Source of the DNA: a virus
DNA length: 55,464 bases
IMG/VR virus record: IMGVR_UViG_3300029319_008445
Span: 1-55,464 of that record
Reading direction: 5' to 3' (one strand)
The position numbers and the translations under genes are program-made. Positions 1-55,464 of the stretch are shown here, one piece after another. The notes beneath the pieces are model-generated. The model did no database searches and was not told where the DNA came from. It was given only the letters and a program-made list of their open reading frames with translations. Every line of letters begins with the position of its first letter. Positions within the stretch are counted from its first letter, which is position 1.

Positions 1-2
1 CT

Positions 3-614
3 CCGTGCCCTGAGATTGAATATAACTACTGCCCTCTGGAAGTCTATTACTGCCAGATGCCTTTGGATCGTTATGTTGAAGCCATGGCTGACGCACACAA
101 CTTTGATGCCCGTGTAACCAGGCTAAGAAGGTTTGAGCGTGAAGCGATTGAGGTTATTACCTCTGCGGGCTCTATTGGTAAAAGACCATATGATATTGTC
201 CGGACTGATTGCGGAGCCCACGGACTATTTCACTTTCAACCTCCAGAAGGCATTTTGGAATGGGCACCTTGGGATGTAACCGAAGTTGTTGAAAACGCTG
301 GTGATTGTGCCTACCATAATCAAGAGTGGGTTAGCAATGTTGATCAAATGCTTCACATGTATCCATACGGGCCAGGTTATCAACTCCTAGAGTGGAGAGA
401 CCGTGTATTGGCTGCTGCATATTATGCCAGCCGAGAAGGTTGGGACTCTGATAAGATGGCCTGGGCTTTGGCAATCGCAAATTCCACTGGTGTTAGTGGT
501 TTTCGTCGTATCTTAGCAGAAGATCCCGAGGACACACTAGATTATTATTTAGCCCAAAGACCTGATAGCAACCATAGAGCACGAAGGGCAGCGGCACTAA
601 GGGAACTACATTGA
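3..614 (+). CDS. Unknown protein, 5'-truncated by window edge
   Basis: I do not recognise this protein. The frame stays open to the left edge with no stop, and the residues before the first internal ATG (position 57) read as ordinary protein (CPEIEYNYCPLEVYYCQ), so the true start probably lies outside the window and ATG 57 is internal. The visible part is about 203 residues, soluble, rich in aromatic residues, with several Cys and His (DCGAHGLFHF; NAGDCAYHNQ) and an Arg-rich C-terminus. No signal peptide or membrane segment is seen. The gene overlaps the next one by TTGA. A late helical stretch (DKMAWALAIANSTGVSG) is loosely reminiscent of lysozyme/transglycosylase helices, but not enough to call a function. 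Confidence 0.7.
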   Translation, partial: PCPEIEYNYCPLEVYYCQMPLDRYVEAMADAHNFDARVTRLRRFEREAIEVITSAGSIGKRPYDIVRTDCGAHGLFHFQPPEGILEWAPWDVTEVVENAGDCAYHNQEWVSNVDQMLHMYPYGPGYQLLEWRDRVLAAAYYASREGWDSDKMAWALAIANSTGVSGFRRILAEDPEDTLDYYLAQRPDSNHRARRAAALRELH

Positions 615-904
615 AAGGGCTAGAAAGAAAATACAGTTCGTGGGCAGCCTTACTGTGGTGTATGTTGGTAATAGGGTGGTTTATACTTTTAATGGTATGG
701 ATGCCACCCATTATCGCAGCTGCCGGATACACACTATTCTCAATTGTGATGTATAGAATTTGCTATGCAACATACACACAATTGCTTCCAAACAACACAG
801 ATTTTCAAAACTTTCTTTTTGCTTTTGTGTGTGCTGCATTGTGGCCTCCATACTTTCTTTTTGGTGTTTGTTTTTTTCTAACCAAGGCAATTAGGCGAGA
901 ATAA
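611..904 (+). CDS. Small integral membrane protein, unknown function
   Basis: A 97-aa protein that starts at TTG, overlapping the stop of the upstream gene (TTGA), with an AAGGGA ribosome-binding site about 7 bases upstream. There is no in-frame ATG near the start. Three strongly hydrophobic segments are visible, at roughly residues 10-30, 33-53 and 67-90, and the ends are positively charged (KGLERK; KAIRRE). It should therefore sit in the host inner membrane. A holin or spanin role is possible in principle, but neither the neighbourhood nor any motif supports it, so the function is left open. Confidence 0.6.
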   Translation: MKGLERKYSSWAALLWCMLVIGWFILLMVWMPPIIAAAGYTLFSIVMYRICYATYTQLLPNNTDFQNFLFAFVCAALWPPYFLFGVCFFLTKAIRRE

Positions 905-931
905 TTCTGTTAACCTATTTATTACAGGCGT

Positions 932-2269
932 ATGAGAAAGAAAACATACCTGCTAGACACTAGCGCAATCTTAACCGATAGGGACGCCATATCATCCTTT
1001 GGAAGAAATGATGTCTTAATTCCACTTAAAGTTCTGGAAGAGATTGATAATAATAAAAAAAGACAAGACACTGTCGGTGCCCACGCACGTGGTGCGATTC
1101 GCATCTTAGACAATCTTAGAAAAAAGGGGAGTCTACAAAAAGGGGTCCGTATTGGTAAAGGTTTGGGTCTTTTATACTCTCGGGCTTATAATCCTGAATT
1201 ATGTCCTGCAGGTTTGGATATAGAGAATGCAGATACTCAAATTATTGTCACAGCTTTGACAGAAAAGCTAGATAATCCGACTAAAAAACTTATTGTTGTT
1301 TCTCGTGACATCAATATGCGGGTTAAATGTGATGCTTTGGGTCTCCTTTGCGAAGATTACAAAATTGAACAAATTGTAAAGGACAGAACAGAGATCTTCA
1401 CAGGATTTTCAACTCGCCTCATCGACGAGGAGATTATTGATAGATTTTACGAGAAAGAAGAAATATTTTTAGACGATGATATGATTGGTTTATATCCTCA
1501 CGAATATGTGATGCTGGTTTCCAGTTCAAATGAGAAAAAGACAGCATTAGCAAGATACGAAGGGCCAGATAAGCCATTAAAAAGAATATCAGAGTACAAA
1601 TCTGGTGTTTGGGGAATAAAACCGAGAAACAAAGAACAATCATTTGCTTTTGACCTGCTTTTAGACCCAGAAATCAAGATTGTTACCCTTATTGGTCGTG
1701 CTGGTTCAGGCAAGACTCTGTGTGCCATCGCTGCTGGCCTCTCACAGACCCTAGAACAGCAGGGAAGGAAGGGAGGTAGGGAAGAGCCCCTATATAAGAA
1801 GATGGTCGTTTCTCGGCCAATACAGCCCGTTGGGAGAGACATTGGGTTTTTACCTGGCTCTATGGAAGATAAAATGATGCCATGGCTGGCACCAATCCAG
1901 GATAATTTACAACATTTAATGGGAAATGATAAATTAACCTTGGAAAGTTATATGAAAAGTGGTATAATAGAGATGGAAGCAATAACTTACATTAGAGGTC
2001 GTTCCATATCGAACGCTTTTATTATGATTGACGAAGCACAAAATTTAACAACCCATGAATTAAAGACTATACTTACAAGGGTAGGTGAGAATACTAAGAT
2101 TGTTTTAACTGGCGACATTGAGCAGATTGATAACACTTATATCAACGAAACCACAAATGGTCTCACCTATGCAGTAGAGAAGTTTAAGAACGAAGATCTA
2201 GCTGGAAATATCATTTTACAAAAGGGCGAGCGGTCAAAGGTTGCCTCGCTTGCAGCTAAATTACTTTAA
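932..2269 (+). CDS. PIN-PhoH fusion ATPase (PhoH2/YlaK type)
   Basis: A 445-aa protein with two domains. Residues 1-150 form a PIN-type nuclease fold with the expected acidic residues: Asp9 in LLDTSAIL, Glu36 in VLEEID, the Asp of NADTQIIV and that of SRDINM. Residues about 220-445 form the PhoH P-loop ATPase, with Walker A GRAGSGKT (255-262), the VVSRPI motif, Walker B FIMIDEAQN (Asp367-Glu368) and LTGDIEQID. PIN-PhoH proteins of this architecture (PhoH2) are reported to have RNA helicase and RNase activity, and PhoH genes are widespread in marine T4-like phages. The role in infection is uncertain; phosphate-starvation control is not shown by the sequence. The ATG start at 932 has only a weak AGG upstream. 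The stop is followed 4 bases later by a GGAG site for the next gene. Confidence 0.95.
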   Translation: MRKKTYLLDTSAILTDRDAISSFGRNDVLIPLKVLEEIDNNKKRQDTVGAHARGAIRILDNLRKKGSLQKGVRIGKGLGLLYSRAYNPELCPAGLDIENADTQIIVTALTEKLDNPTKKLIVVSRDINMRVKCDALGLLCEDYKIEQIVKDRTEIFTGFSTRLIDEEIIDRFYEKEEIFLDDDMIGLYPHEYVMLVSSSNEKKTALARYEGPDKPLKRISEYKSGVWGIKPRNKEQSFAFDLLLDPEIKIVTLIGRAGSGKTLCAIAAGLSQTLEQQGRKGGREEPLYKKMVVSRPIQPVGRDIGFLPGSMEDKMMPWLAPIQDNLQHLMGNDKLTLESYMKSGIIEMEAITYIRGRSISNAFIMIDEAQNLTTHELKTILTRVGENTKIVLTGDIEQIDNTYINETTNGLTYAVEKFKNEDLAGNIILQKGERSKVASLAAKLL

Positions 2270-2278
2270 GGAGAAGAA

Positions 2279-2569
2279 ATGAATTTAGGAGAAAACCCAG
2301 TATTAACTGAAGAAGTAAAGCCCGATAGCGAGCTTAAAACTTGGCTAGTCGATTATGTTGGCGATAGTCTGAAAGTAGAAGATGGTCAAGTGACGGTTGA
2401 GAATATTGTCGAAGTTGTGGCCAAGGAATTTCCTGATTTTCTGATGGCTGTTGCTGAAGAAAATTGGGTTAGAGGATACCATCAGGCACTCGTTGATGCT
2501 GATGAAGGAATCAAGATGCGCGAAGCAGAAATGCTTGAGAAATACGAGAATTGTGACAAGTGTGGATAA
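2279..2569 (+). CDS. Small acidic protein, unknown
   Basis: A 96-aa acidic protein with a strong AAGGAG site 6 bases before ATG 2279. It looks like one of the short conserved hypothetical proteins found beside phoH in marine T4-like phages, but I cannot name a family. The C-terminus ends in CDKCG, a CxxC pair that could bind a metal or be redox active; the rest is predicted helical (PDFLMAVAEENWVRGYHQAL). Its last codons overlap the start of the next gene, so the two are probably translationally coupled. Confidence 0.75.
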   Translation: MNLGENPVLTEEVKPDSELKTWLVDYVGDSLKVEDGQVTVENIVEVVAKEFPDFLMAVAEENWVRGYHQALVDADEGIKMREAEMLEKYENCDKCG

Positions 2570-3227
2570 TTACATCGAACAGAGTTTAAGGAACTCTCCG
2601 GAAAAAGTCTTTTTTAAAAAGACCACAGTTCTTGTTAAAGACCCCCTTCCTGAAAATGTTAACATAGATCGCGTCCTTTCTCTCCTTGAAAAAAGGATCC
2701 CAGAGCATTTGGCTTATGGGATTGATATGATTTATATCGGACAATTTCAAGAGTTTGTCGATAGAGATATTAACGCTGCTTATAAGGATGGAGCGATATA
2801 TGTGACGAACGAGCAAATAGATGAGGATGATATGCTTGATGATATCACTCACGAAATTGCTCATGCATGTGAGGAGGCATACACTTCTTTAATCTATGCT
2901 GATGGCAAAATTCAGAATGAGTTTGTAGGCAAGAGAAGAAGATTATTTGAGATATTGAGAACAGAAGGCTACAAAGTAAGTTTAGAGGATTTTTTAAATA
3001 CAGAATACTCAAGAGAATTTGATGAATTTCTTTATCAAGAAGTTGGATATGATAAATTAACTTTTTTTACAATGGGACTTTTTGTTTCGCCCTATGGTGC
3101 AACATCGTACCGTGAATATTTTGCAAATGGATTTGAACATTATTTTTTAAATGAACCTCAATATGTAAAAGTTGTAAGTCCCGCCGTCTATGAAAAAATA
3201 GATGGCCTTGTATTCATGGAAATTTAA
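2562..3227 (+). CDS. Putative zinc metallopeptidase with HExxH motif
   Basis: About 221 aa from GTG 2562 (GTG 2553 is an equally possible start). A longer extension to position 2451 is open but only overlaps the upstream gene out of frame and does not look like protein. The key motif is DDITHEIAHACEE, an HExxH zinc site with His97, Glu98 and His101. It is followed about 85 residues later by TSYREYFANGFEHYF, whose Glu185 is in the right kind of place for a third ligand. This HExxH plus downstream [YF]xxYFAxxF pattern resembles the catalytic domain of the anthrax lethal factor-like (ATLF/Pro-Pro endopeptidase) peptidases. That family assignment is inference from the motif layout. No secretion signal is seen, so it would act inside the infected cell or be packaged. 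It could instead be an inactive structural homologue. Confidence 0.6.
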   Translation: MDNYIEQSLRNSPEKVFFKKTTVLVKDPLPENVNIDRVLSLLEKRIPEHLAYGIDMIYIGQFQEFVDRDINAAYKDGAIYVTNEQIDEDDMLDDITHEIAHACEEAYTSLIYADGKIQNEFVGKRRRLFEILRTEGYKVSLEDFLNTEYSREFDEFLYQEVGYDKLTFFTMGLFVSPYGATSYREYFANGFEHYFLNEPQYVKVVSPAVYEKIDGLVFMEI

Positions 3228-3235
3228 GAGGTAAC

Positions 3236-4006
3236 ATGCCACACATTTCGTTTTCTGAGCTTCGCAATTGGAAGCAATGCCCGTTTTATCATAAATTAAC
3301 CTACGTCGACAAAATTGCCGGATTCGTCGGTAACGAATTCACTGCTTTTGGACGAGCAATTCACGATTCTTGTGAAAAGCTCCTTCTTGAGGGTGATGAT
3401 GGAAAGATGTATAGTTTTTTTATCAACAAATTTGAGAAGGAGATTGAGGATCTCCTTTTGAAAGAGGTCGAATTAAAGCAAGATTTGGTTAATCAGATGG
3501 TCATCCAAGGAGAGAATATTCTTCCTTCCATTTTGCCTGGAATTAAAGAATATTTTGAGGACTTTGAGGTTGTTTCGACAGAAGAGCAACTAATGGTCCC
3601 CATGGAAGAGTTCGAGGGGTATAAATTTAAAGGATTCGTAGATCTAGTGATAAAAACACCAGACGACAAGTACCATATTATTGACTGGAAGACTTGCTCC
3701 TGGGGCTGGGATTCTCGCAAGAGGTCTGATCCAATGGTCACATACCAGCTTACGCTGTATAAACACTACTTCGCAAAGAAGCACAACATTGATCCCAAGA
3801 ATATTGAGACACACTTTGCCTTACTGAAACGTACAGCAAAGAAAAACAATGTTGAAATGTTTCGAGTAACGAGTGGTCCAAGAAAAACACAAAATGCTCT
3901 TAACTTATTGTTAAAAGCAGTATACAATATCTCTAAAAAGCGGTTTATTAAGAATCGTCTTGCCTGTAGAGGTTGCGAATTTTATAAAACGGAGCATTGC
4001 CCATGA
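3236..4006 (+). CDS. PD-(D/E)XK nuclease, Cas4/RecB-like, probable Fe-S cluster
   Basis: A 256-aa protein with the RecB/Cas4 nuclease layout: N-terminal SFSELRNWKQCPFYHKL (Cys15), active-site His43 (AIHD), Asp136 (GFVDLV), and the D-x-K pair Asp150/Lys152 in IIDWKT, followed by the QxxxY-type motif YQLTLYKHYF. The C-terminus is CRGC..C (Cys244, Cys247, Cys255). Together with Cys15 this matches the split four-Cys [4Fe-4S] arrangement of Cas4 and AddB-type nucleases. It is probably a DNA exonuclease acting in phage recombination or repair, or in degrading host DNA. The GAGG site at 3228-3231 precedes ATG 3236. No other CRISPR gene is nearby, so a CRISPR adaptation role is not suggested. Confidence 0.88.
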   Translation: MPHISFSELRNWKQCPFYHKLTYVDKIAGFVGNEFTAFGRAIHDSCEKLLLEGDDGKMYSFFINKFEKEIEDLLLKEVELKQDLVNQMVIQGENILPSILPGIKEYFEDFEVVSTEEQLMVPMEEFEGYKFKGFVDLVIKTPDDKYHIIDWKTCSWGWDSRKRSDPMVTYQLTLYKHYFAKKHNIDPKNIETHFALLKRTAKKNNVEMFRVTSGPRKTQNALNLLLKAVYNISKKRFIKNRLACRGCEFYKTEHCP

Positions 4007-5268
4007 GTGAAAATAAAAAGATTAAAGTATTTACAATTTCCGACCACCCTTTTAGCCCATCTGGTGTCGGTATTCAGACAAAGTACATTTGTCAAGGACT
4101 TCTTAATAGTGGAAAATTTCAAATAGTCAGCTTTGGAGGCGCTATTAAGCATGATAAGTACGAACCAATGAAGACGGAAGAATATGGGGATGATTGGGTT
4201 GTTTATCCTGTTGATGGTTACGGAACTCCAGATATGGTTAGGTCTTTGATTAGGGACGAAAAACCTGATATCCTATGGTTTATGACAGATCCTCGTTTTT
4301 GGGGTTGGCTCTGGATGATTGAACACGAGATTAGACCATTAATGCCAATGGTTTATTATCATGTCTGGGACAATTATCCCCCACCGCGATACAATAAGAA
4401 GTGGTATGATTCGAATGATGTAGTTTGCACAATATCGAAGGTTACAGATGATGTTGTGGGCATTGTCTCTCCGGATGTGGAAAGACACTATGTTCCACAC
4501 GCAGTAGCATCCGAATCGTTCAAACCTCTTCCGCCAAAAGATGTATTTAAAGCCAAATTGGATTCCTTGGGGCCTGAAGCCAATAATAAGATGGTATTTT
4601 TCTGGAATAACAGAAACGCACGAAGGAAGCAGAGCGGCACTTTAGTTTTTTGGTTTAAAGAGTTTCTGGATCAGGTGGGTCATGACAAAGCTTGTTTGAT
4701 TATGCACACCGATCCAAAAGACCCTAACGGACAAGATCTTGAACATTTGATTAGTATGCTTGGTGTGGATAATGGACAAATTATGTTATCCACAGCGAAA
4801 TATCCAGAGGAGCATCTGGCAGCCATTTACAATATGGCCGACTGCACCATTAATATTTCTGATGCTGAAGGGTTTGGTCTGGCCACACTGGAGTCGCTTT
4901 CTTGTGGCACACCAATTATTGTTAATATGACCGGCGGCCTGCAGGAACAAGTAACAAATGGAGAAGAATGGTTTGGTATTGGTATTGAACCTTGCTCTAA
5001 AGCGATTATTGGTTCTCAAGAGATTCCATATATTCGCGAAGATCGATTGAATAAAGAACAGTTTGTTAGCGCACTGGTCGAGTTTTATAATATGACTCCG
5101 GAGCAAAGAAAAGAGATGGGCGACCGAGGTAGGGAACATGTTAAGAAAAACTATGGTTTTGAAAAATTTCAAAGCCGATGGGTTGAACTTATGTTAGGTG
5201 TCCATGAGAACCATGGTTCTTGGGAAACTAGAAAAGATTACAAATCTTGGAATTTAACGGAGCTTTAA
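4003..5268 (+). CDS. Glycosyltransferase, GT-B fold (GT4-like)
   Basis: A 421-aa GT-B glycosyltransferase. The start is ATG 4003, forming an ATGA overlap with the nuclease stop and preceded by GGAG 8 bases upstream; an in-frame TTG at 3997 is less likely. The N-terminal domain opens with a beta-strand and a glycine-rich acceptor loop (ISDHPFSPSGVGIQTKYI). The C-terminal nucleotide-sugar domain carries the retaining GT4 E-x7-E pair (Glu289 and Glu297 in AEGFGLATLESLSCGTP). It transfers a sugar from an activated donor to an unknown acceptor. It is the first gene of a long, tightly packed glycan-synthesis operon. Confidence 0.92.
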   Translation: MSENKKIKVFTISDHPFSPSGVGIQTKYICQGLLNSGKFQIVSFGGAIKHDKYEPMKTEEYGDDWVVYPVDGYGTPDMVRSLIRDEKPDILWFMTDPRFWGWLWMIEHEIRPLMPMVYYHVWDNYPPPRYNKKWYDSNDVVCTISKVTDDVVGIVSPDVERHYVPHAVASESFKPLPPKDVFKAKLDSLGPEANNKMVFFWNNRNARRKQSGTLVFWFKEFLDQVGHDKACLIMHTDPKDPNGQDLEHLISMLGVDNGQIMLSTAKYPEEHLAAIYNMADCTINISDAEGFGLATLESLSCGTPIIVNMTGGLQEQVTNGEEWFGIGIEPCSKAIIGSQEIPYIREDRLNKEQFVSALVEFYNMTPEQRKEMGDRGREHVKKNYGFEKFQSRWVELMLGVHENHGSWETRKDYKSWNLTEL

Positions 5269-5269
5269 A

Positions 5270-6544
5270 ATGAAGAAAAAGGTTATAGTAAGGGGTCCGG
5301 CTTTAAGTCGCTCTGGGTATGGAGAACATACTCGTTTCATCCTTCGGGCCTTGCGAAGTCGCGAGGATATTTTAGATATATATCTTTATAATCTAAATTG
5401 GGGAAAAACAGGGTGGCTATGGGAAGAAAATGAGGAGAGAGACTGGCTAGAAGGGATTTTGGAAAAAACTGTCTTTTATACGCAGCAGGGTGGCAAGTTT
5501 GATGTATCGATGCAGATCACCATCCCAAACGAGTGGGAAAACTTAGCACCAATTAATATTGGTGTGACTGCCGGCATGGAAACAAACAAAATATCCCCAA
5601 CATGGATTGAAAAAAGTCAAGTTGTCGACCACATAATCACGATTTCTGAGCATTCTAAGAGTGGATTTACAAATACATCATACCAGGCAAAAAATAATGC
5701 AACCGGAGAGGTGATTAATGATTTTCGATGCACGGTTCCAGTTGATGTAGTTCATTATCCAGTCAAAGATTATGAACCAGCCGCTTTGGATATTGATTTT
5801 GAAACTGATTTTAATTTTTTGACTGTGGCACAGATATCGCCTAGAAAGAATATTCAAAACACAGTTAAATGGTTTGTGGAGGAGTTTATCGACCAACCAG
5901 TCGGGCTGGTTATTAAATGCAATCAGATGAACAATTGTACCGCTGATAGAATGCATACGAAACATGCACTTCGTAACCTGCTGGAGGAATATAAAGACCG
6001 GAAATGCAAGGTCTATTTGTTACATGGTTCTATGACTGATGAAGAAATGACTGCTGTTTATCAGCATCCAAAGATTAAAGGCTTAATTAGCTTAGCACAT
6101 GGAGAGGGATTTGGATTACCTATTTTTGAAGCTGTTTATAATGAGCTTCCTGTTATCGCTCCTGATTGGAGTGGCCACATTGACTTTCTTTATAAGCCAG
6201 TAAAGGATAAGAAGACCGGTAAAGAAAAAAAGAGGCCCCATTTTGCGTCGGTTAAATACAAAATTCAACCAATTCAAAAAGAGGCAGTTTGGAAGGGAGT
6301 ATTGGAGGCAGATTCAATGTGGTGCTATCCAGAGCAGGGTTCTTACAAAATGAGATTGAGAGAAGTTTATAAGGACTATAATCGATTTTCCAGCCAAGCC
6401 AAGAAATTAAATAAGTGGGTCAGAGAAAACTTCACAGCAGAACAACAATATGAAAAAGTCATGAACGTAGTATCATCATACGTCGATTTTACATCGAATG
6501 AAGAAATAGACAGAATGTTTGCAATGTTAAATGAAGGAAAATGA
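5270..6544 (+). CDS. Glycosyltransferase, GT-B fold (GT4-like)
   Basis: A 424-aa GT-B glycosyltransferase beginning 1 base after the previous stop. The N-terminus has the acceptor-side glycine loop (GPALSRSGYGEHTRFIL). The C-terminal donor domain has a long HGEGFGLPIFEAVYNELPV motif with the E-x7-E pair Glu279/Glu287. Residues around 315-325 contain a lysine-rich insertion (KDKKTGKEKKRP) not usual in compact GT4 enzymes. It ends by an ATGA overlap with the next glycosyltransferase. Donor and acceptor cannot be read from the sequence. Confidence 0.9.
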   Translation: MKKKVIVRGPALSRSGYGEHTRFILRALRSREDILDIYLYNLNWGKTGWLWEENEERDWLEGILEKTVFYTQQGGKFDVSMQITIPNEWENLAPINIGVTAGMETNKISPTWIEKSQVVDHIITISEHSKSGFTNTSYQAKNNATGEVINDFRCTVPVDVVHYPVKDYEPAALDIDFETDFNFLTVAQISPRKNIQNTVKWFVEEFIDQPVGLVIKCNQMNNCTADRMHTKHALRNLLEEYKDRKCKVYLLHGSMTDEEMTAVYQHPKIKGLISLAHGEGFGLPIFEAVYNELPVIAPDWSGHIDFLYKPVKDKKTGKEKKRPHFASVKYKIQPIQKEAVWKGVLEADSMWCYPEQGSYKMRLREVYKDYNRFSSQAKKLNKWVRENFTAEQQYEKVMNVVSSYVDFTSNEEIDRMFAMLNEGK

Positions 6545-8160
6545 TGATATTATTTGTAGCGGATCTTTTTGCGGATCAATATAGGGGTGGCGCAGAATTA
6601 ACAACGGAAGCGTTGTTTCAATCATCTTTGATGCCGGCTAAAAAAGTTCTCGCACAATCATTAAATCCCAAATTAATGGAGGCGCATAAAGATGCTTTCT
6701 GGATTTTTGGAAACTTTGCTAGTTTATCTGAGGATTGCTTACTTTATGCTATCAAGAATCTGAAATACTCAGTTTTGGAATACGATTATAAATATTGTGA
6801 ATATCGTTCTCCAGGCAAGTGTGCTCAAGCTACTGGTTCTTGTAAGTGCGAGTCTGCGAGGCACGGCAAGATTGTTGCAATGTTTCTAAATTCTTCTTTA
6901 ATGACGTGGTGGATGTCACGAAAACAGAAAGAACACTATCAAAAGTTTTATCCTTTCTTAAAAAACACCAATAATACAGTTTTAAGTTCTGTTTTCTCAC
7001 ACGAAACTCTTGATTATGTTGAGACTCTAGATACAAAAAACAAAAATGATAAATGGATTATCATGAATTCGCAGTCTTGGATCAAGGGTGTTGATGATGC
7101 GGTTAGGTATGCCGAAGAAAACAATTTAGAGTATGAATTAATCTGGGGCCTGGAACATAAAGATTTTTTGAAAAAGCTCGCTGAATCAAAAGGGCTTATA
7201 TTTCTCCCAAAAGACGGAGACACTTGCCCCAGAATGGTAATCGAGGCAAAATTGCTTGATTGTGAGTTGGTATTGAACGACAATGTACAACACAAGGACG
7301 AAGATTGGTTTGCAACCAGATCTAAAACCATGGATTATCTTCGAAAAGTCGCATCTAGATTTTGGTTAACCTTGGAAGAACTCGCTCCGGAGCATTTACA
7401 AGTTCCTGATGTTGATACGACCAACGATCAAAGATTTCACATTGTCGTACCTTTTTATAATGCTGAAAAATGGGTTATGAAGTGTATCAATGGCATAAAA
7501 ATGCAGTCACATACAAACTACATTTGCACTTTCATTGATGATATGTCGACAGACAAAAGCGCTACGTTAGTAGAGAGAGCGATAAAGGGAGACCCAAAAT
7601 TTAAATTAATTAAGAACACTGAGAAAAAATATGCACTAGGAAATATTGCACATGCCCTAGAACGAACAGAATGCCGCCTAGATGACGTGGTAATACTTTT
7701 AGACGGGGATGATTGGTTTTCTTCGTCGAAGTCGCTTAAACGGCTTTGTAGGGAGTATGAAGACGAGAATTGTTTACTAACTTATGGAAGTTATGTGTAT
7801 TTTCCCCGGGGCATAAGAGGAATAGAGCCTTCCCAATATCCAGAGGAAGTGATAAAAAACAACTCTTTTAGACGAGATCAGTGGCGAGCTTCACATCTCA
7901 GGACTTTTAAACATAGTTTATGGAATCACTTGAATCATGATGATTTAAAATATGATGATGGGGAATATTATAGAATGACTTATGACCAGGCTATCATGCT
8001 ACCTCTTTTGGAAATGGCCGGCCCAAAATCTAGGTTCATCCCAGATATTCTTCATGTATATAACAAAGCGAACCCTCTGAATATCGATAAGAACAAGGGT
8101 TTGGAACAGCATTCGCTGGCTCAAAAAATCAGAAATAAAACTCCATACGCTAGATTATGA
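6541..8160 (+). CDS. Two-domain glycosyltransferase: GT-B-like plus GT2
   Basis: A 539-aa fusion. Residues 1-290 resemble a reduced GT-B/GT4 domain (opening FVADLFADQYRGGAEL, later PRMVIEAKLLDCELVLND), with a Cys-rich insertion around residues 85-105 (CEYRSPGKCAQATGSCKCE). Residues about 300-539 are a GT-A fold GT2 domain starting FHIVVPFYNAEKW. It has the Asp of IDDMSTD and the metal-binding DxD at LLDGDDW (Asp388, Asp390, Asp391). The two halves could add two consecutive sugars. The first half lacks a clean E-x7-E and may be structural. It overlaps its neighbours by ATGA at both ends. Confidence 0.88.
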   Translation: MMILFVADLFADQYRGGAELTTEALFQSSLMPAKKVLAQSLNPKLMEAHKDAFWIFGNFASLSEDCLLYAIKNLKYSVLEYDYKYCEYRSPGKCAQATGSCKCESARHGKIVAMFLNSSLMTWWMSRKQKEHYQKFYPFLKNTNNTVLSSVFSHETLDYVETLDTKNKNDKWIIMNSQSWIKGVDDAVRYAEENNLEYELIWGLEHKDFLKKLAESKGLIFLPKDGDTCPRMVIEAKLLDCELVLNDNVQHKDEDWFATRSKTMDYLRKVASRFWLTLEELAPEHLQVPDVDTTNDQRFHIVVPFYNAEKWVMKCINGIKMQSHTNYICTFIDDMSTDKSATLVERAIKGDPKFKLIKNTEKKYALGNIAHALERTECRLDDVVILLDGDDWFSSSKSLKRLCREYEDENCLLTYGSYVYFPRGIRGIEPSQYPEEVIKNNSFRRDQWRASHLRTFKHSLWNHLNHDDLKYDDGEYYRMTYDQAIMLPLLEMAGPKSRFIPDILHVYNKANPLNIDKNKGLEQHSLAQKIRNKTPYARL

Positions 8161-9062
8161 ATATTCATTTGGAAAACGTGGATCCATTTAGTAATTCTGG
8201 ACCCAACTCATTTGGTCGCAAATTGGTCAAATATATGGGCAATATGGGACACACATTCAACAATAAGCAAGAAGGAGATATATCTTTAGCATTTATTCAA
8301 GCAGTTAAGGATAAGCACTCTATTCCACTGATTCAAAGATTAGATGGGATATATTTTAACACAATTCAAAATTATAGGGTGCAAAATTATTTAATAGAGG
8401 AAACATACAAGAAGGCAAGTGGGGTTGTTTTTCAATCGAATTTTAATCGCGACCTAACATTTGAATTTTTTGGACCTCATGATAATTACGCAATCATTCA
8501 CAATGGCGCAGACGTAGAGGAAATAGAAACAACACAAAGGTTTCTTAAATATCCAGACAGGTTTTCAGAAATATGGTGCTGTGCATCTTCCTGGAGGCCA
8601 CACAAAAGGCTAGATGATAATATTAAATACTTCCTTGAGCACGCCCCCGATGATGCTTGTTTTATAATCGCCGGCGACGTGAATCATCGTTTTAATGATC
8701 CTAGGGTTTTTTATGTTGGCAACGTTCAACAAAACACTCTTTATCAAGTCTATAAGGCTTCAACTCACTTTGTCCATTTGGCTTGGCTTGATCATTGTCC
8801 AAATGTTGTTGTTGATGCTAGGGCGTGTGGATGTAAGATTATTTGCTCGTCTTCTGGCGGCACAAAAGAAATTGCAGGTCCCGATGCAATTGTAATCGAA
8901 GAAGAGGAATGGGATTTCCAACCGGTTAATCTATATCAACCTCCAGAGTTGGACTTTAGTAAAAGGATTAAAAATACTTGGGACATCAACTACAATATGA
9001 CAAGGACGGCAGAACAATATGAAAGTTTTTTCACTAGTACCAGAAGAAAATTGGATTCTTGA
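8157..9062 (+). CDS. Glycosyltransferase, GT-B fold (GT4-like), compact
   Basis: A 301-aa compact glycosyltransferase. The N-terminus VDPFSNSGPNSFGRKLVKYM is a typical acceptor-side loop and helix, and the donor side reads WLDHCPNVVVDARACGCKIICSS followed by GGTKEI. The first Glu of the usual E-x7-E is replaced (DHCPNVVVD), so catalysis may use a variant site. It is about 70-100 residues shorter than typical GT4 enzymes. Its 3' end overlaps the next gene by 44 bases in another frame, one of the longest gene overlaps in the window. Confidence 0.85.
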   Translation: MNIHLENVDPFSNSGPNSFGRKLVKYMGNMGHTFNNKQEGDISLAFIQAVKDKHSIPLIQRLDGIYFNTIQNYRVQNYLIEETYKKASGVVFQSNFNRDLTFEFFGPHDNYAIIHNGADVEEIETTQRFLKYPDRFSEIWCCASSWRPHKRLDDNIKYFLEHAPDDACFIIAGDVNHRFNDPRVFYVGNVQQNTLYQVYKASTHFVHLAWLDHCPNVVVDARACGCKIICSSSGGTKEIAGPDAIVIEEEEWDFQPVNLYQPPELDFSKRIKNTWDINYNMTRTAEQYESFFTSTRRKLDS

Positions 9063-9942
9063 TAGGATTAGTAAAGAGTGGACATCTTTACATCCTGAAC
9101 TTTGTGCAAAAAGCCCAGAAGAGGCAGATTTAATATGGATTATCAGTCCGTATCTCTGGCATAGGGTTCCAACAAGACTTCTTATCGATAAAAAAGTTAT
9201 AGTCAGCATCCACCACGTGGTGCCAGAGAAGTTTGACAAGTCTAATCTCCGTAACTTTGTTTCAAGGGATAAGTTTGTAGATCAATATCATGTGCCTTGT
9301 CAAAAAACCAAAGATTTTATTTCTAGGATAACAGAAAAACCTATTGAGGTTATTGGATATTGGTATAATTCGGATATTTGGTATCCATCGGATAAAGCAA
9401 AAGCTCGTGATTTTTTGGAACTACCTCCAGATGCATATGTAGTTGGTAGTTTCCAAAGAGACACAGAAGGTACAGACTTGATTAGCCCCAAGCTTGAAAA
9501 GGGTCCAGATCTGTTTATTGAGACCCTCAAAAAAATAGAAAAAGATAATTTATTTGTATTATTGGGTGGATGGCGAAGGCAGTATGTAATCAATAGGCTT
9601 GAAGAAGAGGGCATAGGTTATAAATTTATTGAAATGGCCCCCCTGGAGCTTTTGAGAGAAATGTACGCTGCTTGTGACTTGTATGTTGTTGCTTCAAGAG
9701 TCGAAGGGGGCCCACAAGCTATATTAGAGTCTGCTGCCATGAAGATTCCAATTATTTCTAGAGATGTTGGAATGGCTTCTGCAGTATTGAATGGAAATTG
9801 TATTGTCGATGTTCCAGAGGATATGTATTATCCAGTTAACGAAGATCTTGAGATTTGTTATAATAATGTCAAAGCTTATGAGATGCATAATCTCGTTGAG
9901 GATTATGTAGAATTATTTAAAAAAACTTGTGGAGGAGAATAG
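9019..9942 (+). CDS. Glycosyltransferase, GT-B fold (GT4-like), compact
   Basis: A 307-aa compact glycosyltransferase starting inside the end of the preceding gene. The internal start ATG 9019 is favoured because the residues directly after it (MKVFSLVPEENWILDRI) form the expected first beta-strand and helix. The donor-binding motif is ASRVEGGPQAILESAAMKIP, with E-x7-E at Glu229 and Glu237. Its stop is followed at once by the next gene; a GGAGGAGAAT stretch at its end is the ribosome-binding site for the dehydrogenase. Confidence 0.87.
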   Translation: MKVFSLVPEENWILDRISKEWTSLHPELCAKSPEEADLIWIISPYLWHRVPTRLLIDKKVIVSIHHVVPEKFDKSNLRNFVSRDKFVDQYHVPCQKTKDFISRITEKPIEVIGYWYNSDIWYPSDKAKARDFLELPPDAYVVGSFQRDTEGTDLISPKLEKGPDLFIETLKKIEKDNLFVLLGGWRRQYVINRLEEEGIGYKFIEMAPLELLREMYAACDLYVVASRVEGGPQAILESAAMKIPIISRDVGMASAVLNGNCIVDVPEDMYYPVNEDLEICYNNVKAYEMHNLVEDYVELFKKTCGGE

Positions 9943-9943
9943 A

Positions 9944-10741
9944 ATGGATATTGGAGTTGTTGGGGTCGGCGTCGTTGGAGGTGCCGTTTGTAATGGACTC
10001 AAGGAACTCGGACATAATGTAAAAGTGCATGATATCAAGCTTGGTACCACAATTGAAAACATTGTTAGCACTGAGGTGTGTTTTATATGTGTTCCAACTC
10101 CCTCGAAAGAAAATGGGGAATGTAACACAGAGATTGTTGAGAGCGTTGTTGCTGATTTAAGCGAATGCAATTATTCTGGTGTAGTGGCTATAAAATCCAC
10201 AGTAACTCCGGGTACGACAAATCGCCTATCGAAAAAGCACTCAAATTTGGAACTATGTTTTGTACCAGAGTTTTTACGGGAAAGATGTGCTACAGAAGAC
10301 TTCATTCATAATCACGACTTGTGCGTTATTGGAACTGACAAATCCAGCGTTTATGAATTACTAACAGAGGTCCATGGGCATTACCCGGAAGAGTTTGTAC
10401 AACTGCCTCCATTGGAGTCTGAATTTGTCAAGTATTTCAACAATATTTATAACGCGACATTGGTAACTTTTGCGAACAGTTTTTATGAAGTGTGTCGAGC
10501 AAATGGTGCGAACTATAGTAAGGTTAAAAACACTATTGTAAAAAGAGAGCATATCAATGATTGTTATCTGAATTGTGGTGAAGGTATGAGGGGTTTTGGT
10601 GGCCCTTGTTTGCCGAAAGACACGAGAACTATAGCTGCTATGGTTAATTCACTTGAATTAGATGTCGACTTTTTTAAGACGCTATTGCAAGAGAATTCAA
10701 AATATAAAACAACAGTATTTGAAGGTATGAGAGAAGAATAA
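9944..10741 (+). CDS. UDP-glucose/GDP-mannose dehydrogenase family, short form
   Basis: A 265-aa nucleotide-sugar dehydrogenase. The start is ATG 9944, preceded by GGAGGAG; an open extension to GTG 9929 would consume that site and is rejected. The N-terminus is an NAD-binding Rossmann fold (GVVGVGVVGGAV). The central domain has the STVTPGTT motif, and the catalytic Cys222 lies in GFGGPCLPKDT. Family members oxidise the C6 hydroxyl of a UDP- or GDP-sugar to a uronic acid with two NAD+. They are usually 380-450 aa with a C-terminal sugar-nucleotide domain; here the protein ends shortly after the catalytic Cys region, so that domain is missing. TAATG overlap with the carbamoyltransferase. Confidence 0.9.
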   Translation: MDIGVVGVGVVGGAVCNGLKELGHNVKVHDIKLGTTIENIVSTEVCFICVPTPSKENGECNTEIVESVVADLSECNYSGVVAIKSTVTPGTTNRLSKKHSNLELCFVPEFLRERCATEDFIHNHDLCVIGTDKSSVYELLTEVHGHYPEEFVQLPPLESEFVKYFNNIYNATLVTFANSFYEVCRANGANYSKVKNTIVKREHINDCYLNCGEGMRGFGGPCLPKDTRTIAAMVNSLELDVDFFKTLLQENSKYKTTVFEGMREE

Positions 10742-12369
10742 TGAAAATCGCAGGACTTTGGTCAGGGCATGATTGTTCTTTCTGTGTTCTTGAGGACGGA
10801 CGTCCAGTTGTCCACGCAGAATATGAGAGATATATCAGAGAAAAGGAACCACAGGGCGATAGTGCCCAGTTTTTTTTAGATGAGTACGACGATTCCAAAA
10901 AAATCGCACATTTTGCCACTTGTCATTCGGTAGATCGTCTAAAGAATCACGAGGCGTCTTACGAAGAGATTAAAAGCATTTGTCATGAAAATGGTGGAGA
11001 ATTACATGTCTTCGGACACCACCAATGTCACGCCGCCAATGCATTTTTTTCTAGCAATTTGAATGATGCTTTGATTGTTACAATTGATGGTGGTGGATAT
11101 GAGACGGCCGACAACTATGCCACAGCATTTACTGTGTGGAAGGGGGAGGGAAACAAAATAGAACATGTTGTCTCTTTCCCGATAAGTCAGGTTAACATCG
11201 GTGGTGTATGGACTAGATGTACCAGATATATTTTCAACCTTCAGTCCGGCTGGCCACGTGGCCATCAAGCCGGTACTGTTATGGCTATGGCTGCCATTGG
11301 AGATCCAGGTAGATATAGAGATGATTTCTATAGAATGCTGACACAAGATTTAGCTTATGCATCACACAAGCCACCAAATCAACCAAAGGGGGCGAACACA
11401 GGGGATGATCCGGAACATCCATACCTAAACAGATGGGCATTGATGTCAAAGAGGGATACAAAAGAAGTCTTCGATTTAGCTGCTGGATTGCAGGCTGCAA
11501 CGGAAGACTATTTGAAATTAATGTTTGAAAAAATCATTGAAGAAGCAGGGGATGTCAAAAATCTTTGTCTTTCTGGAGGGGTTGTGTTGAATTCTGTTGC
11601 TGTTGGGAAACTCTATAAATGGTTTCCACAAATAGAGAACATCTATGTTACTCCAACGCCCCATGACGGTGGCTTAACTATTGGCGCTGCTCAGTTTCTA
11701 TGGCATCAAATATTGGACAATCCTAGGATTGAGTGGGAAGATAATTTCACCCCCTATCTTGGATTCGAATATGATAATATAGAGGAAATTCTGGAAGAAC
11801 AACAGGGTATTTCATATAGAGAGTGTAGCGACGAAGAGGTAGTTGATTTGTTACAGAATCAAAACATTGTTGCAGTTTTTGGTGGTGGATCGGAATCTGG
11901 ACGAAGAGCTTTAGGAAATAGGAGTATTTTGGCTGACCCTAGAGATCCTGATATGAAGGATATAATCAACGAGAAAGTAAAACATAGGCAGTGGTTTCGA
12001 CCGTTTGCCCCTTCGATTCTGCGAGAAGAAGTCGGTAATTGGTTTACAAAAGATAAAAACAGCCCATACATGAGTTTTGTTTTGGACTTTAAAGATGAAG
12101 TGAAAGAAAGGGTGCCGGCAGTTGTTCATTTAAATGGAACAGCGCGACTTCAAACTGTCACGGAAAATGATAATAAATGGTATTACAATTTTATTAAGAA
12201 GTGGTATAATAGTTCTGGAGTGCCAATTGTTTTAAATACTAGCTTCAATGATAGGGAGCCGATTTGCGAAACCCCGGAGCATGCTATTAATTGTTTTCTA
12301 AATACAAACATCGATTATTTGTATTTTTATGACAAGGGTTTGCTGGTAAATAAAGGAGAAAATAAATGA
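10741..12369 (+). CDS. NodU/TobZ-type carbamoyltransferase
   Basis: A 542-aa protein of the NodU/CmcH/TobZ family, which transfer a carbamoyl group from carbamoyl phosphate, through a carbamoyl-adenylate, to a sugar or antibiotic hydroxyl. The N-terminal domain has the ASKHA-type opening IAGLWSGHDCSFCVLEDG, the metal/adenylate site GHHQCHAANAFF and the ITIDGGG-like loop VTIDGGGYE. The C-terminal YrdC-like part contains the family hallmark GGGSESGRRALGNRSILADP and the FRPFAPS motif. Full length for the family. Within this operon it probably carbamoylates one sugar of the glycan. Confidence 0.95.
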   Translation: MKIAGLWSGHDCSFCVLEDGRPVVHAEYERYIREKEPQGDSAQFFLDEYDDSKKIAHFATCHSVDRLKNHEASYEEIKSICHENGGELHVFGHHQCHAANAFFSSNLNDALIVTIDGGGYETADNYATAFTVWKGEGNKIEHVVSFPISQVNIGGVWTRCTRYIFNLQSGWPRGHQAGTVMAMAAIGDPGRYRDDFYRMLTQDLAYASHKPPNQPKGANTGDDPEHPYLNRWALMSKRDTKEVFDLAAGLQAATEDYLKLMFEKIIEEAGDVKNLCLSGGVVLNSVAVGKLYKWFPQIENIYVTPTPHDGGLTIGAAQFLWHQILDNPRIEWEDNFTPYLGFEYDNIEEILEEQQGISYRECSDEEVVDLLQNQNIVAVFGGGSESGRRALGNRSILADPRDPDMKDIINEKVKHRQWFRPFAPSILREEVGNWFTKDKNSPYMSFVLDFKDEVKERVPAVVHLNGTARLQTVTENDNKWYYNFIKKWYNSSGVPIVLNTSFNDREPICETPEHAINCFLNTNIDYLYFYDKGLLVNKGENK

Positions 12370-13298
12370 AAATTACTTTTGGTGTAATCAATTATAATAG
12401 ACTCTTTTATATGAAGAGTTGCGTAGAGTCTCTAATGAGATCAATCGAAGATTATGATGGAGAAGTAGAATTTATTTGTATTGATGATAATAGTCGAGAG
12501 CCTGGAACACAAGAATACCTACAAAGCTTATCTGAACGGGGCTGGAAAGTAATCAATCAGGAAGATCATAGAACAAAAAGCAAGGCAGATATTAATCAGG
12601 TTAAAGACCTTATTGATGAATATTCAGCGGCTTTAAATATTTTTCTTGAGGAATCCTCTGGCGACCTGTTAGTACCCTTGCAAGGGGATATGCAATTTGT
12701 CAGAAAAAACTGGCTACAGGATTATGTGTCTCTGTTTACTGAAAGGGACGATGTTTTTGTTGCTGTTTTAGATGCTCAAAGAAAGGTTAGACTAAACAAT
12801 GCTTATTTTACAGATTATACTAAGCATGGTAATAATATCTTTGCTGTTAATCCTAGGAGAATTGTACCTGGCGCTGGCGACTGCTTTTATAAACGAGAGT
12901 ACCTAGAAGCCATGGGCGGCTGGCAGGTTGGAGGAAGTAACAATTCGGAAGATGCTTTTACCAATATGGCAGAAGAGATGTTCCCTGATAAGAAGGTTTA
13001 TATGCCCTGGTTCCCAGCTTCTTTGGCGATATATACAGATCCTCGTGGCACTATGGGACGAGTAAGAGGGAATACAAGATATGGTGTATACTGGGAAGCC
13101 TTGGAAGATGACTTGTATTATGAATGGGTAGATTTGAAGGACTTTGAAGTAAACACAGATAGGCCCTTATCTATAGAAGAGATGGCTGCCCCTCACGGTG
13201 ATTGGGAATTGCCTCTAGATGAAAATGGTAATTGGAAAAAGAACCCTATCAATTGGCCATATGAAACAGAGAATGTGCCAGTTGAGATAATATATTAA
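12366..13298 (+). CDS. Glycosyltransferase, GT-A fold (GT2-like)
   Basis: A 310-aa GT2-like enzyme. It begins with the donor-binding strand TFGVINYNRLFYMKSCVESL and the Asp motif FICIDDNSREP. The DxD position reads LQGDMQFV, a variant, and the acceptor side has GAGDCFYKREYLEAMGGW followed by NNSEDAF, matching the ED catalytic-base motif of inverting GT2 enzymes. Four-base overlap with the carbamoyltransferase. Donor and acceptor unknown. Confidence 0.88.
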   Translation: MKITFGVINYNRLFYMKSCVESLMRSIEDYDGEVEFICIDDNSREPGTQEYLQSLSERGWKVINQEDHRTKSKADINQVKDLIDEYSAALNIFLEESSGDLLVPLQGDMQFVRKNWLQDYVSLFTERDDVFVAVLDAQRKVRLNNAYFTDYTKHGNNIFAVNPRRIVPGAGDCFYKREYLEAMGGWQVGGSNNSEDAFTNMAEEMFPDKKVYMPWFPASLAIYTDPRGTMGRVRGNTRYGVYWEALEDDLYYEWVDLKDFEVNTDRPLSIEEMAAPHGDWELPLDENGNWKKNPINWPYETENVPVEIIY

Positions 13299-13302
13299 TA
13301 AT

Positions 13303-14421
13303 ATGAAAGTACCACAATTTATGCCCTTTGTTGGGGCAGAAGAATACGAAGCAATCAAACAATGTTTTGAAACGAATTGGATTACAGAGGGCCCTCTAGC
13401 AGAGGAGTTTAATCAGAAACTGTGTAATATGATTGGCGTAAAGTATGGGGCATATGCTCCCAATGGGACCCTGGCATTGATTCTGGGTTTGAAAGCTCTT
13501 GGTATTGGCCCTGGAGATGAAGTAATTGTGCCGGACGTTACGTTTCTTGCCTCTGCAAGTTCTGTTGAGTTTTTGGGGGCAAAGCCGGTATTTGTCGATA
13601 TATGTGACGACCTGCAAATAAATATAGAAGATTGCACCCGTGTTTTGACCGAAAAGACTAAGGCTATCATGCCTGTGCATCTTTTTGGTTTTGTTGCCAA
13701 TATGGATGCTGTAATGGATTTTGCCAAGAAGCATGATCTTAAGATCATTGAAGATTCTGCTCAAGGATTAGGTATTAAGTGGAAAGGTAAAGGTTGTGGC
13801 AGCTTCGGGGATGTTGGTTGTTTTTCGTTTTTTGCTGATAAAACACTTACAACCTGCGAAGGCGGATTTGTGACGACAGATAATGAAGAGATTTATGATG
13901 ACTTATTATTCTTAAGAAACCAGGGCCGACGAAATCGGGGTTCTTTCATACACCCTAAGATAGGGTATAATTTTAGATTAACAGATGTTCAATGTGCAAT
14001 TGGATTGGCTCAGTTAAAAAAGTTTGATTTGGTTGTCGAAAAGAAAAACATAATCCATAGAAGATATACTGAATTATTCTCTGATTTTGAACATATTGAA
14101 ATATATCAACCTGCTGAAGAAGTCAGTCCTTTTGTACCATTTAGAGTTATATTAAGGACAAAGAATGATGAGGCAGCAGAACTAATGGAGCATATGAGAA
14201 AAAACGAAGTAGAGCCGAGAATGTTTTTTTATCCGTTACACTTACAGCCGGCATTTGAAACGTGGGCAAGTGACTCTCGCTATAAAGCAAAGCATTTCCC
14301 TGTTGCTGAAAAATCTTACAAAAATGGAATTTGTTTGCCATCATTTGTGGCTATCACTGAAGAGCAAATCAACTATACTAGTGAAGTTATAAAAGACTTT
14401 TATAAAGGGAGAATTGTGTAG
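13303..14421 (+). CDS. DegT/DnrJ/EryC1 sugar aminotransferase
   Basis: A 372-aa PLP-dependent sugar aminotransferase of the DegT/DnrJ/EryC1/StrS family, full length. N-terminal FVGAEEYEAIKQCFETNWIT is the usual opening. The PLP Asp/Gln region is DSAQGLGIKW, and the Schiff-base lysine is Lys180 in FFADKTLTTCEGGF. The later GYNFRLTDVQCAIGLAQL is a signature of the family. These enzymes convert a keto-sugar nucleotide, made by a 4,6-dehydratase, into an amino sugar using glutamate or glutamine. The partner dehydratase could be the RmlB-like gene at 22517. A related but non-aminating paralogue follows directly. Confidence 0.94.
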   Translation: MKVPQFMPFVGAEEYEAIKQCFETNWITEGPLAEEFNQKLCNMIGVKYGAYAPNGTLALILGLKALGIGPGDEVIVPDVTFLASASSVEFLGAKPVFVDICDDLQINIEDCTRVLTEKTKAIMPVHLFGFVANMDAVMDFAKKHDLKIIEDSAQGLGIKWKGKGCGSFGDVGCFSFFADKTLTTCEGGFVTTDNEEIYDDLLFLRNQGRRNRGSFIHPKIGYNFRLTDVQCAIGLAQLKKFDLVVEKKNIIHRRYTELFSDFEHIEIYQPAEEVSPFVPFRVILRTKNDEAAELMEHMRKNEVEPRMFFYPLHLQPAFETWASDSRYKAKHFPVAEKSYKNGICLPSFVAITEEQINYTSEVIKDFYKGRIV

Positions 14422-14424
14422 AAT

Positions 14425-15777
14425 ATGAAAGACGCTGAAAAAAAGTTACAAGAAGTTTTAAATCTCGCTGCTGAGTATGTTGGCGAGGCAAAAAATAAAG
14501 AGTGGGTTGAAGGAGAAGATTGGGTTTCTTATTCGGGCCCACATTTTGATGAGAAGGAATATCTGGCAGCCCTAGAAGTACTGTTGAGTGGGTGGTTAGT
14601 TTTTGGCAAGAATTCAAGGGAGTTTGAAATAAAGTTTCCTGAATACCTAGGTAAGAAACTTGGAACCTTGACAAATTCAGGTAGTTCTGCTTTGTTATTG
14701 GCAATGTCAGCACTTAAGTCTAAGAACTTATATAATTTGCCGACAGGAGCTAAGTTTATAACACCGGTCGTCTGTTGGCCAACAACTTTAAGTTCAATGT
14801 TACAGAACGGTTTTGAACCGGTTTTTGTAGATGTAACATTGCCAGATTTAAACTTGGATCTAGATCAGATGGAACAGAAACTAAAGGAGGATCCGAGTAT
14901 TCGTGGTGTTATTTTTGCCCACGTCCTTGGCAACCCACCGAATATGGACAGGTTAATGTCCATGGTTGAAGAATATGATTTGATCTTTGTCGAAGATGCT
15001 TGTGATGCATTGGGTTCGTTCTATGATGGTAAGAAGTTAGGATCGTTCGGACATATGTCAACCTGCTCGTTCTTTCCTGCCCACCACATGACTATGGGCG
15101 AGGGTGGTTTTGTAGCAACAAACAGTGCAAAAACCAGAAAAGTAGTAACTAGCATGAGAGACTGGGGCCGAGCTTGTTATTGTAATACCGGTAAACCTGG
15201 ATGTGTAATAGATTCAACCGCTTGTGGTAATCGGTTTAGAAATTGGTTACCTGGAATGCCAGAAACAATCTATGATCATAGGTATGTTTTTGATGAGATA
15301 GGGTATAATTTAAAGCCTTTGGATTTACAGGCGGCAATGGGATTAAAACAGTTAGAAAAGGTTCCGGAAATGGATGCTGCACGCCGAGTAAATTTTGACA
15401 AGCTTAATGAAATATTCGAACCTTATGGGGAATATCTTCATTTACCAAAAGCTACCGATAAGTCTGATCCTTGTTGGTTTGCCTACCTTTTAACTGTTAG
15501 AGAAGAAGCACCTTTCTCTCGTAATGATATTGTTTCATACTTGGAGAATTCAAAGATACAAACACGTTCTTATTTTGCCGGCAATATTCTGGTGCATCCT
15601 GGGTATCACCATATGGCAGAAAAATATGGTGATATGAAAGAAACGTTCCCGGTTGCAAACTTAGCAACGACCAATTCTTTCTTTGTAGGAACTTATGTTG
15701 GAATAACGGAAGAGAAAATGAACTACGTTAAGAAGGTGGTTGATAGATTTTTTAAGGAAACGGTGGAGGAAAATTGA
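14425..15777 (+). CDS. RfbH/E1-like PMP- and Fe-S-dependent 3-dehydrase
   Basis: A 450-aa DegT-fold protein in which the PLP lysine is replaced by histidine (SFFPAHHMTMGEGGF, His220 aligning with Lys180 of the upstream paralogue). In this family His marks the CDP-4-keto-6-deoxyglucose 3-dehydrase E1 (RfbH/AscC) and ColD. The cysteines Cys193, Cys251 and Cys253 reproduce the C-x57-C-x-C spacing known for the E1 [2Fe-2S] cluster. The fourth ligand would be Cys267 (TACGNRF) or Cys260, so the last spacing is longer than the classical one. E1 removes the C3 hydroxyl to make 3,6-dideoxy sugars and needs a ferredoxin-type reductase (E3), which is not seen here. The next gene starts at TTG inside its stop. 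Confidence 0.88.
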   Translation: MKDAEKKLQEVLNLAAEYVGEAKNKEWVEGEDWVSYSGPHFDEKEYLAALEVLLSGWLVFGKNSREFEIKFPEYLGKKLGTLTNSGSSALLLAMSALKSKNLYNLPTGAKFITPVVCWPTTLSSMLQNGFEPVFVDVTLPDLNLDLDQMEQKLKEDPSIRGVIFAHVLGNPPNMDRLMSMVEEYDLIFVEDACDALGSFYDGKKLGSFGHMSTCSFFPAHHMTMGEGGFVATNSAKTRKVVTSMRDWGRACYCNTGKPGCVIDSTACGNRFRNWLPGMPETIYDHRYVFDEIGYNLKPLDLQAAMGLKQLEKVPEMDAARRVNFDKLNEIFEPYGEYLHLPKATDKSDPCWFAYLLTVREEAPFSRNDIVSYLENSKIQTRSYFAGNILVHPGYHHMAEKYGDMKETFPVANLATTNSFFVGTYVGITEEKMNYVKKVVDRFFKETVEEN

Positions 15778-16766
15778 AAGTTTTAATTACCGGTGGTACC
15801 GGCTTTATTGGCGCACATTTAGCAGCTTATCTGTTAAGAGAAAAGAACACAGTACATATCTGCGATAACAACATAAGAGGAAGCAAAGATGTCGTCATCG
15901 ATGACTTAATTGCTAAGGGGGTAACATACATTAAATGCGATGTGACTAACTCAGCCGAGCTTTTTAAACTGGATAAGGATTACGATATTGTCTTTCATTT
16001 AGCAGCGATCAATGGGACAGAGAACTTTTACACCATCCCATATGATATCATGAGAGTCGCTATAATGGGGACAATGAATTTGTTGGAATATTTCAGAGAG
16101 CAGAAGCTTAAATTTGTCTATTTCTCTTCTTCGGAAACTTATGCCTGCACATTTAAATTTAAAAGCGATCTAATACCAACTCCGGAGACAATCGATCTTT
16201 GTATTAGCGACATCTTTAACCCTAGGTATTCATATGGTGGCAGTAAGATAGCTGGAGAGCTTCTGGTGGCTAACTTTGCTTATCAATATGGCCCGTCCCT
16301 GGATTATAAGATTATTAGGTACAATAATATATATGGTCCAAGACAGGGCTTTAAGCATGTCATACCACAATTCATCAAGAGGGCTTATTTCAAGGAAGAT
16401 CCGTTTTTAATTTTCGGATCAAAGCAAACAAGAGCTTTTTGCTATGTAGATGATGCGATCGAAGCCACGGTTAAGTTAGCCCTGACGGACAAAAAGGGTA
16501 TTTTTAACATTGGTAATGACGGGTATGAAATGTTTATAATGGATTTAGCTGATACAGTGGTCAAGAAATTTGACTACTCTCCTAAGTTCGATATTAGAGA
16601 GGCCCCGGAAGGAAGTGTGCAGAGGAGGTGTCCAGACATCACTCTACTAAGGGATGCCATTAATTTCAACCCTCAGTATGATATTGAGGCCGGCCTAGAT
16701 AAAACAATAAGGTGGTATTCCGAATATTACTCCATTAATGGTATGCCACAATCTCAGTTCCTATAG
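15774..16766 (+). CDS. Extended SDR sugar-nucleotide epimerase/dehydratase
   Basis: A 330-aa extended short-chain dehydrogenase. The start is TTG 15774 in a TTGA overlap, with GGAGGA immediately upstream. The NAD-binding motif TGGTGFIG is at residues 7-14. The catalytic triad is visible as SSSETY and Y154-x3-K158 (YSYGGSKIAGE), and NNIYGPRQGFKHVIPQFI is a substrate-side motif typical of NDP-sugar epimerases/dehydratases. Its place after the E1-like gene fits a sugar-nucleotide modifying role such as a 2- or 4-epimerisation, 4,6-dehydration or 4-keto reduction; the exact reaction cannot be told from sequence. Confidence 0.9.
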   Translation: MKVLITGGTGFIGAHLAAYLLREKNTVHICDNNIRGSKDVVIDDLIAKGVTYIKCDVTNSAELFKLDKDYDIVFHLAAINGTENFYTIPYDIMRVAIMGTMNLLEYFREQKLKFVYFSSSETYACTFKFKSDLIPTPETIDLCISDIFNPRYSYGGSKIAGELLVANFAYQYGPSLDYKIIRYNNIYGPRQGFKHVIPQFIKRAYFKEDPFLIFGSKQTRAFCYVDDAIEATVKLALTDKKGIFNIGNDGYEMFIMDLADTVVKKFDYSPKFDIREAPEGSVQRRCPDITLLRDAINFNPQYDIEAGLDKTIRWYSEYYSINGMPQSQFL

Positions 16767-16774
16767 GTATTGAC

Positions 16775-17419
16775 ATGAGGTGTGCCCTACTTTTACCTGG
16801 CCACATGCGCCACTATAAAAAAACATTCGCAAATCAGAATGAAAACATTATAGGTCCAAATAACTGTGATGTTTTTATATCTACTTCTAATTTGGTAACA
16901 AACTGGATTAGTGATCATGATTTTGTAATAGAAGAACAAGATAGAGACGTATTAGAAAAGGAGATATATTCAGTATATGGCGATAGATTGAAAGGTTTGG
17001 TAATAAATCATGAGGAGAGTATCGACATTATACCGAGCCCAATGCAGTGGAAGAGGTTAAAAGAATGTTTTGAACAAAAAACCCTGTATGAAAAGGAGGG
17101 TGGTTTTACTTACGATGCGATTCTACGAGCGAGAACAGATTTAATCTATTCGAACCAACTTAAAATAGATAAGGCTAACTTAAAAGACAATAAAGTATCA
17201 TTGTTAAGGCATTTTGATAGAAGAATACCAGTACATGATCAGTTTGCATACGGTCATTCTGAGTCTATGGAAAAGTATTCTGATTTGATAAACGTATTTG
17301 CACCTAGAGATGTTGGAGGTCGTTCAGAAGAACAGCTTCATAGATGGCTGCTAGAAAATAATATTGATATAGATTATATTGAAAATTTTTATTTTAAGAT
17401 GGTGCGAGGCCGAAATTGA
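16775..17419 (+). CDS. Putative glycan-related protein (WavE/GT-like), uncertain
   Basis: A 214-aa soluble protein that I recognise only loosely. It opens CALLLPGHMRHYKKTF, has a central ILRARTDLIYS and ends with HDQFAYGHSESMEKYSDL. This layout (Arg-x-Arg-x-Asp then DQFAYG) is seen in small glycosyltransferase-like proteins of LPS and capsule clusters. The context, between an SDR and a GT4 enzyme, supports a sugar-transfer role, but no DxD is clear. Start ATG 16775 has only a weak upstream site. The stop overlaps the next gene as TTGA. Confidence 0.65.
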   Translation: MRCALLLPGHMRHYKKTFANQNENIIGPNNCDVFISTSNLVTNWISDHDFVIEEQDRDVLEKEIYSVYGDRLKGLVINHEESIDIIPSPMQWKRLKECFEQKTLYEKEGGFTYDAILRARTDLIYSNQLKIDKANLKDNKVSLLRHFDRRIPVHDQFAYGHSESMEKYSDLINVFAPRDVGGRSEEQLHRWLLENNIDIDYIENFYFKMVRGRN

Positions 17420-18312
17420 AAGTCTTTATTTGCTATTACATAAAGGATACCCCTCACGGAGGAGCAAATCAGTTCTTAAAAGCTTTAAGGGATAAGTTTG
17501 CAGAAAGGGGTATGTATTCTGAAAACCCGGCCCATTGTGATGTAGTGTTGTTTAATAGCCATCATTATGGAAACGAACTGGCACAACTCAAGAATAGATT
17601 TAACAATAAAGTGTTCGCACACAGAGTCGATGGTCCTATGAGGCTTTATAATGATATGAGCGATCAAAGGGATTTTATTGTACACCAGCTTAACGGTATG
17701 GCTAATGCGACGATTTTTCAGAGTCAATGGTCTCAAGCAAAGAGCGTAGAACTCGGCTTTCAGTGTAAGGCTCCGACAGCTGTCATATGCAATGCACCAG
17801 ACCCAAATATTTTTAATTCGGAATATCAAAAGAAAACAAACGACAAGATAACCTTGATAGCGACGAGTTGGTCAGACAACATGAGGAAGGGATTCAGGTA
17901 TTATAAATTTTTGGATAACAATTTGGATTTTAGTAAGTATGAGTTCTTATTTGCGGGCCGCTCACCGGTGGAGTTTGAAAACATTAAGATGTTAGGCGCA
18001 CTATCCTCTAAAGAATTGGCAAAACATATCAAATCCAGTGATGTTTTTATAACTGCTAGTGAGAACGATCCTTGTTCAAATTCTTTAATCGAAGCTTTGT
18101 CCTGCGGGGTGCCCGCTATTGCCTTAGATAGTGGAGGTCATCCCGAAATTATTAAGGATGGCGGCTGCTTGTTTCAAAATTATGAGGATTTAATGAAAAT
18201 AATGGAAGAAATCCCGTATAATATTAGCAGCTATAAGAAAAACATAGAAGTTGATCACATCGACGATGTCGTTGAAAAATATACAAACTTCTTTAAACAA
18301 TTGCTACGGTAG
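17416..18312 (+). CDS. Glycosyltransferase, GT-B fold (GT4-like), compact
   Basis: A 298-aa compact glycosyltransferase starting at TTG within the upstream stop (TTGA). The N-terminal CYYIKDTPHGGANQFLKAL is the acceptor-side loop and helix. The donor side contains ITASENDPCSNSLIEALSCG followed by VPAIALDSGGHPEII, the usual GT4 phosphate-binding region, here with Asn-Asp-Pro in place of the common E-G-F-G. The middle holds the linker strand ITLIATSWSDNMRKGF. It is followed 4 bases later by the sugar-activation fusion gene. Confidence 0.87.
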   Translation: MKVFICYYIKDTPHGGANQFLKALRDKFAERGMYSENPAHCDVVLFNSHHYGNELAQLKNRFNNKVFAHRVDGPMRLYNDMSDQRDFIVHQLNGMANATIFQSQWSQAKSVELGFQCKAPTAVICNAPDPNIFNSEYQKKTNDKITLIATSWSDNMRKGFRYYKFLDNNLDFSKYEFLFAGRSPVEFENIKMLGALSSKELAKHIKSSDVFITASENDPCSNSLIEALSCGVPAIALDSGGHPEIIKDGGCLFQNYEDLMKIMEEIPYNISSYKKNIEVDHIDDVVEKYTNFFKQLLR

Positions 18313-18316
18313 TAAA

Positions 18317-20377
18317 ATGAAAAAGACAAATTTGATTTTCCCCATGGCTGGCGAAGCTAGTCGGTTCGGATACAGCTTCAAGCCATTCATGAAGTTGGGC
18401 GATCAGACGTTTATTGAAAAGGCAGTTGAGCCGTTTTATAAATGGAGGGAGTATATTGATAAGGTCTATTTTATCTATAGACAAGACCAGGAGGATGATT
18501 ATTCAGTCAGTGAATATTTGTTCAACAATATAGATTTTGAAAAAGATGAAATCGTTCCCATAATTATTCCTGGTAAAACCAAGGGCCCATTGGAAACAAT
18601 TTATACAGCCTTGAGGCAAGAACATATCAAGAACTCCATTGTTTGTGATTGTGATCATCAGATAAAGGTAGATAACTTGTTTGATAAGATTATCGAAACA
18701 GGGTTTGAAAGGACGGTTATTCCTGTCTGGGAAATAGATGAATCTGAAAGCAAGAACTGGTCTAAAATTATAATTGATGGTGCAAAGATCATTAACATTG
18801 TTGAGAAAGAAAAAGTAGATTTTGACAAATACAATGTTTGGGGTATTCTGGGGTGCATCTATTTTCCAAATATGGATTATTTCCTACGGACAGACGGTGT
18901 CTATGTATCTGATGTCTGTCGTAATATATTGAAAACTGAGGATAATTTAGCTTTCTCAGCTATTGATCAAGCGTTCTTTTTTGGCGATCCTGAGATGTTG
19001 GAAAACCATGTTAATCAAAGGCGCAACCAGTGTTCCTTCTTTTTTGACATTGATGGGGTTTTGCTGAAACATAACGATCACTCTTCTAATGAGTTTCGGA
19101 AAAACTTACCCTTGAAAGATAATATTAAGATTTTGAAACAACTTAAACAAAACAATCATAAAATCTTTTTGACGACTGCAAGAAGTACAAAGTATCGGGA
19201 AGGATTAGAGGGACTCTTAAAGAAAATGGATATCCCCTATGATGGTCTCATGACTGGGATGGCGTCTGGACCAAGAGTTCTGGTAAATGATAGAAAACCG
19301 TCAAAACCTTTCACCACACAGGCTAATGCGGTGGAGAGCTACAGAAATGAGCCATTAGTGTTCGATATAAAGAAGCTTTTAGAAAAGAACAGTGAAGTTG
19401 TTGAGAGTGATTTATCAGCTAATTCTGGGGCTCTCACATACCTAATGAGAAGGGGAACGGAGCGGTTCATTAGGAAAATCGTCCGGAAGAATACAGATGA
19501 GTATTTAAAACATATTGACATCTTAAAAAGGCAATATTTCGATCTACAAAGGTTAAATTCTTTCAAGCCTGGTATATGTCCAAATGTTATATCATCTACT
19601 GAGAACAATTTAGAATATTATATCGATATTGAATATCTGGAAGAATATCAGAAACTAAATGCTCATGCTCGTCCAGTCCAGGCTCAAGTGTTAAAGAGGG
19701 TTATAAGGGACCTAAGAAGGAATGTCTATTGTTATAGCAAGTCCTTAAATAAAACAGAGAGAACTGAGTTTTTCAATAATTTTATTGAAAGTAAGATTAT
19801 AACAAAGTTAAATAATTTCTCTATTCAAAATCCATTGATGAAGAGATTGATTAATGGAGATTGTGTCTATATCAATGGCAAGAAATACAGGACGTTAAAA
19901 GAAATTTTTAATAACAAGAATATAATCGATTTTGCACCAAAAGAGATAAGCCCTGTCCATGGTGATTTGACCTTGGAGAATATCTTATATAACACTGTGT
20001 TAGATGACTATAAGCTTATTGATATGGATGGTGCCAAATTAATGGACACGAGATATCTTGACTTGGGTAAATTGTCACAGTCAGTTTTATCTCACTATGA
20101 AGAGTGGAATGATTATGATTTGAAGATTAGCTTTGAAGGGGATAATTTTACTTGTGATTCTTCTTGGTTTGAGTTGAGAGCAGGAGATGAAACATTTATA
20201 AATGAGATCTGGTCGTTTAGAGAGGGTGCTATAGAGAACGCTATATTCTATATGGGGACTTATTTTATAAGATTTACACCCTTTCGCTTAAAAAAAGGAA
20301 TCAACCATGGTATATTTGCATTAATTATGGCAGTTGTGTGGTTGAATAAATTAAGCCATATAAAGGAGAAAAGTTAA
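18317..20377 (+). CDS. Nucleotidyltransferase-HAD phosphatase-APH kinase fusion
   Basis: A 686-aa three-domain protein. ATG 18317 is chosen because the first residues after it (KKTNLIFPMAGEASRFGYSF) are the start of the nucleotidyltransferase fold; the frame is open to 18251 but that part overlaps the GT gene. Residues 1-235: sugar-phosphate nucleotidyltransferase, with the G-x-x-SRF...KPF signature and Asp in CDCDHQI. Residues 238-345: HAD phosphatase with FFFDIDGVL (Asp244, Asp246), the Thr motif LTTARS and a VNDRKP loop. Residues 400-686: APH/choline-kinase-like, with HGDLTLEN (His548, Asp550, Asn555) and metal-binding LIDMDG (Asp569). It could phosphorylate, trim and activate one sugar; substrate unknown. 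Confidence 0.87.
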   Translation: MKKTNLIFPMAGEASRFGYSFKPFMKLGDQTFIEKAVEPFYKWREYIDKVYFIYRQDQEDDYSVSEYLFNNIDFEKDEIVPIIIPGKTKGPLETIYTALRQEHIKNSIVCDCDHQIKVDNLFDKIIETGFERTVIPVWEIDESESKNWSKIIIDGAKIINIVEKEKVDFDKYNVWGILGCIYFPNMDYFLRTDGVYVSDVCRNILKTEDNLAFSAIDQAFFFGDPEMLENHVNQRRNQCSFFFDIDGVLLKHNDHSSNEFRKNLPLKDNIKILKQLKQNNHKIFLTTARSTKYREGLEGLLKKMDIPYDGLMTGMASGPRVLVNDRKPSKPFTTQANAVESYRNEPLVFDIKKLLEKNSEVVESDLSANSGALTYLMRRGTERFIRKIVRKNTDEYLKHIDILKRQYFDLQRLNSFKPGICPNVISSTENNLEYYIDIEYLEEYQKLNAHARPVQAQVLKRVIRDLRRNVYCYSKSLNKTERTEFFNNFIESKIITKLNNFSIQNPLMKRLINGDCVYINGKKYRTLKEIFNNKNIIDFAPKEISPVHGDLTLENILYNTVLDDYKLIDMDGAKLMDTRYLDLGKLSQSVLSHYEEWNDYDLKISFEGDNFTCDSSWFELRAGDETFINEIWSFREGAIENAIFYMGTYFIRFTPFRLKKGINHGIFALIMAVVWLNKLSHIKEKS

Positions 20378-20378
20378 A

Positions 20379-21083
20379 ATGAAAGAAAGAGTCGACATAG
20401 AAATAGATATTTACTATGATGGTAGCGACAGAATAGAAGAATACTTACACAAAGTAGATGGTGTCACTACCAATATCGGATTCTTGAAGAAGTCAGGAAT
20501 TGTAGATTATTCTCAATTTATTAGAGATACCCTGTCACTGAACGAGGACAACAAACCAATATCGTTTCAGGTGTTTTCAGATTCTAGAGAAGGTGCCAAA
20601 CTCCAAGCACTGAAGATAGCTTCTTTCTCTCCTGAAGTGTTTGTTAAGATCCCCGTTGTTAGCCCCACAGGCGAGAGTTTTTCGTCCTTGGTCGAGGAAA
20701 TGGTTTTTAAAAACGGTTTGAACATTAATACTACATGTGTTTATACAAAAGGCCAGATTGACGAACTAGCTTTTTTGAACAAGGCTGAATATCCAACTAT
20801 AGTTTCTATTTTTTGTGGAAGAATCGGTGACACTGGGCACGATCCACTGGATATCGTAAATTATGCGGTTTCTAGATTTCGAAACAATGATAATGTAAGG
20901 ATTTTGTGGGCCGGCTGCCAAAGGGTATGTGATATTTTAACTGCTCAAGAATCTGGGTGTGATATTATCACTGTCCCAGAGGGAGTTCTTAAGAAAATGG
21001 ATAGGATTGGTATGTCTTTGGCAGACTTTTCTCTTAAGACATCTATAGATTTTCACAACGATGGTGTCGACCTGGTGCTTTAA
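20379..21083 (+). CDS. Transaldolase family protein (TalC/FSA type)
   Basis: A 234-aa class I aldolase of the small transaldolase/fructose-6-phosphate aldolase type. Visible signatures are DGVTTNIGFLKKSG near the N-terminus, the Schiff-base lysine Lys90 in VFVKIPVV, GLNINTTCVY, and IFCGRIGDTGHDP. Length fits TalC/FSA (about 215-230 aa). Cyanophages carry talC as an auxiliary metabolic gene, where it redirects carbon towards pentose phosphates. Here the gene is one base after the sugar-activation fusion inside a sugar-nucleotide operon, so it may instead supply a sugar phosphate such as sedoheptulose 7-phosphate; this is inference. Confidence 0.88.
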   Translation: MKERVDIEIDIYYDGSDRIEEYLHKVDGVTTNIGFLKKSGIVDYSQFIRDTLSLNEDNKPISFQVFSDSREGAKLQALKIASFSPEVFVKIPVVSPTGESFSSLVEEMVFKNGLNINTTCVYTKGQIDELAFLNKAEYPTIVSIFCGRIGDTGHDPLDIVNYAVSRFRNNDNVRILWAGCQRVCDILTAQESGCDIITVPEGVLKKMDRIGMSLADFSLKTSIDFHNDGVDLVL

Positions 21084-21088
21084 ACATT

Positions 21089-21661
21089 ATGGATATAGAA
21101 AAACTTTTAGAAAACATTCCCGATAAAAGGGAGTGGAAAACAACTACTTCTCACAAATTCAAAAGAGACTTATATGAGCTTTTCAATGAGTTGGGTTTGC
21201 AAGACTCTAAAATTGTGGAACTAGGAACACACCATGGGCATACTACACGAATTTTGAGTTTTCTATTTAATGAAGTTGTAACCTATGATATCATTGATGA
21301 TGGGTTTTCTAAGAAACTCAACCAAGATCGTGAGAACATAACTCATAGATATCAGGATATTTATGAGTTTCCGTGGTGGGAAGAGTGTGCCGGCGCAGAT
21401 GTTGTTTTTATTGATGCCGTGCATAAATACGAAGAAGCAAAGAAAGATATACAAAATGCCTTAAAAATCGAGGGTGTTCGTTATATAATATTTGATGATT
21501 ATGGGATGTTTCCAAGTGTCAAGAATGCAGTGCTTGAAAGTATGAATGACGCTTGGCCTAGATTTAAACCATATAAGTATATTGGCGAACCACCTGGATC
21601 TGATTGTCGTCCTGGCAAGACTTTACAAGACTGGGAAGGTCTCGTTTGTAAAGTTGGGTAA
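21089..21661 (+). CDS. Class I SAM-dependent methyltransferase-like
   Basis: A 190-aa Rossmann-fold protein of the Methyltransf_24 kind. It has the SAM-binding motif VELGTHHGHTTRIL, the acidic strand end VVTYDIIDD, the catalytic-region motif DVVFIDAVHKYEEAKKDI and later YIIFDDYG. It probably methylates a hydroxyl or amino group on a sugar of the glycan, given its place. The C-terminus (GSDCRPGKTLQDWEGLVCKVG) fills the fold. A second possible acceptor is the phage protein or nucleic acid. ATG 21089 has no strong ribosome-binding site. Confidence 0.82.
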   Translation: MDIEKLLENIPDKREWKTTTSHKFKRDLYELFNELGLQDSKIVELGTHHGHTTRILSFLFNEVVTYDIIDDGFSKKLNQDRENITHRYQDIYEFPWWEECAGADVVFIDAVHKYEEAKKDIQNALKIEGVRYIIFDDYGMFPSVKNAVLESMNDAWPRFKPYKYIGEPPGSDCRPGKTLQDWEGLVCKVG

Positions 21662-21671
21662 TAACTTGAAA

Positions 21672-22520
21672 ATGGGGAAGAATATATCCGTATACGGTTC
21701 TACCGGTTTTATAGGTGGTAGGTTTTGCCAGTTATACCACAATAATATTGTCAGGATCCCTAGAGAACAAAGAAAACCGGAGACAAATGAAGTCCTGTAT
21801 TTCATAAGCACCACAAACAACTACAACATATTTGACAACCCTCACGTCGACATTGAAACAAATTTAAGTCTCTTGATTGATGTTTTAGAACAATGTAAGG
21901 GAAGGGAAGATATAGTTTTCAACTTTATCAGTTCTTGGTTTGTGTATGGAAAGACAGATGATTTACCTGCTCATGAAAACTCTGTGTGTAATCCTAGGGG
22001 ATTTTATTCTATTACGAAAAGGACTGCTGAGCAGCTTCTAACATCCTACTGTGAGACATTTAAAATAAAATATCGCATACTTCGCCTAGGTAATGTCTTT
22101 GGTGAGACTGATGCTGATGTCTCTAAAAAGAAGAATGCGATGCAATACTTGATCAATGAAATTTACAACGATAGGGATGTAAATCTATACGATGATGGTA
22201 GTAATGTGAGAGATTATATTTACGTTGATGAAGCCTGTCGTGCGATTAAATTATGCATCGATGCTGCTCCTTGTAATGAAATAATCAATATAGGAAGCGG
22301 CAATCCCACAACTATCAGAGAAATCATGTCTTATTGTAGAGACAAGCTAAATTCAAAAAGCAAGTTCGTTTCCATTGATGCACCGGAGTTTCACAAGATT
22401 GTGCAAGTCAAAAATATGTATTTAGACATCACCAAATTAAAGAACCTTGGATATGTTCCGGATCTTAATATATGGGACAAGATAGATGTAATAATGAATA
22501 ACTTGGGGGCTGAATTATGA
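21672..22520 (+). CDS. Extended SDR, NAD-dependent epimerase/dehydratase
   Basis: A 282-aa extended SDR. ATG 21672 is preferred; TTG 21666 would add two residues. The open frame back to 21546 lies inside the methyltransferase gene and is not protein-like. The NAD-binding loop is YGSTGFIGG, the active-site pair sits in GFYSITKRTAEQL (Y-x3-K), and RDYIYVDEACRAI and INIGSGNPTTIREI are typical of NDP-sugar epimerases/reductases. The N-terminal Rossmann half is short, with the usual acidic NAD-discriminating region missing. It could be a 4-ketoreductase or 3,5-epimerase-type partner of the RmlB-like enzyme encoded next, with which it overlaps by ATGA. Confidence 0.85.
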   Translation: MGKNISVYGSTGFIGGRFCQLYHNNIVRIPREQRKPETNEVLYFISTTNNYNIFDNPHVDIETNLSLLIDVLEQCKGREDIVFNFISSWFVYGKTDDLPAHENSVCNPRGFYSITKRTAEQLLTSYCETFKIKYRILRLGNVFGETDADVSKKKNAMQYLINEIYNDRDVNLYDDGSNVRDYIYVDEACRAIKLCIDAAPCNEIINIGSGNPTTIREIMSYCRDKLNSKSKFVSIDAPEFHKIVQVKNMYLDITKLKNLGYVPDLNIWDKIDVIMNNLGAEL

Positions 22521-23410
22521 GATTTGTTGTCACCGGTGGTCGTGGATTTATAGGAAGTCACTTCGTAGAAGAAGCTTTGAGGATGGGACATAGCGTTGTT
22601 GACATAGATAAGATTACTTATTGTGCTCACTCGAATCTACCATGGGATAATCACAAGAATTATAAACTTATCAAACAAGATATAACGGAATTAAAGCACT
22701 TGCCTAGTTGTGATGTCTTAATCAATTTTGCAGCAGAAAGCCATGTTGATAATTCCATCAATGAGACTGCTCCATTTGTTAGAAGTAATATTCTGGGTGT
22801 TCACAATTTGCTAGAACTAGTCAGGGGCAAGAAAGAGTACGATAGGCCGCTGTTCTTTCAGATAAGCACAGATGAAGTCTATGGGGATTCTTTGGAGAAA
22901 TATTTTGCAGAAGAGGATCGTCTCAATCCAAGCAATCCCTATTCAGCCAGCAAGGCTGCAGCAGAAATGTTGGTTCTTTCGTATAATAAGACTTATGGAA
23001 TGGATTATGTTATAACAAGAAGCACCAACAATTATGGGGAAAGACAATATCACGAGAAGCTAATACCAAAGATTCAGGATTGCATTAAACATTGTCGCAA
23101 GATTCCGATCCATGGCACCGGCGAATATGTTCGTGATTGGTTATATGTCAAAGATAATATAGATGCTTTGTTTACAATCATAGACCGCAAAATCACAAAT
23201 GAGATTCTCAACATTGGTGCAAACAATCATCTGCAAAATTTAGAAGTTGTAGATACGGTCCTAGGGTGGCACTCCTTGACTCCCTTAAATATGGTACAGT
23301 TTGTAGAGAACAGATGGGGTCAAGATATCAAGTACGCAGTCGACTGCACAAAGATGGAAAAACTAGGCTGGAAGCCAAAATATAATAATGGACTACATCG
23401 TTGGTATTAA
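22517..23410 (+). CDS. RmlB-like NDP-glucose 4,6-dehydratase
   Basis: A 297-aa extended SDR resembling dTDP-glucose 4,6-dehydratase. It has TGGRGFIGSHF for NAD, the dehydratase signature FQISTDEVYGDS (Thr118, Asp119, Glu120: the Asp/Glu pair used for water elimination), Y142-x3-K146 in NPYSASKAAAEM and TRSTNNYGERQYHEKLIP. It would turn an NDP-glucose into the 4-keto-6-deoxy intermediate used by the aminotransferase and by the E1-like enzyme. It is slightly shorter than cellular RmlB (about 350 aa); the C-terminal substrate domain is trimmed. It probably feeds most branches of the island. Nucleotide specificity (dTDP, CDP, UDP) is unknown. Confidence 0.9.
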   Translation: MRFVVTGGRGFIGSHFVEEALRMGHSVVDIDKITYCAHSNLPWDNHKNYKLIKQDITELKHLPSCDVLINFAAESHVDNSINETAPFVRSNILGVHNLLELVRGKKEYDRPLFFQISTDEVYGDSLEKYFAEEDRLNPSNPYSASKAAAEMLVLSYNKTYGMDYVITRSTNNYGERQYHEKLIPKIQDCIKHCRKIPIHGTGEYVRDWLYVKDNIDALFTIIDRKITNEILNIGANNHLQNLEVVDTVLGWHSLTPLNMVQFVENRWGQDIKYAVDCTKMEKLGWKPKYNNGLHRWY

Positions 23411-23426
23411 AAACAAAGGAAGTAAA

Positions 23427-24194
23427 ATGAGCAAAACACAGATTGATTTTATAATCCCCTCTTACAGTTCTCCAATGTTAACAATATGTTGTATTAGGAG
23501 TTTCGAGAAGAATAAAGGTGATTTTGATTTTAGGTACATAATCGTCGAGAATGCATGTGATGATTCTTATAAAGAAGATGTATTACTGGTTAGCGAAAAT
23601 GTTCTATGGATTAATAATCCCAGTAAGAACACTATTGCTGCTAATCGCCACGCCTGGGGTAATGCAGAGGCAATTGAGATTGGTTTACAAAACTCAACCT
23701 CGGAGTATGTTTTTATATGTCATAATGACGTCGCAGCAACTCATCCGGATTGGATGAAAACACTCTATAGTAAGGTGGAGGAGGGTTGCAAAATGGTGGG
23801 TACAAGGTTCGATAATCCAGAAAGCCAGCGGATAGGTGCTTTGCATCAATCCGGCCTGTTAATCAACAGGGAGGTGGCTTTAAACGTGCCTTCTATATAT
23901 CCAGAGTGGGATGAAGAGTCTAGCTCATGGAAGCTAGATGTTGGTGATGCATTTACAAGATATTGTAGGCAAAATGATTTAGAATATTTCTGCTTTCGCA
24001 ACACTCACAATAGAAATGTTGATATAGAATTACCAACCCCATACAACGAAATGACTTTTGATAGAGTGATAGACTCTGATGGGAATGTCATTTATATGCA
24101 CCTAGGAAGGGGTTCAATGAAGCAGTCAAACAGATATTATGGGAAAAACAATATTGAACAATGGAAGAATTTTCTAGAGGGTGAGATTCTATGA
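23427..24194 (+). CDS. Glycosyltransferase, GT-A fold (GT2-like)
   Basis: A 255-aa GT2-like enzyme from ATG 23427, with AAAGGAAG about 5 bases upstream; the frame is open to 23388 but that part overlaps the upstream gene. N-terminal IDFIIPSYSSPMLTICCIRS is the donor strand and helix, YVFICHNDVAATHPDWM is the DxD-position loop (HND variant), and LLINREVALNVPSIYPEWDEE followed by SWKLDVGDAF is the acceptor side. It ends in an ATGA overlap with a small gene. Last glycosyltransferase of the island. Confidence 0.88.
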   Translation: MSKTQIDFIIPSYSSPMLTICCIRSFEKNKGDFDFRYIIVENACDDSYKEDVLLVSENVLWINNPSKNTIAANRHAWGNAEAIEIGLQNSTSEYVFICHNDVAATHPDWMKTLYSKVEEGCKMVGTRFDNPESQRIGALHQSGLLINREVALNVPSIYPEWDEESSSWKLDVGDAFTRYCRQNDLEYFCFRNTHNRNVDIELPTPYNEMTFDRVIDSDGNVIYMHLGRGSMKQSNRYYGKNNIEQWKNFLEGEIL

Positions 24195-24346
24195 ACAGTT
24201 ATGAAGAGCAGTATAATGCTCTCAAAGAACGAGTGGAGCAGTTAATTGTTGCCTTCGAAGCAGGCAAGGAATACCAATTCGATCCTGAAAAGTTTGACCA
24301 AATGGTTTATGATTTAAAAAACTACATTTCAGGTGGTAGGAAATAG
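24191..24346 (+). CDS. Small protein, 51 aa, unknown
   Basis: A 51-aa open frame starting ATG 24191 in ATGA overlap with the glycosyltransferase stop, preceded by GAGGGTGAG. The product is charged and predicted helical (MNSYEEQYNALKERVEQLIV at the start), then YQFDPEKFDQMVYDL and a short basic end SGGRK. No known domain. The tight coupling and sensible composition support a real gene. It ends directly before the only sizeable intergenic gap in the window. Confidence 0.6.
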   Translation: MNSYEEQYNALKERVEQLIVAFEAGKEYQFDPEKFDQMVYDLKNYISGGRK

Positions 24347-24350
24347 GGTC

Positions 24351-24358
24351 ACTAAATA
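24351..24358 (+). promoter_or_regulatory. Late-promoter-like motif ACTAAATA
   Basis: The gap after the small gene contains ACTAAATA, close to the T4-like late promoter core (TATAAATA) recognised by gp55-type sigma factors. It sits in non-coding sequence at the head of the gp55 and baseplate genes, which would need late expression. One AT-rich octamer can occur by chance, so this is only a candidate. Confidence 0.35.
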
Positions 24359-24369
24359 AGCATTGGGCT

Positions 24370-24398
24370 TTAACAGGTTTAAAAAAATGTATTATAAT
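24370..24398 (+). promoter_or_regulatory. Sigma70-like promoter, TTAACA-17-TATAAT
   Basis: TTAACA at 24370-24375 (5 of 6 match to TTGACA), a 17-base spacer with an A-tract, then a perfect TATAAT at 24393-24398. Initiation would fall near 24404-24406, about 20 bases before the next gene. It lies in the only intergenic gap over 70 bases in the window, which supports a real host-polymerase promoter for the genes from 24426 on. Confidence 0.65.
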
Positions 24399-24425
24399 AT
24401 ATTCAATATCGGGTGATTGTGGGTA

Positions 24426-25310
24426 ATGGCTAGGTGTTTAGTAACAGGACATAAAGGATATATCGGTTCTCGGCTTTTTGAAAGACTACAAGAGCTAGGT
24501 CATGAGGTTCTGGGAATCGATTTACAAGAGGATTTTCCAAAGGATATAAGGGATTTTTTTAATGAAGATTTCGGCAGTGAGGTCTACCCTGCATATTGGA
24601 ATTTTAAACCAGAGTATGTCTTTCATCTAGCTGCAATTCCCAGAGTCGCTTATAGTATTGAGGAGCCTGTAAAAACAACGAAGAATAATATCCTCGCCGG
24701 CAGTATGGTTCTTAACTTCGCTAGAAAGGTCGGGGCCAAACGATTAATTTATGCCGGCTCTTCTTCTGTTGTAGGCAACGGAGACGGCCCTGCAAGCCCG
24801 TATGCTTTGCAGAAACTGTATACGGAGATGGAGTGCCGGATATACTCTGAACTGTACGGCTTAGACACCGTTACGTTAAGATATTTTAATGTGTATTCTC
24901 CGGATCAACAAGCAAAAACAGCATATGCTACGGCAGTGGCAAATTGGATGCAGCATATACGGGATGACAAACTCCCCTTTATTACCGGCGACGGTGAACA
25001 AAGAAGAGATATGGCTAATCGCGAAGATGTCGTGTCAGCTAACATTTTTGCAATGGAATACGAAGGGACATTTAACGGCCAACAGTTTGATGTGGGCACT
25101 GGAGACAATATATCTTTAAATGAAATGAAGAAGATAGTAGAAGAACATATTCCAAATGTTGTTTTCGAATATGTTGCAGAAAGAAAAGGAGATGTTAGGC
25201 TCACAAAGGCGGATATCCAACCTTTACGGGATTTAGGCTGGGAGCCTCAATATACGATTGAGAAAGGAATTCATGAATGCTTTAGGAGGTTAAAAAATGA
25301 AATTATCTAA
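24426..25310 (+). CDS. Extended SDR, GalE/WbpP-like NDP-hexose 4-epimerase
   Basis: A 294-aa extended SDR; ATG 24426 is preferred, with TTG 24417 possible. It has the NAD loop TGHKGYIGSRL, YVFHLAAIPRVAYSIEEP, the active-site Ser region YAGSSSVVGNGDG and YALQK (Y-x3-K), and then LRYFNVYSPDQQAKTAYATAV, the substrate loop common to UDP-glucose and UDP-GlcNAc 4-epimerases. The REDVVSANIFAME motif is also typical. It belongs functionally with the island but is transcribed after the intergenic promoter, together with transcription and baseplate genes. Exact sugar specificity is not readable. Confidence 0.9.
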   Translation: MARCLVTGHKGYIGSRLFERLQELGHEVLGIDLQEDFPKDIRDFFNEDFGSEVYPAYWNFKPEYVFHLAAIPRVAYSIEEPVKTTKNNILAGSMVLNFARKVGAKRLIYAGSSSVVGNGDGPASPYALQKLYTEMECRIYSELYGLDTVTLRYFNVYSPDQQAKTAYATAVANWMQHIRDDKLPFITGDGEQRRDMANREDVVSANIFAMEYEGTFNGQQFDVGTGDNISLNEMKKIVEEHIPNVVFEYVAERKGDVRLTKADIQPLRDLGWEPQYTIEKGIHECFRRLKNEII

Positions 25311-25473
25311 TCAGGCACTGGGATCTATTATGATGGCTTTACAAAAGTCTTTGATGGAACAAAGTGACGTTACAGAAACTTTAAAAAGTTTTGAATTGGT
25401 GGTGGATGACAATAGTGAAGAACTGGTGGTAACAAACCCGCCACTCGTTAAGTTTGATAACGAGGATGCCTAG
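25297..25473 (+). CDS. Small protein, 58 aa, conserved-type phage hypothetical
   Basis: A 58-aa protein starting ATG 25297, with a perfect AGGAGG site at 25284-25289 inside the end of the SDR gene. It begins MKLSNQALGSIMMALQKSL and continues with an acidic tail (VVDDNSEELVV). I recall similar short proteins upstream of gp55 in marine T4-like phages, but no function is known to me. Its stop overlaps the zinc-ribbon gene start region. Confidence 0.75.
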   Translation: MKLSNQALGSIMMALQKSLMEQSDVTETLKSFELVVDDNSEELVVTNPPLVKFDNEDA

Positions 25474-25732
25474 ATACATATATAAATGTAAGGCTTGCGA
25501 AGTAGTTTTTCAAACAGTACATTCAATCAAGGAAAAATTAACAGATTGTGAAGAATGTGATTCCAAGGAGACGCTTCAACGAATTCCCTCTATGCCTCAA
25601 ATATTGGTTAAAAGCCAAGATGATAAAAAGCGCCCAGTTGGTAGCGTTGTAAAGGAATACATAGAAAATGTAAGAGAGGAAGTAGAGGAAGAAAAAAGAG
25701 AATTAAGTAATCAGGTATATAAAGATGATTGA
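25466..25732 (+). CDS. FmdB-type zinc-ribbon protein
   Basis: An 88-aa protein. ATG 25466 is chosen because it starts the zinc-ribbon fold directly (PRYIYKCKAC) and is preceded by GAGG; the open extension to 25454 is not needed. Cys8-x2-Cys11 and Cys28-x2-Cys31 form a CxxC...CxxC zinc ribbon of the FmdB putative regulator type, followed by RIPSMP, also a family feature. The C-terminal half is a charged helix. Similar genes sit near gp55 in marine T4-like phages, hinting at a transcription-linked role, which is unproven. Confidence 0.85.
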   Translation: MPRYIYKCKACEVVFQTVHSIKEKLTDCEECDSKETLQRIPSMPQILVKSQDDKKRPVGSVVKEYIENVREEVEEEKRELSNQVYKDD

Positions 25733-26060
25733 AATAACAGTAGCATTAATATTATCCATTGCTTTAAATGTATTTTTATTTCTCTATTTAAGGTGGTTGT
25801 TGAGGAATTTTACTCTTTTATCGGAAAGTGTCCAAAACACTGCTGGGACAATTGAAACATTTTCCAATCATCTCTCTGCTGTATATGAACTTGAAACGTT
25901 TTACGGTGATGAAACACTACAGAATCTTCTGAAACATGCTAAGCAAGTAGCGGGAGAAATCAAAGTATATAAGGATATATATACCATAACAAGTGATGAA
26001 GAAATAGAGGATTTATTCAATGACACAGAAACAGACGAGGAAGCGGAGGAAGAGGAGTAA
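25725..26060 (+). CDS. Single-pass membrane protein, unknown
   Basis: A 111-aa protein with one transmembrane helix at residues 4-26 (ALILSIALNVFLFLYLRWLL), followed by a soluble helical domain and a very acidic tail (EDLFNDTETDEEAEEEE). The acidic tail is encoded by sequence that also encodes the basic N-terminus of the gp55-like gene in another frame (about 40 bases overlap). It overlaps the zinc-ribbon gene by 8 bases. Unknown function; possibly a membrane anchor for a phage process. Confidence 0.75.
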   Translation: MIEITVALILSIALNVFLFLYLRWLLRNFTLLSESVQNTAGTIETFSNHLSAVYELETFYGDETLQNLLKHAKQVAGEIKVYKDIYTITSDEEIEDLFNDTETDEEAEEEE

Positions 26061-26724
26061 AAAGCACTACTTTACTCAAGTTCATGAAGATGCGATAGTT
26101 CGATATGCACAAATAGAAGACGTAAAAGAAAGGACGGAATTATATATAAATTTTATACAACCAGCTTTTAGTGAGATGGTTGATAAGATTATTTTCACCT
26201 ATAAATTTACCAATCTACCAAACATTGTTCAACTTCGTGACGAGTGTAAGATATGGCTCACGATGATTTTGGACAAATACGATCCCAATAAAGGATCAAA
26301 AGCATTTTCTTATTTTTCCGTAATCACAAAAAACTGGTTCATTCACAAGGTCAAGAAAACTTCTAAACAAGTTAAGAGAGAGGTTGGTTTTGATGAGATC
26401 CCTAGGGACTTGGAAAACAGACATCTTGTTACATATAATAAATATGAAACTGAAAGAGAGAAGGGGGAGTTCTGGATTCAACTGTGGAAAGAAATTGACT
26501 CTTGGGACACGGGTAAATTAAAGCCAAATGATAAAAAGGTTTTGCATGCTGTTAGGATTCTTTTAGAGAATAGCGAAGATATCGAAATTTTCAATAAAAA
26601 AGCTATTTATCTATACATGAGGGAAATTACTGGCCTCAACACCAAGCAGATTGTTAATAGTCTGAACAAGATGCGTTCCAAATATCGCGATTTTAAAGGT
26701 AAATGGAATGAAGGAGATTTGTAG
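26020..26724 (+). CDS. 55: gp55-like late-transcription sigma factor
   Basis: A 234-aa protein resembling the T4-family late sigma factor gp55 (185 aa in T4), which directs host RNA polymerase to late promoters with gp33 and the sliding clamp. The sigma region-2-like core is around residues 70-115: ECKIWLTMILDKYDPNKG followed by SKAFSYFSVITKNWFIHKVK, matching the AF-YF-x-x-x-x-KNW pattern of phage sigma factors. The N-terminus is highly basic (TRKRRKRSKKHYF). Start ATG 26020 lies 40 bases inside the upstream gene, with GAGG 9 bases before it. It leads into the baseplate genes it probably helps to express. Confidence 0.87.
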   Translation: MTQKQTRKRRKRSKKHYFTQVHEDAIVRYAQIEDVKERTELYINFIQPAFSEMVDKIIFTYKFTNLPNIVQLRDECKIWLTMILDKYDPNKGSKAFSYFSVITKNWFIHKVKKTSKQVKREVGFDEIPRDLENRHLVTYNKYETEREKGEFWIQLWKEIDSWDTGKLKPNDKKVLHAVRILLENSEDIEIFNKKAIYLYMREITGLNTKQIVNSLNKMRSKYRDFKGKWNEGDL

Positions 26725-27008
26725 TGAAAGACTTGGACTCATATTTGGGAGAAGCTGTCGACAATGTTAGAGAAGATCGGGACAAGGCAAAAGAGCTATT
26801 AGAGCAGTTAGAAGGACTTGTCTCGGAAGATACATACAGCCATAAACAACTTGGAATGGTCGCAGCAAAATATCTTGAAACACTTCAAAGATCCAACGAA
26901 CAATTAGTAAAGATTGCCGCCCTTATGCAGAAAAAACAATCTAAGAATGAGGGCTTGTCAGAAAAAGACAAAGATGACTTATTTGATATGATCAAAGAGG
27001 TGGCATGA
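26724..27008 (+). CDS. Small coiled-coil-like protein, unknown
   Basis: A 94-aa charged, strongly helical protein starting at GTG 26724, whose G is the last base of the gp55 stop (TAGTG) and which is preceded by AAGGAGA. Sequences include DNVREDRDKAKELLEQLEGL and LGMVAAKYLETLQRSNEQLVK, both heptad-like. Its place right after the sigma factor makes a late-transcription accessory (the gp33 role) imaginable, but I see no sequence feature that proves it. Confidence 0.75.
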   Translation: MKDLDSYLGEAVDNVREDRDKAKELLEQLEGLVSEDTYSHKQLGMVAAKYLETLQRSNEQLVKIAALMQKKQSKNEGLSEKDKDDLFDMIKEVA

Positions 27009-27009
27009 G

Positions 27010-28593
27010 TTGGCTGACGACACTACAACAACTTTCCCTGAACCGGAAAAGAATCCTTACAAGTTGTTTGTTTCTCAAGATTCCAATCAAACTAGGGATC
27101 CTTTAAGAGAAAGCGCCTCATCTAGAAACATTGATGGCATCGGCGCTCAAAACTTTGCTGCCGTGCAAGCCTATAAGGGAGATAAGACTCCTTTTAATGG
27201 ACCTTTCAAGGCTCAGGTGATTTGGTCATTTCCAGGTGTCGTACCATATCCGACTCCTCCTCCTGGTTATTTAGCATATGATATAGATCTTCCATCTGTT
27301 ACACAAGGTGACGGAGAGGGCGCTACGGAGGGTGATACCGGCACACCTCCACAGGATCGCCCCGTGAACGGAAACCCAGCCGATACCACCGAGCAGCAAA
27401 GTTCCTCACAAGGCATCCCGGGCCGCCCCGGCAAAACTAATTTGCCGTGGATTGTGGTTAGGGTTGATGGTCTTCACGATCATATACCAAACCCCGCTCA
27501 ATACAATCCAAAAGGTTCGAAACAACAGCAGTTTAAATACTGGTCAGCGATTAAAGCACATTTTGAGGTAGGCTGTTGTTTGCCGGAAATTGATGATGTT
27601 AATTATCCCATTCCAAATCCTGGAGATATTGTTTCTGTTACTTATACTAATGCTAGAAGTTTTAAAGGTGGCAGATACAAAGTAGGAGATGCTGGCATGA
27701 CTAATCCGTCTGCATTGGCAGACGTCTTTACTCAAGTATTTGCAGCACTGGATATTGATGTTCCCCGCGACGTTAACCTTGAGCAGGTAATAACATATGC
27801 TTTAACAGGTGAACAAATGCCCTCAATTCCGGCGGAAAGCCCACCATGGTCCCGTCGATCGGAAGACATCACGACAATTGTTTTACACACCACTGAAACT
27901 GGTCATAGTAGTACTCCTAGCAATGCAGTAAATATGTGGGTTCGTCTGGGTACCAAGGATCAAACTTGGGACTCAGAAAGGCAAAAATATATAGAGGATC
28001 AAGTTTCTACTCATTTTATAATTATGAATGATGGAACTATTATAATGTTGTTGGATCCTGATAGATTTTATGCCTGGCATGCTGGCTCGATAAACAAATT
28101 CTCTGTTGGTATTGATTTCGAAGGTAGGGCAAATGAAAATGGAGGTATCTCCCAAGCACAAGTTGAGGCTGTAATTCAATTGGTTACTAGCAGCGAACTT
28201 TCACGATATGTAGTGATAGGTCACAGACATGTATCTAGTTCTCGGAGTGATCCAGGTAAACCAGGGTACAGAGGGTATGATGAGTTGTGGTCGCGCCCTG
28301 AAATTAGGGCGCAAACTCTTGATGTAATTGGTACATCCAACGAACCCGATGGGAGAGGGGAAAACGCCATCATTCCACCGGGATATGAAAGATCACGTGG
28401 CACGCAATTGTACAATGTTGATCTAATAAATAAGCAAAGATCGTTAACTGGAGGGGGTACAAGTATGCGATCCATCATTGGTTTTCTTGATTTTTCTGCA
28501 GTATATGAAGAGCGGGTCCTGGCCGCGCTCGGCCAACTCCCAGAGGAAGTCGCAGAAGGTGATGAGGTTCCTGCAGGGGGAGAGGGAACCTAA
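27010..28593 (+). CDS. 5: gp5-like baseplate hub with amidase domain
   Basis: A 527-aa protein from TTG 27010, with GAGGTGG upstream. Residues 60-250 look like a gp5-type OB-fold hub part (IVVRVDGLHDHIPNP; NPGDIVSVTYTN), interrupted by a Gly/Pro/Thr-rich loop. Residues 285-430 are an N-acetylmuramoyl-L-alanine amidase (Amidase_2) fold: IVLHTTETG (His293), STHFIIMNDGTI, WHAG (His357), VGIDFEG, and GHRHVSSSRSDPGKPGY with His405 and Asp414. These match the His-His-Asp zinc ligands of AmpD/AmiD. T4 gp5 carries a lysozyme at the same job: cutting peptidoglycan as the tail tube enters. The C-terminus is acidic and glycine-rich. It heads the baseplate gene run. Confidence 0.87.
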   Translation: MADDTTTTFPEPEKNPYKLFVSQDSNQTRDPLRESASSRNIDGIGAQNFAAVQAYKGDKTPFNGPFKAQVIWSFPGVVPYPTPPPGYLAYDIDLPSVTQGDGEGATEGDTGTPPQDRPVNGNPADTTEQQSSSQGIPGRPGKTNLPWIVVRVDGLHDHIPNPAQYNPKGSKQQQFKYWSAIKAHFEVGCCLPEIDDVNYPIPNPGDIVSVTYTNARSFKGGRYKVGDAGMTNPSALADVFTQVFAALDIDVPRDVNLEQVITYALTGEQMPSIPAESPPWSRRSEDITTIVLHTTETGHSSTPSNAVNMWVRLGTKDQTWDSERQKYIEDQVSTHFIIMNDGTIIMLLDPDRFYAWHAGSINKFSVGIDFEGRANENGGISQAQVEAVIQLVTSSELSRYVVIGHRHVSSSRSDPGKPGYRGYDELWSRPEIRAQTLDVIGTSNEPDGRGENAIIPPGYERSRGTQLYNVDLINKQRSLTGGGTSMRSIIGFLDFSAVYEERVLAALGQLPEEVAEGDEVPAGGEGT

Positions 28594-28621
28594 CTAGGTT
28601 TTAATCCTTAAGGAGAAATTT

Positions 28622-29590
28622 ATGGCACATAAATCAAGTAAGTCAAGATTCAAACCCACGCCTACCAGAGGAGCGCTGAATTGGAAATCTCTTTCTCCCG
28701 GAGCGACAAAAAAATCTGGAAAAGGCGTCGAACTTGGTCACAAGGGCGTAGCCGGTTCCAAGATGTTGGAAGGTTTTCCTACTTATGTAAGATCAGACAA
28801 TGAACATGTTATAGAAAACAAAAACGGTGCTCAAATTGTCATAGGAAGAGATCGACCTGGCAGCAGGATATCGGGGTATGGTGCGGAACATCAGTCTGCG
28901 AGAATTGATTTGGTTGTCGGCAGAATGGCGATGGACAATATTGGAGCAGTAAACGAAAATGGAGAACAATTATTTGTTGATAACTCTTTTGAAAAAGATG
29001 CAGCCAGGATATATATAAGCCAAAAAGCAAACATCGATCATTACTTTGATTTAAATCCCGGCAAAGTTGGCATGTCAAAGACCAGGTCTGCTGTGGGTAT
29101 CAAGGCAGATGCTGTGAGGATTATAGGTCGAGAGGGAATAAAATTGGTTACAAGGCCAGAACCTTTGAATTCTATGGGTGGGAAGATAGAAAGAGTTGGT
29201 GGGATTGACTTGATAGCAGGAAATGATGACAGGGATTTGCAGCCCATGATTAAGGGAACAAATATGATGAAAGCATTTTCCTCTTTGGTTACTTGGGTTG
29301 GCAAATTGAATGGAATTGTTGATGGAATACTTCTTGAACAAAGCCAACTAAATACAGCGCTCGCACTACATACACACCAAGGCGTTGTGCTTGGACCCTT
29401 TCCACTTCCGATACAAACAACCCCATCGATTGAGTTGGGGACCGTAGCCACCAAGGTTGCCATTAATCACTTTTTTCATGGCTCTCTGGCTTTACAAATG
29501 CACAGAATGAATGGGGTAATGTTGGACTATAACCATACAAAGCCCTTTGGGAGAGAGTATATCTGTTCAAGATATAACAACACTAATTAA
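28622..29590 (+). CDS. Baseplate/spike-associated virion protein
   Basis: A 322-aa protein with a strong AAGGAG site 6 bases before ATG 28622. The N-terminus is basic and extended (KSSKSRFKPTPTRGALNWKS). The body has NEHVIENKNGAQIVIGRDRP, RSAVGIKADAVRIIGREGIKL and ALALHTHQGVVLGPFPLP. Repetitive ADAVRIIGREGI-type strands and a late HTH motif of histidines are typical of the beta-prism regions of central-spike proteins and their neighbours. I expect a virion protein of the baseplate hub region; related proteins follow gp5 in marine T4-like phages. Confidence 0.75.
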   Translation: MAHKSSKSRFKPTPTRGALNWKSLSPGATKKSGKGVELGHKGVAGSKMLEGFPTYVRSDNEHVIENKNGAQIVIGRDRPGSRISGYGAEHQSARIDLVVGRMAMDNIGAVNENGEQLFVDNSFEKDAARIYISQKANIDHYFDLNPGKVGMSKTRSAVGIKADAVRIIGREGIKLVTRPEPLNSMGGKIERVGGIDLIAGNDDRDLQPMIKGTNMMKAFSSLVTWVGKLNGIVDGILLEQSQLNTALALHTHQGVVLGPFPLPIQTTPSIELGTVATKVAINHFFHGSLALQMHRMNGVMLDYNHTKPFGREYICSRYNNTN

Positions 29591-29598
29591 TAGATAAT

Positions 29599-32500
29599 AT
29601 GTTTGTTTTTATACTCATATCAATACTAATTCTTTTCTTTCCAGCACTGGCCAGCGCAAAGAAAACCGTGCCAGCACCAGCAACTTCTCCAACAAACGCA
29701 GGGGGCACTAGTGGCAAAGGTTCGTCGACCTCTTCAACGAGCCCAGCTTCTACAGGCACTCCGAGTAAGAGCAAGCAAAGTATTTCGTTTATTCCAGGGT
29801 ATCCGCCTGCCACACCAGCTAAAACAAGCCCTGTTGGAGGCGCTCAAACCTCAAATGGGAAAGTTGGTCTTGGAAAGGGAGCAACATCAAGGGATTTAGA
29901 ATCTGTTATTGGCCAGCCCGGCCGCTCGTCAGCAGCCGACACCACACAACGTGCAACTGAGGCTACTGATTATGGTTACAGTTCTTCAGGGTTTAATCCT
30001 GATGCCATTGAATCCGCAACAGAAAGTTGTTTGCAACCGGATCCTGTAATAAGCGTAATTCCAGTTTGCACTCCTAAGCCAGATTCGATACCAATAGATT
30101 GGACGGTAAAGCCTTTAGAATATGGTTATTTGAATCCTGCAAATTGTGACTATTCTGTTGTTGTTGATAAAGCTTATCAAGATATTCTAATTCCAAACCC
30201 CTCAAGAGTTCATCAATTTGATGCTCTTGGTTCAGGTCAACAATATATCACAAGGCTTCGTGCTTATGTATCTTATGGTGTTGACAAGCTTATAGAATAT
30301 TACATGAAGGAGGTTACTACAGAACAACGGACACAGTTTATTGAAGCGAATATGGAAACTGCTGTATCTGCTCCTACTGCCCCTGCGTTGAAATATTACG
30401 TTGGACACCGGCCGGCCGCTAAATTAAAAATCTTAGTAACAATACCCTTTAGGGATTTCGATCCCCTGCCTAATATTAATTATGTGCCTCCACCTGACCG
30501 TCGACCTCTGGTGGTTACTTACGACGTTCGCTTGATTAAAACAAAGATTGATTTTGTAGCAAAAATCCTAAGAGAACACTACGAACGGCCGATTCGCTTA
30601 CCATGGGGCCCTCTTAAAAATTTAAGGATGAGGGACGAGGCAAGGAAATTATATAGATTTATCACGGCATTGCAAACCTTTCTTGATGAAAATAGGATGG
30701 ATATCAACCTGGGTCAAGTGTTGAATACAAGACAGGACAAGATCCAAATATTAATTGAAGAGGGGAGCTACAAGTTATTAGATATTCAATATATTTTTGG
30801 AAACGGAGCCACAAAGTATCTAAGGGTAGGTTGGCCTAAGCTTAGAGATAGTCAGACCCATAGGACTTTGGGATTGGTTTATTGGACTGGTGTTGAGATA
30901 TTTAACCTTTTCAATAACTATGCTAATCCAGATTTTAAAGAGTTTGTACAAAGGTATATTTATCCGATAAATATTAAGTGTGCGGAGTACGCCCAGGGTT
31001 CTTCCGGAAATATGTCCATTCAGGATAGTATTCAAGCTGGTCGTGGAATACCCGACACCCTTCTTCCTGACACCACAGTCGGCCGGCCCGATCAGGATCC
31101 TGCCGTTGAAGGAATTATTCGTGATGATCAAGGCAACATAACTAATATCATTGGGCCCCGATGGAGCACAGACGATCAGTCGGAAGGTGGTTCTATAATT
31201 AACCTTAGATCGGGCTCTCGAACTGGTGATGCTCTTTCTGGACTCGGTTCTGGAGTTTATGGGGGCGAGTCCGATTTTAATCAGAATATAACTAGGCAAG
31301 GTGGAGAGGCTTTAAGATCTGAAATACGCGCCCGCCGCTTAGAACGAGAGGCAAATGGGTTGGAAGAACTCGGTGTCGGAGCCGCCGTTGGCCCAGACGA
31401 CCCCAATAACCCTGTTAATCGTCTCCGTGCCGAGGCGGCCCGAGAACGAGAGAGTATGAGGTCACCAACGGTAGTTGGAACCATAGTGGAAACTATGGGA
31501 GCACTTCAACAGCATGGCTCCTCTTGTATGTTTGAAGGTATCGGTTCGAACATAGAAATATTTGGCATGTCTGTATCTGAGCTTAACCAAGAAATAGACA
31601 AGGGCATAGCAAAAGCTGCCGAAGTTATGGGTTGGGTTGAATATGGGACTAGTATTCTCAATGGCGATGAAGCCCTCATGCCTCTAATAGATAGAGGTAT
31701 AAAAACAGCTGCAGAGTTGGAAATTGAGAATTCAGAAATTCTTACTAGAACATTTCAAAACAATATAGCAGAAATGACGGAAGGTGTGGTGCATCTTACG
31801 GACACAACACCGTTTAATAGTGAAGCTATACTTGACAGTGTGACGGGAAACATTGATGACCTCTATGAGATGATTCTTAATCATGTTGATTTGAAATATA
31901 TTATAGGCAAGCTTATGCTTTGTTCTGGCCTAGAAATGCCGTTTATTGATCCTGCATTGTGGGAACTGCTGATGAAGCTTTTAGGAATTTTATTATACCT
32001 GGCCAACTTAGAAGCAGTAACAATTAACTTAAATTTTGATTTTTATGCGATTTTTCGTGACATAGGAGAAGCTCTTATTTCCTACTTGGTTAATTTCTTA
32101 ATCAGTTTGGTTAACTCACTCATCACCCAAGGAGTGGTGGTTCTTCTTGAAGAATTGGATAAGTTGTGCTCTGATGACTTCGACTATGGAAGAGTTGATT
32201 TAAGTTCTCTCATAAATAATAGTTTTGACACTCAACAGGAAGCACAAGATTTCTGGGGTAATATGGCCATTAATATTGGTGGAGATTCCGGGAATGCCTT
32301 AAAAGGTATGATTAGGGACATTTTTGCAATATTGTCCACTAGTGAAGTCTGCTCACTATTGCAAGGCACCGCCTCTCAAGAAACCTTGACAATTGTTCAT
32401 AACATGATTTTAACTGATAGGTATACCCTTTTCCATCAGAGGTTTCAAGTTTTGACCGATGTCTCTACTTTCTTTGCCTCGTTTGGGAGTCTCCTAGGGC

Positions 32501-35500
32501 CTTCAATTTGTGAGCTTGGGTCCCGTATTCCTGATGAAGTTTGTCAAAGTCCTTTTAATGAATCACTCCGTAGGAGACTGTTACAAAACAAGAAAGACAT
32601 AACTTCTGAGGAAATAGAACAACAAATTCAAGCCGAGAAGCAAAGAAGGGAAGATATCATTAGACAGGCTGTTGATATGGTTACTTCCTCTGGTGATGAT
32701 TTAACGAGTAAAATAAATGCAGCGCTAACTAGTTCTGAAATTGGAGATAGAGTTTCGCAAACCCCCTCTTCTACTAATGCTACGAAACAAACGGTAGAGA
32801 CAGTTTTTGGTGGAGTGTTGTTGCAAATTGGAGAAGAAGGTCTAGGTATTATAGACACTCCCTATACGACGGTGGAATATGCAAAGGGGGGCGTGTTAGC
32901 AAGAGAGACCTTTCCTTCTAATAGAGGGTTACTACATGTAATATCTGACTATGAGCAATATCATTTTTATAGGTATGGAATTGTTACAAGAGAAGACGGT
33001 GTTGGTATAGTAAATGTTCGAGAATCCAGGCTTGAAGATCCAAGATATCGGTCCCGGACGTTTTATGGTAATGGACTAACGGAGTTGTTGCACTGGTTTA
33101 ATGGGAATCCAAAAACAATGCCCTTTCAGGCAGAGACACCCACAATGAAGGGGTATATGTATTATACCAATGTCGATGATATCTTTACCTACAACATCAA
33201 TATGTATTCTAAAGTTGGAGGATATAGAAATCCAGTTCAAAATGTCATGGGCGATACTCTCGGCTTGGCAGAAAGAAACCTTAAGAAATATACCTCTTAC
33301 AGAGTATTTGGTGAATATTCCAATCTTGTTCCTGCATCCTGGAATATCCCGCAAGCGGAGAGTATGGACTTTCCTCAGATACAAACATTCTTTATAAAGA
33401 GGCAACCATATTTCGGATTCAATGGTATGCCTCCTGGTCCCGTGTTGAGAGCGTACATCCCCTACGAACGAGATATTCTTCGAGAACCACATGATAAGCG
33501 GATTGATTATTCTCCATATTTTTCCATAAACGTTTTTAATGATCCTCCACGTGTTATAACTGATGGAACATTGTTCAATGCTCCATGGTCTGGTGCCTCT
33601 CCGGATTTGATTGGGACGAGGCAAAATAAAGCATATGCTGATTTCATAGTGAACACTCTTAATGAGTATGACTATAAGAGAGTTTTGCCATTTTCTGCAG
33701 ACAACTTAAAGACAACTTATTCTAATTTTTTCAATGATGTAATGAGAATATTGTATAGATTTGTGACTGATTCTGAGTTTTATAATCCAGGATACGGAAA
33801 GCAAAGAATGCTTCCAAGGTTGAGAGCAATGTTGAGAGATCCCCAACAAATGACAGGGCTATTGGGGATTTCTAGTATCAAGCAAGTTGTACAAGAAAAT
33901 ATAGCAAATGTTATCACGAGGAATGAAGGGACTCCCGAGGCAGCTGCAGGAGTTTTGGAAGAATCTGCACTTAGATTTATGATAAGAATATATATATTTG
34001 AAATCTTTATGAAAAATATATACATGCTAACATCTATCCCAGAATGGCGTTCAACTGAGGGTCGGACGGTTTTTGAGAACCAGAACACTGCTGAGTTGAT
34101 AGGTTTTCTGCCTGGCTATGCAGACAACACCTCGCCGGCCGCTTTCTTTAAAAACATGCTGGACATAACTGATATGGCTGATCCAATAATGGTTTCTTAT
34201 ATAACTGAATATATTAAGTTTTCATCTGAGAGGGCTCCGGAATGTTCTGCGTTCTATGATGTTGCCTTGAAGCTCGCCACAGAGGAATTAGCAGCTGTCA
34301 CTGCTGAAAATCCTGATGATATTCTGTCAATTTTAACAGAGAACAATAGGGACGGCGACGATGTGTTAGCCTATTATCCGCCGAAACATGGCACAGAAGA
34401 TCAGGCAACAGCTGCGTTGAAATATTATGTTGCAAAAGAACTTAGACTGTTTTTAAATGATCTGCAAAATTTTATTGAATTGAGAAAATTAAATCCACAA
34501 AGTATTTCGGAGGCCACAATTAAGAGACCTCTAATGAAATCTTTCTTAGATAAGTTTGATATTGTTGGATATACTATTCCAAGCTCCACTCCGGGTGAAA
34601 TAAGGGATCCTTTAACGGGGAGAATTATGCAACCTGGTGACTATATTGATATGTTGGGAGAAGCAGGGTATACTTTTACTGCACCACCTTCTTTCTCAGA
34701 TTGGGAAGAGAGAGGCGAGGGCTTATACTTGGAATTCTATGTCAAGGCACCAGATCCCTCTCAACCAAAAGAGGTTAAAGTTTATCATTTCGATTCTTAT
34801 GTGTCTGGCGAGTTTAGTTCGACCACTGAGGATGGTGCCTCTGGCGGTTTCGATCACCCAGTCATCGACGAAGTTGCAATACCAATAACCAGGGTTTTAA
34901 GTAATACTGATAGGATTGGATTAAGGATGTGTGTTAGGGATTCTTATTATCATAAAAACTTTTCTGCGATGCCGAGATCTACTTTGTGGGCTGGCATGCT
35001 TAAGGAATATTTTGAAGTTGCTCAAACGCCAGGCTGGGCTCCTCGACAAGAGGCGCTTAGTGGTGATTTTCGCGACGTCGACGCACCCACATCAACAGCT
35101 AGGTATTCTGATTTGGAAGAATCTTGGACCTCTTCAAAAGGGTTTCCAATATTAGAGCAAACAATCTCCTGGGGTGATATGAAAAATTCTATGGGAATAA
35201 CTTCTAATGAAGCCTATAAATCAATAAGTGTTCAAAGAGAAATGGTTGACTTCATGAAAGATCGACTGGCTGCAACTGAGGACTTTAAAATTTTGTTTGA
35301 GTACACCTTTCCTATTAAAAAATTGTTTAATTACTTGTTTATAACTATGGATCAGAACGTCTCAGCTTTCATGACAAATTCTCCAATTAAGGGATTTGCA
35401 TACCCACAACTTCCGGAAGAATTGTCAAATCCAACAGGTGGAATAACTGGAGAGCCTCCAAAAGTCAGATTCAAGTATATAAACGACGCCGGCAATGAAA

Positions 35501-35898
35501 TAGTCAGCCCTGTTTTAACTTGGACTGGGATCCCTGGTTCAAGGTTAGATATTAACGGCAATGATCATGCCACAACAAAAAGCGATATTGAAGGATATAG
35601 AACCGGCCCCCTCGATGCTGAAAATCCTGATTTACGCCGAAGACCTCTTCTTTTCAATGATTTTGAGATAGTTGTACCCCGTGTTGTTGAACGAGAACCC
35701 GGCCAAGGAATATCAAGAAGATCTGTGTTGAACCCTTCAACCATTGATCCAGAACAGTTTAGGAAGGCAAAAGCTGCAGCCAGAGGTATATTACAAATAT
35801 TAAATAATTCTGCAAATGTGGCGTATGAAGATCCTTTAACGAAAAAAGCTGGTGGAATTGCTAATGAAACAATGAAGAAATTATTAAGAGATCTCTAA
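29599..35898 (+). CDS. Giant 2099-aa baseplate-region protein with signal-like start
   Basis: I do not recognise a family for this 2099-aa protein. It opens with a textbook signal-peptide shape (FVFILISILILFFPALASA then KK), followed by 40 residues of Ala/Thr/Ser/Gly/Pro linker. Further on it has a Cys-bearing segment (ESCLQPDPVISVIPVC), an acidic-basic repeat-like region near residues 560-630, and an amphipathic to hydrophobic helical stretch at about 775-860 (LLGILLYLANLEA; ALISYLVNFLISLVNSL). Its place between the hub and gp25 points to a virion or baseplate role. The ribosome-binding site before ATG 29599 is weak; GTG 29668 just after the hydrophobic part is an alternative start that would remove the signal-like segment. 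Confidence 0.8.
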   Translation: MFVFILISILILFFPALASAKKTVPAPATSPTNAGGTSGKGSSTSSTSPASTGTPSKSKQSISFIPGYPPATPAKTSPVGGAQTSNGKVGLGKGATSRDLESVIGQPGRSSAADTTQRATEATDYGYSSSGFNPDAIESATESCLQPDPVISVIPVCTPKPDSIPIDWTVKPLEYGYLNPANCDYSVVVDKAYQDILIPNPSRVHQFDALGSGQQYITRLRAYVSYGVDKLIEYYMKEVTTEQRTQFIEANMETAVSAPTAPALKYYVGHRPAAKLKILVTIPFRDFDPLPNINYVPPPDRRPLVVTYDVRLIKTKIDFVAKILREHYERPIRLPWGPLKNLRMRDEARKLYRFITALQTFLDENRMDINLGQVLNTRQDKIQILIEEGSYKLLDIQYIFGNGATKYLRVGWPKLRDSQTHRTLGLVYWTGVEIFNLFNNYANPDFKEFVQRYIYPINIKCAEYAQGSSGNMSIQDSIQAGRGIPDTLLPDTTVGRPDQDPAVEGIIRDDQGNITNIIGPRWSTDDQSEGGSIINLRSGSRTGDALSGLGSGVYGGESDFNQNITRQGGEALRSEIRARRLEREANGLEELGVGAAVGPDDPNNPVNRLRAEAARERESMRSPTVVGTIVETMGALQQHGSSCMFEGIGSNIEIFGMSVSELNQEIDKGIAKAAEVMGWVEYGTSILNGDEALMPLIDRGIKTAAELEIENSEILTRTFQNNIAEMTEGVVHLTDTTPFNSEAILDSVTGNIDDLYEMILNHVDLKYIIGKLMLCSGLEMPFIDPALWELLMKLLGILLYLANLEAVTINLNFDFYAIFRDIGEALISYLVNFLISLVNSLITQGVVVLLEELDKLCSDDFDYGRVDLSSLINNSFDTQQEAQDFWGNMAINIGGDSGNALKGMIRDIFAILSTSEVCSLLQGTASQETLTIVHNMILTDRYTLFHQRFQVLTDVSTFFASFGSLLGPSICELGSRIPDEVCQSPFNESLRRRLLQNKKDITSEEIEQQIQAEKQRREDIIRQAVDMVTSSGDDLTSKINAALTSSEIGDRVSQTPSSTNATKQTVETVFGGVLLQIGEEGLGIIDTPYTTVEYAKGGVLARETFPSNRGLLHVISDYEQYHFYRYGIVTREDGVGIVNVRESRLEDPRYRSRTFYGNGLTELLHWFNGNPKTMPFQAETPTMKGYMYYTNVDDIFTYNINMYSKVGGYRNPVQNVMGDTLGLAERNLKKYTSYRVFGEYSNLVPASWNIPQAESMDFPQIQTFFIKRQPYFGFNGMPPGPVLRAYIPYERDILREPHDKRIDYSPYFSINVFNDPPRVITDGTLFNAPWSGASPDLIGTRQNKAYADFIVNTLNEYDYKRVLPFSADNLKTTYSNFFNDVMRILYRFVTDSEFYNPGYGKQRMLPRLRAMLRDPQQMTGLLGISSIKQVVQENIANVITRNEGTPEAAAGVLEESALRFMIRIYIFEIFMKNIYMLTSIPEWRSTEGRTVFENQNTAELIGFLPGYADNTSPAAFFKNMLDITDMADPIMVSYITEYIKFSSERAPECSAFYDVALKLATEELAAVTAENPDDILSILTENNRDGDDVLAYYPPKHGTEDQATAALKYYVAKELRLFLNDLQNFIELRKLNPQSISEATIKRPLMKSFLDKFDIVGYTIPSSTPGEIRDPLTGRIMQPGDYIDMLGEAGYTFTAPPSFSDWEERGEGLYLEFYVKAPDPSQPKEVKVYHFDSYVSGEFSSTTEDGASGGFDHPVIDEVAIPITRVLSNTDRIGLRMCVRDSYYHKNFSAMPRSTLWAGMLKEYFEVAQTPGWAPRQEALSGDFRDVDAPTSTARYSDLEESWTSSKGFPILEQTISWGDMKNSMGITSNEAYKSISVQREMVDFMKDRLAATEDFKILFEYTFPIKKLFNYLFITMDQNVSAFMTNSPIKGFAYPQLPEELSNPTGGITGEPPKVRFKYINDAGNEIVSPVLTWTGIPGSRLDINGNDHATTKSDIEGYRTGPLDAENPDLRRRPLLFNDFEIVVPRVVEREPGQGISRRSVLNPSTIDPEQFRKAKAAARGILQILNNSANVAYEDPLTKKAGGIANETMKKLLRDL

Positions 35899-35921
35899 TT
35901 ATACAAAGGGGTTTGTACAGA

Positions 35922-36305
35922 ATGAACGGTTATTCACCAAAATTGCCTTTAACAAGAGATTCAGTAGATGGTTTTCGTCTAACAAAGAATCTCAAGGAAA
36001 TGGTTCAACAAAATTTTAAAATGTTGATCTTGACGTCTCCTGGTGAAAGGGTGATGGAACCCACTTTTGGTGTTGGGTTATATAACTATCTTTTTGAATT
36101 GGATACAGTGCTCGTAGAGTCAGAGATAAGGGATAGAATCGCACGACAGACAAACAAATACATGCCATTTGTCAATATATTATCAATAGATTTTGGAAAC
36201 CGCCCCCCGGGTGCTGAAATTGATAGAAGTTTTCTTAGTATCGTCATAAGATATAGAATACCTTCTTTACGAGAGGTTAATGTGTTGCGGATTAAATTAG
36301 ATTGA
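35922..36305 (+). CDS. 25: gp25-like baseplate wedge protein
   Basis: A 127-aa protein of the GPW/gp25 family (T4 gp25 is 132 aa), a small wedge component next to the tail tube and sheath. The signature is FKMLILTSPGERVMEPTFGV continuing GLYNYLFE, in which the Arg/Glu/Pro and Gly-Val-Gly-Leu are the conserved part. ATG 35922 is the start because AAAGGGG lies about 10 bases upstream; TTG 35913 sits too close to that site. gp25 resembles the TssE protein of type VI secretion and starts sheath assembly. It stands directly before the gp6-like gene, as in T4-type baseplate modules. Confidence 0.93.
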   Translation: MNGYSPKLPLTRDSVDGFRLTKNLKEMVQQNFKMLILTSPGERVMEPTFGVGLYNYLFELDTVLVESEIRDRIARQTNKYMPFVNILSIDFGNRPPGAEIDRSFLSIVIRYRIPSLREVNVLRIKLD

Positions 36306-36328
36306 ATGTCTGTCAAGGAACATAAGAA

Positions 36329-38125
36329 ATGACTAAAAAATTTAAAGATCCATCTATTAAATACACCAGTAGGGATTTCAATACCATTCGAGAAGATTTA
36401 ATCGAGCATGCTAAAAGGTATTACCCAGACACATTTAGGGATTTCAATGAGGCTTCCTTTGGTGCTTTGATGGTCGATGCAGTAGCTTATATTGGAGATA
36501 TGCTTTCGTTTTACTTAGATTATCAGGCAAATGAGTCATTTTTAACAACTGCAAATGAATATAACAATATTGTTAAACATGGAAAAGCTCTGGGTTACAA
36601 ACTCGAATCGACACCATCTTCTTATGGGATTGTAACATTGTATGTTAGAGTGCCGGCTGCAACATCCGGTCTCGGACTGGATTCAAGATACGTGCCCGTT
36701 TTAAAGTCTGGCACCATGTTTGGCACCGCGAGATCTGGTTTTATGTTAGTTAATGATGTTGATTTCGCCAATCCAGCGAACCAAACAGTGGTCGCTGCTG
36801 TTAATAAAACGACCGGTGCTCCAACAGAATATGCTATTAAAGCATATGGAGAGGTTGTTTCTGGTAGATATAACACTAGAACTATTGGAGTTGGTAATTT
36901 TGAAAGATTCAAGAGGGTCGATTTAAGGGAGCCAAACTTAACAGAGATTATATCAGTTATTGATTCTGAAGGTAATCGATATTATGAAGTAGACTATTTA
37001 TCTCAAAATACGATATATCGCTCCGTAGCCAACACCGGCGCTAATTCAAATACGGTACCGAACTTACTGAAACCTTTTGTCGCCATGCGTCGATTTGTTG
37101 TTGAAAGAGAGCAGGGCAGAAATTATTTACAATTTGGATATGGCTCTGAGGACAACTATTCAAATGAGGGGTTCTTAAAGCCTGAAAACATTATCATGAA
37201 ACGTCACGGTCGTGATTACATCAAAGAACAATCCTTTGATCCTGGTAAGATGATTAATAGTGACAAATTTGGCATTTCACCTTCAAATACCACCTTGACT
37301 GTAGCTTATCGAACAAATGATGCAACTACTGTCAATGCAGCAGTGGGCTCAATTACGGATGTGCGAAGCGCCATTTTTGGTTTCAAAGACACACATAGTT
37401 TAAACGCCGGCGTCAAGGGGACAATTATAAATTCTCTTGAAGTTACCAATGAACAGCCAATTGTTGGCGATGTAACTTATCCTTCTTCAGATGAAATCAA
37501 GAGAAGGATTTTTGATTCATTTACTTCGCAACACAGGGCAGTGACAGCGCAGGACTATAAAGCTTTAACATATATGATGCCTAGCAAATTTGGATCAATT
37601 AAACGATGTAACATTCTGCAAGATCCTGATGAGTTTAAGAGGAATTTAAACATCTATGTTGTATCTGAAAACCATGTTGGTAATTTAACCAAAACAAACA
37701 ATACTATTAAAAATAATTTAAAAAATTGGTTAAATCAGTATAGGATGGTTAATGATACAATTGACATCCTTGATGCTCAAATTATTAATATTGGCATTGA
37801 CTTCACAATCGTTGCTCAATTGGATTCTGACAAATTCACAGTTCTTCGCTTAGCAGAAGACACCTTAAGACAAGAATTTCGTTCTATTGGAGAAATATCA
37901 GAATCCATAAACTTATCAGATATATATCGACTGTTGAATCAAGTTGAAGGTGTATCTGACACGATTGATGTCACTATGGTTAGAAAAACATCGCCTTCCC
38001 ACTCCTCAGTGGATTTTAACGTTGAGCGTGCTTTATCTTTTGATGGAAGATATCTTATACCACCAGAAGATGCTGTTTTTGAGATTAGATATTTAGACAC
38101 AGACGTCAAGGGAACCGTAAGATAA
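36329..38125 (+). CDS. 6: gp6-like baseplate wedge protein (baseplate J family)
   Basis: A 598-aa protein similar to T4 gp6 (660 aa), the wedge subunit that forms the ring around the hub. N-terminal IKYTSRDFNTIREDLIEHAK, FNEASFGALMVDAVAYIGDM and QANESFLTTANEYNNIVKHG are gp6/baseplate-J signatures. The middle has FVVEREQGRNYLQFGYGSE, and the C-terminal part has TSQHRAVTAQDYKALTYMMP and INLSDIYRLLNQVEGVSDTI. ATG 36329 follows AAGGAACA. It ends in TAATG with the next gene. Confidence 0.94.
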   Translation: MTKKFKDPSIKYTSRDFNTIREDLIEHAKRYYPDTFRDFNEASFGALMVDAVAYIGDMLSFYLDYQANESFLTTANEYNNIVKHGKALGYKLESTPSSYGIVTLYVRVPAATSGLGLDSRYVPVLKSGTMFGTARSGFMLVNDVDFANPANQTVVAAVNKTTGAPTEYAIKAYGEVVSGRYNTRTIGVGNFERFKRVDLREPNLTEIISVIDSEGNRYYEVDYLSQNTIYRSVANTGANSNTVPNLLKPFVAMRRFVVEREQGRNYLQFGYGSEDNYSNEGFLKPENIIMKRHGRDYIKEQSFDPGKMINSDKFGISPSNTTLTVAYRTNDATTVNAAVGSITDVRSAIFGFKDTHSLNAGVKGTIINSLEVTNEQPIVGDVTYPSSDEIKRRIFDSFTSQHRAVTAQDYKALTYMMPSKFGSIKRCNILQDPDEFKRNLNIYVVSENHVGNLTKTNNTIKNNLKNWLNQYRMVNDTIDILDAQIINIGIDFTIVAQLDSDKFTVLRLAEDTLRQEFRSIGEISESINLSDIYRLLNQVEGVSDTIDVTMVRKTSPSHSSVDFNVERALSFDGRYLIPPEDAVFEIRYLDTDVKGTVR

Positions 38126-39660
38126 TGGGAATCGCAAGATATAGCGCCAGCTTTGATACGACAATTACTAATGCCTACCGCATGAACATGACTACTCGTG
38201 CCACTGGTTCAAATATGGGACTAGCTGACACGCTTGAGGTGTTTTCGATTTATGGACAACAAGCTAGTGCTTCTTCGGAACTTGCAAGAATACTGATTCA
38301 GTTCCCCGTTTCTGGTTCGACTGGCTCTATTGGAGCGGACAGAGACGCTGGAAGGATCCCCAAGAGTGGGAGTGTGAGTTTCTTCCTGAGAATGTACAAT
38401 GCTGAACACTCTTTTACAGTACCAAAGAACTTTGCTCTAAATGTGTCAGCTTTGACAAAATCCTGGCAGGAAGGCTACGGCCTAGATATGGACGAGTATA
38501 CAGACCTCACCTATGATAATGAAGGTTCAAACTGGGTAAAAGCTTCAGAGGGCCAAGGTGATTCAACCAGCTGGGAATCTACCGGTGGTGACTTTGAAAG
38601 CAACACCTCTTGTTCTTTCAGTGCTTCTTTTGAGGATGGGACAGAAGATATAGAAGTTGATATCTCACCCCTTGTCGAACAATGGCTTAGTAGTGAAGGT
38701 AATGTTCTTACCAATAAATCAAACCATGGTGTTATAATCATGTTTCCTGCTGCAAGTGAAGCAGCTACAAGATCTTATTATACAAAGAAGTTCTTTGCTA
38801 GAAGTTCTGAGTTTGCTTTAAAGAGGCCAGTAATCGAGGCAAGATGGGATTCTTCAACCCGAGATGATACTGGAAACTTCTTTTTAAGTAGCTCGTTAGC
38901 CACCGGAACTGAGAATCTCAATACAATTTACTTATATAACAACATTCGTGGGCGACTGCGAAATATTCCTGTGATAGGCAATGGTCCGATTTTGGTTAGT
39001 ATATATTCAGGCTCGGTCCATAATGTACGCCCACATACTGGAAGTTCCTACACTCTTCCTGTGGGAGGCAATGTGGTAACTGACGGTGATTTTAATGTGA
39101 CAGGCGGCATTGTATCTACTGGGATTTACTCTGCATCTTTTGCATATACCGGATCGGCCACGACCATCTTTCCTGTTTGGCATAATATTTCTCTAGGTCA
39201 AGCGATCCCGGGCCGAGTCAATTTTCATACAGGTTCTGCAATAACAGTGAAAACATTTGACTCGGTAAATTATAACCCTCATCCAAGCTATGTGACGAAA
39301 ATAGTCAATCTAAAAGATACTTATTCGATTAGAGACAAAACAACTAGGTTTAAGCTCTATATTAGAGAAAAAGACTGGAATCCGAATATATACACAAAGG
39401 CAACAAGCGTAACACCCTCTGTTGTAATTGAAGATGCATATTATAGATTATATAGAACAACTGATGAGTTTGAAGTTGTGGCATATGGCACAGGATCTAC
39501 CAATCATACCAGACTTTCATACGACGCCTCGGGGAGTTATTTTGATTTTCCAATGGACATTTTAGAGTCTGGGTACATGTATGCTTTTAAATTTATTTAT
39601 AAGATGCCAGATGGAAATTATAGAGAGCAGCCAGAGGTTTTCAAATTCAGAGTTGATTAA
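38125..39660 (+). CDS. Virion protein with DNRLRE-like domain
   Basis: A 511-aa protein. The N-terminal 260 residues look like a DNRLRE/TGF-beta-propeptide-like jellyroll: RILIQFPVSG followed by a Ser/Gly loop, VSFFLRMYNAEHSFTVP, NVSALTKSWQEGYG, DISPLVEQWLSS, HGVIIMFPAASE and KKFFARSSEF. These are the alternating strands seen in secreted adhesins and phage tail proteins. The rest is beta-rich and ends with YMYAFKFIYKMPDGNYREQP. In baseplate order it occupies the position of a wedge or tail-fibre connector (gp7/gp8 region), but I do not see a specific T4 equivalent. Confidence 0.8.
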   Translation: MGIARYSASFDTTITNAYRMNMTTRATGSNMGLADTLEVFSIYGQQASASSELARILIQFPVSGSTGSIGADRDAGRIPKSGSVSFFLRMYNAEHSFTVPKNFALNVSALTKSWQEGYGLDMDEYTDLTYDNEGSNWVKASEGQGDSTSWESTGGDFESNTSCSFSASFEDGTEDIEVDISPLVEQWLSSEGNVLTNKSNHGVIIMFPAASEAATRSYYTKKFFARSSEFALKRPVIEARWDSSTRDDTGNFFLSSSLATGTENLNTIYLYNNIRGRLRNIPVIGNGPILVSIYSGSVHNVRPHTGSSYTLPVGGNVVTDGDFNVTGGIVSTGIYSASFAYTGSATTIFPVWHNISLGQAIPGRVNFHTGSAITVKTFDSVNYNPHPSYVTKIVNLKDTYSIRDKTTRFKLYIREKDWNPNIYTKATSVTPSVVIEDAYYRLYRTTDEFEVVAYGTGSTNHTRLSYDASGSYFDFPMDILESGYMYAFKFIYKMPDGNYREQPEVFKFRVD

Positions 39661-39662
39661 TA

Positions 39663-42600
39663 ATGAGTCTTAAAGATCTTTTTAAAAATAGAGAATCATT
39701 CAAAATTTCTCCTTTGAGCAGTACTGATGATATCGCCAGGGAGGTGGGTGAATCCACTGAATTCATTGAGGAGTTTAGAAAAGATAGAGATAGGTTTATA
39801 CCTCCAGTTGATTATGGCAAGCCAGAGAATTTCGCTAGATATGGTTTGGCGGAAGAGTACTACGAAAGAGCCATAGAAAGGATTTACGATACTTATCCTT
39901 ACGATGGTTCCCTAAGAGAAAAACTGGAGTGGCATAATTCCTCCTCCTATGTTGATAACCATGTTTTTAATAATGAATATCCTAGGACAACTGGATATGC
40001 CTTGTTTTCCGCTGACGGGTACAATAGTGCTAAAAGTGTAGATGGCCAAACTGGCTATGGTTTAACTAACTCACCAGAATACATTGAAATTAGGGGCGGC
40101 CCCCATACTGGTTCAAGCATGGAGGTTCTTAAGACTGGATTTGCCGGCTCCAACATATATGATGTTGATAGCAACAGGCAATCTAATCTAGAATTCAACC
40201 TGTCTGAGGGTGTCACTGTAGAGTTTTGGTTAAAGAAAGTTGCTTTTGCCACCGGTGACAATACTGAAAAAGAAGTAATTTTTGATCTTTGGAATGGGCA
40301 TAATTCTTCAAGTGCTGATTATGGTCGATTAAGGATTGAGCTTACCGGCGCATCAGCCGGCTCTCCTTTTCGAATTACTGCTATGTCGGGGACAAATGGC
40401 TTTTTCCAACAATCAATTGGGGCAGATTTAACCACGACATCTTTGACAAATTGGAAGCATTATGCTTTTACATTTCTTAGTGGTGCTAGTGACATATCGG
40501 CTTCTTTATATGTTGATGGGAAACTTAATCATTTAAGTTATCCCACCGGCACTGGTTCCATTAACGAGGTCACCGGTAATCTAAATGCATACATCGGGGC
40601 CCTAAAAACAGCCCCCTCTGGAAACACCGGTCGTTCAGAAGGCATCACAGCCGGGAACTACGGAAAACTTTCAGGCTCTCTGGATGAATTCAGATTCTGG
40701 AAGACTGCAAGGACTTCAGAAGCCATTGGAAGATATTGGTTCACCCAAGTGCATGGTGGAACCAATACGGATATGGATAAATATGATGAATTCAATCCAG
40801 TAGATCTAGGCGTTTATTACAAATTTAATGAGGGTATAACTGGGACTTCATCCATAGATTCTGTTGTTTTGGATTATTCTGGACGTCTCTCCAACGGAAA
40901 TTGGATAGGGTATGATTCTTATTCAAGAAATGTTGGTTCTGCTATTGTTTCTTCCAGTGCGGCAAAAGCAGAAGCCAAAGATCCTATTATCTATTCCTTC
41001 CATCCAGACGTTAAGGATTATAAGGAGCAAAAGCTTCTATCTGGCTCTGGACATGATGCTCAAAACAATGCGGCATTTTATGATATGATGCCTCGTTGGA
41101 TTTTGGACGAAGACGCTAAAACCGGCGGAAATGTCAAAAAACTAACACAGATATTAGCCAGTTATTTTGACACCCTACATCTTCAAATCGAGGCTCTGCC
41201 AACTTTAAGAGAGGCTACTTACTCAACTTATTCTAGTGCTAGTGTGAGTTCCAGCGCAAAACCGCTACCATTTGCCAGTAAATTACTGGGCGGCTTGGGG
41301 ATGGAAGCGCCAGAACTTTTTATAGATGCTAATATTCTAGAAAAATTAACATCACGAGATGAAGATAGAGAATATGATACAAAGATAGAAGATGTAAAAA
41401 ATCTGATTTATCAGAACATCTATAACAATCTAGCCTACATTTATAAATCAAAAGGAACTGAAAAGTCTTTTAGAAACCTAGTAAGGTGTTTTGGAATTGA
41501 TGATGAGTTAGTTAAGTTCAATATTTATGGGCAAAACGCCACACATAAATATAGGGACAACTATAAGCCCTCGGTTGCAAAGAAGAATACTATTGACTTT
41601 AGTACCCCAGGCCACTTCAACGCAACAGTTTATCAGTATCCAAGCGGTTCGGAGAGAGGGTATATAGAGGGAAAAACTGTCCTACGAGAGCTTCCCTTCA
41701 CGGTTGAGTCAGAGATTGTATTCCCCAGAAAAAGGAAGCCCTCTGAGATAGGATATTTCCCGACCCCATTTTTATCTTCTTCTCTGTTTGGTATGCATGG
41801 AGTGAAGACCACTACTAGTAATGGTTCTGACACGACCTGGCCGGCCTCAAATCACGCTAATGAAAGAAGCAATTTTCAAGTATATGCAATTAGGACCAGT
41901 TCGTTTGGTGCTGATCTGGATTCGAAAGATGCTTATTTCATGCTTACATCTTCTAGTCCGTTCCCCTTCGAGGCACTGACTAGTAGTGTTTTCTCTGATG
42001 TCTATGATGACAAAAAATGGAATTTTGCTGTTCGTCTCAAACATAATGAACATCCGTTAGTTGAAGAAGCTACTGGTTCTTTTGGCCCTCCAACAGGAAC
42101 AGAAAGAGACACTTATACGGTTGAGTTTTACGGAGTAAATACCGACTTAAATGAGGTATCTAACGAGTTCTTAGTTACGGCTTCCGTATCTGCTAGTGCT
42201 GCGAAAGTGGCCCTTGCAAACACCTTTGCAGAAAGTTTTGTAACAAACAATAAGAGAATATATTGTGGTGCCCACCGAACAAACTTTACAGGCACCGTGC
42301 TGCAAAGAACTGATGTTAAAGTATCTCAATTAAGATATTGGTTTAATTATCTAGACGACGATACTATTAAAGCACACGCCAGAGATATCAACAACTATGG
42401 TTTGAAACACCCCTACAGAAACTTTTCAGTTTTTAAAGAGCATGCGTCCGGTTCTTACATACCATCTCTTGATACTTTAACTCTTGCTTGGGATTTTGTA
42501 ACCGTTACGGGCTCCAACGAGAATGGAAGATTTATTGTTAGTGACTTCTCTTCGGGTTCCTTAGCTGCAACCGAGAGATATGGCAAACTAAGTGAAATTA

Positions 42601-45600
42601 TTAAAAGACGCCATCCTGGTCGTGGCGACTTCTTCGCGACCGATAGCACTTCTTCAATAGATAAAAGATATTTCTATATCGCCAAGCAACAACTTCCTGA
42701 GTTTGTTTTTAGCGATGATATGGTAAATATTGTAGATCAAGATGACCCAACGTTTACTAGAGAAAGTCGCCCAACTCAGTTTTTCTTTGCCGCAGAAAAA
42801 AGCATGTATCAAACCATTTCAGAAGAAATGGTTAATATGTTTGCTACAATTATTGACTTCAACAATTTAGTTGGTGAGCCAGTTAACAGATATCGTCATG
42901 ATTACAAGGATCTAACAAAGCTTAGACAATTATTCTTTGAGAAAATTGACGAGGTTGATGACTTAGACAAGTATGTTGACTTTTATAAATGGATTGATTA
43001 CTCGATTACTTCCATCCTCAAACAGATAATGCCAGCTTCGGCAAATATGTCTGAGAATTTGAGAACGATGGTCGAGAGCCACATTCTTGAGAGGAATAAG
43101 TATAGGAACAAATTCCCCATTCTTGATAAGAAGGGTTCTCTTAATGAGCTTCAAGGTATTCCAGGCGGCGATCACGGAAACAGAAGGCACCGCAAAAACC
43201 CACCGCCTACCCTGAAAATCCCTTCGAGGGCTAATATTGCCGGCGCACGTCGGAGAGTGTATGGTCAAACTAATGAATTATCAGTTCGAGGGTATCAAGC
43301 CCCAGAGGGAAGATTGTCTCCCGCTACACAAACAAGAAATTCTTATTGGTGGCGATATCGCTGCGAAAGGACTCATCCATTAATAACTTCAGGTGACGCC
43401 AGCGTTGATAGGGAGAGAGATAAGATTCTTTCGGCTTCGTCTCCGGAGAAGAATTCTTTTGCTCGACGGGGTTCTAGCTATGTTCCTAGTTTTGAGGCTG
43501 TTGAACCGATTCACGGAGGAGTTAATTTTAGAAAAGGTAAGAAGCTGAGATATGCCCATATTGCAACTCATGAGTTTGGGCCTAGAACTGTTTTCAGAGT
43601 CGGACCTTTTGATCTGTCAGTTTCGAATAATTTTGTTCTTTTCAGAAAAGTTGATGTTGAAGGGTTTCTTGATTCTGTTGATGATGTTGAGATATTCCCC
43701 GAGGAGTTGGTTAAGAAGAAGTGGAAATTTTCTGCTTACAATAATTCTGAAGTTAAGATGGCCAACTCCTATGATTACAACATCCTTAAGGGAGATTTGG
43801 TTGTTCCATTCAACTTGTATAAGCATCATACAGTGTTAACCGGTGGATATCACGGTGACATTAACAGTAATTTCAAGGAAGGGGTGGATTTTACCAACCT
43901 TCATGTCGATACATACGGTCCAGATAATGAAACTCCGATGCAAGGGCCGTTTACTGAGAAATATGTTGGAGGTATGCAACATCGACATGTCGACATCAAT
44001 CGTCATGACGAAAACAAGGGCACACCCTCTAATTTAGATCAGGCAGAGACTCGTCCAGAATCTTGGTTCCTTTTGATGGGTTCTCTTGCAAGTGGAGAAG
44101 AAGCTGTTGGTATTGTTGGTCCAACATATTCGACAACAGACGAATACGATCATGAGCAACCTAGGGCTAGATTTTATAGAGATCTTGTAGCGAAAAGGCC
44201 GGTTAACATCAGAAATATTCGAACAACTGGTTCTACGTTGGGTAACTACTCAAGTAGTATCGAATATTTGAACACTACCGGTAGAACAGAAAATAATGCA
44301 TACTTTAAAGAAAATGAGGGAGTAAGTCTTCCTACTAGATATGCTGTTAAGTTGCCTGCAACAACCAATCCTCACAGCTTGTTGGGTATTGGTGGCTCTG
44401 CAGAGGGCAATCACTTCGGCCCTGCGCCCTCTAGTTTGACTAGTTTATCAAATAGGTTTGCGTCTGATACTCAATTCTCTCTTCCTCGCCGTGATTTGAC
44501 CGGGTCAGATTCGGTCATAGTTAGTCGTTTTTCCGCCCCTGGTGGTCCCGAGGTTAATTCGCGAGGTTATTTAGATATCATAGCAGAGGAATACTCGCCA
44601 TACAATGCGTTGCCTTTCAGGAATCTTTCGGTTCGTGGCAGCAGCAGTGGGGAACCTGGCACGATACGCTCTGCTGTGATGTCAGGATCGGGTAGACATG
44701 GGTTAAGAACATTATTGACGAGACACCAGGGTCAGTTTGGAATTGATAGTGAATTTGGTAGTATAAAATCCTCTAGCTATAGCACTGTTGCTTCTTACCA
44801 TAAAATTCATAGAAACACTCTTAAGAGAATAGAGTATTCCGGAGACAGCTATACTGGTGCGGTGGTAACCGGCACTGTGCATAATAATGGTTGGTTCTCA
44901 TCTCCAATACCTCAGAGTGATTTACAGTATACTTGGTTGACTGCTTCTTTTGAATCTTATCCAACAAAGGCAGAAACATATGGATATGCCCCAGTCGATG
45001 GTTTGGTATCTTCATCGGTTCTTGGTGTGGTGCCGGCTTATAATTTTGTAAGCGCAAGTCACGTGACAAACTCCAATGGGCTTGTTACTTCATTTGCAGC
45101 ACACAATACGATTGTCATTGACGCAGTCAATCCAAGCTTAAATTCACTAAGTGCTTCCACGTGGCCAGACGACCACGTTAGTGATTTAGGTAATATGGAC
45201 GTTGCTGCAGAAACTTTTAATGCTATGATGCTTCTTCGTAATGGTCCCTATCAGCACCCCTCTTGGAAGCAAATTAGGGCCGGCGATAACCCAGTTACAA
45301 GATATCACAGGAAAAACAACATTATTACCGTGTTGAAGCCTCCTAAGCAACTTCTTTCTAAAAAAGAAGCAGAAATTCTTGTTCCTGCAAAAAATGCTGG
45401 AAAGCTGAAGCAATTTAGGTCTTCTCCGGTTACATCAAAATATAAGCCAATCGTTCATGTTTTGAGAGCTAAAAACTATAAAAAAGCTTTTGACATTTCT
45501 TCTGTAGATGAGTCATCACCTATTAAAGATTCTGGTTTCAAATACACACACGGAAACAGAAAAGAAATGTTTTCTAACGCCGAACTAAATTATACTCTTA

Positions 45601-48600
45601 ATTTGAAGAATACTTCCAGAGGCATGTATGATAAGCTGACAGATCTCTATATCAATCCAGTTAGAGATCCGGCCACGTCTGTTGTTAAGGGGTTTAATTT
45701 CCTTTCTTATAAAGAGACAGTTTATCCTCGTTCGGAAAATATGTTCTTGTCAGGCACTCGAAGTCGTTTAACTTTCGATAACCCTCCAATAGGCGATGAC
45801 GATGTTATAGGTGCGGCAATACTTGAAGAGCTTGCCGGTCGCATATGGAGATCCGATAGAGATAATAGAAAAGAACAAGAGGAGGCAAACTCTTTTGATT
45901 ACGAAGTGACAGAGCTATCATCTTGGGTTTTGGATGCCAGATCTGATTTCTTAACCGCCGAGGTTACTGCCCCAAGTGTTAATATCTATCAAGGATTAAC
46001 CACAAATAATGGTGCCGGCGAGCTTCAAAATTTATATACTATATTCCATAGTGGAGAAAACCTGGGAAGAGCAGGTATCTCCACCAAGAGTGTTAAGTTC
46101 GGTAGTAGAGCGTTCCTTACAGCCTCTGCAGAACATTCGACTAGTTCCTTGGGATTTACTTATCTGTCATCATCAGTAATTTCATTCTGGTTCAAGGCTA
46201 CAGATCCGAATCACAATTTGTCTTCTAGTTTGATATCTAGAGGTAGAGATAGCACCGATGGTACAGCCGAGCCAATGACTTTTGACATAAGACTGGAAGG
46301 TCATGATTTGTTTGTTAACATCGGCCGACCACGGGGTGAAAAATTTACCGGGTCTTCTGGTCACGGTCCTTCGCTAGGTGAAGGCCGGGCCCAAACCGGA
46401 TCAGCAGGTCATGCAAACTTAAGCAACAACGAGTGGCACCACGTGTGTTTAGGATGGTATTATAGAAGTGCGACAGATCACAGATATACTTTGTGGGTAG
46501 ATGGCGTTGCCTCAAGTGCAACCGCCCAGGGTACCACCGCTACCGGCGCTGGTCCCAGTTCAGGCCCGGGTTCTTTTATTGTTATTGGTGGCAATCCCCC
46601 ACCCAATTCGGGTGCCGACGCAACCAAGGCGGCTGTCAGAGGGTATAGGGGCTTTATCGATGAGGTTACTTTCTTTTCTTCATCAATAGGTTACCTTTCA
46701 CAATCTGGCCCAGTTACTAGTATGAATGATAATATAGCCACAACTCTTTATAATGGTGGAGTCCCGATGGATATTATTGCAAATACTCCCACTGTATTTA
46801 CCGGTAATCTCGCAATTATGTCGCACTACACTATGGGAGATCATGCAAATGATGGTCCGCTTACCAAGGTGGGCGGTTTCATTCAGGATATTAGTGCTGC
46901 TGGGTTAGTTACTCCAATTACCGGTAACTTGTCGGCATCTATATCTTCCTACGCAGCTGCCCACGACGGGTTTGATTCTCCTGGTCAAGGCATTGTGTCA
47001 GATGCACCATTTAGTTTTGAATCCAACGGTAACGCAAATATATTCGGTTCTTTGTATTCTAGACCAGTTCCTGAGAGAGATTCAGTTAAGGGAAGAGATT
47101 TAGGATATTTTGCCGGCGATACATTATGGGAGGCAGCTGCTCAGTCTGGTAAAGAACCAGCTTATGATAGTTATGATGATTATAGAGAGAACATTAGAGC
47201 AATTACCAAGGATTACAGCATTGTTCCTGAATTTAGAATCAGCAATCATATAAATTATTACTTGACTGCTAAGAAAGGTAACTTTCTTTCTAAAAACGAT
47301 TACTTCCTACAGATAGATGGAGCATCACAGAACTTAACTTCAAGTAAAGATGACGGCTTTTATAAAACTTACACAAATACTGATTTCTTAAAACATTTCA
47401 GTGTTATTAGGAAAGATCACGCTAAGGCCACTAAGGCTGGGGAAACATATAAACCTTCAGGTATTGCTCTTAAGTGCAATGCTGTGCTGAAGCTCCTGCC
47501 TTATGATGGGTTTTATCCTGCCCAAAGATGTTGGCAAATGGGGACACTCCTATCAAGTTCCTATGCAAATGAACTTAATTTCAAAGGTGGAGCGACATCA
47601 GCAAATGCAGCTGCTTTTGGCAACCAGGTAACTTTTAAAACCTTCTTGTCTCCTTTCATGGCCCCAGGCTTGTTGTTTAATTCAATTAAGTCCGGCCTCG
47701 CGGTTGATCATCCGATTATGACTTCTTCATTTTCAATTGGCCAGGCTGATTTTGATGTTGATAATGATTGGTCTGGTAGTTTTAGAATAAGTTCTTCTTT
47801 TGGATTTAGAATGCCTTTTGAAGCTTTGGTTGAGCCCCAAAATTTCCTAGCCGGTAACACTATTGTTGATTATGAAGTTCATCCGTCCGCTTCTGTTAAT
47901 TCGACAGCTTCGTGGGATGGTTCCGGCACGCCAAACTTCTCTCTTGCGATGAATAATTTCTTGGCTGAAACCCCGCGATTCTTTTTGAAAAATGAGGGAG
48001 TTACTAGTATTATTTCTGCCAAGGATGATAATAAAAAATATTTCAAAGCAGAATTTGGAAAAGAGTATCGTATGAGGATTGTTTTGAGAAACGGAAAGGT
48101 TTCTAGAAGAAGGCAATTAGAATCAAACGCCCCCAGAGATAATTCTAAAGGCCAAGATATAACCTTGACTGGTTCTTTCTTTACTCAGCCACAAATAACA
48201 ATGTATTCTAGACGATCAGCTTTTGGACCCCCTGTTCATGCAGAAAACATTAGATTTAACGAGAGTTATGAGCCTTTTACGCCTCCATATATGGACGGGT
48301 ATGCTGATGTTGAAATGAGATTTACACCAAATGAAACTAAGTTTTATAGCATAGACGAGATTGTTAGCCAAGTTTCTTCAAGTTTTTATAGAGTTGGTGA
48401 ACAGTATTTCAGTAGTGGTGGAACTCCGTTACCCACTAGTTTCGCTGCTAAAAATCAAATGCAAGTGTCTGCTTCTTTAAATATGTTAGAGATTGCGAGA
48501 ACCAAGAAGACAACTTATGATCCGATTACTGGTGAGGCTGTTACAGTCGAGGAAGATGCAGCTGCTCCAAGTGTTGCCATTATTCAACCCAAATGGGAGT

Positions 48601-49469
48601 GTCCTATTTTAGATTTTGAAAACGTTTCAGCTACATTACCAACATTTGGTTCTAGTTCTATCTCTAGGGGAATGTGGCATCAATATGGTGTTGAGCCATC
48701 TTCACAAAAGGGTGTCTTTTTAGAAATTCAAGATTTGACTGATGAAGAAAAAGACAATCCCGCCATTACTGGCTCTTTGGCTGATTTGATGGGATTTCCT
48801 AAAACAACAACTAAATTGGGCCAGGCTTTGGAGGAAAAGATTATCCGAGAAGCAGTTGTTGCTGTACCCTTTACAGAAAAAAGAGGTGTCAAACAATTCT
48901 TCACTATGTCTAGGCAAAAAATTGATGATGCCCACAAGGCTCTAAAATTAGGTAAAACAGAGGAAGGCACAGCAGGAAAATCAATAGTATCCATGGTAGA
49001 TTCAATGAGTCGCTATGTATTTCCTCCCAAGCTTGATTTCTTGACAAATGAAACTGTCAAACCAATGGCAATGTATATTTTTGAATTCGAGCATAAATTA
49101 AGCAAGAAGGATTTAACAGATATATGGCAAAACCTTTCTCCTGAAATTGGCAGGACATTTCAGGCTAGGTCCGTGGTTGTTAGCCATAAACTATTAGAAA
49201 AAGAATTGTTAGGAGACAAGTTCTCAGATGATTTGAGGTGGATGGTTTTTAAAGTTAAACAAAAAGCAGAAACCAATTACTTCAAGATGTTGTCTGAATC
49301 TGCACAGGAAGAGGGTTTTAAATTTGATGTAATCAGAAACAAAGGAGTTATTAAGGACGCTAGTCAATTCGCTTACTCTTACAATTGGCCCTATGATTTC
49401 TTCTCGTTGGTAGAAATGATAAAAATGGATGCAGAAGTCGTTATCAAAAATAAAAAAGATGAAGAATAG
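39663..49469 (+). CDS. Giant 3268-aa virion protein with two LamG-like domains
   Basis: A 3268-aa protein, the largest gene in the window. The N-terminus (MSLKDLFKNRESFKISPLSS) and YYERAIERIYDTYPYDGSLR resemble a class of very large marine-phage baseplate/tail proteins. A LamG/concanavalin-like domain lies at about residues 180-350 (VTVEFWLKK, TNWKHYAFTFLSG, SASLYVDGKL, GSLDEFRFW). A second lies at about 2165-2340 (ISFWFKA, NEWHHVCLGWYY, TLWVDGV, GFIDEVTFFSS). LamG-like folds bind glycans or proteins, so host-surface contact is plausible. The middle has helical parts (TSRDEDREYDTKIEDVKN) and many Ser-rich loops. No transmembrane or signal segment. Separate exact functions of the segments are unknown. 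Confidence 0.85.
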   Translation: MSLKDLFKNRESFKISPLSSTDDIAREVGESTEFIEEFRKDRDRFIPPVDYGKPENFARYGLAEEYYERAIERIYDTYPYDGSLREKLEWHNSSSYVDNHVFNNEYPRTTGYALFSADGYNSAKSVDGQTGYGLTNSPEYIEIRGGPHTGSSMEVLKTGFAGSNIYDVDSNRQSNLEFNLSEGVTVEFWLKKVAFATGDNTEKEVIFDLWNGHNSSSADYGRLRIELTGASAGSPFRITAMSGTNGFFQQSIGADLTTTSLTNWKHYAFTFLSGASDISASLYVDGKLNHLSYPTGTGSINEVTGNLNAYIGALKTAPSGNTGRSEGITAGNYGKLSGSLDEFRFWKTARTSEAIGRYWFTQVHGGTNTDMDKYDEFNPVDLGVYYKFNEGITGTSSIDSVVLDYSGRLSNGNWIGYDSYSRNVGSAIVSSSAAKAEAKDPIIYSFHPDVKDYKEQKLLSGSGHDAQNNAAFYDMMPRWILDEDAKTGGNVKKLTQILASYFDTLHLQIEALPTLREATYSTYSSASVSSSAKPLPFASKLLGGLGMEAPELFIDANILEKLTSRDEDREYDTKIEDVKNLIYQNIYNNLAYIYKSKGTEKSFRNLVRCFGIDDELVKFNIYGQNATHKYRDNYKPSVAKKNTIDFSTPGHFNATVYQYPSGSERGYIEGKTVLRELPFTVESEIVFPRKRKPSEIGYFPTPFLSSSLFGMHGVKTTTSNGSDTTWPASNHANERSNFQVYAIRTSSFGADLDSKDAYFMLTSSSPFPFEALTSSVFSDVYDDKKWNFAVRLKHNEHPLVEEATGSFGPPTGTERDTYTVEFYGVNTDLNEVSNEFLVTASVSASAAKVALANTFAESFVTNNKRIYCGAHRTNFTGTVLQRTDVKVSQLRYWFNYLDDDTIKAHARDINNYGLKHPYRNFSVFKEHASGSYIPSLDTLTLAWDFVTVTGSNENGRFIVSDFSSGSLAATERYGKLSEIIKRRHPGRGDFFATDSTSSIDKRYFYIAKQQLPEFVFSDDMVNIVDQDDPTFTRESRPTQFFFAAEKSMYQTISEEMVNMFATIIDFNNLVGEPVNRYRHDYKDLTKLRQLFFEKIDEVDDLDKYVDFYKWIDYSITSILKQIMPASANMSENLRTMVESHILERNKYRNKFPILDKKGSLNELQGIPGGDHGNRRHRKNPPPTLKIPSRANIAGARRRVYGQTNELSVRGYQAPEGRLSPATQTRNSYWWRYRCERTHPLITSGDASVDRERDKILSASSPEKNSFARRGSSYVPSFEAVEPIHGGVNFRKGKKLRYAHIATHEFGPRTVFRVGPFDLSVSNNFVLFRKVDVEGFLDSVDDVEIFPEELVKKKWKFSAYNNSEVKMANSYDYNILKGDLVVPFNLYKHHTVLTGGYHGDINSNFKEGVDFTNLHVDTYGPDNETPMQGPFTEKYVGGMQHRHVDINRHDENKGTPSNLDQAETRPESWFLLMGSLASGEEAVGIVGPTYSTTDEYDHEQPRARFYRDLVAKRPVNIRNIRTTGSTLGNYSSSIEYLNTTGRTENNAYFKENEGVSLPTRYAVKLPATTNPHSLLGIGGSAEGNHFGPAPSSLTSLSNRFASDTQFSLPRRDLTGSDSVIVSRFSAPGGPEVNSRGYLDIIAEEYSPYNALPFRNLSVRGSSSGEPGTIRSAVMSGSGRHGLRTLLTRHQGQFGIDSEFGSIKSSSYSTVASYHKIHRNTLKRIEYSGDSYTGAVVTGTVHNNGWFSSPIPQSDLQYTWLTASFESYPTKAETYGYAPVDGLVSSSVLGVVPAYNFVSASHVTNSNGLVTSFAAHNTIVIDAVNPSLNSLSASTWPDDHVSDLGNMDVAAETFNAMMLLRNGPYQHPSWKQIRAGDNPVTRYHRKNNIITVLKPPKQLLSKKEAEILVPAKNAGKLKQFRSSPVTSKYKPIVHVLRAKNYKKAFDISSVDESSPIKDSGFKYTHGNRKEMFSNAELNYTLNLKNTSRGMYDKLTDLYINPVRDPATSVVKGFNFLSYKETVYPRSENMFLSGTRSRLTFDNPPIGDDDVIGAAILEELAGRIWRSDRDNRKEQEEANSFDYEVTELSSWVLDARSDFLTAEVTAPSVNIYQGLTTNNGAGELQNLYTIFHSGENLGRAGISTKSVKFGSRAFLTASAEHSTSSLGFTYLSSSVISFWFKATDPNHNLSSSLISRGRDSTDGTAEPMTFDIRLEGHDLFVNIGRPRGEKFTGSSGHGPSLGEGRAQTGSAGHANLSNNEWHHVCLGWYYRSATDHRYTLWVDGVASSATAQGTTATGAGPSSGPGSFIVIGGNPPPNSGADATKAAVRGYRGFIDEVTFFSSSIGYLSQSGPVTSMNDNIATTLYNGGVPMDIIANTPTVFTGNLAIMSHYTMGDHANDGPLTKVGGFIQDISAAGLVTPITGNLSASISSYAAAHDGFDSPGQGIVSDAPFSFESNGNANIFGSLYSRPVPERDSVKGRDLGYFAGDTLWEAAAQSGKEPAYDSYDDYRENIRAITKDYSIVPEFRISNHINYYLTAKKGNFLSKNDYFLQIDGASQNLTSSKDDGFYKTYTNTDFLKHFSVIRKDHAKATKAGETYKPSGIALKCNAVLKLLPYDGFYPAQRCWQMGTLLSSSYANELNFKGGATSANAAAFGNQVTFKTFLSPFMAPGLLFNSIKSGLAVDHPIMTSSFSIGQADFDVDNDWSGSFRISSSFGFRMPFEALVEPQNFLAGNTIVDYEVHPSASVNSTASWDGSGTPNFSLAMNNFLAETPRFFLKNEGVTSIISAKDDNKKYFKAEFGKEYRMRIVLRNGKVSRRRQLESNAPRDNSKGQDITLTGSFFTQPQITMYSRRSAFGPPVHAENIRFNESYEPFTPPYMDGYADVEMRFTPNETKFYSIDEIVSQVSSSFYRVGEQYFSSGGTPLPTSFAAKNQMQVSASLNMLEIARTKKTTYDPITGEAVTVEEDAAAPSVAIIQPKWECPILDFENVSATLPTFGSSSISRGMWHQYGVEPSSQKGVFLEIQDLTDEEKDNPAITGSLADLMGFPKTTTKLGQALEEKIIREAVVAVPFTEKRGVKQFFTMSRQKIDDAHKALKLGKTEEGTAGKSIVSMVDSMSRYVFPPKLDFLTNETVKPMAMYIFEFEHKLSKKDLTDIWQNLSPEIGRTFQARSVVVSHKLLEKELLGDKFSDDLRWMVFKVKQKAETNYFKMLSESAQEEGFKFDVIRNKGVIKDASQFAYSYNWPYDFFSLVEMIKMDAEVVIKNKKDEE

Positions 49470-49499
49470 TGTTGTTTTCTAATTACTTAAGGGACAAGT

Positions 49500-50435
49500 A
49501 TGGCCTTTTTTGATCAAAAAGAAGAAGTATTGGAGATTGAATTAACTCCATATGGTAGGTATCTTTTATCTTTAGGGGAGATGCGACCAGCATTCTATGC
49601 TTTCTTTGATGATGACATAATTTATGATGCAGAATGCATGGGGTATGCAGAGGATCAAAATGAGACAGAACAAAGAATAAAAGAAACTCCACGCACACGC
49701 TGTCAGTCAGTTTTTAGAGATATTGAAGATGATGCTAAAGCTTACCACACAACGGAGCGTGCAAACGAAGGTCAAAAAAAGGCACTACAAAATTATTTTG
49801 AAAGAGAGTATGCTTTAACCTCTGAGCTTGGAATAGCAGATTATTACAGTAACAATGCGCCTTCATGGGATGTTGATCTACTGAAAGGCAACATCAAAAA
49901 TTCTACTTTGAATTATACAGGATCTGGTCCTCGATATCGCATTCCTCAGATAAATTTAAGCGCTTCATCATATGATCGAATTGTTGGTAGCTTAAGTCCT
50001 ACTCTGGGCCCAGAAGTTCCTTTTGATGAGGATTTGAGGACGGTGATAGAATTTGAAACAGACTTTGTTGAAATAAGGCAAGATTTTATTTTGTTAGAAA
50101 TTAATGAAAACAATACAGTTTTTCAAAAAGAAAATTTTGAGATTGAGCTTTTTGAGGTTCGAGATCAGAAAGAAGGAGAGTCTCGCACAAGTGACTTGTT
50201 GGTGCCACTAAAATTTACGGGTCCAAATAAAGATCGTACAGAATATGTAAATTATTATTTTAATTTAGAATTAGACATGGAGATAGAAGAAGAAATGCTC
50301 TGCAAATATAAGGGGGTCGATTCCACAAAGGGGCTATTTATACAGCGCTCGTTAGAATGTACGCCCGATGTACCCAGTGTGTCGACTGATCAATATTCAA
50401 CACGTGTTACTGATGTCGGGGAGGTTTGTGATTAA
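49500..50435 (+). CDS. Virion-type protein, unknown, 311 aa
   Basis: A 311-aa protein preceded by AAGGGACA. It begins MAFFDQKEEVLEIELTPYGR followed by YLLSLGEMRPAFYAFFDDDIIYD. I recall this kind of opening from marine myovirus structural proteins, but cannot tie it to a named T4 gene. The rest is acidic and mixed alpha/beta, with DFVEIRQDFILLEINENN, and ends with VCD. The tight TAATG link to the next long gene suggests the two products work together. Confidence 0.75.
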   Translation: MAFFDQKEEVLEIELTPYGRYLLSLGEMRPAFYAFFDDDIIYDAECMGYAEDQNETEQRIKETPRTRCQSVFRDIEDDAKAYHTTERANEGQKKALQNYFEREYALTSELGIADYYSNNAPSWDVDLLKGNIKNSTLNYTGSGPRYRIPQINLSASSYDRIVGSLSPTLGPEVPFDEDLRTVIEFETDFVEIRQDFILLEINENNTVFQKENFEIELFEVRDQKEGESRTSDLLVPLKFTGPNKDRTEYVNYYFNLELDMEIEEEMLCKYKGVDSTKGLFIQRSLECTPDVPSVSTDQYSTRVTDVGEVCD

Positions 50436-53400
50436 TGGTTCTTAACTATACCCCACCTGTAAAATCAAACCCTGGTGTTCTGTCAAAAACAACTGATCCA
50501 ATACATTTGGCTTTTCCATTAGAGAATAGAGAAGATACAGCTGTTAGTGGTGGGAGTTTGCCTAGTATTTACATACAAAATATTGCACTAGATGTTAACA
50601 AGGTCACTTTAAATCTTTTATTCAAGAAGGTTGCAGCATCCCAACAAGAGGCTATAAATTCGTTAAAATCCTCTCTTCAAGGCGTAGATATTAAAGCTAT
50701 CTTAAGTTATGGAGAAAAACTTTCAAACAACATAACAAACAAGAAAATAAGCTTATCTGTTGATTTTGACAAAAGAGACAACGCCTCTCAGGAATTCTAC
50801 CCTGGAGAAAAAATAATTTCTTCTGATTTCTCATCACAGCGCCTCAACAAGATTACAGACTTTGATGGTGCAGTTCATTATGAGGTACCTTTTTCGATAG
50901 TTTTTACAGATCAGAAGTTACTTAAGAAAGGTAGCCCTAAGCATTTGACTGTTACGGTTTTTTCATTTACCAGAGCCAAGGGGGAGTTTTTGGAAGGTAT
51001 CAAGCCTTATCTCTCTGTTGGCAAACTAACGTCAGAAATTATATATGACAATTTCATGTTACAGGAAAAAAGTAAGATTTTTTACACCGCCGCAGGAAAG
51101 ATATATGCGGGTCCAGTTCAAATGTCTTCTAATGGTTCTGTAATCAAAGCAGGAGCATCCAATTCCTTTGGGGAGGGATTGATCCAAGTCAATATTCCAA
51201 ACGCTAAAATTAAAGACAATAGGATACTAGATGACATAAAATTACTTGAAGATATACCTCTAAGAGAAGATCCGGTCACTGAGCTTCCTGAGTTTTCTAA
51301 TATCTATCTGTCGGTAGATCGTCTTAAAAACACAAGATTTATATTTGGTATTGATTGCAAGACAGTATATTATAAAAACATTAAATTAAATAATTTTGTT
51401 AAAAACGATAGTCTCTATGAGCAATTGATGCAGAAGATGAAGATCAGATCAATGAAGGTGTATAGGATAGAGACTTTCCCCACTAACGACAGAGAGCCAG
51501 AAAAGTCGGAATTAATTATTAGCTCCAAGGATTCTGAACCTCGTAGTTTTGCAAAAAATACTCTTTTTGACGAACAGCAGCGACCAATTGGTTCTGTTCA
51601 AGAAGTATATCTACAAACCTATCTTGACAATAGTAGTGATGTTAGATACTTCTCAGTTGTTGATTATGAAGCCTCTAGGTTGGTAGGCGGGGCCTATTAT
51701 TATAGGATTGAAGTAGAATACGAAGATAAGTCCGAGGAATTGTTTGATATAAAACGCCGCAGCCTTGATAGAACTATAAAAGAAATGAAAGATTATGTTG
51801 TCCAGGCTGAATTAGGTATGAATCATTCTTCAAATAGGTTTGACGAAGATTTCATTAAAACACATATTAATCAAAAAGAAACACTTATCACAAAGAGCTT
51901 AATAACATATTCTGAAAATTTATCAATATTAACTAACGTCACTTTGGTCCAGAAAAGAAAAATATTAAGAAACTTGTTCAATATGATACATCCATCTAGT
52001 GGGAATGTTGATGGGTTGTTGTATTATATTAATTCAATGGAGAAATTGAAGTCAAAACATGAAACGGCCTTAATAAAGTCGGATTTTTTGAGTGGGAGAA
52101 CTGTTACTCATCAAAGCAGTCTTAATCATATTAAAGCCGAGAAGAATGTATTTACCATTACAAAAGATTATAACAAGGCTGAAGAGAGATACAATTCCAG
52201 TTGTGTAGCTAATGTAGGTATTGACTATTTGCATAGAAAGGGACAATCCGTCAAAGAGGAGGGTATTGTCAAAGTTCCTAAAGAAGAATGGAAAAAGAGG
52301 GTAGCTGATGAGGAAACCAAATTTCCAGAGAGCAAGGAAACGCCACCTGAGACTGCACTTATTACAGAGCCTCCACCCCCCATGCTGGCTGCAACTCCAA
52401 TGCCTGCTACAGCGGATCCCGTTGTTCCAGTGACTCCTACAATTACCATAACCACTACCACGACCACTAAGTCTGCTAGAGAGCCAATTTCGCCAACGAC
52501 GACCGCTACACCTTCGGATGTATATACGCCACCAACTGAGTCCGTAGTCATAACTGCCTCTCCTGCACCGCCGGTCGCAAAAGTGCCGCCCCCTGCAATT
52601 CCACCGGTAGAGCCAAATCTAGCCGCAGCATTAACGCCTTCCAAGGCCGCCCCAACACCAACGGAAAGAGACCGTCGTCGCCTTGAGGCAGAGCAAGCGG
52701 AAAAAGAGGCAGCCGAAGCCGCAGCTGCGATGCTGCCGGACTCGGCACCGGTTGCACCCCTAGTTGAGCCACCTCCCAAGAAGAAACCGGACCCCGGAAA
52801 AAGAGCTAGTATGGGTATTCCGAGCGAAACACCGGTCGCTTCTATTGCATCGGCACCAAAGGTCGCTCAAACTAGCGAGATTGAAGAGGTTACAGTAACT
52901 CAAACAGTTATTGAACGTTCGGCAACACCAGACGCCCCGGCAACTAGAACCACGGTGACCAACACTCATACTAATACACCGGCAGCTGCGGGCGGATCTA
53001 GCGGTACCGCATCTCAAATTAAAGCATCCACTGGCGATGCAGGTGCCGCAGCTGGTTCTGCAACCGCCAATTTAAGTTCTTATGTTCCTGGTCTCTCTGC
53101 CGGTAATGAGGGGAAAGAGGTGGCGTCTGCTACTGAAGTGACCCATGAAGTTGTTGCTCCTCCGACCTCAACAAGTGGACGTACTAGTAGACCTACTAGT
53201 GCTTACGAAATGCCACCAGTGGCCGACGAACCAGCGATGCCTGTGGCGCAAGCCGATACATCGTCACCCCGTCGCCGTCGAGTGATGCAGCGTGGAAGGA
53301 CTTCTGTACAAGCAAAACATTATCATGAATTTGTAATTGATGAAAATGGTAATGGTATAGCAAGACAGGCTTGTAATCCGGCTTATCCAAACATTTGCCA

Positions 53401-55075
53401 TGTTCATAAGGTTGTTAACTTTGTTGTCCAGCCGGCTGAGAGTATGTCTGTAGATCCAATTAACGGGGCACCCCCTCACGCGCACTTTCTTAAGGATACG
53501 GGCCGGCCCACCCCTACAGCAAGTATTGGCGGCGAAGAAAAAGTGGTCGCTGCTATTGAGAATACAGAAGAGGGTTCTCGTACCACCCTTTCAGATAGTG
53601 CTTCGCACTTAACTCCGCAAGACATTACTGCAGGAGACACTAGTGTAGATTTGGTGGATGAACCCTCCAGAGAGGAGTACAACAATCTATCCGATACTTT
53701 GGATCTTATAGAAAGTAAACAAGATTTGCCCGAAAAAGGTGTGGTGCCTGAAGATGTTCCTCCTTCCAAGGTTCCAGCACCAGTGGCACCCGAGTCAGGA
53801 GTCACGCTCGAAGACAAACTCGGAACTGTGGAAGATGTGTTTTTAAAAAATGAAGCTTCTCCATTGTCAGACGAAATCGTCGAAGAAATGGCAAAATCTT
53901 TAGATTCAGATATTGGTTCAACCTTTAACGTCGACGCACCAGCAGAGGAGGCCATAGCTGAAGAAACTCCTGAAACACCAGTCGCTGATGTGTTGGGGGA
54001 TAAAACCTCTACAACACCGTCTGCAGTTCAGGAGGAAGATTTAGAAGCCAAATACATTGAAACAATCGTTCCATCTAAGCAGGTTGAAAATGAACGGGAT
54101 TTGAACGCAACTCATCAGGAAGTCTTACAAGAGACTGAGATGAACGATTCGCCGGAACAAACAGAAGACAATGAAAGTAGGCCGGCAGCACAAACGGCAG
54201 ATAGGCCAGTAGATAAGACACAGCAAGCAGCAGCAGAACTGGACACTTCGCAATCCGAAGATCAACCACCAGATACGGGCCGCCGGCGCAAGAAAAAGAA
54301 AAAGGGCCGTGGTCGCGGTCGTGGTAACGATCGGACTGCAACTGTTGATTCTGAAAATCCCCCGCCGAAACAAGTGAAAGGAATATACAGTAATCCCGAT
54401 TTAGATGGAAGTTTTGCCAGTAAAAATCCAGGCAAATTTGTCATAAATCATGAAAATTATGGTGAGTTTAATGTAAAATTTAACTTTATTCAAAGAGTTG
54501 AAGTCTTGACTGGTTTCGGTACTAGCATTACGGACGACAAGTGGCAGCTGCTAACTGAAGATTTATTTGATCAGATAGACGGCGCTGTTCTGACTAGAAT
54601 GAGGCCATATTCAGATTCTAATTTAGGGATTCAGAATAAATTTAGCTGTTCTGTTTATAATGAATACTTCATTATTGGTGGTTCAAAGCCTCGTAGTATG
54701 AGTATGCCAGCAACCGAACAGGTTCGTCAGCTGGTTCTATCGATGAAAAATGATCAAGTGCCCCCGGAATACTCTACATCCATCCTTCCTATGGTGACAC
54801 TAGATTCGTTGAGCGCTACTGACTCGCCTCCGGTAAGAAGGAGAAGGTGTCCACCTGTTCCGGAAGTTACCGACATGACCGGTCCTCCTACTAGCCAGAG
54901 GCCACAGGTATTTGGCGAGATGAGTTACGAGATGGTGCCCAGCACATATGTCCAGGTGGGCACAGTTGATTTGTCTGGTGGTGACACTGATGGTGACACT
55001 GGTAGCGCTGACATTAACACAACCATCGGAAGAGGAGCAAATATGTTTACTGGTCCAAAAGGGAGCAGGCAGTAA
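50435..55075 (+). CDS. Large modular virion-type protein with Pro/Thr linker and His-rich domain
   Basis: A 1546-aa protein that I cannot assign to a family. Residues 1-620 are a folded, mixed region (HLAFPLENRED; VEYEDKSEELFDIKRR). Residues about 630-960 are a Pro/Ala/Thr/Ser-rich low-complexity linker. At about 960-1020 comes a His/Cys-rich block: KHYHEFVIDENGNG, NPAYPNICHVHKVVN and GAPPHAHF, suggestive of metal binding and similar to blocks seen in tail proteins of other T4-like phages. Residues 1040-1280 are acidic, then a basic patch GRRRKKKKKGRGRGRG, then a final folded domain (FNVKFNFIQRVEVLTGF). It ends with TYVQVGTVDLSGG close to the stop. GGGGAGG precedes ATG 50435. Confidence 0.8.
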   Translation: MVLNYTPPVKSNPGVLSKTTDPIHLAFPLENREDTAVSGGSLPSIYIQNIALDVNKVTLNLLFKKVAASQQEAINSLKSSLQGVDIKAILSYGEKLSNNITNKKISLSVDFDKRDNASQEFYPGEKIISSDFSSQRLNKITDFDGAVHYEVPFSIVFTDQKLLKKGSPKHLTVTVFSFTRAKGEFLEGIKPYLSVGKLTSEIIYDNFMLQEKSKIFYTAAGKIYAGPVQMSSNGSVIKAGASNSFGEGLIQVNIPNAKIKDNRILDDIKLLEDIPLREDPVTELPEFSNIYLSVDRLKNTRFIFGIDCKTVYYKNIKLNNFVKNDSLYEQLMQKMKIRSMKVYRIETFPTNDREPEKSELIISSKDSEPRSFAKNTLFDEQQRPIGSVQEVYLQTYLDNSSDVRYFSVVDYEASRLVGGAYYYRIEVEYEDKSEELFDIKRRSLDRTIKEMKDYVVQAELGMNHSSNRFDEDFIKTHINQKETLITKSLITYSENLSILTNVTLVQKRKILRNLFNMIHPSSGNVDGLLYYINSMEKLKSKHETALIKSDFLSGRTVTHQSSLNHIKAEKNVFTITKDYNKAEERYNSSCVANVGIDYLHRKGQSVKEEGIVKVPKEEWKKRVADEETKFPESKETPPETALITEPPPPMLAATPMPATADPVVPVTPTITITTTTTTKSAREPISPTTTATPSDVYTPPTESVVITASPAPPVAKVPPPAIPPVEPNLAAALTPSKAAPTPTERDRRRLEAEQAEKEAAEAAAAMLPDSAPVAPLVEPPPKKKPDPGKRASMGIPSETPVASIASAPKVAQTSEIEEVTVTQTVIERSATPDAPATRTTVTNTHTNTPAAAGGSSGTASQIKASTGDAGAAAGSATANLSSYVPGLSAGNEGKEVASATEVTHEVVAPPTSTSGRTSRPTSAYEMPPVADEPAMPVAQADTSSPRRRRVMQRGRTSVQAKHYHEFVIDENGNGIARQACNPAYPNICHVHKVVNFVVQPAESMSVDPINGAPPHAHFLKDTGRPTPTASIGGEEKVVAAIENTEEGSRTTLSDSASHLTPQDITAGDTSVDLVDEPSREEYNNLSDTLDLIESKQDLPEKGVVPEDVPPSKVPAPVAPESGVTLEDKLGTVEDVFLKNEASPLSDEIVEEMAKSLDSDIGSTFNVDAPAEEAIAEETPETPVADVLGDKTSTTPSAVQEEDLEAKYIETIVPSKQVENERDLNATHQEVLQETEMNDSPEQTEDNESRPAAQTADRPVDKTQQAAAELDTSQSEDQPPDTGRRRKKKKKGRGRGRGNDRTATVDSENPPPKQVKGIYSNPDLDGSFASKNPGKFVINHENYGEFNVKFNFIQRVEVLTGFGTSITDDKWQLLTEDLFDQIDGAVLTRMRPYSDSNLGIQNKFSCSVYNEYFIIGGSKPRSMSMPATEQVRQLVLSMKNDQVPPEYSTSILPMVTLDSLSATDSPPVRRRRCPPVPEVTDMTGPPTSQRPQVFGEMSYEMVPSTYVQVGTVDLSGGDTDGDTGSADINTTIGRGANMFTGPKGSRQ

Positions 55076-55464
55076 ATGGCAATATTGTTTATAATAATTT
55101 TGTTTGTTTTTATGCTTTCCTTGCCGGCTACTCCAATGGTAAAAGTTTTAGACGATAAACTTATGACCCCGGTGCAGTACCTGCAGGCTGCAGAGGGCCG
55201 TTTGCGTACCTCGGACCAGACCCGGGCCACAGTAACAGTGGAAACACCCCCCGAATTGACGACCACAGGCGCCCAACTTGGCACAATAATCAGCACTGAC
55301 GTCGCGGGCCTGGGCCAGATCCTTGGGATACCACCGACGACCGAAGGTACATATACACAACTTGGCACAATGATGCCCCCCGAATACACGACCACAGGGG
55401 CCCAACTTGGCACAGTGGATCTTGTCGGTGCCCGTCGTGATAGGAGACGCAGAAGAAGGGATTC
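55076..55464 (+). CDS. Partial protein with signal-like start and QLGT repeats
   Basis: The first 129 codons of a gene cut by the right edge, starting ATG 55076 one base after the previous stop. It opens with a strongly hydrophobic, signal-peptide-like stretch (AILFIIILFVFMLSLPATPM), continues with VKVLDDKLMTPVQYLQAAEG, and then has repeats of the form TTTGAQLGT (twice) and TYTQLGT. It ends in an arginine run (RRDRRRRRR). The product is unknown. The repeats echo the C-terminus of the upstream protein (TYVQVGTVDLSGG). Confidence 0.65.
   Translation, partial: MAILFIIILFVFMLSLPATPMVKVLDDKLMTPVQYLQAAEGRLRTSDQTRATVTVETPPELTTTGAQLGTIISTDVAGLGQILGIPPTTEGTYTQLGTMMPPEYTTTGAQLGTVDLVGARRDRRRRRRD
55248..55413 (+). 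repeat. Imperfect direct repeats coding for QLGT units
   Basis: Two near-identical stretches, around 55248-55285 and 55377-55414, are 129 bases apart (43 codons) and share gaccacagg and cccaacttggcaca. A third, shorter copy at about 55356-55370 carries acaacttggcacaatg. All are in the same frame and encode TTTGAQLGT, TYTQLGT and TTTGAQLGT. The array may continue past the window edge. Confidence 0.75.

Follow-up and report, generated by a model that had tools for sequence, protein, structure and literature searches.

The closest described systems are virus-encoded sets of glycan genes. The T4-like cyanophages P-SSM2, S-SM2 and S-SSM7 carry 'LPS' clusters, which are large runs of genes for glycosyltransferases (GTs), epimerases and similar enzymes. 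One glycan cluster of P-SSM2 lies near phoH, and host LPS is a putative target of the cyanophage clusters (PMC3037559). The T4-like aquatic pelagimyophages have a hypervariable GT island, the host recognition cluster (HRC), which sits among the structural genes, flanked by VrlC and gp14, and includes tail fibres (PMC7029224). Moraphages (large aquatic phages, mostly with predicted Bacteroidota hosts) have four core GT orthogroups and unexplained variable islands, virion glycosylation being among the options considered (PMC12619734). For capsid glycans built by a virus, chloroviruses provide the proven precedent; two GTs occur in all 43 viruses and are the predicted makers of the common core (PMC5408694). 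In mycobacteriophages, phage GTs reportedly modify virion proteins within the cytoplasm of the bacterium (Freeman et al. 2023, as relayed in PMC12619734). Phage glycan clusters have been on record since the first cyanophage genomes.

The window, i.e. the whole stretch of DNA that was analyzed, is a linear virus record of 55,464 bp and is probably a fragment; questions concerning the rest of the genome were addressed in relatives. Positions 3997-25310 form a nearly gapless run on one strand, with at least eight GTs plus nucleotide-sugar enzymes according to Pfam and NCBIfam profiles (Table 1; genes are named by their start positions). All genes from 3236 to 25310 are on the plus strand, and the junctions mostly overlap or span at most 10 bp. 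One larger gap (222 bp) precedes gene 24417. The tight coupling described in the sequence-only reading is thus confirmed. Against its "about ten" sugar-transfer genes, the confident count is slightly lower at eight, five of the GT4 type (3997, 5270, 8157, 9019, 17416) and three of the GT2 type (6541, in its C-terminal half; 12366; 23388). Gene 16775 may be a ninth but lacks a family assignment.

Table 1. Features of the glycan locus and its surroundings
Feature	Position	Strand	Evidence
PIN-PhoH protein, conserved left backbone of locus	932..2269	+	PF02562 E 3e-49, PF13638; phrog_2765 E 9e-106; conserved in relatives
Putative metallopeptidase (weak M90/ATLF-like), conserved left backbone	2451..3227	+	weak PF06167/PF07737 below cut-off; synteny
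PDDEXK exonuclease, immediate left neighbour of locus	3236..4006	+	PF12705 E 6e-18; phrog_69 exonuclease; upstream of GT4#1 in 70/71 loci
GT4#1, lineage-conserved core glycosyltransferase	3997..5268	+	PF00534 E 7e-13; AF2 pLDDT 89; best PDB fold match chlorovirus B736L 3oy2 E 6.5e-23
GT4#2, lineage-conserved core glycosyltransferase	5270..6544	+	PF00534 E 1e-6; after GT4#1 in 76/76 loci; AF2 pLDDT 92; best PDB fold match 3oy2 E 1.7e-15
Two-domain protein with C-terminal GT2; first cassette gene, commonly retained	6541..8160	+	PF00535 E 2e-19, residues 301-448; recurs beside GT4#2
Cassette GT4 glycosyltransferase	8157..9062	+	PF13692 E 2e-8, PF00534 E 4e-8
Cassette GT4 glycosyltransferase	9019..9942	+	PF00534 E 1.5e-13
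UDP-glucose/GDP-mannose dehydrogenase (UGDH)-like, without C-terminal domain	9929..10741	+	PF03721 E 1e-18, PF00984 E 8e-18, PF03720 absent
NodU/TobZ-type O-carbamoyltransferase, cassette, not core	10741..12369	+	PF16861 E 4e-62, PF02543 E 2e-23; solved relatives TobZ/GdmN
Cassette GT2 glycosyltransferase	12366..13298	+	PF00535 E 2e-12
DegT/DnrJ sugar aminotransferase (PseC/LegC/DesI-like)	13303..14421	+	PF01041 E 2e-105; best NCBIfam LegC-type E 1e-78, below cut-off
RfbH/E1-type NDP-4-keto-6-deoxyhexose 3-dehydratase	14425..15777	+	NF011936 RfbH 447.7 bits > cut-off 423; 3bcx E 2e-98
NAD-dependent sugar epimerase/dehydratase	15774..16766	+	PF01370 E 1.5e-48
Cassette protein, possible glycosyltransferase	16775..17419	+	phrog_13607 (unknown function) E 1e-9; recurs in relatives' cassettes
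Cassette GT4 glycosyltransferase	17416..18312	+	PF00534 E 7e-14
Fusion: N-terminal nucleotidyltransferase-like, HAD phosphatase-like, C-terminal APH/choline-kinase-like (HGDLTLENIL)	18251..20377	+	HAD PF08282 E 1e-5, phrog_1238 E 8e-10
Transaldolase/fructose-6-P aldolase-like	20379..21083	+	PF00923 E 9e-20; TIGR02134 E 7e-51, below cut-off
Putative methyltransferase	21089..21661	+	PF13578 E 1e-5 (weak Pfam support)
Sugar epimerase/dehydratase	21546..22520	+	PF01370 E 2e-30; true start probably near 21672 (N-terminus read from sequence)
RmlB-like NDP-glucose 4,6-dehydratase	22517..23410	+	TIGR01181 303 bits, E 2e-90, cut-off 365 not reached
Cassette GT2 glycosyltransferase	23388..24194	+	PF00535 E 2e-6
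Sugar epimerase/dehydratase, last cassette gene	24417..25310	+	PF01370 E 8e-43
FmdB-like zinc ribbon, right border of variable region	25454..25732	+	phrog_1076 E 2e-5; same border in relatives
Conserved right-backbone protein, late-sigma-like by eye	26020..26724	+	55-66% identity in relatives; no PHROG match; function from reading only
Baseplate wedge genes: gp25-like 35913-36305, gp6-like 36329-38125; downstream structural module	35913..38125	+	phrog_261, phrog_219, phrog_6

The enzyme activities listed earlier could be attributed to individual genes: oxidation to 9929, amination to 13303, 3-deoxygenation to 14425 (above the RfbH cut-off), epimerisation to the four epimerases/dehydratases (15774, 21546, 22517 and 24417), carbamoylation to 10741, methylation to 21089 (with weak Pfam support) and sugar activation to the fusion protein 18251. 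The transaldolase-like 20379 had not been on that list. The UGDH-like protein has only 270 residues; it retains the catalytic-Cys motif GFGGPCLPKD, its C-terminal UDP-binding domain was not found, and it is 72-74% identical in two relatives. The closest solved relative of 14425 is CDP-6-deoxy-4-hexulose 3-dehydrase E1 (3bcx). The fusion protein, which likely starts near 18320, has a Pfam-supported HAD part, the nucleotidyltransferase and kinase parts being assigned from sequence motifs; a PDB search with the protein from 18320-20374 returned nothing significant. An orthologue (58%) occurs in two related records (G003, G004), where it is also paired with the transaldolase. The PHROG match of 6541 to a GtrB-like family (E 1.5e-8) covers only the GT2 domain of a protein without TM segment.

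On sequence grounds, chance can be excluded as the source of the run because of the family E-values, the synteny in related phages and purifying selection. A near-identity DNA search for the window in a phage collection gave zero near matches. As in the 'LPS' clusters of T4-like aquatic phages, a phage-borne run combines several GTs with nucleotide-sugar enzymes, and gp25 and gp6 baseplate homologues are encoded on the same record.

In a widespread lineage of large aquatic phages, this locus keeps a fixed address while its content is hypervariable, and the run represents one of its alleles. Related viral contigs (78) were scanned with GT4#1 as bait. In 70 of 71 loci, GT4#1 has the PDDEXK nuclease upstream of it, and GT4#2 is the next gene in all 76 of 76. 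In relatives, the stretch between GT4#2 and the block of FmdB zinc ribbon and sigma-like protein is taken up by a cassette whose length ranges from 0 to over 20 kb. GT4#1 was found in at least 589 viral contigs. The core pair may stand without a cassette, as in two contigs with 193 bp (L130) and 358 bp (L139) at this position, and in Rhodothermus phage RM378, where it is p013-p014. RM378 and Flavobacterium phage immuto are cultured relatives. As in chloroviruses, core GTs are kept in all members while decoration enzymes vary.

The cassette pool is hypervariable, with 535 genes falling into 236 families, 150 of them singletons; sugar-enzyme content is also seen in the cassettes of representative relatives. 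Between 9019 and 15774, several cassette genes are 72-83% identical to those of a related record (G001), against 57-65% for the flanking backbone, which we count as module exchange. The carbamoyltransferase looked conserved when it was itself used as bait, but upon rescanning with GT4#1 it was downstream in just 3 of the 78 loci and was dismissed as a core feature. The cassette genes of the window that were tested are under strong purifying selection (dN 0.10-0.38, dS saturated). The fixed locus, the invariant GT pair, selection and the occurrence in at least 589 contigs imply that the function matters to the phage.

In some relatives, the cassettes hint at nonulosonic acids, which is outside the window's own case. 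Proteins with PF01973 (MptE/Maf-like) occur in 12 of 56 related records, and one record (G010) codes for NeuB and CMP-sugar synthetases; together, these may point to nonulosonic-acid transfer. Against PseD, the PF01973 protein gives a weak match (E 6e-6), and sialyltransferases of the CST-I type would account for it equally well. Maf enzymes modify flagellin in the cytoplasm.

The absence of export machinery, as stated in the sequence-only reading, is borne out. Hydropathy and family searches revealed no flippase, priming transferase, polymerase candidate or any polytopic protein in the 3997-25310 run (E. coli Wzx, Wzy and WcaJ, used as hydropathy controls, score 9, 6 and 5 segments). The transferases of the window have no TM segments and are read as soluble, without membrane anchors; neither a GtrA-like flippase nor a membrane-anchored GtrB/GtrC, as in GtrABC O-antigen conversion, is found at the locus. 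The proposed search of the rest of the genome was carried out in relatives, for Wzx and priming transferases. The priming transferase family PF02397 has zero matches in 9 and 17 related records (controls positive), and none of 17 large related records, three of them isolate genomes, has PF01943 (Wzx; control positive). Neither of these two families, which mark a complete O-antigen or capsule (Wzx/Wzy) locus, was found in the run. The exclusion of Wzy (PF04932), of ABC transporters and of oligosaccharyltransferases is based on hydropathy near the locus only; there, no polytopic Wzy candidate was seen. The single polytopic protein in the relatives' cassettes examined is HTTM-like, neither Wzx nor Wzy.

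Because export machinery is absent here and, for the families tested, across the lineage, a cytoplasmic acceptor remains the simplest reading. Since neither a priming transferase nor a flippase was found in the locus or the large relatives, and neither a polymerase candidate nor a membrane-anchored transferase at the locus, a phage product in the cytoplasm is the most likely acceptor. We consider it somewhat probable that a conserved core and a variable glycan are built up in the cytoplasm on such a product, most likely a virion protein. The following account of the sugars made, the sequence in which they are transferred and the molecule that receives them is inferred. Drawing on nucleotide sugars of the host, the soluble GT4 pair would assemble a short core on the acceptor. 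The swappable cassette would then produce unusual nucleotide sugars and add them to this core. In the window, they probably comprise a 4-amino-3,6-dideoxyhexose, a sugar of the uronate type and a residue that is carbamoylated and methylated. The acceptor would be a phage product that is reached in the cytoplasm, in the first place a virion protein, and cassette variants would give particles with differing sugar coats.

The earlier pointer to Ser/Thr-rich giant proteins as acceptors did not hold up. Their composition is ordinary, because similar Ser plus Thr contents are found in T4 fibres and in a cassette-less relative (17.3-20.9% in the tail proteins of the window versus 15.4-19.6% in T4 gp34-37 and 15.9-22.9% in the tail orthologues of that relative). 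The nearest solved fold of both modelled core GTs is the soluble protein B736L of chlorovirus NY-2A. This is weak evidence for the acceptor, since GT4 is a very large family and the acceptor of B736L is unknown. In addition, NY-2A capsid glycans are devoid of mannose (PMC9614988), which is counted against the virion-glycan reading. As a further counter-point, soluble GTs could use host lipid-linked intermediates that are exported by host flippases.

The main rival is host-surface remodelling. Phage sugars would be transferred onto host LPS, capsule or a lipid-linked oligosaccharide via a host priming enzyme and flippase, which would block adsorption of competitor phages. Such an interpretation has been published for comparable P-SSM2-type cyanophage clusters (PMC7824862) and for pelagimyophages (PMC7029224). 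It agrees with cassette enzymes of the O-antigen type (RfbH, RmlB-like, DegT), and hypervariability suits serotype-like selection. We nevertheless regard it as unlikely on balance: a GtrA/GtrB-type membrane transferase, a priming enzyme and Wzx were not found in the locus or in large relatives, and the core pair is invariant though the cultured relatives use different hosts, which better suits a phage-borne acceptor than strain-variable host glycans.

It is quite improbable that the product of the locus is a small molecule derived from sugars, whether secreted or kept in the cell, or that the locus is functionless stuffer DNA. Iyer and colleagues proposed that a second cyanophage cluster, which contains carbamoyltransferases, makes a secondary metabolite (PMC7824862), but the many GTs per cassette and the unvarying GT pair speak more for a polymer-like glycan whose acceptor is fixed. 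Stuffer DNA, which Sullivan and colleagues raised in connection with headful packaging (PMC3037559), is ruled out for the genes tested by intact ORFs and a dN far below the saturated dS.

Phage DNA, the other acceptor named in the sequence-only reading, would be glycosylated on a hydroxymethylated base, the carbamoyltransferase acting as a 5-carbamoyloxymethyl-cytosine enzyme; this is very improbable. In its favour, some phages encode DNA glycosyltransferases, carbamoyltransferases for 5hmC are also known (PMC8670742), and a nuclease gene adjoins the locus. However, PF00303, the thymidylate-synthase family to which the hydroxymethylases belong, occurs in just 2 of 27 records (immuto and G019). 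It is absent from the window (itself a fragment) and from 11 of the 12 other records of the first search, and a second search found it in one record of 14; the complete Mel-JY01 and RM378 are among those without it. The PF00303 protein of G019 was rejected as a hydroxymethylase, since its PFN dUMP-type Asn motif marks an ordinary thymidylate synthase. DNA-modifying carbamoyltransferases adjoin ThyA, whereas those beside group-1 glycosyltransferases, as here, came from unmodified contigs (PMC8670742); moreover, the enzyme is missing from most cassettes. A TET/JBP oxygenase search gave no match, with the control genomes equally silent.

We speculate, with somewhat less than even confidence, that the lineage has its own 'capsule locus'. 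The invariant pair would glycosylate a conserved virion protein in the cell, and the exchangeable cassette would set the glycotype of the particle, in some relatives apparently with nonulosonic (sialic-like) acids. The fixed locus with its invariant pair narrows the question to one step, the target of GT4#1 and GT4#2.

Phage glycan clusters are already known from P-SSM2, pelagimyophages and moraphages, but the core-plus-cassette architecture appears to be a new form among them. Unlike the cyanophage clusters, the present locus belongs to a different lineage and is framed lineage-wide by the invariant GT4 pair and by the nuclease and zinc ribbon. Unlike the HRC, the island precedes the sigma-like and baseplate genes and contains nothing but sugar genes, among them a conserved GT pair. 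Mycobacteriophages reportedly make do with one or two GTs and have no cassette for nucleotide sugars. The lineage may be the same as, or sister to, the moraphages, with which it shares a core of PhoH, gp25, gp6, sigma and 'putative peptidase'; the moraphage paper describes neither this GT locus nor its fixed address or cassette (PMC12619734). Chloroviruses (PBCV-1/NY-2A) resemble it in having virus-encoded soluble GTs and sugar-nucleotide enzymes, with few universal core GTs and variable outer sugars (PMC5408694). They differ in being eukaryotic viruses with scattered genes and a proven acceptor, the major capsid protein; orthology is not claimed. If the acceptor is the particle, these phages bear serotype-like variable coats, and among prokaryotic viruses the locus would correspond to the particle glycosylation of chloroviruses and mimiviruses.

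The glycan genes of this linear IMG/VR virus record (55,464 bp) occupy a fixed locus in related phages. Nine viral contigs were recruited via the carbamoyltransferase, two of which are more distant. Seven keep the left frame (PhoH, a putative peptidase, a PDDEXK nuclease and the glycosyltransferases GT4#1 and GT4#2) and, where the contig reaches, the right frame (zinc ribbon, sigma-like protein and baseplate). Between the frames lie 12-28 kb of differing genes. The peptidase, a putative metallopeptidase with a weak M90/ATLF-like match, always lies between PhoH and the nuclease in the lineage, and has no match in PHROG or NCBIfam. GT4#1 homologues were found on at least 589 viral contigs. Another 11 contigs (L142-L152), from Pelagibacter, Maricaulis, Flavobacteriales and Euryarchaeota bins, look like misbinned phage because their gene order is the phage order. 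Synteny was analyzed in the 80 best GT4#1 loci (GT4#1 is clear in 78). The nuclease is at most three genes upstream of GT4#1 in 70 of 71 loci, and GT4#2 follows within two genes in 76 of 76. Of the 821 ORFs downstream, 803 share the strand of GT4#1. The interval between GT4#2 and the right border spans 193 bp to 8.3 kb in the 13 loci with both borders, which are skewed toward short cassettes because flanks are at most 10 kb; in longer contigs it reaches 20 kb or more.

Cultured phages share the core pair (GT4#1 28-36% and GT4#2 30-31% identical to the window). In Flavobacterium phage immuto, a sugar cassette follows the nuclease, GT4#1 and GT4#2. Microcystis phage Mel-JY01 has the nuclease, GuaB, GT4#1, GT4#2 and a smaller cassette; its GT4#1 is annotated as two adjacent ORFs (frameshift, sequencing error or split gene). 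In Rhodothermus phage RM378, no sugar genes adjoin GT4#1 and the GT4#2-like gene (weak match, E 1e-5).

All genes of the window's run are on the + strand, and junctions mostly overlap or are at most 10 bp. Pfam assigns eight transferases, five of GT4 and three of GT2 type, along with four epimerase/dehydratase-type and two DegT-family enzymes and one UGDH-like dehydrogenase (PHROGs was also searched). Pfam also recognises a carbamoyltransferase, a fusion protein that contains a HAD domain, a transaldolase and a methyltransferase (weak match). The 3-dehydratase exceeds the NCBIfam RfbH cut-off, its closest solved structure is E1 3-dehydrase, and RmlB is the nearest NCBIfam family of the RmlB-like enzyme. 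A plausible sugar route thus leads from NDP-4-keto-6-deoxyglucose (RmlB-like) via 3-deoxygenation to 4-amination (DegT), its order following family knowledge. The UGDH-like protein (270 aa) has the NAD and central domains and the catalytic-Cys motif GFGGPCLPKD, while Pfam found no C-terminal UDP-binding domain; since it is 72-74% conserved in relatives, it is a stable short form. The unusual fusion and the transaldolase recur as a pair in G003 and G004 (58% and 68%), and may yield an unusual activated sugar or polyol.

Features of the window and of related loci
Record	Position	Feature
Window	2451-3227	putative metallopeptidase
Window	3236-25310	one-strand run (PDDEXK nuclease, then glycan genes)
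Window	3997-5268	GT4#1
Window	5270-6544	GT4#2
Window	9019-15774	cassette genes compared with G001
Window	9929-10741	UGDH-like dehydrogenase
Window	from 10741	carbamoyltransferase
Window	from 13303	DegT aminotransferase
Window	from 14425	3-dehydratase
Window	18251-21083	fusion (nucleotidyltransferase-like, HAD, APH-like kinase), then transaldolase
Window	from 22517	RmlB-like enzyme
L057 (Mel-JY01)	9442-10933	GT4#1, two ORFs
L116	18233-20232	HTTM-like multi-pass protein
L125	16272-19337	TPP-dependent-like and PEP mutase/PanB-like genes
G010 (L180/L181)	35571-42026	NeuB cassette

The cassette pool (535 proteins of at least 150 aa) forms 236 families at 30% identity, with 150 singletons. Among 150 family representatives classified with Pfam, the most frequent groups are epimerases/dehydratases, methyltransferases and GT1/GT2 transferases, followed by DegT enzymes, cytidylyltransferases and sulfotransferases. 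Several cassette genes are 72-83% alike between the window and the related contig G001, versus 57-65% for the surrounding backbone, which points to module exchange between phages. Against G001 and G005, window genes have dN of 0.10-0.38 with saturated dS, and are thus under strong purifying selection. This argues against "stuffer DNA", an option raised for cyanophage clusters (PMC3037559). The G010 cassette apparently encodes a nonulosonic-acid pathway: it has NeuB (E 1e-78), a pair of CMP-sugar synthetases, a PF01973 protein and a protein with a weak CST-I-like match. The L125 genes may serve to make a phosphonate or a sugar substituent of branched-chain type.

The sequence-only reading, that the run lacks export machinery, is upheld. 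By a hydropathy count calibrated on E. coli (Wzx 9 segments, Wzy 6, WcaJ 5), the run has no multi-pass protein. With positive controls, PF02397 was absent from the nine relatives and 17 larger records, and PF01943 from those 17 (three isolate genomes included). The one polytopic protein in the cassettes examined is HTTM-like (L116); its neighbours are a DCC-like protein of thioredoxin fold and a gene resembling asparagine synthase (HTTM-like and DCC-like by sequence reading).

We infer with moderate confidence that the acceptor is a virion protein, because the enzymes are soluble, no priming or export machinery was found, the GT pair is invariant even without a cassette, and hosts differ among the cultured relatives. 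Ser/Thr richness, previously taken as a pointer, does not discriminate: the window's tail proteins (S+T 20.9, 17.4 and 17.3%) resemble T4 gp34-37 (15.4-19.6%) and orthologues in cassette-less G022 (22.9, 15.9, 20.8 and 16.3%). Host-surface modification, as cyanophage clusters (PMC3037559; PMC7824862) and the pelagimyophage host recognition cluster (PMC7029224) are interpreted, is less likely here. A small-molecule product or another option is improbable. Phage DNA, the other earlier proposal, is very improbable: PF00303 was not found in the window, the nine relatives, Mel-JY01 or RM378, and is present in immuto and one of 14 large relatives (there with a PFN motif, thus a dUMP-type enzyme), and the study that first described DNA carbamoyltransferases reports them beside ThyA homologues, whereas the contigs in which they adjoined group-1 GTs were unmodified (PMC8670742).

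Phage glycan clusters are already known. Moraphages carry unexplained islands and four groups of core GTs (PMC12619734); they may belong to this lineage or to a sister of it. In the open-licence literature, no description was found of a locus that combines a constant genomic position, an invariant GT4 pair and a cassette open to exchange; this architecture thus appears to be a new variant, not a new kind (priority is not proven). AlphaFold2 models of the pair are confident (mean pLDDT 89.4 for GT4#1, 92.3 for GT4#2). The top PDB fold match of both is chlorovirus NY-2A B736L (E 6.5e-23 and 1.7e-15), also the best sequence match of GT4#1 (E 1e-9); its acceptor and donor are unsettled (PMC9614988). 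Two GTs, predicted to make the common core, occur in 43 of 43 chloroviruses, where decoration is virus-specific (PMC5408694). The likeness is one of architecture: a GT pair in all members plus virus-specific decoration.
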